Shown here piece after piece: positions 1 through 64,000 of a DNA stretch of 64,000 nt. This stretch comes from Kutzneria kofuensis. Lineage in GTDB: Bacteria; Actinomycetota; Actinomycetes; Mycobacteriales; Pseudonocardiaceae. A program made the translations under genes and the position numbers. A model generated the notes under the pieces. The model did not search any database. It saw nothing but the letters and a program-made list of their open reading frames with translations, and was not told where the DNA came from. Numbering within the stretch: position 1 is the stretch's first letter; each line of letters begins with the position of its first letter. The DNA lies in assembly GCF_014203355.1 (NCBI RefSeq), contig NZ_JACHIR010000001.1:7938038-8002037 (forward strand), in the 5' to 3' direction.

Positions 1-365
1 GCGGGAATCTGCAGCGCGGTGGACACCAAATGCACGGAATCGCCGTACACCGACCGGCTCAGGCCCCACTGGTGCTCGACGTTCGGCGGGGTGAGCGGTT
101 CGAAACCGCCGCCCCGTTCGCGGTAGGCCACGGTGAACTCACGATCGGCCGGCTGCGTGTAGAAGCCCCACCGCATCGGCCACAGCAGGGCCGCGGCCTC
201 CTGGCGGGCATGGATCGCCGGGCCGACGAGACCCTCGGGCAGGTAGGTCACCGCCAGGATCGACGCGACCACCACGAGGGCGGCGAGCGTGAAGGCGAAC
301 CCGCGCCGGGCCTCGGCCAAGGGCTCCGCGCGGCCGACGGGCCTGCGGGTCAGCAGTCCTCGCAA
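1..365 (-). CDS. SdpA-family peptide-system protein (partial, runs off the left edge)
   Basis: The visible N-terminal part has a short basic stretch, one membrane segment (FAFTLAALVVVASILAVTYL) and then LLWPMRWGFYTQPADREF. A tryptophan/glycine-rich WGFxTxxP stretch just after a single membrane anchor is the mark I associate with SdpA. In Bacillus, SdpA works with the membrane protein SdpB to mature the SdpC toxin. The C-terminus and any SdpB-like neighbour lie outside the window. The start is unresolved: TTG at 365 is used here, but a CTG at about 353-355, beside GAGG and touching the stop of the small upstream gene, would give a coupled start. The reading frame overlaps the end of that peptide gene, so the two are very likely co-translated. 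Family assignment is from memory of the motif and is moderately sure. Confidence 0.6.
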   Translation of the reverse strand, partial: MRGLLTRRPVGRAEPLAEARRGFAFTLAALVVVASILAVTYLPEGLVGPAIHARQEAAALLWPMRWGFYTQPADREFTVAYRERGGGFEPLTPPNVEHQWGLSRSVYGDSVHLVSTALQIP

Positions 366-493
366 GGAGTGTTGCCGGCCTGGATCGTCTCGACCGTCGT
401 CCGGTGGGGCGCCGCCGCCCCGGAACCCTCCAGCAGGACGACCGCCAGGATCGCCGCCGCCACAAGCCCACCCAGCAAGCTGTACCGCTTCAA
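350..493 (-). CDS. 47-residue secreted peptide ending CEDC, upstream of the SdpA-like gene
   Basis: This gene starts with TTG at 493, five bases after a good GAGGAG ribosome site. The product has a basic start (MKRYS), a hydrophobic stretch (LLGGLVAAAILAVVLL), a likely signal-peptidase site after GAAA, and a short mature part that ends NTPCEDC. The four C-terminal residues hold the only two cysteines, spaced CxxC. Its stop overlaps the start region of the SdpA-like gene. I do not recognise the family. Inference: it is the peptide substrate or an accessory of the adjacent SdpA-type system, since SdpC-like toxins are exported by a signal peptide and matured at the membrane. It could also be a small immunity or redox peptide. 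Confidence 0.55.
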   Translation of the reverse strand: MKRYSLLGGLVAAAILAVVLLEGSGAAAPHRTTVETIQAGNTPCEDC

Positions 494-579
494 GTCCACT
501 CCTCGGTCAGATGCTCAGCCCACGCGTTGTCCCGGTCCGTTCGTGGCGGTGAGGCTACCGTGGTGAGGTCCGGGCGGGG

Positions 580-3500
580 GTGGGTTTGGTGTATTTCGCG
601 CTGTTGGGGTCGCTGGAGCTGCGGGTGGCGGGCGCGCCGGTCGCCCTCGGCGGGGAGCGGCAGCGCAAGCTGCTCGCGCTCCTGCTGCTCAACGCCGGCT
701 CCGTGCTGCCCTACGACCGGCTCGTCGACGAGCTGTGGGAGGACCCGCCGCCCACCGCGCGGCGGCAGGTCGCCAACGCGGCCACCGGCGTTCGGCGGGT
801 CATCGGCCAGCGGCTGGTCACCACGCCCCACGGCTATCTCGTCCGGCTCGGGGACGACCGGCTGGACCTGGCCGATTTCCGCGACCTGGTCCGGGACGCG
901 GCGGCCGAGCCGCCGGAGGTGGCGGCGAAGCTGCTGGGCACCGCACTCGGCCTGTGGCGTGGGCCGCTGCTGGACGGCCTCGACTCTCCGATGATCGCTG
1001 CCGCCCGCGGCCGCCTGGCCGAGCAGCGGCTCACGGCGCTCGAACGGTACGCCGAGGTCGCGGTGGAACCCGCCGACCTGCAGACCGTCCTGGGCGAACT
1101 CGTCGTCCACGTCGCGGAGAACCCGTTCCGGGAGTCGCTGCGGGCCGCGCTGATGCGAGCGCTGCACCGGGCCGGGCGGCAGGCCGACGCGCTCGCCGTG
1201 TTCGAGGAGGGGCGCCGGCTGCTGGCCGAGCAGTTGGGCGTCGACCCGGGGCCGGCCTTGCGCGCCGCGCACGAGGAAGTGCTCAAGGCGGACCGCGCGG
1301 TCGACACCGGGGCCGCGTCGGCTCCGTCGTTCCTGCCGCTGGACACCGCGCACTTCGTCGGCCGTGACGTCGCCATCGGCCAGGTTCTCTCCGTGATCTC
1401 CGACGCTCCCGCCGGGCGCCCGGGGGTGGTGGTGTTGGAAGGCATGGGCGGGGTCGGCAAGACCGCGCTGGCCGTGCACCTGGCTCACCGCTTGCTCGAC
1501 CGCTACCCGGACGGGGCGTACTTCCTGGATCTGCGCGGGTTCACCGACGGGGAGTCCCCGATGCCCGTCGACGCCGCGCTCGAAGTCCTGCTCTGGCAGG
1601 CCGGCGTGCCGGCCGACAAAGTCGCCGTCGACGGTGCCGCCCGGCGCGACCAGTGGCGACGACACACCGTGGGTAAGCGCTTACTCGTAGTGCTGGACAA
1701 CGCCGCCGGCGCGACCCAGGCCCGGCAGCTGCTGCCGAGTTCGGCGGGATCGCTGGTGCTGGTGACCAGCCGTCGGCACCTGCTCGACCTGGACGAGGCC
1801 GTCCCGGTGCCGGTCGACGTGCTGGCGCCGGGTGCGGCGGCCGAGCTCTTCCGCAGGCTCGGCTCCGAGCGTCGAGTGGACGCGGAGCCCGAGGCGACGG
1901 ACACGGTGGTGCGGCTGTGCGGCGGCCTGCCGCTGGCGGTGCGGATCGCGGCGTCCCGGTTCCGCCGCCGGCCGGCCTGGACCATGGCATACCTGGCCGA
2001 GCAGCTCGGCGACCGTCAGGGCCGCGAACGCACGTTCACCACCGACGACTCCGGAGTGGCCGGCACGATCACCCTGTCCTACCGGGATCTGCCGCCCGAA
2101 CGCCGACGCCTGTTCCGCTTGCTCGGCGTCATCCCCGGACCCGATTTCGATGCCGACGCCGTCGCGGCGGTGGCCGCGGTGTCGCCGGCGCAGGCCCGGG
2201 AATCGCTCGACGCGCTGTTCGAACGGAGCCTCCTGCTCCAACTGGGCCCGGATCGCTATGCCCTGCACGACCTGGTTCGCGACTACGTCCGGGCCAGGGC
2301 GGCGGACGAGGACACCAAGGCCGACCTGCACGCGGCCTTCGAGCGGTTGTCGGACTACTACGCGCACTTCGTCCAGGTGCACTGCGCGCCGATCCGGGGG
2401 TACCGGCCGCTACCTCGATTCACCCTGTCCCGGCCGCCGGCGGCGGTGCCGGAGCCCACGACGCCCGCCCAGGCGATCGGCCGGTTGCGCGTCGAGTACG
2501 CCAATGTGGTCGCCGCGATCGGCCATGCCAGCGATCGAGGCTGGTGGGAGCACGTCTGGCGGCTGCCCTGCCTGCTGCTGCCCTACTTCGTCGCGATCGG
2601 CCGGAGGACGGGTGTGGGCGCGCTGGCCGATGAGGCGCTGCGGGCCGCCCGGCATCTCGGCAACACGCAGGCCGAGGCCTACGCGCTGCTCATCGCGGCC
2701 TTCGCGCTGGGTGAGCAGGGACGGCACGAGCAAGTGCGTGAGCTGCTCGGACGAGCCGTGCGGTTGAGCGAGGCCGGCGGCGATCTCGCGACCGCCGCGG
2801 CCGCACGTCGGGATCTGGGCGGGGCCGAGCTGGCGGCCGGCCGGCACGCCGAGGCGGAGCGGGAACTGGTCCAGGCCCGCCGGCTGGCGCGCGCCGCGGG
2901 CAACGTGGCGTGCGAGATAACCGCCACCAGCAATCTCGCGCTCACGTTCGCGCAGGTCGGTCGGCACGACGAGGCCCGAGCCCTGTTCGAGGAGGTGCTG
3001 GCCCACCACCGCACCACCGGGGCGGTCGGCAGCGAAGCCGTCACGCTGATCAACCTGGCCTGGTTGCACCACGCCGACGGCCAGGACGGCCTCGGGCTGA
3101 CCGTGATGCTGCAGGCGCTGTCCCTGAGCCGGACCGCGGGCCGGATCGGCGCCGAGATCACCGCCCTGGCCTGGCTCGCGGTCATCCACCGCCGGCTGGG
3201 CCAGCTCGACGACGCCCTGACCGCCGGCCGGGAGGCGTGCGAGCTCGCCAGGCGGTCCGAGCTGCAGGATCCCGAGGCCGAGTCGCTCAACGGCCTGGGC
3301 GAGGCCTGCGTGGCGGCGGGCCGGCTCGACGACGCCGTGCGGGCGTTCGAGCGGGCCGAGCGGATCGCGTCGACCGGTGACCTGCCGATGGCGCTGGCCC
3401 GCGCTTGGGAGGGTCTCGCCCACGTCGCGGCCCGCCAGGGCGACCACGAACGCGCCACCCGACTCTGGGAACGCGCGTTGAGCACGTACCCGGCGACCAT

Positions 3501-3609
3501 GCCCGACGCCGACCAGCCCCGGGCCCACCTCGCCGCGCCCGCGGACCCGCTCGTGCGGTGCACCCGCTGCCAGTCCAACCCGGCCGAGGTCCACTCCGCC
3601 GTGCGCTGA
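580..3609 (+). CDS. AfsR/SARP-type transcriptional regulator with NB-ARC and TPR domains
   Basis: A 1009-residue pathway regulator. Residues about 5-95 form the OmpR-like winged helix of SARPs (ALLGSLEL, then RLVDELW), residues about 100-240 the bacterial transcriptional activation domain. An NTPase follows, with a P-loop GMGGVGKT at 288-295 and a Walker B-like LLVVLDNA near 370. The last third is made of TPR-like repeats. This order matches AfsR-type SARPs. The start is uncertain: GTG 580 gives MGLVYF, and GTG 589 gives MYFALLG, which looks more like family N-termini. Codon 368 (1681-1683) is TTA. It diverges from the SdpA-like pair, and SARP-type repeats lie in front of the next operon at 3660-3688. 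Its probable job is activation of the RiPP operon. Confidence 0.9.
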   Translation: MGLVYFALLGSLELRVAGAPVALGGERQRKLLALLLLNAGSVLPYDRLVDELWEDPPPTARRQVANAATGVRRVIGQRLVTTPHGYLVRLGDDRLDLADFRDLVRDAAAEPPEVAAKLLGTALGLWRGPLLDGLDSPMIAAARGRLAEQRLTALERYAEVAVEPADLQTVLGELVVHVAENPFRESLRAALMRALHRAGRQADALAVFEEGRRLLAEQLGVDPGPALRAAHEEVLKADRAVDTGAASAPSFLPLDTAHFVGRDVAIGQVLSVISDAPAGRPGVVVLEGMGGVGKTALAVHLAHRLLDRYPDGAYFLDLRGFTDGESPMPVDAALEVLLWQAGVPADKVAVDGAARRDQWRRHTVGKRLLVVLDNAAGATQARQLLPSSAGSLVLVTSRRHLLDLDEAVPVPVDVLAPGAAAELFRRLGSERRVDAEPEATDTVVRLCGGLPLAVRIAASRFRRRPAWTMAYLAEQLGDRQGRERTFTTDDSGVAGTITLSYRDLPPERRRLFRLLGVIPGPDFDADAVAAVAAVSPAQARESLDALFERSLLLQLGPDRYALHDLVRDYVRARAADEDTKADLHAAFERLSDYYAHFVQVHCAPIRGYRPLPRFTLSRPPAAVPEPTTPAQAIGRLRVEYANVVAAIGHASDRGWWEHVWRLPCLLLPYFVAIGRRTGVGALADEALRAARHLGNTQAEAYALLIAAFALGEQGRHEQVRELLGRAVRLSEAGGDLATAAAARRDLGGAELAAGRHAEAERELVQARRLARAAGNVACEITATSNLALTFAQVGRHDEARALFEEVLAHHRTTGAVGSEAVTLINLAWLHHADGQDGLGLTVMLQALSLSRTAGRIGAEITALAWLAVIHRRLGQLDDALTAGREACELARRSELQDPEAESLNGLGEACVAAGRLDDAVRAFERAERIASTGDLPMALARAWEGLAHVAARQGDHERATRLWERALSTYPATMPDADQPRAHLAAPADPLVRCTRCQSNPAEVHSAVR
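1681..1683 (+). promoter_or_regulatory. In-frame TTA leucine codon in the regulator
   Basis: TTA is rare in high-GC actinomycetes. In Streptomyces, TTA-containing regulators depend on the bldA tRNA and so are held back until late growth. This codon is in frame with the regulator (codon 368, inside the NTPase Walker B strand). Extending bldA-type control to this organism is inference. Confidence 0.6.
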
Positions 3610-3629
3610 GCGCCCCCCCACCTGCACAC

Positions 3630-3658
3630 CCGGCCCGCGGTCATCGACCGCGGGCCGG
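3630..3658 (+). terminator. Strong hairpin after the regulator gene
   Basis: A perfect 12-bp stem (3630-3641 pairing with 3647-3658, CCGGCCCGCGGT) with a five-base loop lies 20 bases after the regulator stop. It is followed only by TT, as is usual for GC-rich terminators. It separates the regulator from the RiPP operon, which therefore needs its own promoter. Confidence 0.75.
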
Positions 3659-3659
3659 T

Positions 3660-3688
3660 TCCGATGTCGCGCGGATGCAGAGCGGATG
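3660..3688 (+). promoter_or_regulatory. Probable SARP operator: three heptamers at 11-bp spacing
   Basis: GCGGATG occurs at 3671-3677 and 3682-3688, exactly 11 bp apart, and a weaker copy TCCGATG sits at 3660-3666, again 11 bp earlier. Direct heptamer repeats with one-helical-turn spacing are the classic binding site of SARPs, and the site is normally just upstream of the -10 box. It lies 66 bp before the precursor start and directly downstream of a SARP-type gene, so autologous activation is likely. I see no clear -35 box, which also fits SARP promoters. Confidence 0.65.
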
Positions 3689-3753
3689 TAGCCCGGTGCG
3701 AGGGTCGATCCCGTTCGAACGCAAGCGTCCAGCACATCGACTGGAGGTGAGTT

Positions 3754-3894
3754 ATGGGTCAGCAGATTCTGATCGACGAGCCGGCGGTGACCGCCGGCGA
3801 GGGGGAGTTCGAGTTCTCCGAGGTCCTCGAGACCAGTGAGTTCGAGATCTCGATGAACGCGGACATCACGCGGTTCTGCTCCGGCTGTCGCTAG
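3754..3894 (+). CDS. RiPP precursor peptide (46 aa, lanthipeptide-like)
   Basis: A short gene with a clear ribosome site (GGAGG, seven bases before ATG 3754). The product has an acidic, cysteine-free leader (for example GEGEFEFSEVLETSEFEIS) and a short C-terminal part MNADITRFCSGCR. Within the C-terminal part, Thr39 and Ser43 (and Ser33 nearer the leader) could be dehydrated, and Cys42 and Cys45 could form thioethers or be changed by the iron enzyme. It stands directly before MNIO and upstream of the LanB gene, as precursor genes usually do. No Gly-Gly or clear protease site is visible and the operon has no dedicated protease, so the leader/core border is unknown. Calling this the substrate is inference from composition and position. 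Confidence 0.8.
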   Translation: MGQQILIDEPAVTAGEGEFEFSEVLETSEFEISMNADITRFCSGCR

Positions 3895-3962
3895 TCGGAG
3901 GGTGGCGGTCACGTGCCCGCTCCAGGCACGTGACCGCCCGTGAACGCCAACCGGGAGGGACG

Positions 3963-4808
3963 ATGAACGCCACACCACGGCCGAAACTCGGCTCGGGCCT
4001 GGGCTACCGGGCCGGCCTGCACGAGCGCACGATGGCCAGCACCGCCCACATCGACTGGCTCGAACTGCTCGCGGAGCACTTCCTTCCGCTCACGCCGTGG
4101 CGGCGCCGGCTGCTCGACCAGCTGCGGACCGCGTACGTCTGCGTTCCGCACTGCCTGAACCTCTCGGTGGGCGGCCTGGGCGGGGTCGACGAGTCCTACC
4201 TGGACGCACTGTGCGAGATCAGCGCGCTCATCGACGCCCCCTGGGTCTCCGACCACCTGTGCTTCACCGAGGGCGACGGGTTCGACTTCGGGCACCTCAC
4301 CCCGCTGCCGTGGACCAGGCGGGCCGCCGACCGGGCGGCGGAGAAGGCCGCGTACATCCAGCAGCGGCTGGGCCGGCAGTTCCTGCTGGAGAACATCACC
4401 TACCACTTCCGGCTGGGCGGCGAGCTCACCGAGGCGCGGTTCATCGAGCGGGTCCTGACCCGGGCCGACTGCGGGATGCTGCTCGACCTCAACAACGTGC
4501 ACACCAACGCTGTCAACCACGGTTTCGACGCGGTCGAGTTCCTCGACCAGCTCCCGCTCGACCGGGTGGTGCAACTGCACGTGGCCGGCGGCCGCTGGAA
4601 CGGCGACGTGCTGGAGGACTCGCACGACGCGCCCGTCCCCGACGAGGTGTGGCGGCTCGTGGAGCACATCATGCCCAGGGCGACGGGGTTGCGGGCCGTG
4701 CTGCTGGAACGGGACGCCGAGTTCCCCGACGAGTTCGACGTCCTGCTGGGCGAGATCGCGCGGGCGCGGGACCTGATGGACGGGGCGAGCCACCGTGTCG
4801 CCGGCTGA
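3963..4808 (+). CDS. Multinuclear iron-dependent oxidative enzyme (MNIO, DUF692)
   Basis: A 281-residue TIM-barrel enzyme of the MNIO family (formerly DUF692), which uses two or three iron ions and oxygen to rework residues, mostly cysteine, in RiPP precursors (MbnB, TglH and ChrH are studied members). The N-terminal SGLGYR is typical. Likely metal ligands are visible: His63 (PHCLNLS), His98 (SDHL), Glu143-Asn144 (LLENITYHF), Asp175 and Asn178 (LLDLNNVH), His206 (QLHVAGG), His221-Asp222 and Glu249 (LLERDAEF). It starts at ATG 3963 after GGGAGGG, follows the precursor by 68 bases and overlaps its partner gene by 14 bases. The likely target is one or both cysteines of the precursor's CSGC tail. 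The chemical product cannot be read from sequence. Confidence 0.9.
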   Translation: MNATPRPKLGSGLGYRAGLHERTMASTAHIDWLELLAEHFLPLTPWRRRLLDQLRTAYVCVPHCLNLSVGGLGGVDESYLDALCEISALIDAPWVSDHLCFTEGDGFDFGHLTPLPWTRRAADRAAEKAAYIQQRLGRQFLLENITYHFRLGGELTEARFIERVLTRADCGMLLDLNNVHTNAVNHGFDAVEFLDQLPLDRVVQLHVAGGRWNGDVLEDSHDAPVPDEVWRLVEHIMPRATGLRAVLLERDAEFPDEFDVLLGEIARARDLMDGASHRVAG

Positions 4809-5601
4809 GGCGGCGCTGGGCGTGCAGGAGACCGTGACGAGAATCCTGCACGACGCCACGCTGTTCGACGCGCTGCGCCGGGGCAGTTTTCCCGACCTGG
4901 CCCGGCGGCTGCCGCTGGCCGACGGGGTCCTGGACGTGATCAGGACGATCGACGTGGCCGGCTTGCAGCACCACCTGCACACCATCCAGGCCAAGCACCT
5001 GCGGCATGCCGAGGGCGTGCTGCCGGTGTCGATGGCGGTGGCCCGGGAGCGGCTTGGACCGGACCGGCTGAGACAGGACTTCTGGACCCGAGCTCCGCTC
5101 GGTTTCGCCCCGGCCGCCGAGCTGCGCTCGGTCTACCTGGCGCTCGGGCGCGCGTACCTCGAAGGCTTGCCGGTGACCTCGAAGCCACCGTGGCTGGCCG
5201 ACCTGGCCCGGTTCGAGGCCACGCGCGGCGGCAGCGCGACGGCGCCGCCGCGCGGCCAGGCGGCCGCGGACCGATTCCTGCTCAGCGGCGACGTCACGTT
5301 GTGCGCCTTCGACTGGGACGTCGTCTCCCTGTTCGCCGACCTGACCGCCGGCGTCGCGCCGGCCGAGCCGGGCCGGATCCACCGCCGCACCCTGCTGGCC
5401 GTGCGCGCGACCGGTGAGTGGCGCAGCCAGGTCTTCCGCCTGGGGCCGGCCACGTACGAGGTGCTCCGGCGGTGCGCCCGGCCGGCCCGCCTGGACGACC
5501 TGGTCGACGCGGTCGGCGGCGAGGCGGTCGCGGCCGACGTGCGCAAGATCGTCACCGGTGCGGTGGCGGGGAAGCTGTTGATCACGGGAGGCGGCGCATG
5601 A
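4795..5601 (+). CDS. MNIO partner protein with C-terminal winged-helix-like domain
   Basis: MNIO enzymes nearly always work with a second protein that binds the precursor leader (MbnC, TglI, ChrI, DUF2063-like proteins). This 268-residue gene product sits exactly in that position, overlapping the MNIO gene. The N-terminal 90 residues are helical (VTRILHDATLFDALRRG, IQAKHLRHAEGVLP). The last 90 residues (SQVFRLGPATYEVLRRC, then LDDLVDAV and VAGKLLI) look like a small winged helix of the PqqD/RRE type that captures leader peptides. I recognise no catalytic motif. Start GTG 4795 is chosen because the frame is open from there and coupling with the MNIO stop is expected. Role by context; family name not certain. 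Confidence 0.65.
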   Translation: MSPAEAALGVQETVTRILHDATLFDALRRGSFPDLARRLPLADGVLDVIRTIDVAGLQHHLHTIQAKHLRHAEGVLPVSMAVARERLGPDRLRQDFWTRAPLGFAPAAELRSVYLALGRAYLEGLPVTSKPPWLADLARFEATRGGSATAPPRGQAAADRFLLSGDVTLCAFDWDVVSLFADLTAGVAPAEPGRIHRRTLLAVRATGEWRSQVFRLGPATYEVLRRCARPARLDDLVDAVGGEAVAADVRKIVTGAVAGKLLITGGGA

Positions 5602-7523
5602 GGATCTGCGCGATCGTGAAGTACCCGCCCATCCAGGGTGGCGTGAGCGCCTACTCGTACTGGATGTGCCATGCGCTGGCCGCGCTCGGCCACCAGGTCT
5701 ACGTCGTGACCAACGCCGACGAGGTGGAGCCGGAGTACCGGATCTGGATGCGCCCCGGCGACGATGCCCGGCTGCGGGCCCGCTTCGACAACGGCGGACT
5801 GGTCCACGTCAGATCGACCACGGCCTGGAACGAGGCGGAGCACCGCTACATCCCGGCCGGAAACCCGTCGGTGACGAAGCTCGCGGCGATGGCGACCGAG
5901 ACGGTGCGGGAACACGGCTGCGACGTGGTGTTCGCGTTCTACCTCGAACCCTACGGTGTCGCGGCGAATCTCGTCTCGGCGTGGACGGGCACGCCGTTCG
6001 TGCTGCGCCACGCCGGCAGCGACCGGTACGCCCTGATGAGCCATCCCGACCTTTCCCTTGCGTACAAGGAACTGCTGCGGTCGGCCGATGCGCTGGTCAG
6101 CTCGGGCGGCGACTTCGACGGGCTGCTGGTCCCCGACGACCGCGTCCGCACACCGCCGGCGCTGCCCATCACCACGGCGTTCGCCCCGTCCGCGCCGGCC
6201 ATGGACCTCGCCGCCGTGATCGGGGAGCTCACGGCGGCGGGCCATCCCGGGCTGTTCGCGCGGGCATCGTTCGACGACACCGCCCCGGTCATCGGCATGT
6301 ACGGCAAGATGGGTGAGCTCAAGGGAACGCTGGACCTCGTCGCGGCGCTGGGCATCTTGCGGGACCGAGGCAGCGACGCCCAGCTGGTGCTCATGGGCGG
6401 CGGTGTGCACTGGCCCCGGGTCAAGGACGCGATCCTCGCCGCCGGGCTGGGCGACCGGGTGTGGCGGCTGCCGTTCCTCGCGCCCTGGCAGGTGCCCGGG
6501 TTCGTCCGGCGGTGCGACGCGGTGTGCTTCCTCGAACGCGGCTTCGCGATTCCCCAGCACGGACCGCGCGTCGCGGCCGAGATCCTGGCCTGTGGCCGGC
6601 CGCTCGTGGTCTCCGGGGAGATCGTCGCCAAACAGCCGTTCCGCGACCGGATGGTCGACGGTGAGAACCACTTCCTGGTGCCCGACCCACGTGACCACGT
6701 GAAGCTGGCGGACGTGCTGGCCGGTGTCCTGGCCGACCGTGCCGCCGCCGTCGCCGTCGGACTGGCCGGGGCCCGGCTGGTCGAACGCCCGGCGGAGGCC
6801 CAGATCGCCACCGGGTACGAACGTGCGCTGGCCTTCTCCTCGGTCGAGGGGTCCGAGGAGAAGGTCGGCGTCGAGGCCGTGCTTACCCTGCTGCACAAGC
6901 GATGCCCGGCCACGGCGGCGTTCCTCGGGCCACGTGTCGGGGCCGTGATCGCCGAGCACTGCGGCGACGTCGATCCCGCCCACCGGACGCCCGCGATGCT
7001 GGCATACGCGGTCACGGCCTGGTGTGCGGCGGCGTGCGAGGCGGAGCATCCGCTGCGGCGGGACGCGATTCGCCTTGAACACCACCTGTTGTGGTTCACC
7101 ACGGACGTCGAGGGCGTGGCCGGGCTGCCGGTGTTCCCGGCCGCCGTGATCGCCGCCCGCACCGGCGTGACCGACCAGGTCCGGCCGGTCGCGACCCGCT
7201 ACCGGCGTTTCGACCACCTCGACGTGGATCCGCACCACTACACGGCCGGACTCGCCGACCGGGGGAGCAGCGCGCCGGCGCCACGGCCACTCGACCAGCG
7301 CAGGCTCTTTCTCTTCCACAAGCTGCCGCAGCTCGAGGGACGCGTGTACCGGATCGGCGAGCAGACGGCACGGATCCTCGACCTGTGCACGGGCGAACTT
7401 TCCGTACGCGAAATAGGCGACCGCGCCGGGATTTCCGTGAAGGCCAGGGATGACCTGCGGGACATGGTCGATGGCTGGCGCCGCCGCGGGCTGGTGGCCT
7501 TCGCACAGGGCAGGCGGCCATGA
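5598..7523 (+). CDS. GT4-like glycosyltransferase with a C-terminal PqqD/RRE-like extension
   Basis: Residues 1-420 have the GT-B fold of family 4 glycosyltransferases: the N-terminal glycine-rich VKYPPIQGGVSAYSYW, the central GMYGKMGELKGTLDLVAALG and the nucleotide-sugar segment FAIPQHGPRVAAEILACGRP. It would move a sugar from a nucleotide donor to an acceptor, presumably the modified peptide. The protein has 641 residues, longer than a plain GT4. A helical region follows (about 440-560), and the last 75 residues (VYRIGEQTARILDLCTGELS, VREIGDRAGIS) resemble a PqqD-like or winged-helix peptide-recognition domain. ATG 5598 overlaps the stop of the partner gene. The donor and acceptor are unknown; glycosylated lanthipeptides exist but are uncommon. 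Confidence 0.75.
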   Translation: MRICAIVKYPPIQGGVSAYSYWMCHALAALGHQVYVVTNADEVEPEYRIWMRPGDDARLRARFDNGGLVHVRSTTAWNEAEHRYIPAGNPSVTKLAAMATETVREHGCDVVFAFYLEPYGVAANLVSAWTGTPFVLRHAGSDRYALMSHPDLSLAYKELLRSADALVSSGGDFDGLLVPDDRVRTPPALPITTAFAPSAPAMDLAAVIGELTAAGHPGLFARASFDDTAPVIGMYGKMGELKGTLDLVAALGILRDRGSDAQLVLMGGGVHWPRVKDAILAAGLGDRVWRLPFLAPWQVPGFVRRCDAVCFLERGFAIPQHGPRVAAEILACGRPLVVSGEIVAKQPFRDRMVDGENHFLVPDPRDHVKLADVLAGVLADRAAAVAVGLAGARLVERPAEAQIATGYERALAFSSVEGSEEKVGVEAVLTLLHKRCPATAAFLGPRVGAVIAEHCGDVDPAHRTPAMLAYAVTAWCAAACEAEHPLRRDAIRLEHHLLWFTTDVEGVAGLPVFPAAVIAARTGVTDQVRPVATRYRRFDHLDVDPHHYTAGLADRGSSAPAPRPLDQRRLFLFHKLPQLEGRVYRIGEQTARILDLCTGELSVREIGDRAGISVKARDDLRDMVDGWRRRGLVAFAQGRRP

Positions 7524-9307
7524 CGGCCGGCCGCTCCACGATGGTGCAGCTGCTCGGGATGCTCCCGGCCGCCGGGCGTGGCCTGACGGCGATCACCGCC
7601 ACGGCCACCGTCGTCACCGCCTTGCTGCCGCTGGTGTTGATGCAGGTCGTCGGCGTCCTGGTCGGCAGTGTTCCGCGACTGCTGGCCGACGACCGGCCGG
7701 CGCTGTGGATGCTGCTGGCGGCGGTCGGCGTGCTGCTCGCCGTCCAGCAACTCGCCGGCCTGCTCCTCGCCGGGCTGTCCGAACGGTTGGGCCGGCGGCT
7801 CAACCTGGTCCTGCGCACGCGGGTGATGAAGGCGATGACCGAACCGGTCGGCCTGGCCCATCTCGACGACGCGCGGGTGCAGGAGCTGCGCCTGGGCGCG
7901 CAGGGGCTGCGCGGTGGGTACGCCGGGGTGATGGGGTCGGTGGTGGGCCTGACCCACAACGGCGGCCTCCTGCTCACCGCGGCGGGCTGCGCCGTCACCA
8001 TCGTGTGGATCTCGCCGATGCTGGGCGCGATCCTGCTCGTGTCGCACGTCGCGGTGGGAACGCTGGCCCGGCGGCGGTTCCGCGAGAGCGTGTCGCTGCT
8101 GCACCTCGATCCGGCCCGGCAGCGCCGGTCCGCGTACTTCCGCGACCTGGCCCTGGCCGGCGGCGCGGACAAGGAGCTGCGGGTCTTCGGGCTCGCCGGC
8201 TGGGTGATCGACCGCTTCGACAGCACGTGGTTCGCGGTCATGAGGTCGGCGTGGCGGGACCGCCGCCGTTCGCATCCGGTGCTGTTCGCGGCGTACGTGG
8301 CGCTGGGCGTGGTCTACGCGGGCGCGGCCTACTGGCTGGTTCGGGCCGGCACTGACCATGTCATGGGCGTGTCCACGATCGCCGTGGCGATCCAGGCGAT
8401 CCTCGGCCTGATGACGCTGGCCACCGTCAGCCAGTGGGACGAGCTGATGCAGGCCGGCCGTGACGCCAGCGCGGCCGTGGTGGCGCTGGAGCGGCGGATC
8501 GGCGAGTTCCCGGCCCGAGCGGCCGCGCCGGTCGTGCCGGCGACCGGTGGTGACCTGGTGTTCGACAACGTGCGGTTCGCCTACCGCGCCGGGTCCCGGG
8601 CCGTCCTCAAGGGCGTCGACCTGGTCATTCCCGAAGGCCGCGCGACCGCCATCGTCGGCCGCAACGGTTGCGGCAAGAGCACGTTGCTCAAGCTGCTGCT
8701 GCGGTTCTACGAGCCGGATTCGGGCCGGGTGTGTCGCGGTCCGGTCGCGTTGTCCGCGCTCGACCCGGTGGCCTGGCGAACCCGCTGCGCCGTGGTGTTC
8801 CAGGACTACCTGCGGATGGCGGTCTCGCTGCGCGACGCGGTCGAGTTCGGCGCCTGGGACCGGCGGGGCGGGCAACAGGCCCTGGACCTCGCGGCGGAAC
8901 GGGCCGGGCTGAGCCAGGTGCTGGCCGAGCTGCCGGACGGCTGGGACACGGTGCTGTCGCCGCGGTTCGCCGGCGGAGTCGACCTGTCCGGCGGCCAGTG
9001 GCAGAAGGTCGCCATCGCCCGTGCCCTGTACGCGCTCGACCGCGGCGCCGAGATCCTGATCATGGACGAGCCCACGGCGAGCCTGGACGCCGAGGCCGAG
9101 CAGGCCGTCTACGAGTCGATCATCGAGGCGGCCGCCGGCCGGACGTCGATCCTGGTCTCGCACCGGTTCTCCTCGGTCCGCAAGGCCGACCACATCCACG
9201 TGCTCGACGACGGGGTGATCGCCGAGCACGGCAGCCACCCGGAGCTGATGGCCCGGGGCGGAAGTTACGCCCGGATGTTCGACAAGCAGGCGGAGTTGCT
9301 GCGATGA
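7520..9307 (+). CDS. ABC exporter half-transporter (TM-NBD), canonical ATP site motifs
   Basis: A 595-residue fused transmembrane and nucleotide-binding protein. The first 330 residues hold several membrane helices (LTAITATATVVTALLPLVLM, ILLVSHVAVGTLA). The NBD has Walker A GRNGCGKST, signature LSGGQWQKVAIARAL, Walker B ILIMDEP and the switch His in LVSHR. There is no N-terminal C39 peptidase, so leader removal is not done here. It overlaps the next gene, which encodes a second half-transporter, and the two probably form a heterodimer that exports the finished peptide and gives self-protection. Confidence 0.85.
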   Translation: MTAGRSTMVQLLGMLPAAGRGLTAITATATVVTALLPLVLMQVVGVLVGSVPRLLADDRPALWMLLAAVGVLLAVQQLAGLLLAGLSERLGRRLNLVLRTRVMKAMTEPVGLAHLDDARVQELRLGAQGLRGGYAGVMGSVVGLTHNGGLLLTAAGCAVTIVWISPMLGAILLVSHVAVGTLARRRFRESVSLLHLDPARQRRSAYFRDLALAGGADKELRVFGLAGWVIDRFDSTWFAVMRSAWRDRRRSHPVLFAAYVALGVVYAGAAYWLVRAGTDHVMGVSTIAVAIQAILGLMTLATVSQWDELMQAGRDASAAVVALERRIGEFPARAAAPVVPATGGDLVFDNVRFAYRAGSRAVLKGVDLVIPEGRATAIVGRNGCGKSTLLKLLLRFYEPDSGRVCRGPVALSALDPVAWRTRCAVVFQDYLRMAVSLRDAVEFGAWDRRGGQQALDLAAERAGLSQVLAELPDGWDTVLSPRFAGGVDLSGGQWQKVAIARALYALDRGAEILIMDEPTASLDAEAEQAVYESIIEAAAGRTSILVSHRFSSVRKADHIHVLDDGVIAEHGSHPELMARGGSYARMFDKQAELLR

Positions 9308-11103
9308 CGGCGGGAATCCTCACGCGCGGGGTCGACGTGCTGTCGGCGCTGCGGCTGGCCGCGCAGGCGGCGGCGAGCGCGAACCGGCGGCTGGCCGTCG
9401 GGGTCGGCGTGCTGGCGGTGGTCGGCTCGGCCCTCACGGTCGCCGTTGCCCTTGTGTCCCAAGAGATCGTGGACAGCGCGACCACCGGTCAGGCCGTGCT
9501 GCTCGCCGCCGGGCTGTTCGGCGCGTACGCGATCGCCACGCTGTGCCTGGAGTGGCTGAACACGGGCCTGACGACCACCCTGGCCGAGGCAACCGACCAC
9601 TGGCTGGAGTCCACGCTGGCGAGGTGCGTGCTGGCGCCGCCCGGGCTGGACCACGTGGAGAACAGCGAGTACCAGAACCAGGTCCACGTTCTGCTCAACC
9701 AGCGCGGCGCCCTGGGCGGGACGGTCAACACGGTCGTGGGCGCGACGACGCTGGCCGTGCGCTTCGTGGTGGCGGAGGTGTTGCTGGCCCGGATCTCCCC
9801 GGTGCTGCTGGTGTTCCCGCTGTTCATCGTGCCGACGATCGCGATCAGCGGCCGCACCCAGCGGCTGTTGTCCCGCAGCCTCACGGCGGTGGCCGAGCGA
9901 ACCCGGCTCGCCACGATGTTCTTCCAGACCGCCAGCGATCCGGCGGCCGGCCGGGAACTGCGGGTCTACGGCCTCGGCCCGGAGGTCGTCCGCCGGCACA
10001 CCGACCTGTTGCTGGAAGTGGACGAGGAGCAGTGGGCGGCGCGGCTGAAGAGCAGCCTGCTGGAGGGCGCCACCTGGGCGTTCTTCGCCGCCGGACTGGT
10101 CGGCGCGATCTTCTTCGCGGTGCACGACGGCCGCGCCCAGCACTCGCCGGCCGAGTTGCTGCTGCTGTTCGTGCTGGCCGCGCAGATCGCGGGGCAGACC
10201 AAGACGGCGAGCTTCGTGGTCGGGTCGATCGGCCGGCAGACCGACGCCTTCCGCCGCTACCGCCACGTCCGCGACGTCGCCGACCGGTACCGCGGGTCGT
10301 CCGCCGATGCCCCCGCGCCGGACCGCCTCGAGCACGGCATCGATCTGGTGGACGTCGAACTGCGCTATGCCGGCGCGTCCGAACCGGCGCTGCGGGGGGT
10401 GAGCTGCCATCTCCCCGCCGGTGCGACGGTCGCCCTGGTCGGTCCCAGCGGCGCCGGCAAGAGCTCGTTGGTCAAGCTGCTGCTCGGCCTGTACGAGCCG
10501 ACCGCCGGCAGCGTCAACGTCGACGGTGTGCCGCTCTCGGCGATCGACCACGGGCGCTGGCGCGAGCGGACCGCCGCCGCGTTCCAGGACTTCACCCGCT
10601 TCGAGCTGACGTTGCTGGAAAGCGTCGGGGTCGGCGACCTGCCGCGTAGCACCGACGAGGTCGCCGTGGCCGGTGCCTTGCGACGCGCCGAGGCCGGTTC
10701 GCTGGTGCAGCACTGGGATGACGGCTTGCAGACCCGGCTCGGTCGCAGTCACGCCGACGGTGTGGAGCCGTCGGAGGGCCAGTGGCAGAAGGTGGCGATC
10801 GCGCGGGCGATGCTGCGCGACGCGCCCCTGCTCACGGTCCTCGACGAGCCGACCGCCAGCTTGGACGCGGAGAGCGAGTACGACCTCTTCCACGCGTACC
10901 GGCGCAGCGCACGCGACCGGGCGCACCGCACCGGCGGCATCACCGTGCTGGTGTCGCATCGGTTCGTCACGGTGCGTGATGCGGACCTGATTCTGGTCAT
11001 CGACGGCGGCCGGGTGGTGGAGTCCGGCACTCACGACGAACTCGTGCGCCTGGGCGGCCGCTACGCCCGGCTGTTCGAGACGCAGGCGGGGGAGTACCGA
11101 TGA
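9304..11103 (+). CDS. ABC exporter half-transporter with altered signature motif
   Basis: About 600 residues, with membrane helices over the first 300 and a C-terminal NBD: Walker A GPSGAGKSS, Walker B LTVLDEP, switch LVSHR. The signature reads VEPSEGQWQ instead of LSGGQ. In heterodimeric exporters one half often has such a degenerate signature, making one of the two composite ATP sites slow or inactive; the partner encoded just upstream keeps LSGGQ. The start is ATG 9304, overlapping the upstream stop. The frame stays open to 8668, but that extension lies inside the partner's NBD and is not used. Confidence 0.85.
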   Translation: MTAGILTRGVDVLSALRLAAQAAASANRRLAVGVGVLAVVGSALTVAVALVSQEIVDSATTGQAVLLAAGLFGAYAIATLCLEWLNTGLTTTLAEATDHWLESTLARCVLAPPGLDHVENSEYQNQVHVLLNQRGALGGTVNTVVGATTLAVRFVVAEVLLARISPVLLVFPLFIVPTIAISGRTQRLLSRSLTAVAERTRLATMFFQTASDPAAGRELRVYGLGPEVVRRHTDLLLEVDEEQWAARLKSSLLEGATWAFFAAGLVGAIFFAVHDGRAQHSPAELLLLFVLAAQIAGQTKTASFVVGSIGRQTDAFRRYRHVRDVADRYRGSSADAPAPDRLEHGIDLVDVELRYAGASEPALRGVSCHLPAGATVALVGPSGAGKSSLVKLLLGLYEPTAGSVNVDGVPLSAIDHGRWRERTAAAFQDFTRFELTLLESVGVGDLPRSTDEVAVAGALRRAEAGSLVQHWDDGLQTRLGRSHADGVEPSEGQWQKVAIARAMLRDAPLLTVLDEPTASLDAESEYDLFHAYRRSARDRAHRTGGITVLVSHRFVTVRDADLILVIDGGRVVESGTHDELVRLGGRYARLFETQAGEYR

Positions 11104-11750
11104 CCGTCTGGCACTCGCCGCAGACAGCGGATCGATACGACCGGTACACCCAGAAGTTCCCGTTGTACGCGACGACAAGCGCGCGTCTGGTGGCTGCGGC
11201 GGGCATCCGGCCCGGATCGCGGGTGCTCGACCTCGGCTGCGGAACGGGCGTGACGACTCGTGCCCTGCTGGCCCGCGTCGGGCCGGCCGGGCAGGTGCTG
11301 GCCGTCGACTCCTCGCCGGCGATGCTCGACACCGCCCGGGCGAACGTCAGGGCCGACAACGTCTCCTGGTACCAGGGCGATGCCCGGGACGTGGACCGGC
11401 TGGTCGGTGGGAAGGTGGACGCGGCGGTGTCCAACATGGCCTTCTGGCAGTTCGATCTCGTGCCGACCCTCGCCGCCGTCGCGAAGGTGCTCACCGACGA
11501 GGGGAGCCTGACGTTCAGCATCGGTTACCGGGTCCGGCCCGACGCCGCCGCGATCGCGAGCCACTGGCGAAGGACGTTGCGCGACAACGGTTACGACCTG
11601 GTCGAGGCGAGGCGATCCGAGCACCGGGAATCCGCGTTGTCCCTGCGTGAATGGTCACGCCTGGCGCTGGTCGCCCAGGCCGCTGCGCAGACCGACGACC
11701 AGCCGTGGACGCTGCACACGCTGTACTTCCGTTGCCGGCCACAGGGATGA
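11100..11750 (+). CDS. SAM-dependent methyltransferase (class I)
   Basis: A 216-residue Rossmann-fold methyltransferase. Motif I is VLDLGCGTGVTTRALL, followed by the acidic VLAVDSSPAMLDTA and the GDARD loop, as in UbiE/Methyltransf_11 proteins. There is no sign of the protein-isoaspartate methyltransferase fold that modifies aspartate in lanthidins. It is translationally coupled on both sides (ATGA overlaps with the exporter before and LanB after). The likely substrate is the RiPP, for example at the N-terminus, an oxygen or a sulfur created by the MNIO, but the site cannot be inferred. Confidence 0.75.
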   Translation: MTVWHSPQTADRYDRYTQKFPLYATTSARLVAAAGIRPGSRVLDLGCGTGVTTRALLARVGPAGQVLAVDSSPAMLDTARANVRADNVSWYQGDARDVDRLVGGKVDAAVSNMAFWQFDLVPTLAAVAKVLTDEGSLTFSIGYRVRPDAAAIASHWRRTLRDNGYDLVEARRSEHRESALSLREWSRLALVAQAAAQTDDQPWTLHTLYFRCRPQG

Positions 11751-14584
11751 CCGCGATGTTCACCGTTACCGGTCAGGCGCAGGGCTGGATCTGCGCCCTT
11801 CCCGCCAGCGCCGCCGAGGCGACTCGGCGGGACATTCCCGTCGACCCCGTCGGCTACCTGCGCGAGATCGCCGCCGTGCCGGGGCTGCGGGAGGCGATCG
11901 CGGTCGCCAGCACATCGCTGGACCAGGCGTTCGACCGTGCCCTGGCCAACGGGCTGACCCACGACCGTGCGGGCCGGGTGGCCTTCTCCGTGGCCAAGTA
12001 CCTGCTGCGGATGGCGACGCGCCCGGTCCCGTTCGGCACGATGGCCGGGACCGCCACGGCTGAGGTCGGCTGCGGTCCCGGCAGCGCCGAGCTCGGGGCA
12101 CGGCATCGCCGGGAGGCGTTGCCGGATCTCGGTTGGCTGGCCTCGTTGGTGGCTCGGTGGGAGCAGGACGGGCGGCTCACCCCGGAACTGATGGTGATCA
12201 CCAACGACCTCGTCGTGACGCGGGGGGATCGGCTGTTCCTCGCCACCCGCCCCGGCGCGGAGATCTCCCTGCGGCTCACGCCGTCGCTGCGGGAGACGGT
12301 GCGCTACTGCGGGCAGCCTCGCCGAGGCCGAGACCTACTTGACCATCTTGCCCGCACGTTCCCCTTGGTGGACAAGGACACCATTGCTGCGGCGGTCCGT
12401 GCACTGATCGGGCACGGTGTTCTGTGCACCGACCTGGCCGCCGCGACCACGCTGGAGCCCATCGCGGCGACCTTGCGGGCGGCCGGTCATGAGGACGCCG
12501 AGGCTGTTGCCGGGCTGCTTTCTCGATGTGCGGACTACTCCTCGTGCGCACCGGAAGCCAGGCGGGCGGCCCTGCGCACTGCGACGCGCTCCGCCCGGAA
12601 CCTGGCCGAAGCGCCCGCGCCGCTCCAGGTCGACCTCGGCATGGACGCGTCGGTCCGGTTCCCCCGGATCGTGGCCGACGAACTCGACTCCGCGTTGTCG
12701 GTGTCGGCCCGGCTGGCCCGGACCGGCACCCGGGACCACGCCCTGCGCGAGTACCACAACGCGTTCCTCGCCCGGTACGGCCCGGCGACGGCGGTGCCGC
12801 TGCTGGAGGTCTTCGACAGCGAGCGGGGTCTGGGGCCCTACCGCGACCCGGCCGCCGCGTCCACGCCCACCGCCGAGACGCAGTGGCGCGACACCGTTCT
12901 GTTGCGGCTGGCCCAGCAGGCGGTCGCCGACGGGTTCGCCCCGGTGACGCTGACCGAGGACGTGATCGACGAGCTGGCCGCCGTCGGGCACAGCGGCGAG
13001 TTGCCGGCATCGGTGGAACTGTCCGTGGAGGTCCTGGCCGAGTCCATGGCCGCGATCGAGTCGGGACGATTCGACCTTCTACTGTGGACGGTGTCTGCCG
13101 GGGTGGTGACACAAACCAGCGCCGCCGCGCTGGCCGAGCGGGACACCATGCCGGTACAGCTGCGGTTCAAGCCGTTGGCGGCACGGGACGGCAACGTGCT
13201 CCGGCAGCCCCGGCTGCTGCCGGACGCCCTCGACATCGGCACCTTTCCCGCTGCCCACAGCCTGCGGGCGACCGACTTGGCGCTCGCCGCCACCTCACGG
13301 TCGTTCCACGTGCTGCGTCGCAACGACTTGCGGGAGATCGAACCGGTGTCCTTCACGCTGCTGCGGGACGACCGCAGCGGCGATCTCGAACGGTTCCTGC
13401 GCGTCTACCGCCGTCTGGGCCAGGCGCAGTTGCACTGGAGCTGGGGTGCCGCGGCCGCCCTGCCGTGGCTTCCCCGCGTGACCCACGGCCGCACGGTTCT
13501 GTCCGCCCAGCGCTGGCTGATCCCGCGAACTTTGAGCACGGCCGGCTGGGACGACGCCCTGGCGCGGTGGCGAGCGCAGTGGCGGGTGCCCGACGAAGTG
13601 CGGCTCGTCAGCGGGACTTCGGCGGTGGACCTCGATCTCCGGCAGGGCCTGCACCGCGAGCTCCTGCGCACCGAAACCGCCCGGAACCCCGAGGCGTACG
13701 TGAGTGAACTGCCCGGCTGCGCGGACCGGTACTCCTGGTTGGCGGGTCACGCCAGCCGGTTGCACTTCTCGGCCTTCCGCAAGGAATGCCGCCGACCCGT
13801 GACGGTCGTGCCACGCGGGGAGCCCGTGCGCCACCTTCCCGGCGGGGAATGGCTGTGCCTGAAGTTGTACGCCAGCCCGGTCCGTCACGACACGCTGTTG
13901 GCCGAACATCTGGCAGGCCTGGTCGACGCCCTGGGACTGCCGGCGGACCGGTGGTTCTTCGTCCGATACGCCGATCCGGCGCCCCATCTGCGACTGCGTT
14001 TCCGCGGCAGCGGCGCGGACCGAAAGATCTGTTCGTGGGCGGCTGCACTCGTGCGAACCGGCCTGGCCGCTCGGTTCGTGATCGACGAGTACGAGCCCGA
14101 GTCGGCCCGCTACGGCGGCGACAGGCTGATTGCCGCCGCCGAGCATGCCTTCGGGGCCGACAGCGTGGCCGCCGTTGAGTTGCTGTCCTCGGGTAAGCGC
14201 CACCCGCTCGCGGTCCTGTGCGCCGTCACCGGACTCGACCTGGTCCGGCAGGTGCACGGCCTAGGCTGGGAAACCTGGGTCAGCGCCAACCTGCCGCACG
14301 GGTTGCGTGGCCGGCGCGACGACCGCAAGGCGGCGCTCCGGCTGCACGCCAACTTGCCGGCAGAGCTGCGCACGGTGCTCGACGAGCGGGCTGAGCCGCT
14401 GCGCGAGTACGGCGAGCGGTTGCGCGCCGAGGGGAACGAGCGCCGTGACCGGGCCCTGAATTCCTTGCTGCACATGCACTTCAACCGTCTGACGCCGATC
14501 GGCTCACCGCTGGAGGGCCAGGCGCGGCTGCTCGCACGGGCGATCGCCGACACCCACCGAACGTATCCGCAGGAGAGGACATGA
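11747..14584 (+). CDS. Full-length LanB-type lantibiotic dehydratase
   Basis: A 945-residue class I lanthipeptide dehydratase. Such enzymes glutamylate Ser/Thr from glutamyl-tRNA in the large N-terminal domain and eliminate glutamate in the C-terminal SpaB domain, giving dehydroamino acids. The N-terminal domain carries RPVPFGTMAGTATAEVG near residue 92, the family's S/RPTPFG motif. The C-terminal SpaB_C domain shows WLCLKLYASPVRHD and FFVRYADPAPHLRLRFRG. Both domains are present, unlike the split LanB of thiopeptides. Start ATG 11747 overlaps the methyltransferase stop, although the frame is open from 11651. No LanC-type cyclase gene is present in this operon, so ring closure may be non-enzymatic, done elsewhere, or not happen. 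Confidence 0.9.
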   Translation: MTAMFTVTGQAQGWICALPASAAEATRRDIPVDPVGYLREIAAVPGLREAIAVASTSLDQAFDRALANGLTHDRAGRVAFSVAKYLLRMATRPVPFGTMAGTATAEVGCGPGSAELGARHRREALPDLGWLASLVARWEQDGRLTPELMVITNDLVVTRGDRLFLATRPGAEISLRLTPSLRETVRYCGQPRRGRDLLDHLARTFPLVDKDTIAAAVRALIGHGVLCTDLAAATTLEPIAATLRAAGHEDAEAVAGLLSRCADYSSCAPEARRAALRTATRSARNLAEAPAPLQVDLGMDASVRFPRIVADELDSALSVSARLARTGTRDHALREYHNAFLARYGPATAVPLLEVFDSERGLGPYRDPAAASTPTAETQWRDTVLLRLAQQAVADGFAPVTLTEDVIDELAAVGHSGELPASVELSVEVLAESMAAIESGRFDLLLWTVSAGVVTQTSAAALAERDTMPVQLRFKPLAARDGNVLRQPRLLPDALDIGTFPAAHSLRATDLALAATSRSFHVLRRNDLREIEPVSFTLLRDDRSGDLERFLRVYRRLGQAQLHWSWGAAAALPWLPRVTHGRTVLSAQRWLIPRTLSTAGWDDALARWRAQWRVPDEVRLVSGTSAVDLDLRQGLHRELLRTETARNPEAYVSELPGCADRYSWLAGHASRLHFSAFRKECRRPVTVVPRGEPVRHLPGGEWLCLKLYASPVRHDTLLAEHLAGLVDALGLPADRWFFVRYADPAPHLRLRFRGSGADRKICSWAAALVRTGLAARFVIDEYEPESARYGGDRLIAAAEHAFGADSVAAVELLSSGKRHPLAVLCAVTGLDLVRQVHGLGWETWVSANLPHGLRGRRDDRKAALRLHANLPAELRTVLDERAEPLREYGERLRAEGNERRDRALNSLLHMHFNRLTPIGSPLEGQARLLARAIADTHRTYPQERT

Positions 14585-16827
14585 CCCTGAACGACCTCGC
14601 CTACCGCCCGCCGGGGTTCACGCTCGCCGCGGACACCTCGGACTGGCCCGTGGCGCTGCACGACGGCGTGCAGCGGCTGGAACAGGCCCTGGACCGGGGT
14701 TTCGGCGCGCCCGACATGCCGTTGTTGCTGTGCGCGCAGGCAACCGTGGGCGACGCCGTGCTCAACATCGGCCTGAGCAAGGAATCCCTGCCCGGCCTGA
14801 CCGCACTGCTCGGATCCGCGGACGCGGCGGAGCATGCCTACGGACGGCTGGAGACGGCCCTCGGGCAACCGCCGTCCCCGGATCCGCACCACCAGCTGCG
14901 GTCGGTGGTCGAGGGCATGGTCGCCGCCGGTGCGGACGTCGAGATCACGTCGATGGTGTTCGGCAATTCCGGTGTGGGTTCCGGCACCGGGCTGGCACTG
15001 AGTCGCCATCCGGAGTCGGGGGAGCCGGGACTGTTCGGCTGGTTCCTGCCCAACGCCACCGGCGTGGCGGTGGCCGATGCGGTCGCCGGAACCGATGTGA
15101 CGGACCTGAGCGCCTTGACCGCGGAGTGGGTGACCGAACTGGCCGCCGTCACCCGATCATTGGAGCGGGTTCGGCGGGACATGTGCGAGATCCAGTTCGT
15201 CGTCGAGCACGGACGGCTCTGGATCCTGGACTCCCGGCCGGCGCCTCGAAGCGCGGCCGGGGCGTTCCGCGTCGCCAAGCGGCTCGCCGACGACGGGATC
15301 GTGACCGAAGACGAGATGGTGGGCCTGGTGACCGGCGAGCAGCTCACCTCGCTGCTGTTCGCCCAGGCCCGGCCGGGCCAGCACAGCCCGGCGGTCGCCA
15401 CCGGGCAGGGGGTGTCGCCGGGCATCGCGTCCGGGCCGGCGGTGTTCGACGCCGAACGCGCCCGGGCCCGCCCGGGCAGCGTGCTCGTGCTGCCGGAGAC
15501 CACTCCCGCCGACATGGAGGGGATGCTCACCACGGCCGGCATCCTGACCGCGCGGGGCGGCAGCAGTTCCCACGCCGCGGTGGTCGCCCGGGGCGTCGGC
15601 GTGCCGTGCGTCTGCGCGGCCGCCGGGATCACCATCGACCTGCCCGGGGCCAAGTTCCGCACGGCGGCGGGAATCTCCGTGCACGAGGGGGAGTTCATCA
15701 CGATCGACGGCGCCACCGGAACCATCCACCTGGGACAGACCGCGGCGGGGGAGTCGGAGGTGTTGCGGCACCTGGAAACCCCGCTACCGGTGGAGGAACG
15801 ATCCGAGCTGGTTGCTGCCGTCGATGCCGTGCTCGGCCACGCCGATCGGCTGCGCCGGCTGGAGATCCGGGCCAACGCCGACACCGCGGCCGACGCCGCG
15901 CGGGCCCGTGCCTTCGGCGCCACCGGGATCGGGTTGTGCCGCACCGAACACCTCTTCCTCGGCGCCCGCAGTTCGCTGGTGGCCGACCTGGTCCGGGCGA
16001 GGACCGCGCCCGAGCGGAACGCGGTGCTCGCCGTGATGACCCGGATCCACCACGGCGAACTGGTCGAGGTGTTCGCCGCGATGAGCGGGCTGCCGGTGAC
16101 CGTGCGGCTGCTGGACCCGCCACTGCACGAGTTCGTGCCCGACCACGCCGAGCGGGAGACCAACCCGATGCTGGGCCGGCGTGGCGTCCGGCTGGGCCTG
16201 ACGGTCGCCGGACTGTTCGCCGCCCAGGCCCGCGCGGTGGCCGAAGCGGCCCTCACGGTGCGGGAGCGGGGCGGCGACCCGCGCCCGGAGATCATGATCC
16301 CCTTCGTCAGCACCGAACGGGAACTCCGACCGCTGCGAACGGAGATCGAGACCGCGCTGGCCGAAGTGTTCGCGGCGCACGGCGAGTCGATGGAGATCCC
16401 GATCGGGACGATGATCGAGCTGCCCCGGGCCGCGCTGACCGCCGACGCCCTCGCCCGGCACGCCGACTTCTTCTCCTTCGGCACCAACGACTTGACGCAG
16501 ACCACGTGGGGCATGTCCCGGGACGACGCCGAGTCGACCTTCCTGCGTGACTACGTCGACCGGGGCGTGGTCGAGGACTCTCCGTTCGGGACGTACGACC
16601 AGGCCGGAGTCGGTCAGTTGGTGGCCACGGCGCTGCGGCGGGGCCATGCCGCCCGTGCCGACCTCGTCACCGGGGTTTGCGGCGAGCACGCCCAACTCCC
16701 CGAGGCTGTGGCCCGGTTCCACGACGACGGCGTCGACTACCTGTCCTGCTCCCCGTTCGCCGTTCCGGCCGCACGCCTGGAAGCGGCCCGCGCCGCCCTC
16801 CACCACCGCACGAGGAGTCTCCCGTGA
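14581..16827 (+). CDS. Pyruvate-phosphate-dikinase-like protein with a decayed ATP-grasp half
   Basis: This 748-residue protein aligns by eye along most of PPDK, an enzyme that shuttles a phosphate between ATP/Pi and pyruvate through a swivelling phosphohistidine. The middle domain keeps the loop RGGSSSHAAVVARG with His331. The PEP-binding barrel is intact: RTEHLFL, LDPPLHEFVP, NPMLGRRG, PEIMIPFV, GTMIELPRAALTADA, FFSFGTNDLTQ and the catalytic Cys700 in GVCGEHA. The N-terminal half has lost the GGKG loop, has LLLCAQATVGDAVLNIGL where PPDK has the arginine-bearing SVRSGAR segment, and lacks about 100 residues before VFGNSGVGSGTGLALSR. It overlaps LanB and the next gene. A dikinase relative in a LanB operon suggests PEP-dependent phosphoryl or enolpyruvyl chemistry on the peptide, or phosphate relay to another protein; this is inference. 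Confidence 0.85.
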   Translation: MTLNDLAYRPPGFTLAADTSDWPVALHDGVQRLEQALDRGFGAPDMPLLLCAQATVGDAVLNIGLSKESLPGLTALLGSADAAEHAYGRLETALGQPPSPDPHHQLRSVVEGMVAAGADVEITSMVFGNSGVGSGTGLALSRHPESGEPGLFGWFLPNATGVAVADAVAGTDVTDLSALTAEWVTELAAVTRSLERVRRDMCEIQFVVEHGRLWILDSRPAPRSAAGAFRVAKRLADDGIVTEDEMVGLVTGEQLTSLLFAQARPGQHSPAVATGQGVSPGIASGPAVFDAERARARPGSVLVLPETTPADMEGMLTTAGILTARGGSSSHAAVVARGVGVPCVCAAAGITIDLPGAKFRTAAGISVHEGEFITIDGATGTIHLGQTAAGESEVLRHLETPLPVEERSELVAAVDAVLGHADRLRRLEIRANADTAADAARARAFGATGIGLCRTEHLFLGARSSLVADLVRARTAPERNAVLAVMTRIHHGELVEVFAAMSGLPVTVRLLDPPLHEFVPDHAERETNPMLGRRGVRLGLTVAGLFAAQARAVAEAALTVRERGGDPRPEIMIPFVSTERELRPLRTEIETALAEVFAAHGESMEIPIGTMIELPRAALTADALARHADFFSFGTNDLTQTTWGMSRDDAESTFLRDYVDRGVVEDSPFGTYDQAGVGQLVATALRRGHAARADLVTGVCGEHAQLPEAVARFHDDGVDYLSCSPFAVPAARLEAARAALHHRTRSLP

Positions 16828-18416
16828 ACGCCACCAAGACCCGGATCGGACAGCTCGGCAGCGGCAGCGGGCTGGACGTGCAGATCACCCACAACCCCGT
16901 GTTCGACCTGTTCATGACCCTGCGCCGGGAGACGACGGGCCGCAGCCACTGGGAACGCGTCGTCCTCGAGCCGCCCCACCGGCCCGGGGTGACGCGGTTC
17001 GCCGCCGCCCTGGCCGAACTCGCCCCGCGGCAGCTCAGCCAGTTGGAGCGGCACATCGCGCTGGCCCCGTCCCTGGAACAGCTCGCCGCATCGGTCAGCC
17101 GTGAGCCGCGGGCGGCCGAAGTGGTGGCGGCCATGGCCGAGGAGGCGGAGCACGTGGCGCTTGCCTTGCAGGCGTTCGGCTCGGACCCGAAGAGTTCGCT
17201 CGGCGCGGCCGGCGATCTGCTGGCCGACGTGCAGGACAAGTGCCTGACGTTCGTGGCCGAGGCGTTCGGGCTCGGCCAGCGCGCACTGTCGGTCGAGGTC
17301 CTCACGGTGCCGGCCACGCCGAGGGTGACACCGTGCGGGGTCCTGCTGGCCACGGGGCGACCGGCCGCCTTCGTGAACCACACCGAGCTGCGATCGGTCG
17401 GGCTCGTCGAGGCGATCCTCAACATGACCATGCTCGCCGCGCTCCGAGCGGACGGGAACGCCACGCCGGGCCGGCACATCGCGGCGCAGCTCACCGACGT
17501 GCCCACGGAACGGGCTCGCATGGCCCGCACGATCGACACGATCCTCGTCTACGTGACCAGTGCGCAGGCCATCCGGTTGTTCGTGGACACCGACCACCTC
17601 GACCTGGCCGAGCCGCTCGGCGTGTACATCACGCACGGCCGGCTCACCGACATCCTCCGGCCGTACTGGCTGCACCACCTGAGCGGCCGGCTGACCAGGG
17701 AGGCGGCGCTCGCCGCCGTCGTCGCCGAGCTCCAGGCCGGCGGTCCGGGCCTGTTCGCCCTGCGCGACACCGCCGAACTCGCCGCCGACTTCTACCTGCT
17801 GGAGCTCCTCCACGCCCGTTCGGACGCCGCCGCGAGCCGGCGCCTGGAGCAGTTCGAAGCCGCCCTGGCCCGCGACGTCATCCGCTACCTGCACACCGCC
17901 GTCGGCGCCGAACTCGGCCACTGCCAACGGGTGCCGATCGACACCGTGGCGGATCCCGAGCTGCGCGACTTCGTCACCGAGATCAACCGCGGCGACAGCG
18001 CCATCTCGTGGCGGCGGATCTTCGACCGCCTCGGCACCCGCGCCCTCCTGCTGGCCGAGGCCGCCTTCGAAGGGCCGTGCATTCCGTACGGCGGCCTGAA
18101 GTGGTCGCCGGTGGCGCGGACCTTGCGCCTGCACCTGGACGACGTGATCCCTCGGCGGGTGTTCATCGACCAGTGCTTCACCCTCCGCCACAACAACGGT
18201 CCGCTCTTCGACAAGTCCTTCGACGTGTCGAAGGTGCTCACCGTCCTCGATGCCCAGGCGTCCGCCGACTACGACCTGTTGCTACAGCACGCCTCCACCG
18301 ACGTCCGCCGCCTCTGGGCCGCCCACCACGAAACGAGGTTCGCGGACCGTCATCCGGTGTGGCTGGGCTCCGCCGCCCGCGCCGTCTCGTCGGCATCGAG
18401 AAACGCGTCGCGGTGA
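16824..18416 (+). CDS. Unrecognised 530-residue protein, last gene of the RiPP operon
   Basis: I do not recognise this protein. Start GTG 16824 follows GAGGAG by six bases and overlaps the dikinase stop. It is soluble and largely helical. Around residue 190 it reads FVNHTELRSVGLVEAILNMTMLA, which has the layout of the helix bearing HExxH in HExxH-containing peptide-modification proteins of RiPP clusters, but the zinc motif itself is absent. Near the C-terminus come GPCIPYGGLKW and LRHNNGPLFDKSF. It could be a catalytically dead scaffold derived from such a metalloprotein, or a new modifying enzyme. Its last 67 bases overlap the end of the convergent NmrA-like gene. Confidence 0.6.
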   Translation: MNATKTRIGQLGSGSGLDVQITHNPVFDLFMTLRRETTGRSHWERVVLEPPHRPGVTRFAAALAELAPRQLSQLERHIALAPSLEQLAASVSREPRAAEVVAAMAEEAEHVALALQAFGSDPKSSLGAAGDLLADVQDKCLTFVAEAFGLGQRALSVEVLTVPATPRVTPCGVLLATGRPAAFVNHTELRSVGLVEAILNMTMLAALRADGNATPGRHIAAQLTDVPTERARMARTIDTILVYVTSAQAIRLFVDTDHLDLAEPLGVYITHGRLTDILRPYWLHHLSGRLTREAALAAVVAELQAGGPGLFALRDTAELAADFYLLELLHARSDAAASRRLEQFEAALARDVIRYLHTAVGAELGHCQRVPIDTVADPELRDFVTEINRGDSAISWRRIFDRLGTRALLLAEAAFEGPCIPYGGLKWSPVARTLRLHLDDVIPRRVFIDQCFTLRHNNGPLFDKSFDVSKVLTVLDAQASADYDLLLQHASTDVRRLWAAHHETRFADRHPVWLGSAARAVSSASRNASR

Positions 18417-19249
18417 TCCCGCGCCCACGTACGGAAGCTACGAGCCGGGCGGCCGAGGAGGCGGTGCACGTCGTCCGTCACGACGGCGTTGCCGCCGTCG
18501 CGGACCAGCCGGAACCCGTGGACCGCGACGTCGACCACGGACGGATCGAACCCGCCGGCGAGCATCTGCTCTCGCGCCTGGTCAGGCGGGACGTCGACAG
18601 TCCCGATCGGTCGTCCCAGCAGCTCGGCTAGTTGGGCCACCTGGTCGGGAACGCTGACCAGCTCGGGCCCGGTCAGCGTGTAGGCCGTTCCGTCGTGCTC
18701 GGCGCCGAGCAGCGCCTCGACCGCCACCTCGGCCACGTCGCGAGGGTCGACGACCCCTTGCCCGCCCGTCCCGGTCATGTTGGGCACGGGCTGGCCGGCT
18801 CGGATCGATCCGGCCCAGCGCAGCGTGTTGGAGGCGAACGCGGAGGGACGCAGGACGGTCCAGGCCAACCCGCTGTCGGCCAGGGCTTGCTCGCCGGGGG
18901 CGTGCCAGTTCGCCGGCATGGCATTCCCGTCACCGGCGGGTAGCCGACCGCGGATGGCCGACAGCTTCACCACCTTCCGTACGCCGCCGGCGCGGGCGGC
19001 GTTGATCATCGCCAGGTCGTGCGCGGGAACCCACGCTCCCGGCGCGGTGAGCAGAAAGACACTCTCCACCCCGGCCGCCGCACGGCGCAGCGCCTCGGGA
19101 TCCTCGTAATCGGCGTGCACCACCTCCACTCCGGCCTCGACCGACGGGAGACGGTTTCGGGTCATCGCCCGCAGCGGCGCGCCCCGCCGGGCCAAGAGCC
19201 GGAGGACTTCACTGCCGACGGTGCCCGTGGCACCAGTAACCAAGATCAT
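18350..19249 (-). CDS. NmrA/TMR-like NAD(P)-binding protein
   Basis: A 299-residue atypical short-chain dehydrogenase with the N-terminal nucleotide motif ILVTGATGTVGSEVLRLL and the NmrA-type SAIRGRL and VLRPSAFASNTL segments. Proteins of this kind bind NAD(P)H and act as reductases or redox sensors. The usual YxxxK pair is not evident. It is convergent with the RiPP operon (67-base overlap of coding ends) and divergent from an AraC-type regulator 95 bases away, which probably controls it. No link to the peptide cluster is evident. Confidence 0.8.
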   Translation of the reverse strand: MILVTGATGTVGSEVLRLLARRGAPLRAMTRNRLPSVEAGVEVVHADYEDPEALRRAAAGVESVFLLTAPGAWVPAHDLAMINAARAGGVRKVVKLSAIRGRLPAGDGNAMPANWHAPGEQALADSGLAWTVLRPSAFASNTLRWAGSIRAGQPVPNMTGTGGQGVVDPRDVAEVAVEALLGAEHDGTAYTLTGPELVSVPDQVAQLAELLGRPIGTVDVPPDQAREQMLAGGFDPSVVDVAVHGFRLVRDGGNAVVTDDVHRLLGRPARSFRTWARDHRDAFLDADETARAAEPSHTG

Positions 19250-19344
19250 GACGTCAGCCTGTCAGCGCCGACACCGGGCTGATAGGAAAATCCGGCACTC
19301 CTCGGTCGGGCCTCGGTACGGCCCGGCGCGGATACCCTGATGCC

Positions 19345-20127
19345 GTGAACGCGAGCCGACAACTGCCGGTCCCCGACGCTCTCCGGCTCTGGATGGACCG
19401 CATCGACCTCGCGTCGTACCGCGCGGACAGCGACCCGTGCCCGTTGGTCCACGTGCCAGACCCGGCCACCACGCTCGTGTGGCGCACAACGGCCGATGGG
19501 CACAGCGCCTTGCTGGTAGTCGGCCCACGCACGCACGCCGCCTACCACGAGGGCAAGGACATCCCGGTGTGCGTGCGGTTCCGGATCACGACTGGCGCCG
19601 CTCGAACACTCCTCGGCACGTCCGTCGACGAGATCACCGACCAGGTGGTGCCACTCGGCGAGCTGTGGGGGCCGCTCGGCACCCGACTTGCCGACGAACT
19701 GGCCGGGCTCGCTTCCCAACCGACGGCCGTTGTCGACCATCTGGCGGCCGCGCTCTCGGCCCGAGTCGATGCCGTGCAGGATCAGGGAAGTGCAACAGCG
19801 GATCTGGTCCGGCGGGCGTCGGTCGCGCTGTCCTCGAACAGCGGCCATTCGCGCCCACGGGTCGACGAGGTGGCCCGACGTGTCGGCGTCAGCGAGCGCC
19901 ATCTCCGCAACGTGTTCACCACGGCCGTCGGCATCCCGCCGAAGCAGTTCGTTCGGCTCGCCCGGATCCGAACGGTCCTCCCCGGACTGCGTCGGACGTC
20001 CTGGGCCCGGCTGGCCAGCGATGCCGGTTACTACGACCAGTCGCACATGGTCGCCCAGTTCCGCGAGATCATGCACGTGACGCCGAGCGCGTTCGCCGCC
20101 GGCCGGTTACCCACTGTCCCTTGCTGA
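19345..20127 (+). CDS. AraC-family transcriptional regulator
   Basis: A 260-residue regulator. The N-terminal 140 residues form a sensor domain (PLVHVPDPATTLVWRTTADG, VVGPRTHAAY) typical of AraC relatives with a DUF6597-like input domain. The C-terminal double helix-turn-helix is clear: VDEVARRVGVSERHLRNVF and YYDQSHMVAQFREIM, then TPSAF. Start GTG 19345. It diverges from the NmrA-like reductase and probably regulates it; the effector is unknown. Confidence 0.85.
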   Translation: MNASRQLPVPDALRLWMDRIDLASYRADSDPCPLVHVPDPATTLVWRTTADGHSALLVVGPRTHAAYHEGKDIPVCVRFRITTGAARTLLGTSVDEITDQVVPLGELWGPLGTRLADELAGLASQPTAVVDHLAAALSARVDAVQDQGSATADLVRRASVALSSNSGHSRPRVDEVARRVGVSERHLRNVFTTAVGIPPKQFVRLARIRTVLPGLRRTSWARLASDAGYYDQSHMVAQFREIMHVTPSAFAAGRLPTVPC

Positions 20128-20140
20128 GCAACCGGACCCG

Positions 20141-21292
20141 TCAGACCGGGCCGCACGAATGGCTACGGCGTTCGATGAGCACGACGTCGCGCCACACACC
20201 GTGGTGTCGGCCGATGCGCTCGCGAGTGCCGACGGTCCGGAAACCGGAATTCCGGTGCAGCGCAAGGCTTTCGGTGTTCTCGGGGAAGACCCCGCTCTGC
20301 AACGTCCACACCCCCGCTGCCTCGGTGGCCGCGATGTACGTGGTGAGCAGGGCCGTGCCGATGCCGCGGCCGTGGTGGTCGGGGTGGACGTAGACGCTGT
20401 GCTCCAGCACGCCGGCGTACACGCAGCGGCTGGAGACCGGCGTCGCGGCGATCCACCCGAGCACGGCGCCGGTGGAGTCGGTGGCCACGAACCGGTGTGC
20501 GGCAAGGTGTGCTTGGTCCCACTGATCCCAACTCGGCGCGATGGTCTCGAAGCTGGCGTTGCCGGTGTCGAGTCCGGCTTGGTAGACGGCGAGCACCTGC
20601 TCGGCGTGCTCCGACTTCATGACGCCGACGACGACCGTGCTCCTGTTCTGCCGCAACGGTTTCGCGGCGCGAATGAGCGCGGCGTGCAGCTTGTCGGCGA
20701 CCTGGTGCGTGCGGTGCACCTCGATGCCGGCGAGCCCGGCCGTGGCCAGGGCGGCGACATAGTCGTCAGTGGTCAGCGAGCTGGTCAGGCACTCGACCCG
20801 GTCGGCGCCGGCGGCGCGTTCGGCGTCGGTGAGGCTGAAGTCGGCCAGCACGTCGGTGATCCCGATCCGGCCGCCGGGACGCAGCACGCGGGCGATCTCG
20901 GCGAACACACGCGGCTTGTCGGCGGACAGGGTGATCACGCAGTTGGAGATCACCACGTCGACGGAGCCGTCCGGCAGCGGGATGTCCTCGATCCGGCCGC
21001 GGTGGAACTCGACGTTGGTGACGGCCTGCTCGGCGGCGTGCCGGCGGGCGAGGTCGAGCATTTCCGGCGTCATGTCCAGGCCGATCACCCGCCCGGCGGG
21101 CCCCACGCGGCGGGCGGAGACCAGCACGTCCAGCCCGGCGCCGGAGCCGAGGTCGAGCACGGTCTCGCCGGGGTTCAGGTCGGCGACCGCGACGGGGTTG
21201 CCGCAGCCGAGGCCGGCCTGGTCGAGCGGGACGTCGGCGAGGCGGTGCGCGGCGGCGGTGTAGCGGGCTTGCACGGGGCCGATGTCGGTCAT
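20141..21292 (-). CDS. arsM: Arsenite methyltransferase fused to a GNAT acetyltransferase (ArsM-ArsN-like)
   Basis: Residues 1-225 are an ArsM arsenite S-adenosylmethionine methyltransferase: [16 protein letters not shown] for SAM, and the three conserved As(III)-binding cysteines at about 30 (GLGCGNP), 118 (VISNCVI) and 168 (VECLTSSL). Residues from about 225 form a GNAT acetyltransferase resembling phosphinothricin N-acetyltransferase and ArsN ([56 protein letters not shown]). ArsN1 inactivates the organoarsenical antibiotic arsinothricin by N-acetylation. One 383-residue chain thus joins arsenic methylation with a likely arsinothricin/phosphinothricin detoxifying step. ATG 21292 overlaps the upstream arsR stop, so it is the last gene of the ars transcript. 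I see no frameshift or stop at the junction. Confidence 0.85.
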
Positions 21293-21609
21293 GAGCACAC
21301 CGCCTCGACGGTGGTCGGGGCCTTGCCCATCACCACGTCGGCGGCGCTGGGGAAGCACGCCACGCACCGCTGGTTCACCCGGTACAGGCGGGCGGTTCCC
21401 CGCTGCTCGACGAGCACGAACCGCACTTCGGCCAGGATCTTCAGGTGGGCGGACACCGTGGACTGCCCGACCGGGACCTGGTCCACGATCTCGCCGACGG
21501 TCATCGGCCGGTCCTGCTCGGCGAGCAGGTTCAGGATCTGCACGCGGGTGGCGTCCGCGAGGGCGCGGAACCACCCGGCGTAGGTCTCGGCGAGCTGACG
21601 GTCGAGCAT
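21289..21609 (-). CDS. arsR: ArsR-family repressor (first copy, upstream of arsM)
   Basis: A 106-residue winged-helix repressor (RALADATRVQILNLL, QSTVSAHLKILAEV). The start is ATG 21609, seven bases after GGGGG; an upstream in-frame ATG at 21633 lacks a ribosome site. It lacks the CxC box in the DNA-recognition helix, but has cysteines near the C-terminus (QRCVACF), so metalloid sensing would use another site. An inverted repeat at 21622-21650 just in front of it is a likely operator. It overlaps arsM by four bases. Confidence 0.85.
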   Translation of the reverse strand: MLDRQLAETYAGWFRALADATRVQILNLLAEQDRPMTVGEIVDQVPVGQSTVSAHLKILAEVRFVLVEQRGTARLYRVNQRCVACFPSAADVVMGKAPTTVEAVCS

Positions 21610-21621
21610 CGGTAAACCCCC

Positions 21622-21650
21622 TTCATCGTTCATCGACGATAGACGATGAA
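21622..21650. promoter_or_regulatory. Palindromic operator before arsR-arsM
   Basis: TTCATCGT (21622-21629) and ACGATGAA (21643-21650) form an 8-bp inverted repeat that encloses a second, inner repeat ATCG-A-CGAT. It lies 13 bases from the arsR start and overlaps the end of the upstream membrane-protein gene, so an internal ArsR-controlled promoter is likely. Confidence 0.6.
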
Positions 21651-22159
21651 GGGGGTTGTCGGCCAGCCCGCCGCAAAGCCCGCAGGAGCAGCGGCACGCC
21701 GACGACGGCGGGCAGCAGCCAGTACGTGATGTGCGGCAGCAGGTTCCACAGTGGCAGGTTCGGCCCGTTGTCCACGTAGAAGCCGGTCAACAGCGCCATG
21801 TAGGAGACCGCCATGCCGGTGCCGTGTATCCGGAACCAGCCAGGGCGATGCCGTCGGCGCGCGACCAGTCCGGCCGTCCCGGCGACGACGGCGACCGTGC
21901 CGATCGTCAGCAGGTCGACGTCGTGCGGCCAGCGCAGCACGGCCAGCGCCACGAGCGCGGCGAAGGAGCAGACGAGCGCCCAGTAGTAGACGATGCCGGC
22001 GCGTGGATGGCGGCCGCGTCGCTTGCGGGCCAGCGCCGCCAGCGCCCCCGCGACCACACATCCCGCGCCGGCGGCCACGTGCACGGCGAGCGCGGCGAGG
22101 AACACCGGCCTGTCGTCCGGGACCGGCAGGCCGCCGACGACGATCTGGTCGGCCAGCAT
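21623..22159 (-). CDS. Small multi-pass membrane protein in the ars operon (DUF2306-like)
   Basis: A 178-residue protein with about five hydrophobic segments (FLAALAVHVAAGAGCVVAGALA, YYWALVCSFAALVALAVL, LLTIGTVAVVAGTAGLVA and more) and an HGTGMAVSYMALLTGFY stretch similar to DUF2306-type proteins. I cannot assign an activity. It lies 20 bases after arsC and overlaps the arsR operator, so it is transcribed with the arsenic genes, but a direct role in arsenic handling is not shown by sequence. Confidence 0.6.
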   Translation of the reverse strand: MLADQIVVGGLPVPDDRPVFLAALAVHVAAGAGCVVAGALAALARKRRGRHPRAGIVYYWALVCSFAALVALAVLRWPHDVDLLTIGTVAVVAGTAGLVARRRHRPGWFRIHGTGMAVSYMALLTGFYVDNGPNLPLWNLLPHITYWLLPAVVGVPLLLRALRRAGRQPPSSSIVDER

Positions 22160-22179
22160 GCTGGCCAGTGTGCGCCGGC

Positions 22180-22590
22180 TCAGGCGTCGGCGGCGACCAA
22201 CTCAGCGAGCAGTTCGGCGACGCGGCGGTCGATCTCGTCGCGGATCGGGCGCACGTCCTCGACGGACCGGCCGGCGGGGTCGTCCAGCTTCCAGTCCAGG
22301 TAACGCCGGCCGGGGTAGACCGGGCAGGCGTCGCCGCAGCCCATCGTGATCACCACGTCGGCCGCCCGCACCGCGTCGTCGGTCAACGGCTTGGGGAACT
22401 CCTTGGACAGGTCCAGGCCGAGTTCGGCCATGACGGCGACCACGGCCGGGTTGATCGCGTCGGCCGGCGCCGAGCCGGCCGAGCGGACGGTGACGCGGCC
22501 GTGGGCGTGGTGGTCCAGCAGTGCGGCGGCCATCTGCGAGCGGCCGGCGTTGTGCACGCAGACGAACAGCACCTCGGGCTTGTCGGACAC
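22180..22590 (-). CDS. arsC: Arsenate reductase ArsC (low-molecular-weight phosphatase fold)
   Basis: A 136-residue reductase turning arsenate into arsenite for export. It has the phosphatase-like P-loop VCVHNAGRSQM with nucleophilic Cys11 and Arg17, and the resolving cysteine pair in TMGCGDACPVYPG. This is the thioredoxin- or mycothiol-linked class, not the glutaredoxin class. GTG 22590 is chosen because GGAGG lies seven bases upstream; GTG 22596 would touch the ribosome site. It begins two bases after the acr3 stop. Confidence 0.93.
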   Translation of the reverse strand: MSDKPEVLFVCVHNAGRSQMAAALLDHHAHGRVTVRSAGSAPADAINPAVVAVMAELGLDLSKEFPKPLTDDAVRAADVVITMGCGDACPVYPGRRYLDWKLDDPAGRSVEDVRPIRDEIDRRVAELLAELVAADA

Positions 22591-22592
22591 GG

Positions 22593-23678
22593 TCACTCCT
22601 CCACGGATGGGTTTGTCGCCGGCACGGGACCGAACAGGCGTCGTGCCCACAGGGCCGCGTAGACCAGCGCCACCAGCGCCGGCACCTCGATGAGCGGGCC
22701 GACCACACCGGCGAGAGCCTGTCCGCTGGTAGCGCCGAAGGTGGCGATCGCCACCGCGATGGCCAACTCGAAGTTGTTGCCGGCGGCGGTGAACGCCAGC
22801 GTGGTCGTGCGCTCGTACGGCAGGCCGACGGCGCGGCCGAGGGCGAACGAGCCGGCCCACATGATCGCGAAGTACGCGAGCAGTGGCAGCGCGATCCGGG
22901 CGACGTCGCCGGGACGGTGGGTGATCTGGTCGCCCTGCAAGGCGAACAGCACCACGATGGTGAACAGCAGGCCGTACAGCGCGGCCGGGCCGATCCGTGG
23001 CAGGAACCGCGTTTCGTACCAGTCTCGGCCGCGGGCACGCTCGCCGAGCCGGCGGGTCAGGTACCCGGCCACCAGCGGGATGCCGAGGAAGATCAGCACA
23101 GAGCGGGCGATCGCCCACGCCGAGACGGTCAGGTCGGCCCGTGGCAGGCCGAGCCAGCCGGGCAGCACGTCGAGGTAGAACCAGCCCAGCGCGGCGAACG
23201 CGATCACCTGGAACACGGAGTTGAGCGCGACCAGCACGGCGGCGGCCTCGCGGTCCCCGTCCGCGAGGTCGTTCCAGATGACGACCATCGCGATGCAGCG
23301 GGCCAGCCCGACGATGATCAGGCCCGTTCGGTACTCCGGCAGGTCCGGCAGCAGCAGCCACGCGAGCGTGAACATCAGTGCCGGGCCGAGCACCCAGTTC
23401 AGCAGCAGCGAGACGGCCATGAGCCGGCGGTCGCGGGTGACGGTGTCCAGCCGGTCGTAGCGGACCTTGGCCAGCACCGGGTACATCATGATCAGCAGGC
23501 CGAGCGCGATCGGCAGTGAGATCCCGTCCATCCGCACGGCGTCGATCGCCGCGCCCAGGCCGGGGATCACGCGGCCGGCGCCGAGGCCGAGCAGCATCGC
23601 GGCCAGGATCCACACCGGCAGGAACCGGTCGAGGGTGGACAGCCGAGCGACCACGCCCCGGTCGGCGACGGCGGTCAC
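22593..23678 (-). CDS. acr3: Acr3-type arsenite efflux permease
   Basis: A 361-residue, roughly ten-helix membrane permease that expels As(III) using the proton gradient. The essential cysteine is in VGLARCIAMVVIWNDLA and the essential glutamate in TAAGNNFELAIAVA, both hallmarks of Acr3. Its GTG start (23678) overlaps the stop of the upstream arsR as GTGA, and arsC follows two bases later. Confidence 0.93.
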   Translation of the reverse strand: MTAVADRGVVARLSTLDRFLPVWILAAMLLGLGAGRVIPGLGAAIDAVRMDGISLPIALGLLIMMYPVLAKVRYDRLDTVTRDRRLMAVSLLLNWVLGPALMFTLAWLLLPDLPEYRTGLIIVGLARCIAMVVIWNDLADGDREAAAVLVALNSVFQVIAFAALGWFYLDVLPGWLGLPRADLTVSAWAIARSVLIFLGIPLVAGYLTRRLGERARGRDWYETRFLPRIGPAALYGLLFTIVVLFALQGDQITHRPGDVARIALPLLAYFAIMWAGSFALGRAVGLPYERTTTLAFTAAGNNFELAIAVAIATFGATSGQALAGVVGPLIEVPALVALVYAALWARRLFGPVPATNPSVEE

Positions 23679-24046
23679 GGGGTGACCGGGGCGGCCTGGT
23701 CGGGGGCCATCAGCACCGCCGACAGCGTCTGCAGCGTGGTGGGCAGCACGCGGTAGTAGATCCAGGTGCCGCGGCGCTCGCCGTCGATGATCCCGGCCTC
23801 GCGCAACACCTTGAGGTGATGGGAGATGGTCGGCCCGGTCAGGTCGAAGGCGTCGGTCAGGTCGCACACGCACGCCTCGCCGCCGGCGTGGGAGGCGATC
23901 AGCGACAACAGTCGCAGTCGTACCGGGTCGCCCAGTGCCTTGAACACCCGCGCCAGCTCGACCGACTGGTCCTCGGTCAGGGGTCGGCGCATCAGCGGGG
24001 AGCAGCACAGTGACGTCTGCTCGACCAGCGGCAGCTGTTTCGGCAT
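23675..24046 (-). CDS. arsR: ArsR-family arsenic repressor with CxC metal box
   Basis: A 123-residue repressor that heads the ars operon. It has the canonical metal-binding box ACVCDL at the start of the recognition helix, followed by DAFDLTGPTISHHLKVLREAGI; arsenite binding to these cysteines would release it from DNA. Another CC pair lies near the N-terminus (SLCC). It is divergent from arsI, and inverted repeats fill the space between the two genes. Confidence 0.93.
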   Translation of the reverse strand: MPKQLPLVEQTSLCCSPLMRRPLTEDQSVELARVFKALGDPVRLRLLSLIASHAGGEACVCDLTDAFDLTGPTISHHLKVLREAGIIDGERRGTWIYYRVLPTTLQTLSAVLMAPDQAAPVTP

Positions 24047-24060
24047 ACGTCTAGGTTGAC

Positions 24061-24112
24061 AGACATCTATCTAGAGCGCAATCTAACCAGCGTCCTGATT
24101 CGATGGATGTCT
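24061..24112. promoter_or_regulatory. Divergent arsR/arsI control region with inverted repeats
   Basis: AGACATCTATC (24061-24071) and GATGGATGTCT (24102-24112) are inverted copies with one mismatch, 30 bp apart. Such 11-bp elements flanking a divergent promoter region are a natural ArsR target and would switch both transcripts together. An AAGGAGG ribosome site for arsI follows at 24117-24123. Confidence 0.55.
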
Positions 24113-24128
24113 ATCCAAGGAGGATGAC

Positions 24129-24578
24129 ATGTCCCGTGTGCAGCTGGCCCTGCGGGTGGCCGACCTGGACGCCTCGATCGCCTTCTACACCAAGCTGTTC
24201 GGCGTCGAACCGGCCAAGCTCCGGCCCGGCTACGCCAACTTCGCGATCGCCGAGCCGCCGCTGAAGCTCGTGCTCATCGAGGGCGAGCCCGCCCAGCAGA
24301 CCGTGCTGGATCACCTCGGCGTCGAGGTCGAGTCCAGCGAGCAGGTCGGCGAGGCGACCGAGCGGCTGTCGGCGCTGGGGTTGTTCACCGACGTGCAGAA
24401 CGACACGACCTGCTGCTACGCCGTGCAGGACAAGGTTTGGGTGCACGGCCCCGGCCAGGAGCCATGGGAGGTGTACGTCGTCAAGGGTGATTCGGCGACC
24501 TACGGCGTCGACCCCGAGCTGACCGCCGCCTGCTGCACCGACGACGCCGGCAAGACAACGTCGGCCTGCTGCGGCTAG
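24129..24578 (+). CDS. arsI: ArsI-type C-As lyase (vicinal oxygen chelate family)
   Basis: A 149-residue dioxygenase that removes methyl groups from trivalent organoarsenicals. Probable iron ligands are Gln5, His62 and Glu115 (PWEVY). The organoarsenical-binding pair Cys95-Cys96 stands in NDTTCCYAV, and the cysteine-rich tail (AACC, SACCG) is typical of ArsI. CadI relatives share the fold, but the position beside arsR/acr3/arsC supports ArsI. It converges with the TetR gene, their ends overlapping by four bases. Confidence 0.88.
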   Translation: MSRVQLALRVADLDASIAFYTKLFGVEPAKLRPGYANFAIAEPPLKLVLIEGEPAQQTVLDHLGVEVESSEQVGEATERLSALGLFTDVQNDTTCCYAVQDKVWVHGPGQEPWEVYVVKGDSATYGVDPELTAACCTDDAGKTTSACCG

Positions 24579-25141
24579 CGCTGCGGCGCGGTCACGGCCC
24601 TCAGGTCTTCCAGCGATTCCCGCATCATTTGGGACAACTCGCATTCCTCGGAGGCCGCGAGCCAGAGCCTGAAGCCGACCTTGAAGACGACGATCCCCGC
24701 CTCGGCGGTCAGGGTTGCCGACGGTTCGGCAACGCCGCGCCGGCGCAGGGCGTCGGCGATCGCGGCCGACATCGAGGCGTACTTGGTCAGCTCGCGCTCC
24801 TGGAGTTCCGCGTTCGCCGCGATGACGGCCTGTCGCTGTCGGTGCTCGCGGCGGCCGGCGAACATCTGGGAGACCGCCTCAAGTCCCGCCGCTATCGCGT
24901 CGATCGGCGCCATGGACGCCGGTGCCTCGGCGACCGCGGTCGCGAACTCCTCCTGCAATGCGCCGGATTTGCCGAACATCACCTCGCACTTGTCGGCGTA
25001 GTGCCGGAAGTAGGTCCGCTCGGTGAGGCCCGCCCGTTTGGCGATCTCCGCCACCGTGGTCTGCTCGTAGCCGCGCTCATCGAAGAGCTCCAACGCCGCT
25101 TGCGCCAGGCGTCCGCACGCGTTCGGCTCCCATCTGCCCAT
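24575..25141 (-). CDS. TetR-family repressor
   Basis: A 188-residue repressor with a standard N-terminal helix-turn-helix (TTVAEIAKRAGLTERTYFRHYADK) and a helical ligand domain. Two near-identical 19-bp palindromes lie in the region just upstream and are surely its operators. The gene it would control across the divergent region now encodes only a 30-residue epimerase stub, so the present target may be itself or the flavin-type oxidoreductase further downstream. Confidence 0.9.
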   Translation of the reverse strand: MGRWEPNACGRLAQAALELFDERGYEQTTVAEIAKRAGLTERTYFRHYADKCEVMFGKSGALQEEFATAVAEAPASMAPIDAIAAGLEAVSQMFAGRREHRQRQAVIAANAELQERELTKYASMSAAIADALRRRGVAEPSATLTAEAGIVVFKVGFRLWLAASEECELSQMMRESLEDLRAVTAPQR

Positions 25142-25156
25142 GCGCGGATCCTACGA

Positions 25157-25208
25157 GATGGCAGTCACTGACATCAGATGCTAGGGTCTGATGTCAGTGA
25201 CTGACATC
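25157..25208. promoter_or_regulatory. Two TetR operators in a divergent promoter
   Basis: The 19-bp site 25190-25208 is a perfect palindrome (GATGTCAGT, G, ACTGACATC). The site 25157-25175 is the same with one mismatch. The two also form a larger inverted repeat with 17-bp perfect arms (25162-25178 with 25187-25203). They begin 16 bases from the TetR start codon. Confidence 0.8.
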
Positions 25209-25228
25209 GATGGTTCGGGGTGCCTCCC

Positions 25229-25321
25229 ATGCGTATCTTCGTGACTGGCGGGTCCGGCTGGATCGCCTCCGCCGCCGCCCTCACCGCCACCGGAGCGGAA
25301 GCGATCCGCACCCCCGCCTGA
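25229..25321 (+). pseudogene. Remnant of an NAD-dependent epimerase/SDR gene
   Basis: The 30-residue frame begins MRIFVTGGSGWI, the dinucleotide-binding start of NAD-dependent epimerases, then jumps directly to ASAAALTATGAEAIR, which in intact proteins lies about 25 residues later (after the second beta strand), and stops. An internal in-frame loss plus a premature stop explains this. It sits directly in front of the TetR operators, the usual place of the repressor's target gene. Confidence 0.65.
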
Positions 25322-25616
25322 CAGCCGCGAAGACGCCACCTGCCCGGCTGTGCCTCCTCCCGGCCGGGTGCTGTCCCGCTCGCCGTACGCCTTCAACCCC
25401 GACGCGTCGCCGACGTCAACCGCTCAGCGAGGCGGTCCACGACCTTCGCCGACACGTCCGCGGGGGTCGTCCGCGAACACCCGGAAGCGCACGGTCGTCA
25501 GCCGCACCGCAAGCCCGAGCGGCCGCGGGCGCGCCGCTTCATCCCATCACCTGCACATTCCCATCGGGAGGTCCAGCAATGACAAGCGCATCACTCGCCG
25601 AGACCAGGGGGAACAC
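25322..25616 (+). other. Region without a recognisable gene, before the LLM oxidoreductase
   Basis: The frame of the following gene is open back to 25350, but the translation (arginine-, serine- and proline-rich) looks non-coding. A 17-codon frame, ATG 25579 to TAG 25632, has a ribosome site (GGGAGG, seven bases before) and overlaps the next gene's start. Otherwise I see only probable debris from the damaged epimerase gene. Confidence 0.4.
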
Positions 25617-26558
25617 ATGCGCGTCGGAGTAGCCATGCCCGCGTTCGCCCCGGAAGAAAACCTCAAGAACGTCGTTGACCGCGCCGTCGAACTGGGCCGG
25701 GAAGCCGAGCACCTGGGGATCGACGCGGTCTGGTTCAACCAGCCGGCCACACACGACGCCGTCGTGCTCGCGGCCGTCGTGGGCCGCGAGGTCCCCCGCA
25801 TCTCAGTGGGCACCGCCGTCGTACCCATGCATCCACGGCACCCGCAGCTCCTCGCATCCGCGGCCAAGACAGCCCAAGCGGCCACCCACGGACGCTTCCA
25901 ACTCGGCATCGGCCTCGGAGCGCCGGACCTGTTGACGCACGCCTACGGCCTGCCCTACCCGCCGCCGATCACTCACCTGCGCGAGTACCTTGGCGCCATC
26001 CGGCCGCTGCTGGCCGGTGACGTCACCCCCTACGAGGGCGCAACCCTGACATCACACCCGGTCGGGCCCACCGCGGTAGCCGGCGCCGAACCGGAGATCC
26101 CGCTGATCGTGGGTGCCATGGGCCCTCAGGCGCTGCGCGTGGCCGGCGAACTGGCAGACGGAACGATGCCGTTCCTGGCCGGGCCTCGGACCATCGAGGA
26201 GCACATCGTCCCCCGGATAACCGAAGCAGCCGCTCGCGCCGGCCGCCCCGCTCCACGGGTGATCGCCTCGGTCCCAGCCATCGTGACCGACGACATCGAC
26301 CAGGCCAGAGCCGCAGCCATCGCCCACCTGGCTTTCTACGATTCGATCCCGTCCTACCGCCGCGTCCGCGACATGGAGGGTGCACACCGCGCCGTCGACC
26401 TGGCGCTGATCGGCGACGAGGCGACGGTCGCAGCCGGACTACGCCGCTACATCGAGGCCGGCGCCACCGAAATCACCGTCGCCTACACCGACATCGCCCG
26501 TGAGGAAGACCGCCGGCGCACGTGGCAGCTCGCCGGCGAGCTGAGGCGGGCAGCCTGA
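25617..26558 (+). CDS. F420-dependent LLM-class oxidoreductase
   Basis: A 313-residue luciferase-like monooxygenase-fold protein of the TIGR03564-like F420 group (RVGVAMPAFAPEENLKNVVD, GIDAVWFNQP, GRFQLGIGLGAPDL, GTMPFLAGPRTIEEHIVPRI). Such enzymes move hydride to or from deazaflavin F420 or flavin. ATG 25617 is chosen for its GGGGGA site and because the protein begins with the expected RVGVAMP strand. A GC-rich terminator hairpin follows 96 bases after the stop. The substrate is not deducible. Confidence 0.8.
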   Translation: MRVGVAMPAFAPEENLKNVVDRAVELGREAEHLGIDAVWFNQPATHDAVVLAAVVGREVPRISVGTAVVPMHPRHPQLLASAAKTAQAATHGRFQLGIGLGAPDLLTHAYGLPYPPPITHLREYLGAIRPLLAGDVTPYEGATLTSHPVGPTAVAGAEPEIPLIVGAMGPQALRVAGELADGTMPFLAGPRTIEEHIVPRITEAAARAGRPAPRVIASVPAIVTDDIDQARAAAIAHLAFYDSIPSYRRVRDMEGAHRAVDLALIGDEATVAAGLRRYIEAGATEITVAYTDIAREEDRRRTWQLAGELRRAA

Positions 26559-26654
26559 CTTCGGCACGCTGCGCGCCCGCACCGACAAGGAATCCGCCTC
26601 CATCGCCCGACGCGAGGACGGCGCTCCAGCTGGCGACAGTTCCGCTTCACCCAT

Positions 26655-26683
26655 GGCGGCCCGGCCGCGGAGGCCGGGCCGCC
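26655..26683 (+). terminator. Terminator hairpin after the LLM oxidoreductase
   Basis: GGCGGCCCGGCC (26655-26666) pairs perfectly with 26672-26683 around a five-base loop, 96 bases past the stop codon. Confidence 0.65.
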
Positions 26684-26770
26684 CTGGCCCCCGCTCGCCG
26701 GGTGCGGCAGCCCTCGGCGGCTCCACGCGATCGCGACAGCACTGCGGGACAGTTCGACGCCCGGGCGTCC

Positions 26771-26803
26771 GTGAATATCGTGACAAGCTGATACGATATT
26801 CAC
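26771..26803. promoter_or_regulatory. Inverted repeat operator before the SnoaL-like gene
   Basis: GTGAATATCGT (26771-26781) and ACGATATTCAC (26793-26803) are perfect 11-bp inverted repeats separated by 11 bp, an AT-rich island in GC-rich DNA. They lie 55 bases before the ATG. No regulator gene is adjacent, so the protein that binds must be encoded elsewhere. Confidence 0.6.
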
Positions 26804-26858
26804 GACGAGCGGCTGCGGCTCCGGTGGCGCGTGGCGAGGCCGTCCGGGAGGTCGCGAG

Positions 26859-27287
26859 ATGACCAGGTCGCTGCGGGAACTGTCGGATCGGCTGGAGATC
26901 CAGGACCTGCTCGTCGACTACAGCTACGCGGTCGACAAGCGGGACTGGGACGCCCTCGACCGGATCTTCACCCCGGACGCGTCGATCGACTTCCGGGCGA
27001 CCGGCGGCGCGTGCGGCGACCTCGCCACGATCAAGGCATTCCTGGTGAAGGCGCTGGCCCACTTCACCGTCACGCAGCACCTGGTGGCCGCCAGCAAGAT
27101 CGAACTGGACGGGGACGCCGCCACCGGTCGCACCATGTGCCACAACCCCATGGTGTTCGACGGAGGTCGCGTGCTGTTCGTGGGCCTGTGGTACGTCGAC
27201 CGCTTCGTCCGCACCGCGACCGGCTGGCGCATCGCGGACCGTGTCCAGGAACTCGCCTACTTCCACAACGACCCTCGTCCGCGCTGA
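26859..27287 (+). CDS. SnoaL-like/NTF2-fold protein
   Basis: A 142-residue protein with the SnoaL_4-type start LEIQDLLVDYSYAVDKRDWDALDRIFTPDASIDF, a fold used by polyketide cyclases, dehydratases and many small hydrolases. Asp and His residues that could line the pocket are present (ASIDF, MCHNPM), but no specific reaction can be assigned. It starts after GGGAGG and stands alone behind its own palindromic control site. It converges with the quinone-reductase-like gene. Confidence 0.8.
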   Translation: MTRSLRELSDRLEIQDLLVDYSYAVDKRDWDALDRIFTPDASIDFRATGGACGDLATIKAFLVKALAHFTVTQHLVAASKIELDGDAATGRTMCHNPMVFDGGRVLFVGLWYVDRFVRTATGWRIADRVQELAYFHNDPRPR

Positions 27288-27333
27288 ACTTGCCGGTGTA
27301 GTCAGGTGCTGATGGTGTTGTCGCCGGCGCCGA

Positions 27334-28269
27334 TCACGGACGCTCCGGTTCTCGGTCCTGGGCGACCTGGATGATCGTTCGGCCGGGGCCGCGGCGGCGG
27401 GCCATCGCGTCGGCGGTCTCGGCGAGCGGGCGCACGGCGCCGACGAGGGGCTTGAGCCGACCGTCCCGCAGGCGCTGGGCCAGGGTCACAAGCTGCGCGC
27501 GGTCGGGTTCGACGACGAAGAAGACGGCGCGCCCGTTCTTGGGCTGCACGGCCGGTGGCGCGGCGATGGTCACGAGGGTGCCGCCGGGACGCACCAACGC
27601 GGTCGACCGTTCGAGGACGTCGCCGCCGATGACGTCGAAGACCACGTCGACCTCGCCGACGCTTTCCCATGAGTCGGTGTCCAGGTCCAGGAATGCCTGT
27701 GCGCCAAGGCCGAGCACGACGTCGCGGGCGGCGGCGCGGCCGGTGCCGATCACGTGGGCACCGACCTCGCGGGCGAGTTGGACGGCGATCGATCCGACAC
27801 TGCCGGCCGCGCCGTGGATCAGGACGGTCTGGCCGGTGGTGAGCCGCGCGTGGTCGAACAGTCCTTGCCACGCGGTCAGGCCGGAGATCGGCAGTGCCGC
27901 GGCCACGGTGTGGTCGATGTCGGCGGCGAGCGGGGCGAGGTTGCGGGCCTCGACGGCGGTGTACTCGGCCAGGGAGCCGTTGCGGGCCCAGTCGGTGAGG
28001 CCGAACACCCGTTGGCCGACGGTGAGGCCGGTGGTGCCGTAGCCCAGCTCGACGACGACGCCGGACAGTTCGTGCCCGGGAACGCTGGGCGTGCGGTCGC
28101 GGCCGGCCCGGTCGGTCCAGGTGGCGGGCCAGTCGAGCTCGCCGGGGGTGAAGCCGGCGGCGTGGACACGCACGATGACGTCGTTCTCGGCGGCGTGCGG
28201 ATAGGGCAGGTCGGTCAGGGTCAGCCCGCCGACACCGGCGTCACGGTCTCGTACGGTGATGGCTTGCAT
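27334..28269 (-). CDS. Zinc-independent NADPH:quinone oxidoreductase-like protein (MDR family)
   Basis: A 311-residue medium-chain reductase: GroES-like N-terminal domain (VIVRVHAAGFTPGELDWP, PSVPGHELSGVVVELG) and a Rossmann domain with VLIHGAAGSVGSIAVQLA. The zinc cysteines of alcohol dehydrogenases are missing, as in quinone oxidoreductases. The start lies within the last 29 bases of the upstream MFS gene, so the two are co-transcribed. Confidence 0.87.
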   Translation of the reverse strand: MQAITVRDRDAGVGGLTLTDLPYPHAAENDVIVRVHAAGFTPGELDWPATWTDRAGRDRTPSVPGHELSGVVVELGYGTTGLTVGQRVFGLTDWARNGSLAEYTAVEARNLAPLAADIDHTVAAALPISGLTAWQGLFDHARLTTGQTVLIHGAAGSVGSIAVQLAREVGAHVIGTGRAAARDVVLGLGAQAFLDLDTDSWESVGEVDVVFDVIGGDVLERSTALVRPGGTLVTIAAPPAVQPKNGRAVFFVVEPDRAQLVTLAQRLRDGRLKPLVGAVRPLAETADAMARRRGPGRTIIQVAQDREPERP

Positions 28270-29496
28270 GTCGGTTCCTCTTCCATACGGTTTCTCGAAC
28301 GGTCAGCGGTGTCGCGGCGAGCCGACGGCCGGCGTGGAGGGCGGCGGTCAAGGACAGCGCCGCGACGAAAGCGGTGTACAGGTAGCTCGTGGTCTCCAGC
28401 CCCCACGAAGGAGCCGCCAGCCCGGCAGCGAGTGACGGCAGGCTCAGCGCCGCGTAGCTGACGACGTAGGCGGCGGAGAAGACCTCCGACCGCGACTTCG
28501 CGGCGGTGGCCGCGCTGATGGCGCGGAGCGTTCCGTTGAACGTGAGGCCGACGCCCAGCCCGGAGATGATCGATCCGCCGATGAAGGCGGACGGGGAGGC
28601 GAGGGCCAGGGCGGCGGCCAACCCCAGCGCGCCCAGCGTCAGCAGGATCGCTCCCGACAAGGTGGCGCGCAGCGCCGGTTGCCGCCCCGCCCACAGTCCG
28701 CCCGCGCTGTTGGCGACGAACAGCGCCGTGATGCTGAGACCGCCGGCGGCGCCGAACCGCACGTGCAGGACGTCGTGCACCAGGGATGGCGCGAGTGCGA
28801 GGAACAGCCCGGTGATGGACCACCCCGCGACGATGGCCGGGACCGCGGCGAAGAACTCCGGCCGCGTCTCGTGGGAACCCGCATTCTCGGGCGCAGCGCG
28901 GCCAGCCCGCCGGGACGGCGGACGGCCGTCTCGGGGATCGCGAGGACCAGGCCGGCGAGGACCACGAACACCAGTGTGAGCGCCGGGAAGATCGCCGCAT
29001 CCGGACGCGGGCCCACCTGGACGAGCAGCCCCGCCACACCGCCGCCGACGGCCAGCCCGAAGCTCGTGCCCACGGCGGTCATCGTCGGCCCGGCGTGCGG
29101 GCGGCCCTCGGGGGAGAACTCGACCAGTCCGGCGGCGAGTGCGCCCGTCGCCGTCCCGGTGGCGATGCCCTGCACGATTCGGGCGATGACGAGCGGGACG
29201 ACCCCGTCGGCCGCCCAGAAGACCGCCGTGCCGGCCGCGGCCACCAGCAGGGACGCGACCAGCACCGGACGGCGCCCGAGATGGTCGCTCAGCGAGCCGA
29301 CCGTCAGCAGGGCGCCGACCAACCCGGCCACGTACACGGCGAAGACCACCGTCAGGACCGTCACCGAGAAGCCCCACCGCTGCAGGTACAGCGGATAGAT
29401 CGGGGAAGGCGCGCTCGTCGACGCCATCAGCAGCACGTTGGCGACGACGAGCAGGCTGAAGGAAGCACCTCGTCCGAAGCGGCTCACACCATTCAT
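28241..29496 (-). pseudogene. MFS transporter gene with a frameshift in the middle
   Basis: The first 205 residues (VTVLTVVFAVYVAGLVGALL, DHLGRRPVLVASLL) and the second part (PAIVAGWSITGLFLALAPSL through KRNRHASHHRTRP) are the two halves of a 12-helix drug-type major facilitator, in different frames. The switch is at about 28873, in a three-G run on this strand (CCC on the coding strand). One additional C would restore MRVPHETRPEFF and one continuous protein of about 418 residues. Either the gene is a recent pseudogene or the assembly has lost one base. The 3' end overlaps the quinone-reductase-like gene. Confidence 0.8.
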
Positions 29497-29522
29497 CGCG
29501 GTGTCCTCGACGCGAGTTCCGG

Positions 29523-30161
29523 TCAGCTCGGCCAGGGCGAGCCGAGGATGCGCTCGACACTGGAGGTGAGCCGGAGATCGGGGATGAAGTGCGCCAGAAC
29601 GTCGGCGTTGACGGTTCCGACGGTCGTCTCCGGACGGTTCTTCAACCCCTCGAAGTAGGTGCGCAGGAACTCGTTCTTGAAATCGCCCCGCGGGTGCGCG
29701 GCGAGGATCTCGGACACCTGCTCGGTGTCCAGCCCGTCAAGGCCGAAACCGACCACGTCGGTCAGCACGCCGAGATTCGTGCCGGCGATCTCCGGTCCCA
29801 TTCGGCCGGGAATTCCCGGCGTCGTGTGCAGCGCGATCGCCGTCCACACGGTGTCCGCGGCCGCGGCGGAGAACCCGTGCTGGAGCAGGAACTTCCGGCC
29901 GTGGTCGGCCCCGTCGACCTCGAACCGCTGCACCACGTCGGAAAAGGGCGTCGCCAGACCGGTGTCGTGGAACATGGCGGCCAGGTAGAGCAGTTCGGGA
30001 TCCGGTTGCACGCCGAGCCGGCGGGCGTGGATCTGGCCGAAGAAGAAAACCCGGCGGGAGTGGTGGTAGATGAGCGGGCTGGTCGTCTCCCGGACGAGCC
30101 GGGTCGCCTCGGCGACCGCCGCGGTCTCGGGAACCTCCACACCCGCGATGACCTCTGACAT
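29523..30161 (-). CDS. HD-domain hydrolase, cyanamide-hydratase-like
   Basis: A 212-residue metal-dependent hydrolase with the HD pattern: His in YHHSRRVFFFGQ, the HD pair in YLAAMFHDTGLA, then VDGADHGRKFL and a later His in AIALHTTPGIPG. The layout matches the cyanamide hydratase subgroup of HD proteins. ATG 30161 (MSEVIAGV) is used; the frame opens earlier, but that part looks non-coding. It is read away from the GlxA-type regulator. Confidence 0.75.
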   Translation of the reverse strand: MSEVIAGVEVPETAAVAEATRLVRETTSPLIYHHSRRVFFFGQIHARRLGVQPDPELLYLAAMFHDTGLATPFSDVVQRFEVDGADHGRKFLLQHGFSAAAADTVWTAIALHTTPGIPGRMGPEIAGTNLGVLTDVVGFGLDGLDTEQVSEILAAHPRGDFKNEFLRTYFEGLKNRPETTVGTVNADVLAHFIPDLRLTSSVERILGSPWPS

Positions 30162-30359
30162 GACTTCCGCGCTTTCCCTTGTCGTTGTCGGACTGTGTCC
30201 GACAACCATGCTGCCGACCGACGTGTGCTCGGCGCTGCCTTCGTCCGGCCAGGAACCCCTCAAATCCGGACGGCGAAACCGCCGCGGTGAGCTGCGCCAC
30301 TGGTGGCGTCACCCGCGCCGGGGGCGGCTCCCCCGCTTTTCGGTGACTGTGTGCTACCA

Positions 30360-31334
30360 ATGGCTGTGCCTCCGCTCCGTGTCGCGTTCCTGGCCTACGA
30401 CGGCGTGACCCTGTTGGACATCGCGGGTCCGGCGGAGGTGTTCAAGGAGGCCAACCGGTTCGGCGCCGACTACCGGATCGTGCTGCTGTCGCCGACCGGC
30501 CAGGACGTCACGTCGAACCTCGGGTTCAGCGTCTCGGTCGACGGCGCCGTCTCCGCCGAGCCCGCGCCGGACACCTACCTGGTGCCCGGCTCGGACCTCT
30601 TCCCACGCACGCCGGTGCCTCCCGACCTGGCGGAAGCCGCACGAGTGCCGGCGGCCGAAGCCCGCCGCGTCGCGTCGATCTGCACCGGCGCGTTCATCCT
30701 CGCCGCCGCCGGCCTGCTCGCCGGCAAGCGGGCGACCACGCACTGGAAGGCCACCCGCGAGCTCGCCAGCCGGTGCCCCACGTGCCGCGTCGAACCCGAC
30801 GCGATCTACGTCCGTGACGGCGACACCTACACCTCGGCCGGGATCACCGCCGGCATCGATCTGGCGCTCGCGCTCGTCGAAGAGGACCACGGGCCGGACC
30901 TGACCCGTGACGTCGCCCGTGCCCTGGTGGTGTACATGCAGCGTTCCGGCGGCCAGTCGCAGTTCTCCGCTCCGCTGCAGGGGCCGCCGCCCCGCTCGCC
31001 GGCGCTGCGGACCGTCACCGACCTGGTGACCGCGAACCCGCAGGCCAGCCACTCGCTCGGTGAACTCGCGAAACACCTCAACCTGAGCACCCGTCACCTC
31101 ACTCGGCTCTTCCACGAGGAGCTGTCCACCACCCCGGCCCGGTACGTGGAGAACATCCGCTTCGACATGGCCCGGGCGTTGCTGGACCAGGGACACACCG
31201 CGACCCAGGCCGCGGCCCGCGCCGGTTTCCCCAGCTACGAGAGCATGCGGCGGGTGTTCGCGCGCAAGCTGTCCATCAGCCCCGCCGCCTACCAGCGCCG
31301 CTTCAGCACAGCTCGCCGCGTCAACTCGGAGTAG
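30360..31334 (+). CDS. GlxA-type transcriptional regulator (DJ-1/PfpI plus AraC HTH)
   Basis: A 324-residue regulator. Residues 1-190 form a DJ-1/PfpI-like domain (VAFLAYDGVTLLDIAGPAEVF and the nucleophile-elbow-like ASICTGAFILAAAGLL), residues 220-315 an AraC helix-turn-helix pair (LGELAKHLNLSTRHLTRLF, AARAGFPSYESMRRVFARKL, SPAAYQRRF). It diverges from the HD hydrolase and MFS/reductase genes and is the likely regulator of that group. It converges with the NACHT gene with a 14-base overlap. Confidence 0.88.
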   Translation: MAVPPLRVAFLAYDGVTLLDIAGPAEVFKEANRFGADYRIVLLSPTGQDVTSNLGFSVSVDGAVSAEPAPDTYLVPGSDLFPRTPVPPDLAEAARVPAAEARRVASICTGAFILAAAGLLAGKRATTHWKATRELASRCPTCRVEPDAIYVRDGDTYTSAGITAGIDLALALVEEDHGPDLTRDVARALVVYMQRSGGQSQFSAPLQGPPPRSPALRTVTDLVTANPQASHSLGELAKHLNLSTRHLTRLFHEELSTTPARYVENIRFDMARALLDQGHTATQAAARAGFPSYESMRRVFARKLSISPAAYQRRFSTARRVNSE

Positions 31335-33303
31335 CGCCGTCGGAGTCGCCGTTGTGGACGAGACGGTCTTGTAGACGGGCGTGCCGGAACTGGTACACAG
31401 CGCCCGCCTGGCGCAGCACACCACGCCGGTGGGCGTCTTCCAGGAAGCGAATGCAGTCCCGCGGCAGCTGCCCACGCATGGCCAGCCACGCGCGTGCGAC
31501 CTGGAACAGACCCCATGCGCTGTCGAAACCGCCGGCCAGCGCCCCGGCCGATGCCGCCACCGCTGCCGCAGCCAGGCCTGCGATGTCACCGAAGACGACG
31601 CCGACCAGGACACCAACCGCTGCCATCAGACCGATGCCCTGGGTCAGCGCCCGCACTCGGGCCACGGACCGATCGGCGCGCAGGACGGAGACCGGGCTGG
31701 GGGCGGACAGCTCGTCGACCGGGACGGTCGACCAGTCGGCGACCGCCGCCACGACAGCTGCCGCGAACCCGCTGCCGGCGCCGAGCAGCAAAGCAGTGCC
31801 GAACCCGGTCAGCCACGTTGTCGCCAACACCACCACGACGCTGATGCACCCACCGAACGGCAACCGTTTCCCCGTCGTGCGGGCGAGTTGCCGCAGCCGG
31901 CCGTAAAGCCGCACGACGGTCCGCCCGGGGATGTGCCGTGCGCTCCACGCGAACCTGACGATGAGTCCGAACACGACGGAGGGGACCAGGGCCGCGATGA
32001 ACGCCGTCATCAGCAACGGGAGCCCGCCGGCCAGTCCGGCCGCGTCGCCGGCGAGCCCGACGCCCAGGCCGGTCAGCAGCCCGGCGCCGAGTCCGTAGAT
32101 GGTGCCGGTGACCGGTGGCGGGACAGCGTGGTGCAGTTGCCACCACGCCAGGTCCCGGGTGTGCTGACGATGCAGGTGCGTGGCCAGGAAGGTCAGCCAG
32201 CGCTGGGCATCGGCCGGGGCGTAGCGCGGCGACGTTCGACTCGTCGGGCCGGGCGGAACGCGCCGGTACAGGGACGGGATCAGCCGGTCCAGCAGATGGT
32301 TCTCGATCGCATGGGCGCTGGTGAAGCCGACCAGGTCGGCCGGGTCCGTGTCGGGGTGGAGGTAGGCGTTGCGGGCCAACCACACCGCCAGCGGGGTGGA
32401 CAACGCCGCGGCCAGCGGGCCGTGGGGGTGAGCGCGCAGGTGGGCGTACACCGGATTCCAGCGTCCGTCACCAGGCACCGTGCCGGCCGCGAGGAACGCG
32501 ATGGCATCCTCGACGCCTACGGGTTCGATCTCCACGACCGCCGCCGTGGCCAAGACCCGGCCGCCAGCCGCGACCGCGGCCTCGTACTCGGAACTGCGGC
32601 AGGTGACGGCGAACGGGCGACCACCGGCGCCGGCCCGGTCGAGCGCCTCGATGGCAGCCGCGTGCCGCGCGTGGGAGATCTCGTCCAAACCGTCGAGGAT
32701 CGGCATCACTCGCCCGGCGGCGACGAGTGTGGCGGCGACGTCGCCCAACGCCGGATACTCCTCGACCAGGCGGCGGTTGAGCCAGGTGTCGAGATGTTCG
32801 GCGTCCGGATCCCACGACGCCAACGCCAGCATCACCGGTACCGGGCCACCCGCGCGCCGACGATGCTGGAGCAGCCCGAGGGTCAGCAGGATCGCCAGCA
32901 CCGTCTTGCCGGCGCCCGGTTCGCCGAGCACCACCAGCTGCCGATGGGGTAGTCGCACCACGAGTTCGACGACGTCTTCGAGAAACCCGTGCAGTCGCAG
33001 CCGAAGCGGCCGACCCCCGACGGCGGCGCCGAGCACTGCCGCTGGTCGTCCGGTCACCGGACGGCCGGTGGTCGACCACCGCAGCCGCAGCGGTTCGGGC
33101 TGGCGCAGCAGCCGCACCGCCGCTTCGTCCGCCCATTGCCTGCGCACCACCTCGGCCAGCGCGTCGGCCTCGTCCGCCGCGGTCTCGGTGGTGTGGATGG
33201 TCACCGGGCCCTGGATGTGGCCGGCCTGGATCACGGTTCCGACCACGTCGCCGACGACGGTGTTCGCCGATCGAGCGGGCGTACGCCGTCTCCATCTCAG
33301 CAC
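31321..33303 (-). CDS. NACHT-type NTPase with C-terminal membrane region
   Basis: A 660-residue STAND-class NTPase. A short N-terminal segment (VVGTVIQAGHIQGPVTIH) resembles adaptor tails seen in actinobacterial conflict proteins. The NACHT core has Walker A VVLGEPGAGKT and Walker B PILDGLDEI. Residues about 395-620 hold several membrane helices (TGTIYGLGAGLLTGLGVGLA and GCISVVVVLATTWLTGFGTA among them), followed by the helical tail RDCIRFLEDAHRRGVLRQ common to Streptomyces NACHT proteins. It lies about 80 bases downstream of a Ser/Thr kinase in the same direction. STAND NTPases often act in phage defence or development; which applies here is open. Confidence 0.8.
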   Translation of the reverse strand: MLRWRRRTPARSANTVVGDVVGTVIQAGHIQGPVTIHTTETAADEADALAEVVRRQWADEAAVRLLRQPEPLRLRWSTTGRPVTGRPAAVLGAAVGGRPLRLRLHGFLEDVVELVVRLPHRQLVVLGEPGAGKTVLAILLTLGLLQHRRRAGGPVPVMLALASWDPDAEHLDTWLNRRLVEEYPALGDVAATLVAAGRVMPILDGLDEISHARHAAAIEALDRAGAGGRPFAVTCRSSEYEAAVAAGGRVLATAAVVEIEPVGVEDAIAFLAAGTVPGDGRWNPVYAHLRAHPHGPLAAALSTPLAVWLARNAYLHPDTDPADLVGFTSAHAIENHLLDRLIPSLYRRVPPGPTSRTSPRYAPADAQRWLTFLATHLHRQHTRDLAWWQLHHAVPPPVTGTIYGLGAGLLTGLGVGLAGDAAGLAGGLPLLMTAFIAALVPSVVFGLIVRFAWSARHIPGRTVVRLYGRLRQLARTTGKRLPFGGCISVVVVLATTWLTGFGTALLLGAGSGFAAAVVAAVADWSTVPVDELSAPSPVSVLRADRSVARVRALTQGIGLMAAVGVLVGVVFGDIAGLAAAAVAASAGALAGGFDSAWGLFQVARAWLAMRGQLPRDCIRFLEDAHRRGVLRQAGAVYQFRHARLQDRLVHNGDSDGATPS

Positions 33304-33385
33304 TGCCGCATTGTGTCGTTCCGTGTGCGCGGTGGCCGGCGGTTCACCGGCCCGCTACACGTTCGGCCCACCGCGGAACGGTCGG

Positions 33386-34492
33386 TCAGCAGGAGTCTCC
33401 GAGGTACTGGTTGAGCACCCACCCGGAGTCGCCGTTGTCGGTGTGCACGAAGGACCAGGCGCCCTGGTCGCGGCTGCGGTCGATGACCACCCGGTCGCCG
33501 TGCTGGAGGTGGCGCTGGACCTTGCCGGCCGGACTGTCGCGGAGGGACATGTGGTTGTCCTGGGCGCAGACCAGGCGGGTGACGACCTGTGCGTCGGAAT
33601 CTCGCGGCCACCACAGCAAAGCGGCTGCCAGCACGAGGAGCACGAGAAGGCCGGCAGCGGCCAGCAGCCGCCGGTTCGGCGATCTGGGTACCCGGATCTT
33701 CTCGCCCGCGGCGGCCCGCCGCACGGCGTCGGCGAAGGCCGCGGCGGACGGGTAGCGGTCCGCCGGGTCCTTGGCCATGGCGACGGCGATGACGCCGTCG
33801 AACGGCCCGCCGGTGCGGGGCGGTGGTTCGGCGGTGACGGCGTAGGCGAGTTCGGGCAGGGACCGCTGTTCGTACGGCAACCGCCCGGTGATCGCCGTGA
33901 AGAGGGTGGCGCCGAGGGCGTAGACGTCGCCCCGGACCGTCGGCGGGTCTCCCCGCCACTGCTCGGGCGGCATGTACGCGAGGGTGCCGGTCATGTCCGG
34001 CTCGTCGGTGGAGGTCCAGCTCAGGTCGGCGGACTCGGTGCCGGCGTCCGGCAGCGGCGCGGCGATGCCGAAGTCGGTGACCAGCGCGTGCGAGCCGTCG
34101 AGCAACACGTTGGCGGGCTTGATGTCCCGGTGCACGAGGCCGGCGTCGTGCACCGCGGTCACCGCGGCGGCGACCTGGCCCAGCACGTCAGCCGCCTCGG
34201 CCGGCGGCAGCGGCACCCGCTCGCGCAGGTCGGAGCCGTGGACGAGCGGCATCGCGAACCAGACGACGCCGTCGTGCGACCCGTGCGCGACGACGGGGAC
34301 GACGCCGGGATGGTCCACGCGGTCGGCCTCCGCCCGAAGGCGCACGCCCCGGCTCGCGGGCACGACCTTGACCGCCCACTCCGAGCCGTCCGACGTGCTG
34401 CGGGCCGCGTACACCGTGCCCATGCCGCCTTGGCCGAGCTGCTGCCCCAGCTCGTAGCCGGGCACCTCCGGCAACGTCACGACTCGCAACAT
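33386..34492 (-). CDS. Transmembrane Ser/Thr protein kinase with extracellular SH3-like domain
   Basis: A 368-residue Pkn-type kinase: glycine loop LGQGGMGTVYAA, catalytic Lys in WAVKVV, HRDIKPANVLL, the metal-binding DFG, then GTLAYMPPEQW. After residue 270 comes one membrane helix (LLAAAGLLVLLVLAAALLWW) and an outside domain of about 70 residues (LVCAQDNHMSLRDSPAGKV to GWVLNQYLGDSC). That domain resembles the small secreted protein encoded at 35435-35707 (VCGVQNVYLRTEPVG to YVPNQYLCAE). ATG 34492 has AGGGG five bases upstream. It follows the HTH gene and precedes the NACHT gene in the same direction. Confidence 0.9.
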   Translation of the reverse strand: MLRVVTLPEVPGYELGQQLGQGGMGTVYAARSTSDGSEWAVKVVPASRGVRLRAEADRVDHPGVVPVVAHGSHDGVVWFAMPLVHGSDLRERVPLPPAEAADVLGQVAAAVTAVHDAGLVHRDIKPANVLLDGSHALVTDFGIAAPLPDAGTESADLSWTSTDEPDMTGTLAYMPPEQWRGDPPTVRGDVYALGATLFTAITGRLPYEQRSLPELAYAVTAEPPPRTGGPFDGVIAVAMAKDPADRYPSAAAFADAVRRAAAGEKIRVPRSPNRRLLAAAGLLVLLVLAAALLWWPRDSDAQVVTRLVCAQDNHMSLRDSPAGKVQRHLQHGDRVVIDRSRDQGAWSFVHTDNGDSGWVLNQYLGDSC

Positions 34493-34519
34493 ACCCACCC
34501 CTTGATCGGTGGTAACCGC

Positions 34520-35032
34520 TCAGAACGTGACCAGTTCGACGACCCTCGACACGATCGGCACAGTGCCCAGCACGCGGGCCCGCAGCGACCGCTGGTCATC
34601 GGGGGAGGCGGGGTCCTGCGCCGGCCCGTCGACGGGGGCCAGCAGCTCCCGCAGCGCCTTGCCCAGCTCGTCGGGCGCGCACTCCGCCACCTGCGGCAGC
34701 AGCTCCCGGGCCTCGTGCAGCGCCCGGGCCAGCGGACCGGCCCGCGGCGTGTCCTCCAGCAGCAGCACGGCCAGGCGCAGCATCCGGCGGGCGGCGCGGC
34801 GGGCCAGTTCCGGTGAGGCGCTCGGCACCGTGTCCGCGCCGAGCCGGTCGCGCATCTGCTCGATCCAGGGTTCCACGGTCGCGGCCTGCCAGATCGGTCC
34901 GGACGCCAGTTCGGCGTCCGGCTCGGGCATGCCGTGGCTGCGGCGCTTGCGCCACACGGTGACCAGCTGGCGGGCCAGGCCGAGGGCGTCGGCGATCTCC
35001 GCGATGCCGTAGAACGGCCGGCTCGGGTGCAT
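34520..35032 (-). CDS. Helix-turn-helix protein of unknown target
   Basis: A 170-residue protein beginning RPFYGIAEIADALGLARQLVTVWRKRR, an excisionase/MerR-like winged helix, followed by IWQAATVEPWIEQM and a helical remainder. A palindromic site lies directly upstream at 35052-35068 and probably is its operator, giving it control of its own operon (with kinase and NACHT) and of the divergent secreted-protein genes. Confidence 0.7.
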   Translation of the reverse strand: MHPSRPFYGIAEIADALGLARQLVTVWRKRRSHGMPEPDAELASGPIWQAATVEPWIEQMRDRLGADTVPSASPELARRAARRMLRLAVLLLEDTPRAGPLARALHEARELLPQVAECAPDELGKALRELLAPVDGPAQDPASPDDQRSLRARVLGTVPIVSRVVELVTF

Positions 35033-35051
35033 TGCCACAGATTACCCCTCT

Positions 35052-35094
35052 TGTCATCTCAGATGACACGGGCTACGGTCGGCGTGTCATCTGA
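35052..35094. promoter_or_regulatory. Palindromic operator in a divergent promoter
   Basis: TGTCATCT-C-AGATGACA (35052-35068) is a perfect palindrome, and the half-site TGTCATCTGA recurs at 35085-35094. It lies between the HTH gene and three secreted-protein genes. Confidence 0.65.
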
Positions 35095-35117
35095 AACGAC
35101 GGTAGATGGGAGTTGAG

Positions 35118-35441
35118 ATGACGTTCCGTCGATGGGCGGCGGCGGCCGGGATCTGCGCCGGCACGCTGCTGACCCTGGCCCCGGCCGCGCACGCCGACTT
35201 ACCGCCCGGCTACGTGCACGCGGTCGTCACCTGCCAGACCGCGACGCTCTACACCGGCTTCAACCCCGGCCTGCACGGCACCACCAGCGGGGATCCCGGC
35301 TACACGCTGACCCAGGGCAACAAGGTCGCCGTGCAGACCAAGGCGCCGGTCTACAACGGCTGGCTGGACACGCTGGACATCGGGCCGAGCACCACCGGCT
35401 GGATGCGGACCGAGTGCATCGGGGGGTACGGGTCGTGGTGA
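35118..35441 (+). CDS. Small secreted protein, two cysteines
   Basis: A 107-residue protein with a clear signal peptide (FRRWAAAAGICAGTLLTLAPAAHA, cleavage after AHA). The mature part has about 80 residues with one Cys near each end (VVTCQTATLYTGF, RTECIGGYGSW), likely a disulfide, and SH3-like spacing (KVAVQTKAPVYNGWLD, TTGWMRTEC). ATG 35118 is preferred over ATG 35106 for its GGGAG ribosome site. It is the first of three overlapping secreted-protein genes. Function unknown. Confidence 0.7.
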   Translation: MTFRRWAAAAGICAGTLLTLAPAAHADLPPGYVHAVVTCQTATLYTGFNPGLHGTTSGDPGYTLTQGNKVAVQTKAPVYNGWLDTLDIGPSTTGWMRTECIGGYGSW

Positions 35442-35707
35442 GGCGCATCGGTGTGGTTCTGGCCGTGCTCGGGCTCGCGGCGGTGGGCACGGCCGGGGCG
35501 GCGCAGGCGGCCCCGACCGTCAAGGTCGTGTGCGGAGTGCAGAACGTGTACCTGCGGACCGAGCCGGTCGGCCCGGTGATCGACAACCTGCCGGCGGGCT
35601 CGCACTTCGTCGTGTACGAGGTGACGCCGGGCGGCTGGGCCCACGGCACCTCCTACTACGACAACGTGAGCGGGTACGTGCCCAACCAGTACCTGTGCGC
35701 CGAATGA
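35435..35707 (+). CDS. Small secreted SH3-like protein
   Basis: A 90-residue protein with a signal peptide (RRIGVVLAVLGLAAVGTAGAA) and an SH3b-like mature domain (VCGVQNVYLRTEPVG, LPAGSHFVVYEV, YVPNQYLCAE). It is clearly similar to the outside domain of the kinase encoded at 33386-34492. The gene overlaps the stop of the preceding gene and the start of the next. Inference: it may compete with or engage the kinase sensor, or both may bind the same cell-wall ligand. Confidence 0.7.
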   Translation: MVRRIGVVLAVLGLAAVGTAGAAQAAPTVKVVCGVQNVYLRTEPVGPVIDNLPAGSHFVVYEVTPGGWAHGTSYYDNVSGYVPNQYLCAE

Positions 35708-36351
35708 GGCGCGCGCTGCTCGGCGGCGCGGCGGCGTTGTGCCTCGCCTCGGCGCTCGCGGCCCCCGCGCACGCCGGCATCCGGCACACCGTCGTCACCG
35801 CCGACTCGCCCTCGACCGGCCAGCCGGTCATCGGCGGCGGCAGCTGGATCGTCAACAAGCCCAGCGGTTACTACGTCGGTCGGGCCATGCCGGGCACCAC
35901 GTTCGACAACGAGGTCACGTCCTCCTCGAACTGGCACTACGGCCGTGGCTACAACCCGAACATGTGCGGCTGGGTGATGCCCGGCTCGCTCGGTCCGACC
36001 ATCGACACCGTCGCGGACTCGTGTTCGTCCGACACGGAATCACAGCTGTCGCACCGGATGACCGTCGGCAAGGACTACAACGCCGCCGCGCACGTGGCGC
36101 AGGACGGCACCGCCGTGCCGGCCGGGTCGTGCACCCTGTACTACAACTACTTCGTCGGCACGAACTTCGCCGGCGGCGCCAACGGCGGGCACTGGGCGGA
36201 CGCTGCGGGTCCGGCGTCGTCGACCGTGTACTACCGCTTCACCACCTTGGACGGCCGCGCCGCCGTCGTGCGGGATCCGGCCCTGGGTTGGGGCTTCGTC
36301 CCGTTCGGCTGCGTGACCCGGCCGAGTCCGCTGTACAACGACAACGACTGA
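35704..36351 (+). CDS. Secreted protein of unknown function
   Basis: A 215-residue protein with a signal peptide (MRRALLGGAAALCLASALAA, then PAHA). The mature part is rich in Gly, Asn, Tyr and Ser and has four cysteines (NMCGWVMPG, DSCSSD, GSCTLYY, GCVTRP), probably two disulfides. The middle has repeated aromatic glycine turns (SGYYVGRAMPGTTF, WHYGRGYNPN). ATG 35704 overlaps the stop of the gene before it. A long terminator follows. Confidence 0.65.
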   Translation: MRRALLGGAAALCLASALAAPAHAGIRHTVVTADSPSTGQPVIGGGSWIVNKPSGYYVGRAMPGTTFDNEVTSSSNWHYGRGYNPNMCGWVMPGSLGPTIDTVADSCSSDTESQLSHRMTVGKDYNAAAHVAQDGTAVPAGSCTLYYNYFVGTNFAGGANGGHWADAAGPASSTVYYRFTTLDGRAAVVRDPALGWGFVPFGCVTRPSPLYNDND

Positions 36352-36353
36352 CG

Positions 36354-36389
36354 CGCTTGGAGGCCGGGATCGATCCCGGCCTCCAAGCG
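36354..36389 (+). terminator. Long terminator hairpin after the secreted-protein operon
   Basis: A perfect self-complementary 36-base stretch: 16-bp stem (36354-36369 with 36374-36389) and TCGA loop, starting three bases after the stop codon. Confidence 0.8.
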
Positions 36390-36452
36390 TGCCGGGCTGC
36401 ACGGCCCGGTTCGCCGACGAGTGCGTGCTGTGGCCCGGAAACCCGGTTGCCG

Positions 36453-37577
36453 GTGGCTGTCACGATGCGCGATTCTCCGGCCGTGGCCGATCTCCTTCCG
36501 GTGCTGTGGTTGTGCGGCCCTCCGGGCGTGGGCAAGTCCACCGTCGCCTGGGAGCTGTTCTCCGGCCTGCCTGGCGCCGGCCACATCGATATCGACCAGG
36601 TGGGCATGTGCTATCCGACGATTCCCTCCGACCCCGACCGAACCTTGTTGGAAGCACGCGTCCTCGGCCGGGCGGTGGCCAACTTCCGGGCGGCGGGCGC
36701 CAGTTGCCTCGTCGTGTCGGGGTACATCAACTCCCGACGCGGCATCCACACCGAGCACCTTCCGCACGCCGCGCTCAGCGTGCTGAGGCTGCGCTGCGAC
36801 CAACCCGAACTACGCCGCCGCCTCGAGACCCGGGCCCGCCCGGGCGAGCAGCGGGAACTCGCGTTGCGCGAGGCCGACGTGCTCGACCGCAGCGGGTTGC
36901 CGTACCCGTGCCTGGACACCACCAGGCTCACCGCCGCCGAGGTGCTCGCGAGCGTCCGCGGCCGGTGGCCGGCACATCCGGTCCGGCAGCCTGGTCCCTG
37001 GCCGGAACCGGAGCCCACGCCCGGGGAAGTCCTCTGGCTGTGCGGCGCGACGGCGGTCGGCAAGTCGACCGTCGGATGGGAAGTGGCCCAGTCGTTGTGG
37101 CGCGCCGGGTACGTCACCGGTTTCGTCGACCTCCAGCAGATCGGCTTTCTCCGGTCGGCGCCGGGGCTGGGCCCGGGCAACCACCGGCTCAAGGCCGCCA
37201 ACCTCGCTGCCGTGTGGCAGAACTTCCACGCACAGGGAGCGCGCCGCCTGGTCGTGGTCGGCTCGGTCGGCCAGGCCGGCGAGCTACGGCATTACGCCGA
37301 GGCGTTGCCTGCCGCGACCGTCGCGCTCTACCGGCTACACGCGGGCCCCGACCAGTTGCTGGAGCGGATCCGCCGGCGCGGGGCGGGCGATGGTCCACCG
37401 GTCGCAGGGGACGACCTGCGCGGGCAACCCCCTGCCGCGCTCGATCGAGCCCACCAGGCCGCGGTGGCGCAGGCCGAGGCGTTGGAACGCAGCGGCATCG
37501 GAGACATACGCGTCGACACCGACGGCCGTACCGTCGACGACCTCGCTGAGGAGATCGCCAGAAGTAGAGGCTGGTGA
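36453..37577 (+). CDS. Tandem P-loop nucleotide kinase/ATPase-like protein
   Basis: A protein of about 374 residues made of two similar halves. Each begins with a P-loop of the same style: VLWLCGPPGVGKSTVAWEL and VLWLCGATAVGKSTVGWEV. Each continues with a similar layout (IDIDQVGM / VDLQQIGF, then FRAAGASCLVVSGY / FHAQGARRLVVVGS). This looks like a duplicated AAA_33/adenylylsulfate-kinase-like small-molecule kinase. GTG 36453 is used, ATG 36465 is also possible; the frame is open much further back, but that part lies in the secreted-protein gene. Substrate unknown. Confidence 0.7.
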   Translation: MAVTMRDSPAVADLLPVLWLCGPPGVGKSTVAWELFSGLPGAGHIDIDQVGMCYPTIPSDPDRTLLEARVLGRAVANFRAAGASCLVVSGYINSRRGIHTEHLPHAALSVLRLRCDQPELRRRLETRARPGEQRELALREADVLDRSGLPYPCLDTTRLTAAEVLASVRGRWPAHPVRQPGPWPEPEPTPGEVLWLCGATAVGKSTVGWEVAQSLWRAGYVTGFVDLQQIGFLRSAPGLGPGNHRLKAANLAAVWQNFHAQGARRLVVVGSVGQAGELRHYAEALPAATVALYRLHAGPDQLLERIRRRGAGDGPPVAGDDLRGQPPAALDRAHQAAVAQAEALERSGIGDIRVDTDGRTVDDLAEEIARSRGW

Positions 37578-37623
37578 CCGCCGCCGTGGCCGGTGCGACG
37601 CGAGCCTCTCCCGTGGGTGGACG

Positions 37624-38850
37624 TCAGCGGCCGAGCAGAGTGGTCAGGTCGACGGTGTCGGCCATCGCCCGGGTGCCCGCGTCGCCGGGGTGCAGGTGAT
37701 CACCGGAGTCGTAGGCGGGGCGCATGCGGAACGGGTCGGCCGGGTCGGCGGTGGTGACGGCGAAGTCGACAACGCCGTCGAACGCCCCGCTGTGCCGGAT
37801 CCAGTCGTTGAGCCGCTGCCAGGTCTGCCGGTGCTCCGGGGTGTCCAGGAACGACCCGCCGAACGGGGTGAGGGTCGCGCCGACGATCCGGACGCCCGCG
37901 GCGTGCGCGGCGGCGATCATCCGGCGGTAGCCGGCGACGATGTCCCCGGCGGACGCGTCGTAGCCGATGTCGTTGACGCCCTCCAGCAGGATCACCGTCC
38001 GCACACCGGTGATTCCCAGGGCGTCCCGCTGGAACCGGGTCACCCCGGCCACTCCGTAGTAGGGCTGGCCGGGGCGGTCGGCGAGCACGCGGTTGCCGCC
38101 CAGGCCGGCGTTGGCCACCGACAAGGTGCGGCCGGGCAGCGCGGCCAAGCGCCGGGCCAGGAAGTCCGGCCAGCGGCGGTTGGCGTTGCCGGTGGTGGTC
38201 GCGGTGTCGGTGATCGAGTCGCCGAACGCCACCACCGTGCCGGTCACGGCGGCCGACGGCGTGACGTCCACGCCGTCGGCCAGCATCCAGCACGGGGTGT
38301 CCCCGAACCGGGCGGCGTCCGCGGCGAGCGTCGCGTCACCGCCGGCCAGGTAGTTGCCCTGGGCGGTGAACGGGTGGTTGGTCAGCGGTCCGGTCGTGCC
38401 GGCGACGTGTGCGCTGACAAGCAGCGTGGACAGCGCCGTGACGCGCAGCGGCACCGGGTCGCTGAACTCCTGCACGCCTGGCGGCACGGTCAACGTGCGC
38501 CGGCCGTGGAAGGTCAGCTCGCGCATGGTGCCGGCAACCGGGGTGGCGCCGCTGCCCTGCACCGCAACCGAGGCGTGGTCGACGGCCAGTGGCTTGGTGC
38601 CGAAGGTGTTGGTCAACCGGACCCGCACGTGGTCGCCGCCGGCGCTGAGGAAGACCACGTTGCGCACGGTCTGGTCGGTCAGCCCGGTGCCGGCCGGGCA
38701 GGTGGAGCCGGGGATGGCGGACCCGACCACCGGGCTGGCGGACCAGCCGGTGACCCAGTGCGTGTCAGCGGTGCTGGCCGCGGCCGTTCCAGGCAGTGCC
38801 AGGACGATGGATGCGGCGGCCGCCAACGCGGCTGCTTGTGTTCGTTTCAC
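37624..38850 (-). CDS. Secreted SGNH/GDSL hydrolase (esterase)
   Basis: A 408-residue protein with a signal peptide (QAAALAAAASIVLALPG, TAAA). Catalytic blocks: Ser in VAFGDSITD, Gly in GLGGNRVL, Asn in EGVNDIGYD, Asp-His in HLHPGDAG. The N-terminal 190 residues form a beta-rich domain preceding the esterase. GTG 38850 follows GAGGAGG by eight bases. Being at the end of an oligosaccharide-uptake operon, it may remove acetyl groups from mannan or xylan, although secreted SGNH enzymes also act on lipids. Confidence 0.85.
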   Translation of the reverse strand: MKRTQAAALAAAASIVLALPGTAAASTADTHWVTGWSASPVVGSAIPGSTCPAGTGLTDQTVRNVVFLSAGGDHVRVRLTNTFGTKPLAVDHASVAVQGSGATPVAGTMRELTFHGRRTLTVPPGVQEFSDPVPLRVTALSTLLVSAHVAGTTGPLTNHPFTAQGNYLAGGDATLAADAARFGDTPCWMLADGVDVTPSAAVTGTVVAFGDSITDTATTTGNANRRWPDFLARRLAALPGRTLSVANAGLGGNRVLADRPGQPYYGVAGVTRFQRDALGITGVRTVILLEGVNDIGYDASAGDIVAGYRRMIAAAHAAGVRIVGATLTPFGGSFLDTPEHRQTWQRLNDWIRHSGAFDGVVDFAVTTADPADPFRMRPAYDSGDHLHPGDAGTRAMADTVDLTTLLGR

Positions 38851-38947
38851 GTCGTGTGTCCTCCTCAGTCGGCGGCCGGGTGCTTGCGCAGGCCGGCGCC
38901 GTACGCGGTGGGCGTGCCGTTGTGGTCGGTGATGAGCGCGAGATCGA

Positions 38948-40170
38948 TCAGACCGGGCGGCCGCACGCCACCGCGGCGGCGGGGGACAGCGGCAGCACGG
39001 GCAGCAGGGCGGCCTGGAAGGCGTGGTACACATCGGGCTTGCCGGCCCACACGGTCGCGGCCGGCCGCCCCTCCGGATCGAGCTCGTGGTGCCAGCTGCC
39101 GCCGACCGGGTCGAGGTGTCGAGTGCGGGCGAACTCCCAGAACTCGTGGTACCGGCGCAGGTAGCCGGCATCGCCGGTGTGAACGTGCAGAGCGTGCGCG
39201 GCCAGCACCGCCTCGGCGATCACCCAGTGCATACGGGACCGCACGACAGGACGGTCCTGCCAGTCCACTGTGTACACGAAGCCCGGAAGCCCATCGGCCC
39301 GCCAGCCGCGCGTGACGGCCGAGTCGAACAGCCGCCGCGCGTCGTCCGCCAGCCAGGCCGGGGCGTCCGCACCGAACGTCGCCGCCAGGTGCAGCAACAG
39401 CCGGGACCACTCCAGCCAATGACCGGGGGTGCCGCCGAACGGCCGGAACGGGTGGTCGGGCCGGTCCCGGTTGTGGTCGGGCAGCGGGACCCAGGCGGCG
39501 GTGAAGTGCTCGGGCAGCCGCCAGTCGTGCGCGGCGGCCACCCCGTGCACCAGATGCTCGGCGATCCGCAGTGCCCGCCGGTGCCACCGCGGGTCGCCGG
39601 TGACGTCCCCGGCCGCGAGGAACGCCTCCACCAGGTGCATGTTGCTGTTGGCGCCGCGATAGTCCTCCGTGGACAGCCATGCGCGGTCCCAGCTCTCCGG
39701 GCCAGGCCGGCTTCCTCGTCCCAGAACCGCTGCTCCACCACGGACAACGCCTCGGCCAGCAGCTCCGCCGCCCCGGGCGCCTCGGCGGCGGTGGCGCTCG
39801 CGGCCGCCAGCACGACGAACGCGTGCTCGTAACCCGCCTTACGCGGATCGGCCGTGCTGGCGTACCAGCCGCCGTGCACCGGGTCGCGCAGGCGGCCCCG
39901 CAACGCCGCCACACCGTGCGCCGCCAGCTCGGCGGCTCCCGACTCGCCGAGCCCGTGCGCGAGGCTGAACACGTGCGTCATCCGGGCGGTGATCCAGGTG
40001 GCCACCGGCTGGTCCGGCACCAGCCGGCCGGCGCCGTCCAGCCACCCGAACCCGCCGTCGGGGTGCCGGGCCGCCCCGGCGAAGCGGACCAGGCGGTGGC
40101 GCTCACCGGCCAGCCACGCCCAGTGCTCGACGTTCCCGGCCCGGTGCTGGCGGATCTCGCCGGCGGTCAC
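38948..40170 (-). pseudogene. AGE-family sugar epimerase gene with a frameshift
   Basis: The N-terminal part (HPDGGFGWLDGAGRL, VATWITARMTHVFSLAH, GGWYAST, KAGYEHAFVVLAAASA, RFWDEEAG) and the C-terminal part (NSNMHLVEAFLAAGDVTGD, FGGTPGHWLEWSRLLLHL, KPDVYHAFQAALLPVLP) belong to one N-acylglucosamine 2-epimerase/mannose isomerase/cellobiose 2-epimerase protein. The frame changes at about 39700-39703, in a short G/C run, where one missing base would rejoin it. Start GTG 40170 overlaps the ABC ATPase stop. In mannan users, a cellobiose 2-epimerase turns mannobiose into mannosylglucose, which would suit this operon. Real inactivation and assembly error are both possible. Confidence 0.8.
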
Positions 40171-41126
40171 GACTCGTCGCCCGGATGCCAGCACTTCACC
40201 AGGTGGCCGGGGCCGACCGGCTCGTCCGGCGGGGTCTGCGCGCAGGTGGCGGTGGCGAGCGGGCAGCGGTCCCGGAAGCCGCAGCCCGGGCCCGCGCCGC
40301 CCCCGGCGCCGTCCGGCGGCCGGGTGGCGGCGGGGTCCTCCCGGCGGCGTCCGTCCGTGGTGCGCGCGTCTGGATTCGGCGCGGACGCGGCCAGCAGCCG
40401 GGTGTAGGGATGCCGGGGGCGCAGGATCACCTCGTCGGCGGGTCCCCGTTCGACGATCCGGCCCCGGTACATGACGATCACGTCGTCGGAGAAGTGCCGC
40501 GCGGTGGCCAGATCGTGCGTGATGTACAGGACGGCGAGCTGCTCCTCCCGCTGGAGCCGGGCCAGCAGGCTCAGCACTCCCAACCGGATCGAGACGTCCA
40601 ACATGGACACCGGCTCGTCGGCGATCACCACCTGCGCGCCCGGGGCCAGCGCGCGGGCGATGGCCACCCGCTGCCGCTGGCCGCCGGACAGCTCGTGCGG
40701 GCGGCGGTGGGTGAACTCCTCGGGATCGAGGTTCACGCGTTCCAGCAGCCGGGCCACCTGCTCGCGGGTCTCCTGCTTGCCGGCGGCGCGGTGGTGCAGC
40801 CGCAGCGGCCGCGCGATGTGGTGCTCGACGGTGTGGAACGGGTTCAGCGACGCGAACGGGTCCTGGAACACCATCTGCACGTGGTGCCGGTGCTGCCGGT
40901 CGGGCACCGCCGCGCCGTCGGCGTCGGTCAGCCCGATGCTGCCGCCGCTGGGTTTCTCCAACCTGGTCAACAGCTTGGCCACAGTGGACTTGCCCGAGCC
41001 GGATTCGCCGACCAGACCGAGGGTGCGGCCGGGTGTGAGCGTGAAGGTGACGTCGTCCACGGCGCGCAGCCGGGTGCGGCGGACGGTGTAGTCCTTGACG
41101 AGGTTGTTGGCGTGCAACGTGGTCAC
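40167..41126 (-). CDS. Oligopeptide/oligosaccharide ABC importer ATPase (DppF/OppF type)
   Basis: A 319-residue ATPase: Walker A GLVGESGSGKS, signature ELSGGQRQRVAIARAL, Walker B VVIADEP, switch YITHD. The C-terminal oligopeptide-transport extension has the cysteine cluster CGFRDRCPLATATC and a final KCWHP, as in OppF/DppD-type ATPases. GTG 41126 overlaps the stop of the upstream gene. It works with the permease-ATPase fusion, the DppB-type permease and the binding protein of the same operon. Confidence 0.9.
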   Translation of the reverse strand: MTTLHANNLVKDYTVRRTRLRAVDDVTFTLTPGRTLGLVGESGSGKSTVAKLLTRLEKPSGGSIGLTDADGAAVPDRQHRHHVQMVFQDPFASLNPFHTVEHHIARPLRLHHRAAGKQETREQVARLLERVNLDPEEFTHRRPHELSGGQRQRVAIARALAPGAQVVIADEPVSMLDVSIRLGVLSLLARLQREEQLAVLYITHDLATARHFSDDVIVMYRGRIVERGPADEVILRPRHPYTRLLAASAPNPDARTTDGRRREDPAATRPPDGAGGGAGPGCGFRDRCPLATATCAQTPPDEPVGPGHLVKCWHPGDES

Positions 41127-42898
41127 CGCGAACCTCCGTCGGGCAGGGCGGTCGCCGGGACGAGGTAGTCGCGGCGTTCACCGGCCAGGCTGGGGAAGGA
41201 GGCCAGCAGGGTGCGCGTGTACGCGTGCTGCGGGTCCTGGTGGATCCGCTCGGCGGTGTCCAGCTCCACCACCTCGCCGGCGCGCATCACCGCGATGCGG
41301 TCCGCGACCTCCAGCAGCAGCGGCAGGTCGTGGGTGATCAGCACGACGGCGAAGCCCAGTTCGTCGCGGAACCGGAGGATCTCGTCGAGAATGCCGCGCT
41401 GCACCACGACATCCAGCGCGGTCGTCGGCTCGTCCATGATCATGACCTGTGGTTCGAGCAGCAGCGCCATCGCGATCATCACCCGTTGCCGCATGCCGCC
41501 GGACAGCTCGTGGGCGTACGAACGCAGCCGGCGCGGATCCACCCCCACCAGGCGCAGCACCTCGGCGCACCGCTCCCGTCGTTGCCGCTCGGTCATGCCC
41601 GGCCGATGGGTCCGCAGCACGTCGTCGAGCTGGCTGTGCACGGTGGTGACCGGGTTCAGCGAGTTCATCGCCCCCTGGAACACCATCGACAGCTTGGACC
41701 AGCGGAACGCTCGCAGCTGCTCGGGCGGCAGGTTCAGCACGTCGACGTCGGTGCCGTCGCGGTCGTGGAACACCACGGACCCGGCGGTGACCTCGGCCGG
41801 CGGTCGGTGCAGCCGGTTCACCGCGTACGCCAGGGTGGTCTTGCCGCAGCCGGACTCGCCGGCCAGGCCCAGCACCTCGCCACGCCGCAGCGTCAGCGAC
41901 ACGTCCCGCACCGCGTGCACCGGGGTGTCGGTGCGGTACACCACGTCCAGCCCGGTGACGGTGAGCACCGCGTCCGGCCGGTGCTCCGCCGGCGGCGGGC
42001 TGGTCCGCGCGACCCGGGCCCGGCCCCGCCGCAGCGGCGTGTCCCGCAGCCGGGGGTTGATGATCTCGTCGATGCTGAAGTTGACCAGCGACAGGCCGCA
42101 GCCGAGCAACGCGATCACCGCGCCCGGCGGCACGAACCACCACCAGGCGCCACGCCGCAGCGCGAACCCGTTCTGGGCGTAGTACAACATGGTGCCGAGC
42201 GTCGACGACCGGGATTCGCCGAGGCCGAGGAAGGCCAGCCCGGCCTCGTTGAGGATGGCCAGCAGCACGGCGAACACGAACTGCGAGGCCAGGATCGGCA
42301 GCAGGTTCGGCAGGATCTCGTTGGCCACGATCCGCCACGGCTTCTCGCCGGCCACCCGGGCCGCGGCCACGTAGTCCCGGTTGCGCAGCGACAAGGTCTG
42401 CGCTCGCAGCACCCGCGCGCTGGCCGCCCACCCGGTGATCGCCAGCACCACCGCGATCGTCCACGAGCCGCGCTGGTCGGCCGGCACGAAGCCGGCGATG
42501 ACGATCACCAGCGGCAGGCCGGGAATCACCAGCATCACGTTGGACGCCAACGAGAACAGCTCGTCCACCGCCCCGCCGAGGTAGCTGCCGACCACGCCGA
42601 ACAGGCCGGACAGCGCCGTGGCCAGCAGCCCGACCAGCAGGCCGGTCTGCAGCGAGCCGCGGGTCGAGGCGGCGAGCTGGGCCAGCACGTCCTGGCCGGT
42701 CTGGGTGGTGCCGAGCGGGTGCTGGCCGCCGGGCGGGGTCAGGCCGATGTCGCGCACCGTGTTCGGGTCGCCCAGCAGCAGCGGGCCGACCAGACCGAAC
42801 AGCGCGATCAGGCCGACCAGCGCGAGGCCGATCCCCAGCTTCGGCGACCAGCGGGGCAGCACGGCGCGCCAGCCGCCGCGGCGCGAGGTCGAGGTCAT
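41123..42898 (-). CDS. Fused ABC permease and ATPase (DppC-DppD fusion)
   Basis: One 591-residue chain. Residues 1-290 are a DppC-type permease (signal-like first helix LGIGLALVGLIALFGLVGPL, EAA loop VAAARVAGEKPWRIVANEILPN). Residues about 320-591 are an ATPase: GLAGESGCGKTT, LSGGMRQRVMIAMALL, VMIMDEP, LITHDLPL. The junction is continuous and in frame, with a linker rich in Arg and Pro. Usually these are two proteins; fusion fixes the stoichiometry. The gene follows the DppB-type permease gene by 16 bases. Confidence 0.9.
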   Translation of the reverse strand: MTSTSRRGGWRAVLPRWSPKLGIGLALVGLIALFGLVGPLLLGDPNTVRDIGLTPPGGQHPLGTTQTGQDVLAQLAASTRGSLQTGLLVGLLATALSGLFGVVGSYLGGAVDELFSLASNVMLVIPGLPLVIVIAGFVPADQRGSWTIAVVLAITGWAASARVLRAQTLSLRNRDYVAAARVAGEKPWRIVANEILPNLLPILASQFVFAVLLAILNEAGLAFLGLGESRSSTLGTMLYYAQNGFALRRGAWWWFVPPGAVIALLGCGLSLVNFSIDEIINPRLRDTPLRRGRARVARTSPPPAEHRPDAVLTVTGLDVVYRTDTPVHAVRDVSLTLRRGEVLGLAGESGCGKTTLAYAVNRLHRPPAEVTAGSVVFHDRDGTDVDVLNLPPEQLRAFRWSKLSMVFQGAMNSLNPVTTVHSQLDDVLRTHRPGMTERQRRERCAEVLRLVGVDPRRLRSYAHELSGGMRQRVMIAMALLLEPQVMIMDEPTTALDVVVQRGILDEILRFRDELGFAVVLITHDLPLLLEVADRIAVMRAGEVVELDTAERIHQDPQHAYTRTLLASFPSLAGERRDYLVPATALPDGGSR

Positions 42899-42914
42899 CG
42901 GATGCTCTCCCTGG

Positions 42915-43904
42915 CTATCGGCCGGCTCGGGTTCGGGGGTCCATCAGGCCGTGCAGCAGGTCCACGACCAGGTTGGCGCCGAGGACGGCGACCGTGATCA
43001 CCAGGAAGACGCCCTGCATCAGCGCGTAGTCGTTGCTCGCCACGGCGAGCAGCAGCTTGGAACCGATGCCCGGGTACGAGAACACCTGCTCGGTGACGAT
43101 CGAGCCGGACACCACGAAACCCAGCGCGATGGCGAATCCCGACACCGACGGCAGCACCGCGTTGCGGGCCGCGTACCGGATCATCACCCGGCTGTCCCGC
43201 AGGCCCTTGGCCTGGGCGGTGAGCACGTAGTCCTCCGAGCCGGTGGCCACCATCATGTTGCGCATCCCCAGCAGCCAGCCGCCCACCGAGGACAGCACGA
43301 TCGTCAGCGCCGGCAGCGCGCCGTGGTAGAGCGCGGACGCGATGAACTCGCCGTTCCAGCCCGGGTCGAGGGCGACGTCGTACCCGCTGTTGAGCGGGAA
43401 CCAGCCCAGCCCGGAGGCGAACACCGCGACCAGGATCAGCGCCAGCCAGAAGTACGGCACCGCCGACAGCACGGTGGTGGCCGGCACGAGGTGGTCCAGC
43501 CAGGTGCCGCGCCGCCACCCGACGACCGCGCCGAGGCCGATGCCCAGCGCGAACGACATCAGCGTGGCCAGCCCGACCAGCACCAGCGTCCACGGCAGCG
43601 ACTGGGCGATCACCTCCGACACCGGGGCCGGGAACGCGCTGACCGACACGCCCAGGTTCCCGTGCAGCATGTTGCCCAGGTACTCGACGTACTGCCGCGG
43701 CAGCGACTCCCCGGTGTCGGCGCCGAGAAGGAGCTCGTAGGCCCGGCGCACCGCCGGATCCGGCGGCCCGCCGTGCTCCGCGAGCCGGGCCAGCAGCGCG
43801 TCCACCGGATTGCCCGGCATCAGCCTCGGCACGACGAAGTTGAGTGTCACCGCCGCCCACAGGGCGACCAGGTAGAACGCGATCTTGCGGACGTAGTACC
43901 GCAC
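42915..43904 (-). CDS. ABC permease (DppB type)
   Basis: A 329-residue permease with six predicted helices, the N-terminal helix IAFYLVALWAAVTLNFVVPRLMPGNP and the EAA motif DYVLTAQAKGLRDSRVMIRYAARNA, all typical of DppB/OppB. GTG 43904 has GAGGAGG nine bases before. It comes second in the operon, after the binding-protein gene. Confidence 0.9.
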   Translation of the reverse strand: MRYYVRKIAFYLVALWAAVTLNFVVPRLMPGNPVDALLARLAEHGGPPDPAVRRAYELLLGADTGESLPRQYVEYLGNMLHGNLGVSVSAFPAPVSEVIAQSLPWTLVLVGLATLMSFALGIGLGAVVGWRRGTWLDHLVPATTVLSAVPYFWLALILVAVFASGLGWFPLNSGYDVALDPGWNGEFIASALYHGALPALTIVLSSVGGWLLGMRNMMVATGSEDYVLTAQAKGLRDSRVMIRYAARNAVLPSVSGFAIALGFVVSGSIVTEQVFSYPGIGSKLLLAVASNDYALMQGVFLVITVAVLGANLVVDLLHGLMDPRTRAGR

Positions 43905-43927
43905 GACGGGCCCTCCTCGTCCGGCCG

Positions 43928-45613
43928 TCAGCCCGCCGGCTTGAGGTGGATGTAGATCTGCGAGGCGTCCGGCCGTCCCCACACCGCCGGGAAGGCGTAG
44001 ACGTCGTCCTTGGTGGGGAAGCCGGTGAACTTCGCCGCGTTGAACTCGCTGATCGCGCTGCCGGTGAGCACCGGGATGTACGGCATGACCTCCTCGATCC
44101 GGGTCTGCACGGTGTCGAGGTAGGGCTGGCGGGCGGCCGTGTCCTTGCCGTCGATCTTGTCGAGCGCGGCCAGCGCGGCGTCCACGGCCGGGTCGCTGAA
44201 CCGGCCGAAGTTCGGGTTGGCGACCTGCCCGGCCGGCGCGGTGTTCTTGCTGCTGAAGAAGTAGCTGTAGAGGTAGAACGGGTCGGGCGCGGGCCCCTGG
44301 TACAGCGAGTCGATCAGCAGCTGGTACTGGCCGCGGCCGCGCGCGTCGGACCACTCGTTCCAGGACAGCTGCTCGGCGGTCAGCTTGATGCCGAACCGCT
44401 GCAGCTGCTGGGCCATCGTGTCCACGGCGGTGATGTAGTCGGTCCAGCCGGCGACGACCTTGACGCTGAGCGCCAGCGGCGTGCCGTTGCGGGCGTAGAC
44501 GCCGTCCGCGCCCTTGGTGTAGCCGGCCTCGGCGAGCACCTGCGCGGCCTTGGCGGTGTCCGGTGACATCGGCGCGGTGCGGTCGTGCAGCTTGCCGGAG
44601 ATGAGCTTGTCGTCCCGGCCGATCAGCGCGAAGCCGGGGGAGATCGGGGTCGAGGTGTTCTCGAACGCCAGCGAGTTGAGCTGGGTGCGGTTGAGCGCGT
44701 AGTAGATCGCCTTGCGGACGGCCGGGTCGGTCTGCGGACCGGTGCAGCCCAGCTGCGCGTTGGAGCAGGTGAACAGCGCGACCTGGTTCAACGGGGTGAT
44801 GGCCGCCTTGTACCCCGGGTAGTTCTTCTCGATGTCCTTGATGTCCGGCACCGGCCCGGTCTGCCAGTCGATCGTGCCGGCGGCGAGCGCGTCGGCGCCG
44901 GCCTGGTTGCCCGACAGCGACACGGCGCGGATCTTCTTGACCGCCGGCTCGCCGCCCCAGTAGTGCGGATTGGCCTTGAGCGTGAACGCCTGCGGCTTGA
45001 AGTCGTCCAGCTGGTACGGCCCGGTGCCGACCGGGTTCTTCACCGGGTCGGTGACCGGGTTCGCGATGTCCTTCCACAGGTGCTGCGGCACGATGAAGAT
45101 CCGCCCCAGCACCTGTGGGCCCTGCATGAACGACGGCTCGGGGAAGGTCACCGCCACGTGCGTGTCGTCGACGGCCCTGGCCTGGCCGGCGTAGCCGGTG
45201 GTGTTGAGCGCCTTGTTCTTGCTGATCAGGTCGAGCGTGTAGACCACGTCGGCGGCGGTGAACTTCACGCCGTCCGACCAGGTGGCGTTGTCCCGCACCG
45301 TGATGTCCAGCTCGGTGCCGGTCGCGTTCCAGCTGTAGGCGGTGCCCAGGCGCGGCGCCGGCGGGTCGTTGCGGACCACGTTGTAGAAGAACAGCGGCTC
45401 GAAGATCGTGCCGGGACCCTCGATCAGGTTGGGCGAGAACGGGTTGAAGTTGACCTGGTAGTCGCTGGACTGTCCCGTGTAGACGACGAGCGTGTCGTCA
45501 CGGCCGCCACTGCCGCTGCCGCCCGCACAGCCGGCGGCCGTCAGCGCGGCGAGCACGACGGCGGCGACCGCGGCGGCGCGACGTCGTCCGCGCCGAGCCT
45601 GCTGGAACATCAC
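43928..45613 (-). CDS. Family-5 substrate-binding lipoprotein
   Basis: A 561-residue solute-binding protein (SBP_bac_5), anchored as a lipoprotein: LAALTAAGCAGG gives a lipobox with the modified Cys about 29 residues in. Family signatures include FEPLFFYNVVRND, ATWSDGVKFTAADVVYTLDL and VGTGPYQLDDFKP. Family 5 includes peptide binders and, in several bacteria, cello- and manno-oligosaccharide binders; neighbours here (beta-mannosidase, ROK regulator, AGE epimerase) favour oligosaccharides. GTG 45613 is used because it is seven bases from GAGAGG; ATG 45610 is the alternative. A good promoter lies at 45723-45751. Confidence 0.88.
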   Translation of the reverse strand: MMFQQARRGRRRAAAVAAVVLAALTAAGCAGGSGSGGRDDTLVVYTGQSSDYQVNFNPFSPNLIEGPGTIFEPLFFYNVVRNDPPAPRLGTAYSWNATGTELDITVRDNATWSDGVKFTAADVVYTLDLISKNKALNTTGYAGQARAVDDTHVAVTFPEPSFMQGPQVLGRIFIVPQHLWKDIANPVTDPVKNPVGTGPYQLDDFKPQAFTLKANPHYWGGEPAVKKIRAVSLSGNQAGADALAAGTIDWQTGPVPDIKDIEKNYPGYKAAITPLNQVALFTCSNAQLGCTGPQTDPAVRKAIYYALNRTQLNSLAFENTSTPISPGFALIGRDDKLISGKLHDRTAPMSPDTAKAAQVLAEAGYTKGADGVYARNGTPLALSVKVVAGWTDYITAVDTMAQQLQRFGIKLTAEQLSWNEWSDARGRGQYQLLIDSLYQGPAPDPFYLYSYFFSSKNTAPAGQVANPNFGRFSDPAVDAALAALDKIDGKDTAARQPYLDTVQTRIEEVMPYIPVLTGSAISEFNAAKFTGFPTKDDVYAFPAVWGRPDASQIYIHLKPAG

Positions 45614-45722
45614 GGATGGTCCTCTCGGTGGATGGGACTGCGTGGGCGGAAGCTGCGGTGGCGCGGTCGACCCGGGTCGCGGGCCGCGCCGTCGTCGTTG
45701 GCCTGGCACCGATCGGATGGCA

Positions 45723-45751
45723 TTGTTAAGTAGCCGAAGAAACCAAGTCAA
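45723..45751 (-). promoter_or_regulatory. Promoter of the family-5 importer operon
   Basis: On the minus strand TTGACT (45746-45751) and TAACAA (45723-45728) are separated by 17 bp, a standard sigma-70 layout. The spacer contains TTTCTTCGGCTACT, a string largely shared with the region before the beta-mannosidase gene (TTTCTTCGTTGACT from about 47209), a candidate ROK site. Confidence 0.6.
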
Positions 45752-45901
45752 CACCTGGATGTCGTCTGTCCGTTCCTGTCAGGTGGTCCGGTCCAAGGCC
45801 CGCGCCGAGAAACCCCTGGGCACGGGGGCCGTGCGGCGATCGGCCGGGCGTCGGTTGTCCGATACGCTTCGAACAGCGAGCGAACAAAGGTGGGAGGACC
45901 G

Positions 45902-47182
45902 GTGAGCGGACCGCGCGTCACGCCGCACGCCAGCAGCAAGGCCGCCGTGCTGGACGTGATCCGGGCCGCCGGCACCATCAGCCGGGTGGGGCTGGCCAAC
46001 GCCACCGGCCTGACCGGCGCGACCATCTCGACCACCGTCCGCAAGCTGATCGACGAGGGTCTCGTCGTCGAGACGGGCCACGCCGAGTCCACCGGCGGCA
46101 AGCGCCGGGTGCTGCTGCGGCTGAACGAGTCCGCGCGCTTCGCCGTCGGCGTCCACCTCGACCAGGACCGCATCACCTACGCCCTGACCGACCTGAACGG
46201 ATCGGTCGTCGCGCGGATCTCCCGGCTCGGCGCCGCCGGCGACCAGCCCGCCGACGTGGTGCGCCGGATGGGCCGTGAGGTGGCCGCGCTGATCGCCGGG
46301 GCGGGCGTGGACCGGGACCGCGTGCTGGGCGTCGGCCTGGTCGCGCCGGGCCGGCTCACCGCGGGCGGCGGGTTCCGCGTCGCCCCGCCGCCGCTGCGCC
46401 GGTGGCAGGACTTTCCCGTGGACGACGCGTTGACCGGGGCCACCGGCCTGCCGGTGGTGGTCGGCAACGACGCCACCGCCGCCGCGCTGGGCGAGCACTG
46501 GTCCGGCGGGGTCAGCGACGCCGGCACCTTCGCCGCCCTGTACATGGGCAGCGGCATCGGGGCCGGCCTGGTCGTCGGCGGCCTCACCTACACGGGGGCC
46601 AGCGGTGAAGCCGGCGAGATCGGCCACGCCTGCCTGGACGTGGACGGCCCGCTGTGCTGGTGCGGGGCGCGCGGGTGCCTGGAGGTGCTGGCCGGCCCCG
46701 CGGTGGTGGTGGCCGCCGCCCGCGCCGACCGGGCCTTGGCCCGGGCCATCGGGCTGGCCGGCCGTGGCCTGCTGCACCGGGACTCGGTGGCCGCGGACTT
46801 CGCGGCGATCAGCCGGGCCGCGCGGCGGGGCGAGTCCGGGGCGGTCGCGTTGCTGGAGCGCTCGGGGCGCTACCTGGCGGCGGCCGCGCGCACCCTCGCC
46901 AACGTCATGGACGTCGCGGTGCTGGTGCTCACCGGTCCGAGCTTCGCCGTGGCCGGGTCGCTGTACCTGCCGGTGGTGCAGGCCGAGTTGGACACGGCGT
47001 TCGTCGGCCGCAGCGCGCACCGGGTCGAGGTGCGGCTGTCGCCCTCGGCAGCCTCCGCGTCCGCCATCGGCGGTGCGGCAATGGTTCTGCAGTCCGAGCT
47101 GGTGCCGCTGCACACGGGGGAGCGGCTGCCCGGGGACCTCACCGTGCCGGAACCGCCGCCTGTCGCGGTCCAGGTGTCGTAG
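45902..47182 (+). CDS. ROK-family transcriptional regulator
   Basis: A 426-residue regulator. An N-terminal winged helix (SKAAVLDVIRAAGTISRVGL, TGATISTTVRKLIDEGLV) is followed by a ROK sugar-kinase-like domain: VVVGNDATAAALGEHW, the glycine-rich AALYMGSGIGAGLV, and the ROK zinc motif EIGHACLDVDGPLCWCGARGCLE. It stands between the divergent importer operon and the beta-mannosidase gene and most likely regulates both in response to a mannose- or oligosaccharide-type effector. GTG 45902 follows GGGAGG. Confidence 0.9.
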   Translation: MSGPRVTPHASSKAAVLDVIRAAGTISRVGLANATGLTGATISTTVRKLIDEGLVVETGHAESTGGKRRVLLRLNESARFAVGVHLDQDRITYALTDLNGSVVARISRLGAAGDQPADVVRRMGREVAALIAGAGVDRDRVLGVGLVAPGRLTAGGGFRVAPPPLRRWQDFPVDDALTGATGLPVVVGNDATAAALGEHWSGGVSDAGTFAALYMGSGIGAGLVVGGLTYTGASGEAGEIGHACLDVDGPLCWCGARGCLEVLAGPAVVVAAARADRALARAIGLAGRGLLHRDSVAADFAAISRAARRGESGAVALLERSGRYLAAAARTLANVMDVAVLVLTGPSFAVAGSLYLPVVQAELDTAFVGRSAHRVEVRLSPSAASASAIGGAAMVLQSELVPLHTGERLPGDLTVPEPPPVAVQVS

Positions 47183-47203
47183 CTCCGGACCCCGTCTGGT
47201 CGT

Positions 47204-47222
47204 GAAACTTTCTTCGTTGACT
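47204..47222 (+). promoter_or_regulatory. Control region before the beta-mannosidase gene
   Basis: GAAACTTTC (47204-47212), a palindromic core also found at 53436-53444 and, as GAAAGTTTC, at 55835-55843, overlaps TTTCTTCG and is followed by TTGACT (47217-47222), a possible -35 box. The AT-rich stretch stands out from its surroundings. Confidence 0.5.
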
Positions 47223-47286
47223 AATTTTACTCGCGGGCAGCAGAATCGGGCATCCCCCGTCCCGATGCCGCGAGGAGCGCCCGCCC

Positions 47287-49761
47287 GTGATCGTTGAGAC
47301 CCTGGACCGAGGCTGGCAGCTCACGCCGCTCGGCGACGCCGTGCCGGCCGACCTCGCGGGCCGCACGGTCCCCGCCACCGTGCCGGGCTCCGCGCACCTG
47401 GACCTGCTGTCGGCCGGCCTGATCGCCGACCCCTACCTGGACCGCGTCGCCGACGACCTGGCATGGGCGCACCGCGCCACCTGGCGCTACCGGACCACTT
47501 TCGACGCAACCGCCCCCGAAGCGGGAGAGCGCTGCGACCTGGTGTTCGAGGGCCTCGACACGGTCGCCGTCATCACCCTCAACGGGCAGGAACTGGGCCG
47601 GACCGCCAACATGCACCGGACGTACCGGTTCGACGTCCGCGACGCGCTGCGGGCCGGGACCAACGAGCTGGTGGTCAAGTTCCGCTCGGCTCTCGCCCAT
47701 GCCGAGGAGCTGGCGGCCGAGCTGGGGCGGCGCGACCACGTCAACTCGCACCCGTTCAACATGGTGCGGAAGATGGCGTGCAGCTTCGGCTGGGACTGGG
47801 GCCCGGACCTGCAGACCGCCGGCATCTGGCAGCCGGTCCACTTGCAACGCTGGCGCGCCGCAAGGCTGGCAGAGGTGCGTCCGCTGGTCACAGTGGACGA
47901 TGACGGCACCGGCCGGGTGGCCGTGCACGTCGACATCGAACGCGCCGACCGTGCCGAGGAGTTGGTCCTCGTCGCCGCCGTCGCCGGCCAGGCAGCTGAT
48001 GTCACGGTGGCGGCCGGTGCGACGGCCGCCGTCGTCGAGCTCACCGTTCCGGACGTCCCGCTGTGGTGGCCGGCGGGCTACGGCGAGCAGCCGCTGCACG
48101 ACCTCGCCGTCGCCCTCACCACCGCCGACGGCGCACCGCTGGGCGAGTACCGCCGCCGCATCGGGTTCCGCACCGTCACGGTGGACACCACGCCCGACGA
48201 CATCGGCACGCCGTTCACGTTCGTCGTCAACGGGCAACGCCTGTTCGCCAAGGGCGCCAACTGGATTCCCGACGACCACTTCCTCACCCGCATCACCCGC
48301 GACCGGCTGGCCCGCCGGATCGACCAGGCCGTGGCCGCGAACCTCAACATGCTGCGGGTGTGGGGCGGCGGCGTGTACGAGTCCGAGGACTTCTACGAAC
48401 TGTGCGACGAGCGGGGTGTCCTGGTGTGGCAGGACTTCCTGTTCGCCTGCGCCGGCTACCCCGAGGAGGATCCACTGTGGAGCGAGGTGGCGGCCGAGGC
48501 GCGGGAGCACGTCGCCCGGCTCACCCCGCACCCGTCCTTGGCCCTGTGGAACGGCAACAACGAGAACCTGTGGGGCTACGCCGACTGGGGCTGGGCGGGC
48601 GAACTCGCCGGCCGCACCTGGGGACACCGCTACTACACCGAGCTGCTGCCGGCGATCGTGGCCGAGCTGGATCCCACCCGGCACTACAGCCCGGGCAGCC
48701 CGTACAGCACCCAGCACGCCGCCGAGTCGCCGCACCCCAACGATCCCGACCACGGCACGCGGCATGAATGGGAGGTGTGGAACCGGGTCGACTACACCCG
48801 CTACCGCGACCACGTGCCGCGCTTCTGCTCCGAGTTCGGCTTCCAGGGGCCGCCCACCTGGGCCACGCTCACCCGCTGGGTGCGCGACGAGCCGCTGACG
48901 CCGACCTCGCCCGTGTTCCTGGCCCACCAGAAGGCCGAGGACGGCAACGGCAAGCTGGAGCGCGGCCTCGCCCCGCACCTGCCGCTGCCCGCCGACTTCG
49001 CCGACTGGCACTGGGCGACGCAGCTCAACCAGGCCCGTGCCGTCGCCTTCGGCATCGAGCACTTCCGGTCCTGGTGGCCCCGCACGGCCGGCGCGATCGT
49101 GTGGCAGCTCAACGACTGCTGGCCGGTCACCTCGTGGGCGGCCGTGGACAGCGACGAGCGGGTCAAGCCGCTGTGGTACGCGCTGCGCCGGGCCTTCGCC
49201 CCGCGGCTGCTGACCGTGCAGCCACGGGACGGCCGGTGGGTCCTCGTCGCCGTGAACGACCGGGACGACCCGTGGGTGGGGGAGCTCGCGCTGACCCGGC
49301 AGACCTTCGCCGGGGTGGAACTGGCCGGCGCTAGGCTCGCCCTCGACGTCCCGGCCCGGTCGGTCGCGCACGTCGAGCTGGCCGACGGCCTGCTCACCCC
49401 CGACGACCCGCGGCAGGAGGTGCTGGTGGCGACGACCATGGACGCCCGCGCCGTGCACCTGTTCGCCGAGGACCGCGACCTGGCGTATGAGGACGACGCC
49501 CTCACCGCCACTGCCACCGCTGTGCCCGGCGGCTACCGGGTCGAGGTCACCGCCCGCTCGTTCGTCCGGGATGTCACGCTGTTGGCGGACCGGCTCGCCC
49601 CCGACGCCGTTGTGGACGACGCGATGGTGACCCTCCTCGCCGGCGAGTCCGCCGCGTTCGAGGTACGCACCGGTGCCCGGCTCGACCCGGCCGCGCTGAC
49701 CGCCGCGCCGGTGCTGCGCAGCGTCAACGACTTGTGTGGATCGGTGGTGCATCACCCGTGA
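47287..49761 (+). CDS. Beta-mannosidase (GH2)
   Basis: An 824-residue cytoplasmic glycoside hydrolase, with no signal peptide. The GH2 sugar-binding domain comes first (VPATVPGSAHLDLLSAGLI, FGWDWGPDL, typical of beta-mannosidases), then the immunoglobulin-like domain and the catalytic barrel: acid/base Glu in WNGNNENLWGY and nucleophile Glu in CSEFGFQGPPTW. It would release mannose from imported manno-oligosaccharides. GTG 47287 is used. The next gene overlaps its stop, so the two are co-expressed. Confidence 0.92.
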   Translation: MIVETLDRGWQLTPLGDAVPADLAGRTVPATVPGSAHLDLLSAGLIADPYLDRVADDLAWAHRATWRYRTTFDATAPEAGERCDLVFEGLDTVAVITLNGQELGRTANMHRTYRFDVRDALRAGTNELVVKFRSALAHAEELAAELGRRDHVNSHPFNMVRKMACSFGWDWGPDLQTAGIWQPVHLQRWRAARLAEVRPLVTVDDDGTGRVAVHVDIERADRAEELVLVAAVAGQAADVTVAAGATAAVVELTVPDVPLWWPAGYGEQPLHDLAVALTTADGAPLGEYRRRIGFRTVTVDTTPDDIGTPFTFVVNGQRLFAKGANWIPDDHFLTRITRDRLARRIDQAVAANLNMLRVWGGGVYESEDFYELCDERGVLVWQDFLFACAGYPEEDPLWSEVAAEAREHVARLTPHPSLALWNGNNENLWGYADWGWAGELAGRTWGHRYYTELLPAIVAELDPTRHYSPGSPYSTQHAAESPHPNDPDHGTRHEWEVWNRVDYTRYRDHVPRFCSEFGFQGPPTWATLTRWVRDEPLTPTSPVFLAHQKAEDGNGKLERGLAPHLPLPADFADWHWATQLNQARAVAFGIEHFRSWWPRTAGAIVWQLNDCWPVTSWAAVDSDERVKPLWYALRRAFAPRLLTVQPRDGRWVLVAVNDRDDPWVGELALTRQTFAGVELAGARLALDVPARSVAHVELADGLLTPDDPRQEVLVATTMDARAVHLFAEDRDLAYEDDALTATATAVPGGYRVEVTARSFVRDVTLLADRLAPDAVVDDAMVTLLAGESAAFEVRTGARLDPAALTAAPVLRSVNDLCGSVVHHP

Positions 49762-50618
49762 GCAGTGCCGTGCCCGGCGCCGGAGCGGTCGGCCTCGTGT
49801 TGGCCCGGCCGCTGCGATTGCTGGGCATCGAACCGTTCTTCATGGAGTTCATCGGCGGCATCGACGAGCGCCTGGCCGAGCGCGACCTGTCGGTGCTGCT
49901 GCACGTGGTGACCACACACGACGACGAGATCGCCACCTACCGCCGCTGGGCCGCGCACCATCTGGTGGACGCGGTCACCGTGGTCAACCGCACCGACGAC
50001 GACCACCGCCCGGCCGTGCTCCAAGAGCTGGGGCTGCCGGCCGTGCTGGTCGGGGCGCCGGCCGAGGCCTGCGACCTGCCGGCGGTCCGCACCGACGACG
50101 CCGGCCCGATGCGGGAAGCGGTGGCATACCTGCTGGGCCTCGGCCATCGCCGCATCGCCCGGGTCAGCGGTCCGGCGAATCTGCTGCACACCCGGGCGCG
50201 ATCCGCCGCCATGCGGGAAGTGTGCGCGGAGGCGGTGATCCTGGAGGGCGACTACTCGGAGGAAGCCGGCGCCAAGCTCACCGCCGAGCTGCTGGACCGG
50301 GAGGACCGGCCGACCGCCATCCTGTACGACAACGACGTGATGGCGGTGGCCGGGCTCGCGGCAGCGGCCGAGCGCGGTGTCGCCGTCCCGGATCAGCTCA
50401 GCCTGATCGCCTGGGACGACTCCACCCTGTGCCGGCTCGCCGTGCCGCCGCTGACCACCATGAGCGTCGACGTGCACCAGTTCGGCCGCGCCGTCGCGGA
50501 ATCCGTGCTGGAACTGGTGGACGGCGGGCCCGTGGCCGAGCGCTGGTCTCCCATCGCGCACCTGGTCGAACGGGCCAGCACCGCCGCCCCGGCCGAACCC
50601 GTCAGCCGGGAATCCTGA
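49758..50618 (+). CDS. LacI/GalR-type sugar-sensor protein lacking the DNA-binding domain
   Basis: A 286-residue periplasmic-binding-like domain identical in layout to the effector part of LacI regulators (VGLVLARPLRLLGIEPFFMEFIGGIDERL, YLLGLGHRRIARVSGPANLL, PTAILYDNDVMAVAGLAAA, LSLIAWDDSTLCRLAVPPLT). The helix-turn-helix that should precede it is missing. GTG 49758 overlaps the mannosidase stop, and upstream there is only mannosidase coding. It could modulate another LacI protein by heteromer formation, or be a decayed regulator. Confidence 0.8.
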   Translation: MSSAVPGAGAVGLVLARPLRLLGIEPFFMEFIGGIDERLAERDLSVLLHVVTTHDDEIATYRRWAAHHLVDAVTVVNRTDDDHRPAVLQELGLPAVLVGAPAEACDLPAVRTDDAGPMREAVAYLLGLGHRRIARVSGPANLLHTRARSAAMREVCAEAVILEGDYSEEAGAKLTAELLDREDRPTAILYDNDVMAVAGLAAAAERGVAVPDQLSLIAWDDSTLCRLAVPPLTTMSVDVHQFGRAVAESVLELVDGGPVAERWSPIAHLVERASTAAPAEPVSRES

Positions 50619-50659
50619 CCCGTCGACCGTCTGGCGAATATTTCCGAAGTCCCGTGGCC

Positions 50660-51130
50660 TCAGGATCGGGAACCGGCGGCGGCCTCGGGATCTCCCCACG
50701 GGGCTTCCAGGGCGGCGCGGAGCGCGTCGACCGTGCCGGCGCCGATGACTTCGGCCAGGTTTGCCTCGATCCCGGCCAGCAACCGCATGGTCCGCGCGCG
50801 GCGCCGGTGCCCGGACTCGGTGAGGCGGACCAGTTTGGTCCGGGCGGAGGCGGGGTCGGGTTCGACGGTCAGGGCGTCCATGGCCACCAGTTCGTGCACC
50901 CATTGGTGGACGGTCGGTGAGCTGACGCCGATCAGGCGGGCCAGTTCCGCGATGCTGGCGCCGTCCGACGGGAGCTGGCTCAGCAGTGTCGCCTGGGCCG
51001 CGGTGATCGTCGCCGGGTCGTCGCCGGCATCGAGGGCGGCGATCACGGCAGCGCGGAACCAGTTGTGGGCGCGCCAAAGCAGCCGGATCAGCGGCTCGGG
51101 TTCCGGCGTGGGCGTGGCCATGGCAGTCAT
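50660..51130 (-). CDS. MarR-family regulator
   Basis: A 156-residue winged-helix regulator: ATLLSQLPSDGASIAELARLI, VSSPTVHQWVHELVAMDALTV and the wing DPASARTKLVRLTESG. It diverges from an amidohydrolase gene across two tandem palindromes, the usual MarR arrangement. Phenolic or aromatic-acid effectors are common in this family and would suit the neighbouring decarboxylase-like enzyme. Confidence 0.88.
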   Translation of the reverse strand: MTAMATPTPEPEPLIRLLWRAHNWFRAAVIAALDAGDDPATITAAQATLLSQLPSDGASIAELARLIGVSSPTVHQWVHELVAMDALTVEPDPASARTKLVRLTESGHRRRARTMRLLAGIEANLAEVIGAGTVDALRAALEAPWGDPEAAAGSRS

Positions 51131-51188
51131 CTCCGCGGTCGGCGTCGGTCGATCTTAGTCCCCGGCACCAGGGGTTGCCCGGCGACTG

Positions 51189-51216
51189 TTAGGTAGCCTA
51201 ACGTTAGGTTGCCTAA
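51189..51216. promoter_or_regulatory. Tandem MarR operators
   Basis: TTAGG-TAG-CCTAA (51189-51201) and TTAGG-TTG-CCTAA (51204-51216) are two palindromes with centres 15 bp apart, in the divergent region between the MarR and amidohydrolase genes. Confidence 0.75.
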
Positions 51217-51238
51217 TGGTCGAGTGTGGGAGGCAGAC

Positions 51239-52192
51239 GTGCGGGTGATCGCGGTGGAGGAGGCCTTCTCGGTGCCGGAGGTGATCTCGTGGCCGCCGGC
51301 CGGTGCGGGCATGCCCGAGCGGTGGATTCGGGAGTGGGGCCGTCGCCTGCCGGACCTGGCTGAGCTGCGCCTGGCCGACATGGACGCCCACGGCGTGGAC
51401 GTGCAGGTGCTGTCGATGACCTCGCCGGGCCTGGAGGTCATCGACGACGCGGCCGAGGCGGTCGCCGCCGCACGGCGGATCAACGACCACCTCGCCGACG
51501 CCGTCGCCGCGCACCCGACCCGGTTCGCCGGCTTCGCGGCCCTGCCGCTGCAGGACCCCGACGCCGCGGTGGCCGAACTGCGCCGGGCCGTGCACGAGCT
51601 CGGGCTGAAGGGGGTGCTGCACAACGACCACGTCGGCGGGCACTATCTGGACGAACCCCGGTTCCGCCCGGTGTGGGCGGAGTTGGAGCGCCTCGGGGTG
51701 ACGCTGTACCTGCATCCGGCGATCGTGCCGGCCGACCGCTGGCGGGTGCTGGACGGGTATCCGGTGCTGGGCGGGCCGTCCTGGGGGTGGACGGCGGCGG
51801 TCGGCGCCCACGCGCTGCGGTTGATCTACGGTGGTGTGTTCGACGCGTTCCCGGGGGCGTCGGTGATGCTGGGGCACATGGGCGAGCTGCTGCCTTTCCA
51901 GCTGGCCCGGCTCGACAGCCGCTACCGGCAGGCCGATGTCGAGCGCCGGCCCCGGCAGTTGCCGTCGCACTACCTGCGGCACAACGTGTACGTGACGACC
52001 AGTGGCGTGTTCTCACACGCGGCGTTGTTGGGCGCGACGCACGAGGTCGGGACCGATCGGGTGCTGTTCGCCATCGACTACCCGTACGAGTCGACGGCGG
52101 AGGCGGTCGAGTTCCTGCGCACCGCGCCGTACGCTCCCGCGGATCTGGCGCGCATCGCCCACAGCAACGCCGAGAGGGTCCTGCGGCTGTGA
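51239..52192 (+). CDS. Amidohydrolase-family protein (aromatic decarboxylase-like)
   Basis: A 317-residue amidohydrolase_2 TIM barrel similar to gamma-resorcylate/2,3-dihydroxybenzoate decarboxylases: VRVIAVEEAFSVPEV (a Glu replacing the HxH start, as in that subgroup), LYLHPAIVP, VMLGHMGELLPFQLARLDSR, and the late Asp in VLFAIDYPYES. GTG 51239 has GGGAGG five bases before. The MarR regulator beside it probably senses the substrate. It is not obviously connected to mannan use. Confidence 0.82.
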   Translation: MRVIAVEEAFSVPEVISWPPAGAGMPERWIREWGRRLPDLAELRLADMDAHGVDVQVLSMTSPGLEVIDDAAEAVAAARRINDHLADAVAAHPTRFAGFAALPLQDPDAAVAELRRAVHELGLKGVLHNDHVGGHYLDEPRFRPVWAELERLGVTLYLHPAIVPADRWRVLDGYPVLGGPSWGWTAAVGAHALRLIYGGVFDAFPGASVMLGHMGELLPFQLARLDSRYRQADVERRPRQLPSHYLRHNVYVTTSGVFSHAALLGATHEVGTDRVLFAIDYPYESTAEAVEFLRTAPYAPADLARIAHSNAERVLRL

Positions 52193-52237
52193 TTTCGCCG
52201 GCCGGCGGTGCCATTGGCCCGCCCGCCGGCGAGATCG

Positions 52238-52948
52238 TCAGCCCAGCGCCCCGACCACGGCGGGATACCAGCGGCTCTCCATCTTCTGGATGCCGGTGGT
52301 GCTGTTCGGGTGCACCCCGTCGACGGTGTCGGTTGCTGGGTTGAACCCGGTCCACTGGTCGACGACGGTGATCGGTGAGGCGGCGGTGCTGTGGGCCTTG
52401 GCCCAGCTGGGAATGGCGTTGTCGAGTGCGACCACCCGCTGGCCGCAGGCAGGGCAGTTGGCCGGGTTCATCGGGATGATGCGGGCGACGACGAGCTTGA
52501 TGGTCGGCTTGCTGGCCCGCATCTGGCCGAGCATGGTGGTGTAGGCGTTGAGAATGGTGCTGGCCGGAACATTGCTCCAGACGTCGTTGGTGCCCAGGTG
52601 CATCAGGACGACGTCCGGACGGGTGGCCGACAGCCAGCCGGGAAGTTGGTTGTTGCGGACGATGCCGGTGGCCAGGATGCCGCCGTGACCCTCGTTCTCG
52701 CCGTCGTAGGCGAATCCGCAGCCCGGGGCCGGCAGCGTGCCGACGAAGTCGATGTTGCCGTGGCCGGTGGCGCGCAGGTGCCGCCACAGCAGGGCGCGCC
52801 AGCAGCCGGGGGAGCCGGTGATGGAGTCGCCCAGCGCCATGATCCGTGTGGGTGCGGCGGCCACGGCTCCGGCCGGGACGGGAGCCATGGCGGCGCAGGC
52901 GGCCAGCAGCAGGCCGGTGACCGTTGCCCGGAGAAAACGCCAGTTCAC
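52238..52948 (-). CDS. Secreted SGNH hydrolase (carbohydrate-esterase-like)
   Basis: A 236-residue protein with a signal peptide (FLRATVTGLLLAACAAMAPV, PAGA). Catalytic blocks are close together: Ser in IMALGDSITGSPGCW, Gly in GHGGILATG, Asn in MHLGTNDVWSN, Asp-His in TVDGVHPNST. This compact form resembles CE3-like acetyl esterases. GTG 52948 follows AGGAGG. It is divergent from the beta-mannanase region and could deacetylate mannan or xylan. Confidence 0.87.
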   Translation of the reverse strand: MNWRFLRATVTGLLLAACAAMAPVPAGAVAAAPTRIMALGDSITGSPGCWRALLWRHLRATGHGNIDFVGTLPAPGCGFAYDGENEGHGGILATGIVRNNQLPGWLSATRPDVVLMHLGTNDVWSNVPASTILNAYTTMLGQMRASKPTIKLVVARIIPMNPANCPACGQRVVALDNAIPSWAKAHSTAASPITVVDQWTGFNPATDTVDGVHPNSTTGIQKMESRWYPAVVGALG

Positions 52949-53603
52949 AGCGACCTCCTGAGGTCTCGTGTGCACAGTGGACGCAGTTGCGCAGCGGCGA
53001 GATGTGGTCCGGGAAGGGTGTCGAAGTGCGAGTCGGGGCAGGGCTCGCCGCAAGATCCCTGCCCCGACTCCGTACGCGCCCGTCCCTAACGGGCGACGAG
53101 CGCGACGACTTCGTCGACTCCGTCCGTGATGGCGGACGTGGTCGCGGCTCCGGCGGGATGGAAAGCGTTTTCCGGCACGGTGAGATCGAAGCGCTTCATC
53201 GGAGATCATTTCAAGGGCCCGCGCTTCATCACCGCGAGCCTGGCCGCCGGACGGCCACACGAGGCGGCCCTGTGTCTCGCCGCCATGCCGGAGACATGCG
53301 CCCGTCGCGGCGAAAGAAATGGTGTCGTGCCTGCGGTTTCGTCCATGCCACGCGCTTGGCTGCGGTGCCGGCAGCATCGCCGCGGCCCGCCGGGCGCCAC
53401 CCGGCGGACCCGGGCGGGAACGAGGCGGCGTCGATGAAACTTTCGGTGAACACGGCCGGGAAGCACGTTCGTCGGCCCGATTCGCGGGTGCCTGCCCGTC
53501 CCGGCTTGACGGACGTCGAGTCCGCTGGTGACGATCGTCGTCGTTTCCCTGCCGCACCAAGTAATCGTGCCCCGAACTCGGGGACCGCAACGAAGAGGTG
53601 CTC
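52949..53603. promoter_or_regulatory. Long control region before the beta-mannanase gene, with LacI-type sites
   Basis: About 650 bases without a credible gene. It contains GGAAAGCGTTTTCC (53160-53173), TCGAAGCGCTTCAT (53186-53199, holding the perfect palindrome GAAGCGCTTC) and GAAACTTTC (53436-53444). All have the form of LacI-family operators with a central CG or short GAAA/TTTC palindromes. Two LacI-type regulators are encoded nearby, so this region is probably where mannan-degrading genes are repressed. Confidence 0.5.
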
Positions 53604-54593
53604 ATGAGAAAGTCACTTGCCGTGCTCGGCGCGACCCTGCTCGCCGCCGTCGCGTCGGTCGTGGTCGCCGTCCCGTCGACGTCGGCCGCCCCCAGCGCAA
53701 CGGGATTGCACATCAGCGGTCGCGACATCGTCGAGGCCAACGGCCAGAAGTTCATCATGCGCGGCATCAGCCACGAGCACGTCTGGTTCCCCAGCCAGAC
53801 CAGTTCGTTCGCCAACATCAAGGCGCAGGGCGCGAACACCGTGCGCGTGGTGTTGGGCAGTGGCAAGAGGTGGGGCCCGTCCAACGACGTGGCCAACGTC
53901 GTCGCGCAGTGCAAGCGCAACCGGCTGATCTGTGTGCTGGAGGTGCACGACACCACCGGTTACGGCCAGGACGGCGCCGCCGCCACGCTGGACCAGGCCG
54001 TCAGCTACTGGATCGGGCAGAAGAACAACCTGGTCGGCCAGGAGAACTACGTCGTGATCAACATCGGCAACGAGCCGATCGGCAACAACAACCCGGGCCA
54101 GTGGACCACCGCCACGGCCAACGCGGTGCGGCGGATGCGGGCCAACGGCTTCCAGCACCTGCTGATGGTCGACGCGCCCAACTGGGGTCAGGACCAGGAC
54201 CACGTCATGCGCGACACCGCGCAGACGGTGTGGAACGCCGACTCCCAGCACAACACCGTGTTCTCGGTGCACATGTACGCCGTCTACAACACCGCGGCGT
54301 CGATCACCTCGTACTTCGACGCCTTCAAGAACAAGGGACTGCCACTGGTCGTGGGGGAGTTCGGTTGGCACTTCGCCGCGAGCGAGGTGGACGACCAGAC
54401 GCTGATGGCGCAGGCGGTGGCCCGGGGCATCGGCTACCTGGGCTGGTCGTGGGCCGGCAACAACGACGCGCGGCTGGACATGACGAACAACTTCAACCCC
54501 AACCAGCTCACGACCTGGGGTAAGCGGATCATCAACGGCCCCAACGGGATCAAGGCCACCGGCAAGGAGGCCACCATCTACAGTCACCGCTGA
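53604..54593 (+). CDS. Secreted endo-beta-1,4-mannanase (GH5)
   Basis: A 329-residue secreted enzyme: signal peptide SLAVLGATLLAAVASVVVAV (then PSTSAA) and a GH5 barrel of the bacterial beta-mannanase subfamily (GLHISGRDIVEANGQKFIMR, GISHEHVWF, VVLGSGKRWGP). Acid/base Glu is in VINIGNEPIG, nucleophile Glu in VVGEFGWHF. It would cut the mannan backbone outside the cell. It carries no carbohydrate-binding module. ATG 53604 is five bases from GAGG; GTG 53598 is less likely. Confidence 0.92.
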   Translation: MRKSLAVLGATLLAAVASVVVAVPSTSAAPSATGLHISGRDIVEANGQKFIMRGISHEHVWFPSQTSSFANIKAQGANTVRVVLGSGKRWGPSNDVANVVAQCKRNRLICVLEVHDTTGYGQDGAAATLDQAVSYWIGQKNNLVGQENYVVINIGNEPIGNNNPGQWTTATANAVRRMRANGFQHLLMVDAPNWGQDQDHVMRDTAQTVWNADSQHNTVFSVHMYAVYNTAASITSYFDAFKNKGLPLVVGEFGWHFAASEVDDQTLMAQAVARGIGYLGWSWAGNNDARLDMTNNFNPNQLTTWGKRIINGPNGIKATGKEATIYSHR

Positions 54594-54608
54594 ACCACGG
54601 CCGGAGCG

Positions 54609-54633
54609 GGCCGGTCCTCCCCGGAGGCCGGCC
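54609..54633 (+). terminator. Hairpin after the beta-mannanase gene
   Basis: GGCCGG-T-CCTCC (54609-54620) pairs with GGAGG-CCGGCC (54623-54633), with one bulged T, 16 bases past the stop codon. Confidence 0.55.
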
Positions 54634-54692
54634 ACACGGTCGCAACCCCGACAATCGTCCCACTGTCCACAAGGGACTTCATACACGTCGAA

Positions 54693-55724
54693 TCACGCCG
54701 AGGCGCGCGGCACCAGCTCCGTGTCGAGCACAACGCCGCACTGCGGGGCGGAACTGTCGTCCATCAGGCCGAGCAGCTCGCGGACCATCCGGGCGCCCAA
54801 CTCCTCGGTGGGCTGGCGCACGGTGGTCAGCGGGGGATCGGTGTGCCGGCCGACCGGCAGGTCGTCGAAGCCGATCACGGCGACGTCGTCGGGCACGCGG
54901 CGGCCGGCCCGGCGTAACGCGCGCAGCACCCCGACGGCCATCAGGTCCGACGCGGCGAAGATCGCGTCCACGTGGGGCCGGCGTTCCAGCAGCCGGACCG
55001 TGGCGTGCTCGCCGGAGGCCTGGCTGAAGTCGCCGAAGTACACGAGGCCGTGGTCGGACCGTTCCGCGTCGGCCATGACCCGGCGGTAGCCGGCGAGCCG
55101 GTCGAACCCCGCGGTCATGTCCCGTGGCCCCGCCACGGTGGCGATCATCGACCGGCCACTGTCGATGAGGTGGCGGACCGCCCGCACGGCCCCGCCGTGG
55201 TTGTCGACGTCCACGTAGGAAACCTGGTTGATGTCGTTGCCGTGCATCGGTTGCCCACCGACGACAACGGGTACGCCGATCCGTCCCACGTTCAGCGGGC
55301 TGCGGCCGTGCATGCTCACGAACAGCGCCCCGTCGACGGGGCCACTGCCCAGATAGTGCATCGCCGGCACCTGGGAGTCCTTGGTGGACGGAACCGTGAG
55401 CAGCACCAGCTGCACTTCCGCGGCGGTCACCTCGCGGCTGATGCCGGCCACGATCCGAGCGAAGTACGGGTCGGTGAACAGCCGCAGGCCCTCCTCGCAC
55501 ACCACCAACGCGATGGAACGGGTGCGTGCCGGAGGAGCGGACCGCGCGGCGCGCTGGCGCCGGTAACCCAGCGCGGCGATCGCGGACTCGACCTGCCTGC
55601 GGGTCTCGGCCCGCACGAGGGGTACTCGGTTGAGCACCCGGGACGCGGTGGCCAGCGACACGCCGGCCGCTCGCGCGACGTCGGCGAGCGTCGGGGATGC
55701 CGGGCACGGCTCGACAGCGGTCAC
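54693..55724 (-). CDS. LacI-family transcriptional regulator
   Basis: A 343-residue repressor with the LacI headpiece (TLADVARAAGVSLATASRVLNRVPLVRAETR) and a full sugar-binding sensor (SIALVVCEEGLRLFTDPYFA, DAIFAASDLMAVGVLRALRR, VAVIGFDDLPVGRHTDPPLTTVRQP). GTG 55724 is used; GTG 55736 is also open. It converges with the beta-mannanase gene and is a candidate repressor of the TCGAAGCG-type sites. Confidence 0.9.
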   Translation of the reverse strand: MTAVEPCPASPTLADVARAAGVSLATASRVLNRVPLVRAETRRQVESAIAALGYRRQRAARSAPPARTRSIALVVCEEGLRLFTDPYFARIVAGISREVTAAEVQLVLLTVPSTKDSQVPAMHYLGSGPVDGALFVSMHGRSPLNVGRIGVPVVVGGQPMHGNDINQVSYVDVDNHGGAVRAVRHLIDSGRSMIATVAGPRDMTAGFDRLAGYRRVMADAERSDHGLVYFGDFSQASGEHATVRLLERRPHVDAIFAASDLMAVGVLRALRRAGRRVPDDVAVIGFDDLPVGRHTDPPLTTVRQPTEELGARMVRELLGLMDDSSAPQCGVVLDTELVPRASA

Positions 55725-56098
55725 GCTCCACCTCACAAGACGGCTTCGTCCAGCGGAGGACCCAGTGTTATCTCAATCTTCCCCCGTGGGCAAGGAAAGG
55801 TCGCTCACGGGAGGACGTGGTGAATGCGACCGGTGAAAGTTTCAATCGGGAGCGGCTCGCGACGCGGTTGTCACGCCGCTGGGGACGCCGGCCGGCGAGT
55901 CGGGGAGTCGCAGGTCAGCAGCCGTCAGCGCACTGCGGCGGACCGTCAACTCGTCGAAACCATTGCTGTCGAAGCGCATCGAGCTTGACGCCCTCGCGAC
56001 GCCGTTGCGATAGTCCTGGCACGGTTCGGCCTGGTGGCGCGGGTCATATGCCGAACTGTCGAAGCGATTCGAGGAACCCGTCTGGCCGGAGGTGTACG
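55725..56098. promoter_or_regulatory. Control region between two LacI-type loci
   Basis: It carries GAAAGTTTC (55835-55843) and two related sites, TCGAAGCGCATCGA (55969-55982) and TCGAAGCGATTCGA (56059-56072, five-base arms TCGAA/TTCGA). The last site is 27 bases upstream of the start of the GH3 remnant, the right place for an operator. No credible gene is present. Confidence 0.5.
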
Positions 56099-56348
56099 TT
56101 GGCGCGCCTACCTCGATGGTGCGGAAGCGTCCCCCTTGCCGTGGCGGCCGTCCTCACCGTCGCGACGGCCGCGGCCGCGACGGCCGTGGGTCGGTTCCGC
56201 GAATCCGGCCTTCCGTTGTCGGTGCGGGTCGACGACCTGACCTCCCGGCCCGCCCTGGACGGGAAGATCTCGCCGCTGCACCGGGTACGAGGTGCCGGTT
56301 CCCCGGCTGGGCATCGGTTTCCTCAAGACCGGCACCGATGCGCTGTGA
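56099..56348 (+). pseudogene. Truncated, frameshifted GH3 glycosidase remnant
   Basis: TTG 56099 follows a good site (GGAGG). The product starts with a signal peptide (CGSVPLAVAAVLTVATAAAA), then reads LPLSVRVDDLTSRPALDGKI followed by SPLH, the very characteristic N-terminus of secreted GH3 beta-glycosidases (VDDLLSRMTLDEKI...LH). After LHR the frame shifts by one base and continues as YEVPVPRLGIGFLKTGTDAL, again GH3, where intact enzymes read PRLGIGSFKTGTEALHG; it then ends in TGA. So about 80 residues of a GH3 enzyme remain, with an extra G at about 56285 and loss of the rest. Confidence 0.72.
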
Positions 56349-56363
56349 CAGTGGGAGGTCGAC

Positions 56364-57371
56364 ATGGTGACCATCACGGATGTGGCCAGGGCGGCTGGGG
56401 TCTCGCCGAGCACGGTGTCCTATGTGCTCAGTGGCAAGCGCACGATCTCCCTGGAGACCAGGAGAAGGGTGCAGCAGAGCATCCGCAGACTGGGGTACCA
56501 ACCCAACGCCCGGGCTCGGGCGCTGGCCAGCAGCCGCACGCACGTCATCGCGTTGGTCGTCCCGTTCCGGGTCGACCTCAACGTCCCCGTGGTGATGCAG
56601 TTCGTCGCGGCGATGGTCGGGGCCGCCCGGGCGTACGACCACGACCTGTTGCTGCTGACCAAGGACGAGGGGTCGGCCGGACTGCGCCGCGTCATCGGCT
56701 CGGCCATCGCCGACGCGCTCATCGTGATGGACGTGGAGGCGGCCGAGCCGAGGATCCCGGTGCTGGCGTCGTTGCGGCGGCCGGTGGTGCTGGTCGGCGT
56801 GCCCGACCAACCGCAGGGGCTGACCTGTGTGGACCTCGACTTCGTGGCGGCCGGCGCGGCCACCGTGAACCACCTGGCCGACCTCGGGCACCGCCGCATC
56901 GCGTTGCTCGGCCCGTCTCCGGCGGTCTACGAGCGCGGCACCAGCTACGCCGGTCGATTCCTGCGCGGCTTCACCGAGGCGGTGGCGGCGCGTGGCCTGC
57001 ACGCGGTCTCCCACCCGTGCGTGCCTTCCTACGACGGCGTGCGCGTTTCCCTGCACCAGACGCTGGACGCCGACCCGTCGATCACCGCGATCGTGACGCA
57101 CAACGAGGCCGTGCTCGGCCCGTTGCTGTCCGAGGTGCGCCACCGCGGTCTCGACGTCCCCCGTGACATCTCGGTCGTGGCGGTCTGCCCCGACGACATG
57201 GCCAAGGCGCAGTCCGTCGCGCTGACCTCGCTCGCCATTCCCGCGGCGGAGCTGGGCCGGCTGGCGGTGGACATGACGATGCGGCAGCTCGACGGCCCGG
57301 CGCCGGCCGAGATCAGGCTGCTCTCGCCCCGGCTGACGCAGCGACACAGCACCGCGCGACCGCGCCCCTGA
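56364..57371 (+). CDS. LacI-family transcriptional regulator
   Basis: A 335-residue repressor with the LacI headpiece VTITDVARAAGVSPSTVSYVLSGKRTISLETRRRV and hinge helix ARARALASSRTHVIALVVPF. The sensor includes LADLGHRRIALLGPSPAVYERG and ITAIVTHNEAVLGPLLSEVR. ATG 56364 comes 16 bases after the GH3 remnant, and the CUT1 importer genes follow 29 bases downstream, so it likely heads that operon and represses it. Confidence 0.9.
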   Translation: MVTITDVARAAGVSPSTVSYVLSGKRTISLETRRRVQQSIRRLGYQPNARARALASSRTHVIALVVPFRVDLNVPVVMQFVAAMVGAARAYDHDLLLLTKDEGSAGLRRVIGSAIADALIVMDVEAAEPRIPVLASLRRPVVLVGVPDQPQGLTCVDLDFVAAGAATVNHLADLGHRRIALLGPSPAVYERGTSYAGRFLRGFTEAVAARGLHAVSHPCVPSYDGVRVSLHQTLDADPSITAIVTHNEAVLGPLLSEVRHRGLDVPRDISVVAVCPDDMAKAQSVALTSLAIPAAELGRLAVDMTMRQLDGPAPAEIRLLSPRLTQRHSTARPRP

Positions 57372-57400
57372 TTCGGGCCGGGATTCGACACCAAGAGGAG

Positions 57401-58639
57401 ATGACGGCGTTGTCGTCCACAATTGCACGCCTGAACAAGGCTATCGGGAGGCCGGCGGCGGCAGTGGCGCTCGTGCTGGCGTTGGCCGCCTGCGGGTCGT
57501 CCGGCGGCAGCGCGGCGAACTCCATCACCGAGCTGGACTACTACACCGACCAGCAGGGCTCGGCGGCCTGGCAGAAGGTGCTGGACACCTGCGCCCGGCA
57601 GACCGGCGTGACGATCCAGCGGCAGACCGTGCCCACGGACCAGATGCTGCCCAAGATCCTGCAGGGTGCGAGCTCGCGGTCGCTGCCGAATCTGGTGTTC
57701 ACCGACAACCCGACGGTGCAGCAGATCGCCAGCACGGGCGCGCTCACGCCGCTGTCGGACTACGGCATCGCCACCGACAGCTACTACGACAGCATCGTCA
57801 AGGCCGGCACCTACCAGGGCAAGGTGTACGGGCTGGCGCCCGGCGTGAACGGTCTCGCCCTGCTCTACAACAAGGACATGCTGGCCGAGGCGGGGGTGGA
57901 GCCGCCGCGCACGTGGGACGAGCTCAAGGCGGCCGCGGCCAAGCTGACCAAGGGGCAGCGGTACGGCCTGGCCTTCTCGGCGATCCCGTCGGAGGAAGGC
58001 ACGTGGCAGTTCCTGCCGTTCTTCTGGAGCAACGGCGCCGATCTGTCCACACTGGACTCCGACAGGGCGGTGCGGGCGCTGGAGTTCGTGTCCGGCCTGG
58101 TTTCCGCCGGCTCGGCGTCCAAGTCGGTGCTGAACTGGAACCAGAACGACGTGGCCGACCAGTTCGTCGCCGGCAACGCGGCCATGATGATCAACGGGTC
58201 GTGGAACCTGGCCCGGCTGGACGACGAGAAGTCGCTGCACTACGGCGTGGTGCCGATCCCGACGCCGGCCGCGGGCGGCGAGCCGACCGTCGCGTTGGGC
58301 GGCGAGATCGGCGTCATCCCGGCGACCGGCCAGGCCACTCAGCAGTCGGCGGCGAAGGTGCTGTCCTGCCTGCTGTCGCCGGACGTGATGCAGAGCTGGG
58401 ACGCCGGCCACGCCTACGTTCCGTCCAAAAAGGACGTGGCGGAGAAGTTCGGCCAGCAGCACCCGACCATGCAGCCGTTCGTGACCGAGGTGGCGACCGC
58501 CCGGTCCCGTTCGGCCGAGCTGGGGGAGAGGTACCCGAAGGTATCGCAGGCGCTGGCCACCGCGGTGCAGGCGGCGATCACCGGCAGCCAGTCGCCCGAG
58601 CAGGCGCTGCGCCAGGCCCAGCAGGCGGGCGGGTCGTGA
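57401..58639 (+). CDS. Sugar-binding lipoprotein of a CUT1 ABC importer
   Basis: A 412-residue extracellular solute-binding protein (family 1). The lipobox LALAACGSS anchors it at the cysteine about 31 residues in. Family features: ITELDYYTDQQGSAAWQKVL, NLVFTDNPTVQQIA, VNGLALLYNKDMLAEAGVEPPRTWDEL and AMMINGSWNLARL. It would collect oligosaccharides released by the secreted glycosidases. Two permease genes follow with overlapping stops and starts. Confidence 0.92.
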   Translation: MTALSSTIARLNKAIGRPAAAVALVLALAACGSSGGSAANSITELDYYTDQQGSAAWQKVLDTCARQTGVTIQRQTVPTDQMLPKILQGASSRSLPNLVFTDNPTVQQIASTGALTPLSDYGIATDSYYDSIVKAGTYQGKVYGLAPGVNGLALLYNKDMLAEAGVEPPRTWDELKAAAAKLTKGQRYGLAFSAIPSEEGTWQFLPFFWSNGADLSTLDSDRAVRALEFVSGLVSAGSASKSVLNWNQNDVADQFVAGNAAMMINGSWNLARLDDEKSLHYGVVPIPTPAAGGEPTVALGGEIGVIPATGQATQQSAAKVLSCLLSPDVMQSWDAGHAYVPSKKDVAEKFGQQHPTMQPFVTEVATARSRSAELGERYPKVSQALATAVQAAITGSQSPEQALRQAQQAGGS

Positions 58640-59505
58640 GCCGGCGCGCGGCCGCCATCGCCTTCCTGCTGCCCGCACTGCTGTACGTCCTGGTCTTCTT
58701 CGGATATCCGCTGGTCTACAACATCCTGATGAGTGTGCGGGACTACAGCGTCCGCTCGTTCTACACCGGGGAGGCGCCGTTCGTCGGGGTCGCGAACTAC
58801 CTGGCGGCGATCGGCAACCCCGTCTTCGGCAAGGCGGCGCTGAACACCGTGTGGTTCACGGTCGGCTCGATCGCCTTCCAATTCGGGATCGGCCTGGCGC
58901 TGGCGGTGTTCTTCAACGGCCGGTTCCTGGGCAGCGCGACGCTGCGGGCGCTGCTGCTCCTGCCTTGGCTGTTGCCGCTGGTGGTCAGCGGCGCGGTGTG
59001 GCGGTGGATGTTCGACCAGGACCATGGTGTGCTCAACACGGCGCTGCGCCTGGTGGGCCTGCCGGCGGTGCCGTGGCTGACCGACACCGGGTGGGCGCTG
59101 CCGGCCGTGATCCTGACCAACATCTGGATCGGCATCCCGTTCAACCTGGTGCTGCTGCACGGCGGCCTGCGTGCCATTCCCGGTTCGCTGTACGAGGCGG
59201 CGGCGCTGGACGGCGCGAACGCCTGGCAGCGGTTCCGCGACGTGACCTGGCCGCTGCTGCGGCCCGTGACCTGGATCGTGCTGATGCTGGGCCTGGTGTA
59301 CACGATCAAGGTGTTCGACGTGATCATGGTGATCACCGGCGGCGGCCCGGCCAACGCCACCCAGACATTGACCACGTTCTCCTACAGCCTGTCGTTCCAC
59401 GACTTCGCCTTCGGGCAGGGCGCGGCGATCGGGAACGTGCTGATCCTGGTGGCGACCGGGTTCGGGTTCGTGTACCTGCGCTCGGCCCGGGAGCCGCTGG
59501 CATGA
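58636..59505 (+). CDS. CUT1 sugar ABC permease (MalF/UgpA type)
   Basis: A 289-residue six-helix permease (AAAIAFLLPALLYVLVFFGY, LRALLLLPWLLPLVVSGAVW) with the EAA loop YEAAALDGANAWQRFRDVTWPLL. GTG 58636 overlaps the binding-protein stop. It pairs with the permease encoded next. Confidence 0.92.
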   Translation: MSRRAAAIAFLLPALLYVLVFFGYPLVYNILMSVRDYSVRSFYTGEAPFVGVANYLAAIGNPVFGKAALNTVWFTVGSIAFQFGIGLALAVFFNGRFLGSATLRALLLLPWLLPLVVSGAVWRWMFDQDHGVLNTALRLVGLPAVPWLTDTGWALPAVILTNIWIGIPFNLVLLHGGLRAIPGSLYEAAALDGANAWQRFRDVTWPLLRPVTWIVLMLGLVYTIKVFDVIMVITGGGPANATQTLTTFSYSLSFHDFAFGQGAAIGNVLILVATGFGFVYLRSAREPLA

Positions 59506-60311
59506 GGGGCCGGGTCAGGACCGTCGCCGGCGTGCTGATCGTGCTGGTGCTGCTGTTCCCGCTGTACTGGATGCTCAACGCGTCGCTGCAGCCCAGCGGG
59601 GCGCTGCTGCGGCCGACACCGGAGTTCCTGCCGCTTCCCGCGACCCTGGACGGCTATCGCGAGGCGCTGGCCACTCAGGGCGGGCACCTGCTGTCCAGCC
59701 TGGTGGTGGCCGGCGGCACCGTGCTGGTGTCGCTGCTGATCGCGACGCCGGCCGCGTACTCCCTGGCGCGATTGCCGTGGCGCGGTGGTCCCGTGTTCGT
59801 GTTCGCCCTGCTGATCGTGCAGATGATCCCCGGCATCGTGATGGCGAACTCGCTGTACGCGTTGTTCGGCAGCCTCGGCCTGATCGACAACTACCTCGGG
59901 CTGGTGCTGGCCGACTCCACCGCGACGGTGCCGTTCGCGATCCTGGTGTTGCGCGCGTTCATGGTGGCCATCCCCCGTGAGCTGTCCGAGGCGGCCCGGG
60001 TGGACGGCGCCGGCTACTGGCGCACGTTCACCTCGGTCATCGTCCCGGTCAGCCGCAACGCGGTGATCACCGCGGGGCTGTTCTCCTTCCTGTTCGCCTG
60101 GGCGGACTTCCTGTTCGCCGTCACGCTGACCACCGGGCAGGGCATCGAGCCGGTCACGGTCGGGATCTACCGCTTCGTGGGCAACCAGACCGCCGACTGG
60201 AACGGGGTGATGGCCACCGCGGTGCTGGCCTCGGTCCCCGCGGCGATTCTGCTGGTGGTGGCCCAGCGCTACGTCGTGGCCGGCATGACCGGCGGGGCGG
60301 TCAAGGAATGA
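59502..60311 (+). CDS. CUT1 sugar ABC permease (MalG/UgpE type)
   Basis: A 269-residue permease (VAGVLIVLVLLFPLYWMLNA) with the EAA loop LSEAARVDGAGYWRTFTSVIVPV. ATG 59502 overlaps the upstream stop. No ATPase gene follows; actinomycete CUT1 importers commonly share one MsiK-type ATPase encoded elsewhere, so this is expected rather than a defect. Confidence 0.92.
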   Translation: MRGRVRTVAGVLIVLVLLFPLYWMLNASLQPSGALLRPTPEFLPLPATLDGYREALATQGGHLLSSLVVAGGTVLVSLLIATPAAYSLARLPWRGGPVFVFALLIVQMIPGIVMANSLYALFGSLGLIDNYLGLVLADSTATVPFAILVLRAFMVAIPRELSEAARVDGAGYWRTFTSVIVPVSRNAVITAGLFSFLFAWADFLFAVTLTTGQGIEPVTVGIYRFVGNQTADWNGVMATAVLASVPAAILLVVAQRYVVAGMTGGAVKE

Positions 60312-60796
60312 TCACCCGCACCCGCTGGAGCAGCTGTAAAACGTTATCGACAACGATTGACACAAGGTGTGCGGGCGAGCACACTCGGTCGTGTCCGGCT
60401 CGACCGTCGTCAGGAGTGGGGGACTGATGCCCGTCGTTGCGCCCGACCGCCGTGGCGTTGGGGGTCACGGCGGCCGGCGCGCCGGTCCACACCGGGCACC
60501 CTGACCAACTCCGGCAACAGCATGGCCGCCCGGTCCGGCCTCGCAGATCAATGTCGGGGCCTTCGCCGTGGTCCCTGATCACCCACCGGATCCAGCGGCC
60601 GACACCTGAATCGACGGGCCCGAGGCGCCGGCGGGACAATGTGTGTCCCGCCCCGTCGGTCGGCCGATTGAATACAGGAAGCCGTCGACCCGTCGAATTC
60701 GATTCGTGACCATCGGAGTAAACGCAGGGAATTCCCTCACCGGCGGGCGTCGAAAAGCCCCTGCCCCGGTGCACCGCCGGGACAGGGGCCGCTTCG
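60312..60796. other. Intergenic region: operator-like site and two hairpins
   Basis: No credible gene. CGTT-ATCGAC-AACG (60342-60355) is a LacI-like palindrome 31 bases after the permease stop, in an AT-richer stretch. GGCGGGACA/TGTCCCGCC (60630-60652) is a hairpin that could end the importer transcript. The terminator of the convergent alpha-galactosidase gene is at 60757-60789. Confidence 0.5.
60757..60789 (-). terminator. Rho-independent terminator of the alpha-galactosidase gene
   Basis: Read on the minus strand, GCCCCTGTCCCGG pairs with CCGGGGCAGGGGC (one mismatch) across a seven-base loop and is followed by TTTTCG. It starts 8 bases after the GH27 stop codon. Confidence 0.8.
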
Positions 60797-61945
60797 TCAC
60801 TTGCTGGAAACGCGATACATCACGACGCCGTGCGCGGGCACCGACGCGGAAATCGTGCCGGTGGTGCTGGACTTCGCGCCGGACCACAGATCGGTGAGGT
60901 TGTAGCCGGCGGCCCCGGTCTTGCCGATGGCCGACGTGGTGGTGCTGATGGTCGCCGTGGAGCCGGTCTCGTTGAACAGCACCACGGACACGTCGCCGTT
61001 GGCCAGCGGCTTGGCCAGCACGTCGTGGCCGTTGGTGGAGGAGACCATGCGGCCCTGCTTGCCGAGGGAGTCCTGGTCGACGGCGATGACGGCCTTGTTG
61101 GCCAGGATGCTCACGGTGGTGGAGCTGGCGCCGGCGATGTTCGTGCCGGCGATCAGCGGCGCGGCCATCTCGGCCCACAGGCTGAACTCGGCGCGGTCCT
61201 CGGTGGCCGACATGCCGTTGCCGATCTCCAGCATGTCCGGGTCGTTCCAGCCGCCGGGGCCGGCGTAGCCGGACAGGCGCACGTTGGCGTGGAAGATGCC
61301 CAGCATGGAGCTGAAGCTCGGCGAGATGTCGCCGGTGGTGCGCCAGCTGTTGCCGACCTGCGACCCCCAGGTCCAGACGTTCTCCTGGCCCCAGTTGCAC
61401 AGGCTGAACAGGATCGGCCGGCCGGTCGCCGCGAGCGCGTCGCGCATGGCGGTGTAGCGGGACTGCGCGCCGACGCCCTGGTTGTTGCAGTTGTCGTACT
61501 TGAGGTAGTCCACGCCCCAGGACGCGAACAGCGCCGCGTCCTGCCGCTCATGGCCGAGGCTGCCGGGGTAGCCGGCGCAGGTGGCGGTGCCGGCGTCCTC
61601 GTAGATGCCGAGCTTGAGGCCCAGGGAGTGCACGTACTGGGCGGTGCCGGCGATGCCGTCCGGGAACTTGTTGCGGTCCGGCACCAGGTTGCCGTTGCCG
61701 TCGCGGTTGTGGGTCAGCCAGCAGTCGTCGATGTTGACGTACTGGTAGCCGGCGGCCTGCATGCCGTTGTTGTGCATGGCCAGCGCGGTGGACTTGATCA
61801 GCGACTCGGAGACGTTGCAGCCGTAGGCGTTCCAGTCGTTGAAGCCCATCTGCGGGGTCTTGGCCAGGCCGTTGCCCAGGGCCTGGGCCGGGGGAGCGGT
61901 CGCCAGCGCGAGCACGGCGGCCAGGACGAGTGAGAGCCGTTTCAT
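60797..61945 (-). CDS. Secreted alpha-galactosidase (GH27)
   Basis: A 382-residue secreted enzyme: signal peptide LSLVLAAVLALATAPPAQA, then the GH27 start NGLAKTPQMGFNDWNAYGCN. The nucleophile Asp is in VDYLKYDNCNNQG and the acid/base Asp in GGWNDPDMLEIGNG. A C-terminal beta domain of about 80 residues follows. It would strip galactose side chains from galactomannan. ATG 61945 is used. The metalloprotease gene lies 11 bases upstream in the same direction. Confidence 0.94.
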   Translation of the reverse strand: MKRLSLVLAAVLALATAPPAQALGNGLAKTPQMGFNDWNAYGCNVSESLIKSTALAMHNNGMQAAGYQYVNIDDCWLTHNRDGNGNLVPDRNKFPDGIAGTAQYVHSLGLKLGIYEDAGTATCAGYPGSLGHERQDAALFASWGVDYLKYDNCNNQGVGAQSRYTAMRDALAATGRPILFSLCNWGQENVWTWGSQVGNSWRTTGDISPSFSSMLGIFHANVRLSGYAGPGGWNDPDMLEIGNGMSATEDRAEFSLWAEMAAPLIAGTNIAGASSTTVSILANKAVIAVDQDSLGKQGRMVSSTNGHDVLAKPLANGDVSVVLFNETGSTATISTTTSAIGKTGAAGYNLTDLWSGAKSSTTGTISASVPAHGVVMYRVSSK

Positions 61946-61956
61946 GGAGGTCTCCG

Positions 61957-62667
61957 TCAGTGCAGGAAGCCGGCGTAGGGGCCGCTCAGGATGGCGTTGC
62001 GCTGCTGCTGGCTGAAGTTGCAGTTGGGGTAGTCGTACATCGACGCGGACATGCAGGTGCCGTCGGTGGAGGAGGCGTCCGGCAGGCCGAAGGCGTGCCC
62101 CAGCTCGTGCACCATGCCGCCGTACCAGCGGTTCATCGGCCCGTTGACGCCGGCGGCCCCGTCCGCGTCGTGCTTGGGCATCAGCACCCAGCCGCCGCCT
62201 CCGCCGCCGCCCGCGCCGGGGCCCTCGGCGCTGACCTCGCCGACGTTCAGCCAGCGACTGTCCGGCGCGCCGAGGCCGAGCTTGCGCCGCAGCTCGGCCT
62301 GCATGTTGAACACCGACCACCAGTACCGGTCGCCGCCGTTGGCGGTGTTCTCGTACCAGCTCCTGGTGTGGTCGCCGGTGACGACCTCGACCACCGGGCT
62401 GTTCAGCGTGAACGTCTTGCCGAGCTGCTTCTGGTAGAACCGCTGCGCCTCGGCCATCACGCCGGCGATGCCGTTGGGATAGCGCTGGTCGTAGGGCACG
62501 TCGGACGGGCGGAGCCAGAACACGCGCACCGTCTTGGTCGGCGGGGTGTGCGGGGTCGCGGCGCCGCCCGGCGCGGCGGTCAGCAGGCCGGTGGCGAGCA
62601 CGGCCGCCAGCACGGGGGCGGCCCGGGCGAGCCGTCGTCGAAACGGCCGGATCGGGGCAGGGCGCAT
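61957..62667 (-). CDS. Secreted zinc metalloprotease
   Basis: A 236-residue secreted protein: signal peptide (RAAPVLAAVLATGLLTAAPG, GAA) and one zinc motif VHELGHAFGLPDAS, the HExxHxxGxxD form with Asp as third ligand position. It has two cysteines near the end (GTCMSAS, PNCNF). The exact peptidase family is not clear to me. Being transcribed with the GH27 gene, it may process secreted enzymes or attack plant protein; both are inference. Confidence 0.75.
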   Translation of the reverse strand: MRPAPIRPFRRRLARAAPVLAAVLATGLLTAAPGGAATPHTPPTKTVRVFWLRPSDVPYDQRYPNGIAGVMAEAQRFYQKQLGKTFTLNSPVVEVVTGDHTRSWYENTANGGDRYWWSVFNMQAELRRKLGLGAPDSRWLNVGEVSAEGPGAGGGGGGGWVLMPKHDADGAAGVNGPMNRWYGGMVHELGHAFGLPDASSTDGTCMSASMYDYPNCNFSQQQRNAILSGPYAGFLH

Positions 62668-62991
62668 CGTCGGGCCTCATATCCTCGTCGCAGCGGCAGG
62701 GGACGACCGGCCGCCTTCGGCGAGACCGCCGAACGGCACGATTTTGTCAACGGTGAAGAAAGCCGACCGAAAGGCGTCCGGTCCTTCGGACTTTAGGGGC
62801 GGGTCGGAAGCGCTGTCAACGGAGCTGGTCGGGTGAACGGAGTATCGAAAATTTGTTTCGAAGGAACCGAGCTTGACTCGGCTGGGCGGCTACTCCTATC
62901 GTGCGAAAAGCCATTTCGACACCGTGATCAACAGAACATTTTCGATGACGACGTCAGGTCGACTCCGTCCTCTCCGCCAGGAGGTCGTTTC
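62668..62991. promoter_or_regulatory. Divergent control region between metalloprotease/GH27 and GH62
   Basis: About 320 bases. TCGAAA-ATTTG-TTTCGA (62845-62861) is a palindrome of the same GAAA/TTTC style as sites elsewhere in the glycan region, in an AT-rich patch between the divergent secreted-enzyme genes. No regulator gene is adjacent. Confidence 0.5.
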
Positions 62992-64000
62992 ATGCCAGCA
63001 GGCTCCCCGCCGCGCCGGTGGCCTCGCGTTCTCGTCGCGGCGGTCGTGGCGGTGGCCGCCGTCTGCGCCACCACGTCGAGCGCCGCGGCGGTGACGCTGC
63101 CCGGCAGCTTCCGGTGGAACTCCGGCGGCGTGGTCATCAGCCCGCGGTCGGACTCGAGTCACAGCCTGGTGTCCATCAAGGACCCGAGCGTCGTCCGCTA
63201 CAACAACCGCTGGTACGTGTACGCCTCCACGGTCAACAGCGCCGGCAAGTACAGCATGGCCACCGTGAACTTCACCGACTGGTCGCAGGCCGCGTCGGCG
63301 CCGACGTACCACCTGGACACCAACCCGAACATCGGCAGCCGGTACGCGGCCGCGCCGCAGCTGTTCTACTTCGCCCCGCAGCACAAGTGGTACCTGGTCT
63401 ACCAGACCGGCCCGCCCTCGTTCTCCACCGCGAGCGACCCCGGCCGCCCGGACACCTGGTCGGCGCCGCAGCACTTCTTCGCCGCCGAACCGCCGATCGT
63501 CACCCAGAACAAGGGAAGTCACGGCTGGATCGACTTCTGGGTGATCTGCGACTCGGCCAACTGCTACCTGTTCTTCTCCGACGACAACGGGCATCTCTAC
63601 CGCTCGCGCACCTCGGTGGCGAACTTCCCCGACGGCTTCACCGACACCACCATCGTGCTGCAGGACAGCAACAAGTTCCACCTGTTCGAAGCGTCCAACG
63701 TGTACAAGCTCAAGGGGCAGAACGGCTACCTGCTGCTGGTGGAGGCGATCGGCTCGGACGGGCGCCGGTACTTCCGCTCGTGGACGGCCGGCCGGCTGGA
63801 CGGCGCCTGGACACCGCTGGCCGACACCGAGTCCAACCCGTTCGCCCGCGCCGACAACGTGACCTTTACCGGCCCGGCGTGGACGAAGGACTTCAGCCAC
63901 GGCGAGATGATCCGTGACGGCTACGACCAGACCCTGACCATCGACCCGTGCCACCTGCAGTACCTCTACCAGGGCAAGGATCCGTCCGCGTCCGGTCCGT
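62992..64000 (+). CDS. Secreted alpha-L-arabinofuranosidase (GH62), partial at the right edge
   Basis: At least 336 residues, continuing beyond the window. Signal peptide (VLVAAVVAVAAVCATTSSAA), then a five-bladed GH62 domain almost to its end: FRWNSGGVVISPRSDSSHSL, VSIKDPSVVRYNNRWYVYAS (general-base Asp), HGWIDFWVICDSANCYLFFS, SNKFHLFEASNVYKLKG (general-acid Glu), LLLVEAIGSDGRRYFRSW and FSHGEMIRDGYDQTL. These enzymes remove arabinose from arabinoxylan. ATG 62992 follows AGGAGG. A carbohydrate-binding module may follow, out of view. Confidence 0.93.
   Translation, partial: MPAGSPPRRWPRVLVAAVVAVAAVCATTSSAAAVTLPGSFRWNSGGVVISPRSDSSHSLVSIKDPSVVRYNNRWYVYASTVNSAGKYSMATVNFTDWSQAASAPTYHLDTNPNIGSRYAAAPQLFYFAPQHKWYLVYQTGPPSFSTASDPGRPDTWSAPQHFFAAEPPIVTQNKGSHGWIDFWVICDSANCYLFFSDDNGHLYRSRTSVANFPDGFTDTTIVLQDSNKFHLFEASNVYKLKGQNGYLLLVEAIGSDGRRYFRSWTAGRLDGAWTPLADTESNPFARADNVTFTGPAWTKDFSHGEMIRDGYDQTLTIDPCHLQYLYQGKDPSASGP

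What the first reader, a model, noticed from the sequence alone, without database searches (positions are those of the whole stretch)
3630..18416. A LanB-MNIO RiPP operon without LanC, possibly a new lanthipeptide-related class
Seen: a 46-residue precursor followed by MNIO, partner, glycosyltransferase, two ABC half-exporters, methyltransferase, full-length LanB, a dikinase-like protein and an unknown protein; from MNIO on, all genes are joined by overlapping starts and stops. Known: LanB makes dehydroamino acids; MNIO enzymes oxidise cysteine-type residues; LanC normally closes thioether rings. Inference: one peptide receives both LanB dehydration and MNIO oxidation, plus sugar and methyl groups, and the cyclase is absent or replaced. 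I know of no characterised pathway with this gene set.
Basis: partly seen in the sequence, partly recalled or inferred. Interest (0 to 1): 0.9.

Follow-up and report, generated by a model that had tools for sequence, protein, structure and literature searches.

The report
Hybrid peptide operon with PEP-enzyme pair
An actinobacterium carries a ten-gene operon that probably decorates a small peptide using an unusual mix of enzymes, including a half-disabled dehydratase and a phosphate-handling enzyme pair shared with an unnamed peptide family, which may point to new peptide chemistry.

Summary
In detail: a 46-aa precursor, MNIO, candidate partner, glycosyltransferase, two ABC exporters, methyltransferase, full-length LanB, dikinase-like protein and unknown protein, chained by a 14-nt and then seven 4-nt overlaps. 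No LanC lies in the window; a LanB-LanC pair sits ~6 Mb away.

"LanB dehydrates, cyclase missing" is doubtful. This LanB has lost two residues invariant in 29 homologues and important in NisB's glutamylation site (R14->W, T89->V) and a GRF loop, while its elimination half looks intact (1 of 28 near-invariant columns changed, against 11 of 55). The dikinase-like protein keeps the PEP half and phosphohistidine of pyruvate phosphate dikinase but lacks the ATP-site motifs tested. It and the unknown protein recur together in 10 of 10 other actinobacterial loci found, fused there to cyclophilin, 8 of 10 with a B12 radical SAM relative, all with a conserved 41-54-aa precursor, without detected LanB or MNIO.

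Best reading: a mosaic RiPP operon in which a PEP-driven phosphotransfer module meets a LanB reduced to an eliminase and a divergent MNIO. Order and products are inferred. New variant of a known kind; interest 0.62.

The parts
580..3609 (+). BTAD/NB-ARC/TPR (AfsR/SARP-type) regulator just upstream, probable pathway regulator (association inferred)
   Evidence: Pfam BTAD 1.5e-35, NB-ARC 1.5e-11, TPR
3754..3894 (+). precursor peptide, 46 aa, MGQQILIDEPAVTAGEGEFEFSEVLETSEFEISMNADITRFCSGCR; acidic leader, C-terminal FCSGCR
   Evidence: ORF with GGAGG ribosome site and GC3 0.91; no family match
3963..4808 (+). MNIO (DUF692) enzyme, divergent; best-scoring class-level relative 39% identical
   Evidence: PF05114 8e-77
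4795..5601 (+). candidate MNIO partner / peptide-binding protein
   Evidence: position after MNIO; HvfC E 0.007, below cut-off; no relative at E<=1e-5 in 296 other family genomes
5598..7523 (+). GT4 glycosyltransferase with extra C-terminal region (weak PqqD/ApyI-like signal)
   Evidence: Glycos_transf_1 2.8e-13; PqqD 0.04 and ApyI 0.001, both below cut-off; MNIO+GT pair also in L087
7520..9307 (+). ABC half-exporter 1
   Evidence: ABC_tran 4.7e-24
9304..11103 (+). ABC half-exporter 2
   Evidence: ABC_tran 1.4e-24
11100..11750 (+). SAM-dependent methyltransferase
   Evidence: Methyltransf_25 2.6e-19
11747..14584 (+). LanB-family protein, 945 aa: glutamylation half altered (W14, V94, GRF loop missing), elimination half intact (R751, E785, R788, H909, R914)
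14581..16827 (+). PPDK-like protein, 748 aa: phosphohistidine and PEP domains intact, ATP-grasp half shortened and without the ATP-site motifs tested
16824..18416 (+). protein of unknown family, 530 aa; neighbour of PPDK-like proteins in the sister loci (there fused to cyclophilin); possible metallopeptidase-like fold without HExxH

Best explanation
A mosaic RiPP operon. The precursor (core probably ...MNADITRFCSGCR) is exported by the two half-exporters after modification. The MNIO, with the next protein and/or the C-terminal part of the glycosyltransferase as peptide binder, oxidises a core residue, most likely a Cys (42 or 45); sugar and methyl groups are added. The PPDK-like protein no longer makes or uses ATP: it takes phosphate from PEP onto its catalytic His and, with the unknown protein as partner, passes it to a group on the peptide. 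The LanB no longer glutamylates with Glu-tRNA; its intact elimination half removes a leaving group supplied by another enzyme, most simply phosphate on Ser/Thr, giving a dehydroamino acid, which without LanC stays free or reacts with Cys unaided. Shown here by sequence: gene set, intact PEP half and missing ATP-site motifs of the PPDK-like protein, lost glutamylation and kept elimination residues of LanB, recurring PPDK-like/unknown pair. Inferred: acceptor of the phosphate, order of steps, identity of the leaving group, product.
For: Operon structure. LanB: R14, T89 and a GRF-loop Arg are present in 29 of 29 homologues and lost here; elimination residues R786/E823/R826/H961/R966 (NisB numbers) are kept; 11 of 55 near-invariant columns changed in the N half against 1 of 28 in the C half, whereas three diverged homologues changed in both (L045 16/61 and 8/30, L027 14/59 and 7/32, L038 10/59 and 7/29). 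PPDK-like: His, R561, R617, E745, N768 and C831 motifs in 11 of 11 family members, E323 and K22 motifs of the ATP site in 0 of 11. PPDK-like protein, unknown protein and a conserved small ORF occur together in 10 of 10 loci of the scan, 8 of them with a relative of a radical SAM protein whose one tested member is rSAM_ocin_1: the pair belongs to peptide modification.
Against: Sister precursors have no invariant Ser or Thr, so in that family the pair cannot act on a conserved Ser/Thr; the acceptor may be Tyr, a carboxylate or nothing on the peptide. No LanB was detected in the sister loci, so the pair does not need an eliminase. No LanB elimination domain is known to me to remove phosphate (recalled). 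NisB T89A and R14A keep partial activity in vivo (PMC4341554, passages), and Y80, R83, R87, D121 and D299 equivalents are kept here, so the glutamylation half may not be dead. The asymmetry 11/55 against 1/28 is one protein on a long branch. R464 is assigned to the GRF loop from recall, not aligned to NisB here. Precursor likeness to sister precursors is not significant (112 of 1000 shuffles as good).
Confidence: 0.3

Rival explanations
1. The LanB is still an ordinary Glu-tRNA-dependent dehydratase with altered active-site residues; it makes Dha/Dhb from T39/S43 which are not cyclised enzymatically (or are cyclised by a LanC from elsewhere in the genome). The PPDK-like pair does something separate.
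For: Both LanB domains match Pfam strongly; Y80, R83, R87, D121, D299 equivalents kept; partial activity of single NisB mutants in vivo (PMC4341554 passages); LanC genes exist elsewhere.
Against: Two invariant residues and a GRF loop lost together; the four best-scoring LanB relatives all have an adjacent LanC relative, this one does not (4 of 4).
Confidence: 0.25
2. The PPDK-like/unknown pair acts on a carboxylate (acyl phosphate, leading to amide, ester or lactam) or another non-Ser/Thr group of the peptide, as in the sister family; LanB contributes elimination or only peptide binding.
For: Sister precursors keep Asp/Glu, Arg, Tyr and Gly but no Ser/Thr; PEP half intact in 11 of 11.
Against: No direct sign of the acceptor; similarity of our core to sister cores not significant.
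Confidence: 0.22
3. The PPDK-like protein acts on a small molecule (for example feeding the sugar or regenerating pyruvate/PEP) and never touches the peptide.
For: Known PPDK, PEP synthase and rifampin phosphotransferase relatives act on small molecules (recalled); a glycosyltransferase is in the operon.
Against: The 10 sister loci share the pair and a precursor, but no relative of our glycosyltransferase was found in them at E<=1e-4.
Confidence: 0.13
4. The operon is decaying, and the LanB (or the whole cluster) no longer works.
For: Long LanB branch, 1.66 against median 0.43; lost residues; unknown protein found in only 1 of 7 genus genomes, the own one.
Against: All ten frames open with third-position GC of 0.88-0.95 and tight overlaps; elimination half almost unchanged at near-invariant sites.
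Confidence: 0.1

Closest known systems
Class I lanthipeptides (LanB/LanC, e.g. nisin; MibB, 5ehk, is the closest LanB with a solved structure)
   Same: Full-length LanB with both domains; short precursor with acidic leader and Ser/Thr/Cys near the end; ABC export.
   Different: No LanC; LanB lacks R14, T89 and GRF equivalents; MNIO, GT and PPDK-like genes present.
3-thiaglutamate / pearlin pathway (TglA, LanB-family TglB, MNIO TglH with TglI)
   Same: A LanB-family protein and an MNIO act on one peptide (PMC9016710 passages).
   Different: PEARLs typically lack the elimination domain, and TglB Arg10 is important (PMC11962472 passages); here the elimination domain is intact and the Arg I take as equivalent is Trp.
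MNIO-modified RiPPs of the bufferin/HvfB type
   Same: MNIO nearest to BufB/HvfB models; precursor-MNIO-partner gene order; Cys in the precursor.
   Different: NCBIfam MNIO equivalog cut-offs missed; longest hydrophobic run in the precursor is three residues, so no signal peptide; many extra enzymes.
Unnamed rSAM_ocin_1-associated RiPP family found here (L013-L022)
   Same: PPDK-like protein and unknown protein with a small conserved precursor.
   Different: There the unknown protein is fused to cyclophilin, usually with a B12 radical SAM relative (8 of 10), without detected LanB or MNIO.
Pyruvate phosphate dikinase / PTS enzyme I
   Same: Phosphohistidine domain and PEP-binding domain with catalytic motifs.
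   Different: ATP-grasp half shortened and without the ATP-site motifs tested; no HPr-like partner identified.
alphaKG-HExxH RiPP hydroxylases (ChlB, BpmH, PflC)
   Same: Predicted fold of the unknown protein has structural matches to metallopeptidase-like folds, including 8s5f (Z 6.0).
   Different: No HExxH in our protein; 2 of 11 members have HELSH at an unconserved place, P0010 about 440; no TIGR04267 match.

Membership tests
Class I lanthipeptide | LanB with N (glutamylation) and C (elimination) domains | tested here: met
   Pfam 424 and 152 bits
Class I lanthipeptide | Glutamylation-site residues of LanB | tested here: not met
   R14->W, T89->V, GRF loop missing; 29 of 29 homologues have the three residues; Y80, R83, R87, D121, D299 equivalents kept
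Class I lanthipeptide | LanC cyclase in the cluster | tested here: not met
   none in window; 4 of 4 best-scoring LanB loci fetched have it
Class I lanthipeptide | Thioether ring in product | not testable with these tools
   needs mass spectrometry
MNIO-modified RiPP | MNIO enzyme beside a short precursor | tested here: met
   PF05114 258 bits; precursor 68 bp upstream
MNIO-modified RiPP | DUF2063/HvfC-type partner | tested here: inconclusive
   HvfC E 0.007 below cut-off, no Pfam match
Bufferin / HvfB / aminopyruvatide / chryseobasin / methanobactin | MNIO above the NCBIfam equivalog cut-off | tested here: not met
   BufB 213 of 310 bits, HvfB 192 of 360, ApyH 105 of 400, ChrH 60 of 600, MbnB 56 of 325
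PEARL (peptide aminoacyl-tRNA ligase) | LanB-like protein without elimination domain; Arg10 (TglB) equivalent | tested here: not met
   elimination domain intact; Arg replaced by Trp, taking TglB Arg10 as the equivalent of NisB R14 (inferred)
Pyruvate phosphate dikinase | PEP-binding and phosphohistidine domains | tested here: met
   PF02896 2.7e-68, PF00391 6e-21; motifs in 11 of 11
Pyruvate phosphate dikinase | ATP-grasp nucleotide site | tested here: not met
   best match starts at profile position 230; E323 and K22 motifs in 0 of 11, R92 string in 2 of 11 (L014, L015) but outside the ATP-grasp part; motifs recalled, E323 site also seen changed in the alignment to 5jvn
alphaKG-HExxH / metallopeptidase-like enzyme | HExxH metal site | tested here: not met
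   absent from our protein; in 2 of 11 members (L014, L019) at an unconserved place
alphaKG-HExxH / metallopeptidase-like enzyme | metallopeptidase-like (zincin) fold | tested here: inconclusive
   VIA-align best Z 7.2, mostly metallopeptidases; Foldseek nothing at E<=0.001
Sister rSAM_ocin_1-associated RiPP family | PPDK-like + unknown protein pair | tested here: met
Sister rSAM_ocin_1-associated RiPP family | homologous precursor, rSAM and cyclophilin domain | tested here: not met
   precursor: 112 of 1000 shuffles as good, profile score -0.5 bits; no rSAM or cyclophilin match in our ten operon proteins

The most novel reading that the evidence does not exclude
The operon and its sister family define a PEP-powered way of modifying ribosomal peptides: a PPDK that has shed its ATP site hands PEP phosphate, through its catalytic His and an unrelated partner protein, to a peptide; in this operon a LanB that has lost tRNA-dependent glutamylation is recruited as a pure eliminase, so dehydration is driven by PEP instead of Glu-tRNA or ATP, on a peptide also oxidised by an MNIO.
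Probability: 0.17. Interest if true: 0.87.

Novelty: new variant of a known kind. Interest (0 to 1): 0.62.

Why it matters
If right, it adds PEP to the energy sources of RiPP dehydration or activation, shows a LanB reduced by evolution to a working eliminase, and gives a homology handle (PPDK-like protein + P0010 family) for an unnamed RiPP family in Streptomyces, Micromonospora, Nonomuraea and Umezawaea. Even if the mechanism is wrong, the pair and the conserved sister precursor are a testable, so far unassigned RiPP module, and the LanB tests which glutamylation residues are really indispensable.

Tried and rejected
Second full copy of the operon: not found. P0010 hits: 2 of 297 family genomes (own and G089); 3 of 394 class genomes (own, G391, and a partial E 1e-4 match in G349, whose surroundings held only a PPDK-like match at E 6e-4 and no further operon relative at E<=1e-3, so I dropped it); 1 of 7 genus genomes (own); no plasmid. 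Caveat: most genome searches scored only some first-look candidates per genome (2 for LanB, 3-4 for P0010, up to 17 for PPDK, up to 6 for MNIO), so neighbours may be missed; many assemblies are fragmented.

Precursor homology to sister precursors: MAFFT places DITRFCSGCR against DDRVYLLGVR, but profile score (-0.5 bits) and shuffles (112 of 1000) do not support it; of 165 small ORFs of the window 3 score as well or better, the count possibly including the precursor itself. Not used.

Fold of the unknown protein: VIA-align rows of the full model are mostly metallopeptidases, Z up to 7.2, within the range the tool warns about; the domain model gave only weak Foldseek hits (M61 first, E 0.5). Kept as a hint. 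A HExxH check made late found HELSH in 2 of 11 members, not in ours and not conserved. VIA-align on the domain model was not run.

Serine/threonine phosphorylation in the sister family: rejected for lack of an invariant Ser/Thr.

Literature: searches listed no cluster like this one by title or start of abstract (25 of 911, 15 of 84, 0, 20 of 39, 12 of 58, 10 of 23, 12 of 140, 15 of 349 and 15 of 40 papers shown); only open-licence PMC papers are covered. Passages only were seen of PMC12452194, PMC13174530, PMC4341554, PMC7296275, PMC11962472, PMC12945691, PMC12636437 and PMC9016710. Garg 2013 and Ortega 2015 were seen only as cited there.

Faulty scripts: one search failed; one search used a gapped precursor; one search used corrupted operon queries; one search failed; one search read a wrong record as the window (its motif counts are unaffected). 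Precursor, LanC and LanB-neighbour tests were repeated.


Full report
The window lies at C1:7938038-8002037 of a 10.4-Mb genome. At 3754-18416 a single-strand operon encodes ten proteins. The precursor, 46 aa, has GGAGG 6 nt before its ATG and third-position GC of 0.91. After a 68-bp gap the MNIO begins; from there genes overlap by 14 nt and then by 4 nt at each of seven junctions. An AfsR/SARP-type regulator (BTAD, NB-ARC, TPR) lies directly upstream.

Families. MNIO: PF05114, 258 bits, but below the cut-off of all five NCBIfam MNIO models that it matched. In a class-level search (89 of 394 genomes with a match at E<=1e-25) the best-scoring relative, in G533, is 39% identical; listed identities reach 43% over a part. 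In G533 the MNIO is directly followed by a relative of our glycosyltransferase (39% over residues 1-606), with no gene between them; that reading carries a winged-helix match near its C-terminus, below cut-off. So MNIO + GT looks like a module, and the GT's C-terminal part, with PqqD and ApyI signals below cut-off, may serve as peptide binder (inference). The protein after our MNIO has only an E 0.007 HvfC signal, and no relative at E<=1e-5 was found in 296 other genomes of the family.

LanB. Both Pfam domains are full, and MibB (5ehk) is the best solved relative. I aligned it with 29 LanB proteins, those of the best places with a locus in a class-level search in which 63 of 394 genomes, own included, matched at E<=1e-30. 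NisB R14 and T89 equivalents (T89 located through the printed NisB alignment, R14 through the conserved N-terminal column) are present in 29 of 29 but are W14 and V94 here; the Arg of a GRF loop (29 of 29; I take it for NisB R464 by recall) is missing with the loop. Y80, R83, R87, D121 and D299 equivalents are kept. In the C half the equivalents of R786, E823, R826, H961 and R966 are kept. Counting columns conserved in all but at most two of the other rows, this protein departs at 11 of 55 in the N half and 1 of 28 in the C half; diverged L045, L027 and L038 depart in both (16/61 and 8/30; 14/59 and 7/32; 10/59 and 7/29). Mean identity to the others falls only slightly more in the N half (0.310) than in the C half (0.338), and two homologues show an equal or lower N/C ratio, so the asymmetry is in the near-invariant sites, not overall. 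Its branch is the longest in the tree (1.66, median 0.43). Passages of PMC4341554 report that replacing R14, R83, R87, T89, D121, D299, R464 or R966 abolished NisB dehydration in vitro (citing Garg 2013), while R14A and T89A left partial activity in vivo. The glutamylation half is therefore probably, not certainly, inactive.

LanC. Five LANC_like matches exist in the genome, none in the window; one stands beside a LanB with a strong Lant_dehydr_N match at C1:1970684-1974843. The genome's LanC protein matches beside the LanB in all four best-scoring LanB loci, which I fetched (L092-L095, 4 of 4), but gives only a 70-residue, E 7e-4 match in the window.

Dikinase-like protein. Its best match to PPDK starts at profile position 230. 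The phosphohistidine motif and the PEP-site motifs of R561, R617, E745, N768 and C831 (Clostridium numbering, recalled) are present in 11 of 11 family members, while the E323 and K22 motifs of the nucleotide site are in none; an R92 string occurs in 2 of 11, outside the ATP-grasp part. In sister loci the ATP-grasp half is shortened or nearly gone. Such a protein can plausibly take phosphate from PEP but not use ATP.

Unknown protein and sister family. One scan of the genome collection gave 112 stretches, of which 11 encode a relative, in 10 distinct loci (L018 is the G089 locus); a further one came from G391. In 10 of 10 the unknown protein reads on into a cyclophilin domain (Pfam 2e-28 and 7e-28 in the two tested) and a PPDK-like gene is near; 8 of 10 have a close relative of the G391 radical SAM protein, and the one tested, L014, is rSAM_ocin_1 at 643 bits; L019 and the contig-edge locus L020 do not show it. 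In all ten a 41-54-aa ORF with the consensus DLAELEFSP..PEEA..LDDRVYLLGV is conserved (starts trimmed by me in three). No LanB, MNIO or GT relative of ours was found in these loci (14-22 kb each) at E<=1e-4. I read this as a RiPP family; the PPDK-like/unknown pair is its shared feature with our operon. The invariant residues of the unknown protein gather in ELGH (E and H invariant) and DQCFTxxHNNGxxFDK. The AlphaFold model (mean pLDDT 78.6) gives mostly metallopeptidase rows in VIA-align (Z up to 7.2, including the alphaKG-HExxH enzyme 8s5f at 6.0), nothing at E<=0.001 in Foldseek, and our protein has no HExxH; two of 11 members have HELSH at an unconserved place. A hint only.

Co-occurrence. 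Of the 63 LanB-bearing genomes (own included) 40 have an MNIO; comparing coordinates, only our genome has the two within 100 kb on one contig (next 128 kb, G658). Of the 62 others, 39 have a PPDK relative at E<=1e-40, none within 100 kb of a listed LanB on one contig. Scoring limits per genome and fragmented assemblies mean this is not exhaustive.

Mechanism. I commit, at 0.3, to a mosaic pathway in which the PPDK-like/unknown pair makes a PEP-derived phosphorylated peptide, the LanB acts as eliminase, and the MNIO oxidises a core Cys. The PEP chemistry is likely from conserved residues; acceptor, order and leaving group are inferred. Against it: sister precursors lack an invariant Ser/Thr, so phosphate may go elsewhere, and the LanB losses may be tolerated. 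Rivals are listed with their tests.

Known systems. The tgl pathway is a precedent for a LanB-family protein and an MNIO on one peptide (PMC9016710 passages), but its LanB relative is a PEARL, a type that typically lacks the elimination domain (PMC11962472 passages). In a survey of MNIO clusters (PMC12452194; passages) a word search found 'LanB', 'dikinase' and 'glycosyltransferase' nowhere in the main text. The searches listed no cluster like this one among the papers shown, judged by title and start of abstract.

Verdict. Observation confirmed, interpretation partly supported. The interest shifts from 'LanB + MNIO without LanC' to a half-disabled LanB beside a PEP-enzyme pair that marks an unnamed RiPP family.

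Noticed in passing
L013-L022, e.g. L015:1827-1967, L019:6392-6517, L014:3569-3715: Unnamed RiPP family: conserved 41-54-aa precursor (DLAELEFSP..PEEA..LDDRVYLLGV), PPDK-like protein, unknown-cyclophilin fusion, mostly with an rSAM_ocin_1-like gene and transporter genes.
   Followed up: partly
L013:8928-10016 and L019:8901-9998: A 362-365-aa protein encoded next to the unknown-cyclophilin gene in sister loci; the L013 one has a nucleotidyltransferase-like match (MTPAP-like palm) below cut-off; role unknown.
   Followed up: partly
L087 (G533:C12), 2693-15337: MNIO directly followed by a GT4 glycosyltransferase relative, with a NodU-like (below cut-off) carbamoyltransferase-type gene and two asparagine-synthase matches nearby: another MNIO+GT cluster.
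   Followed up: partly
L007:7248-8060 (G000:C1:6220247-6221053): Second MNIO in the same genome (292 bits), preceded by a 341-aa and followed by a 112-aa reading frame, neither with a Pfam match at E<=0.001.
   Followed up: partly
L088:10657-11901, L090:10373-11701, L091:10509-11819: In three genomes an MNIO relative is followed, two genes on, by a 414-442-aa protein with unusually low second-position GC (0.35-0.36).
   Followed up: no
G000:C1:1970684-1974843 (L096): A separate LanB-LanC pair in the same genome.
   Followed up: partly
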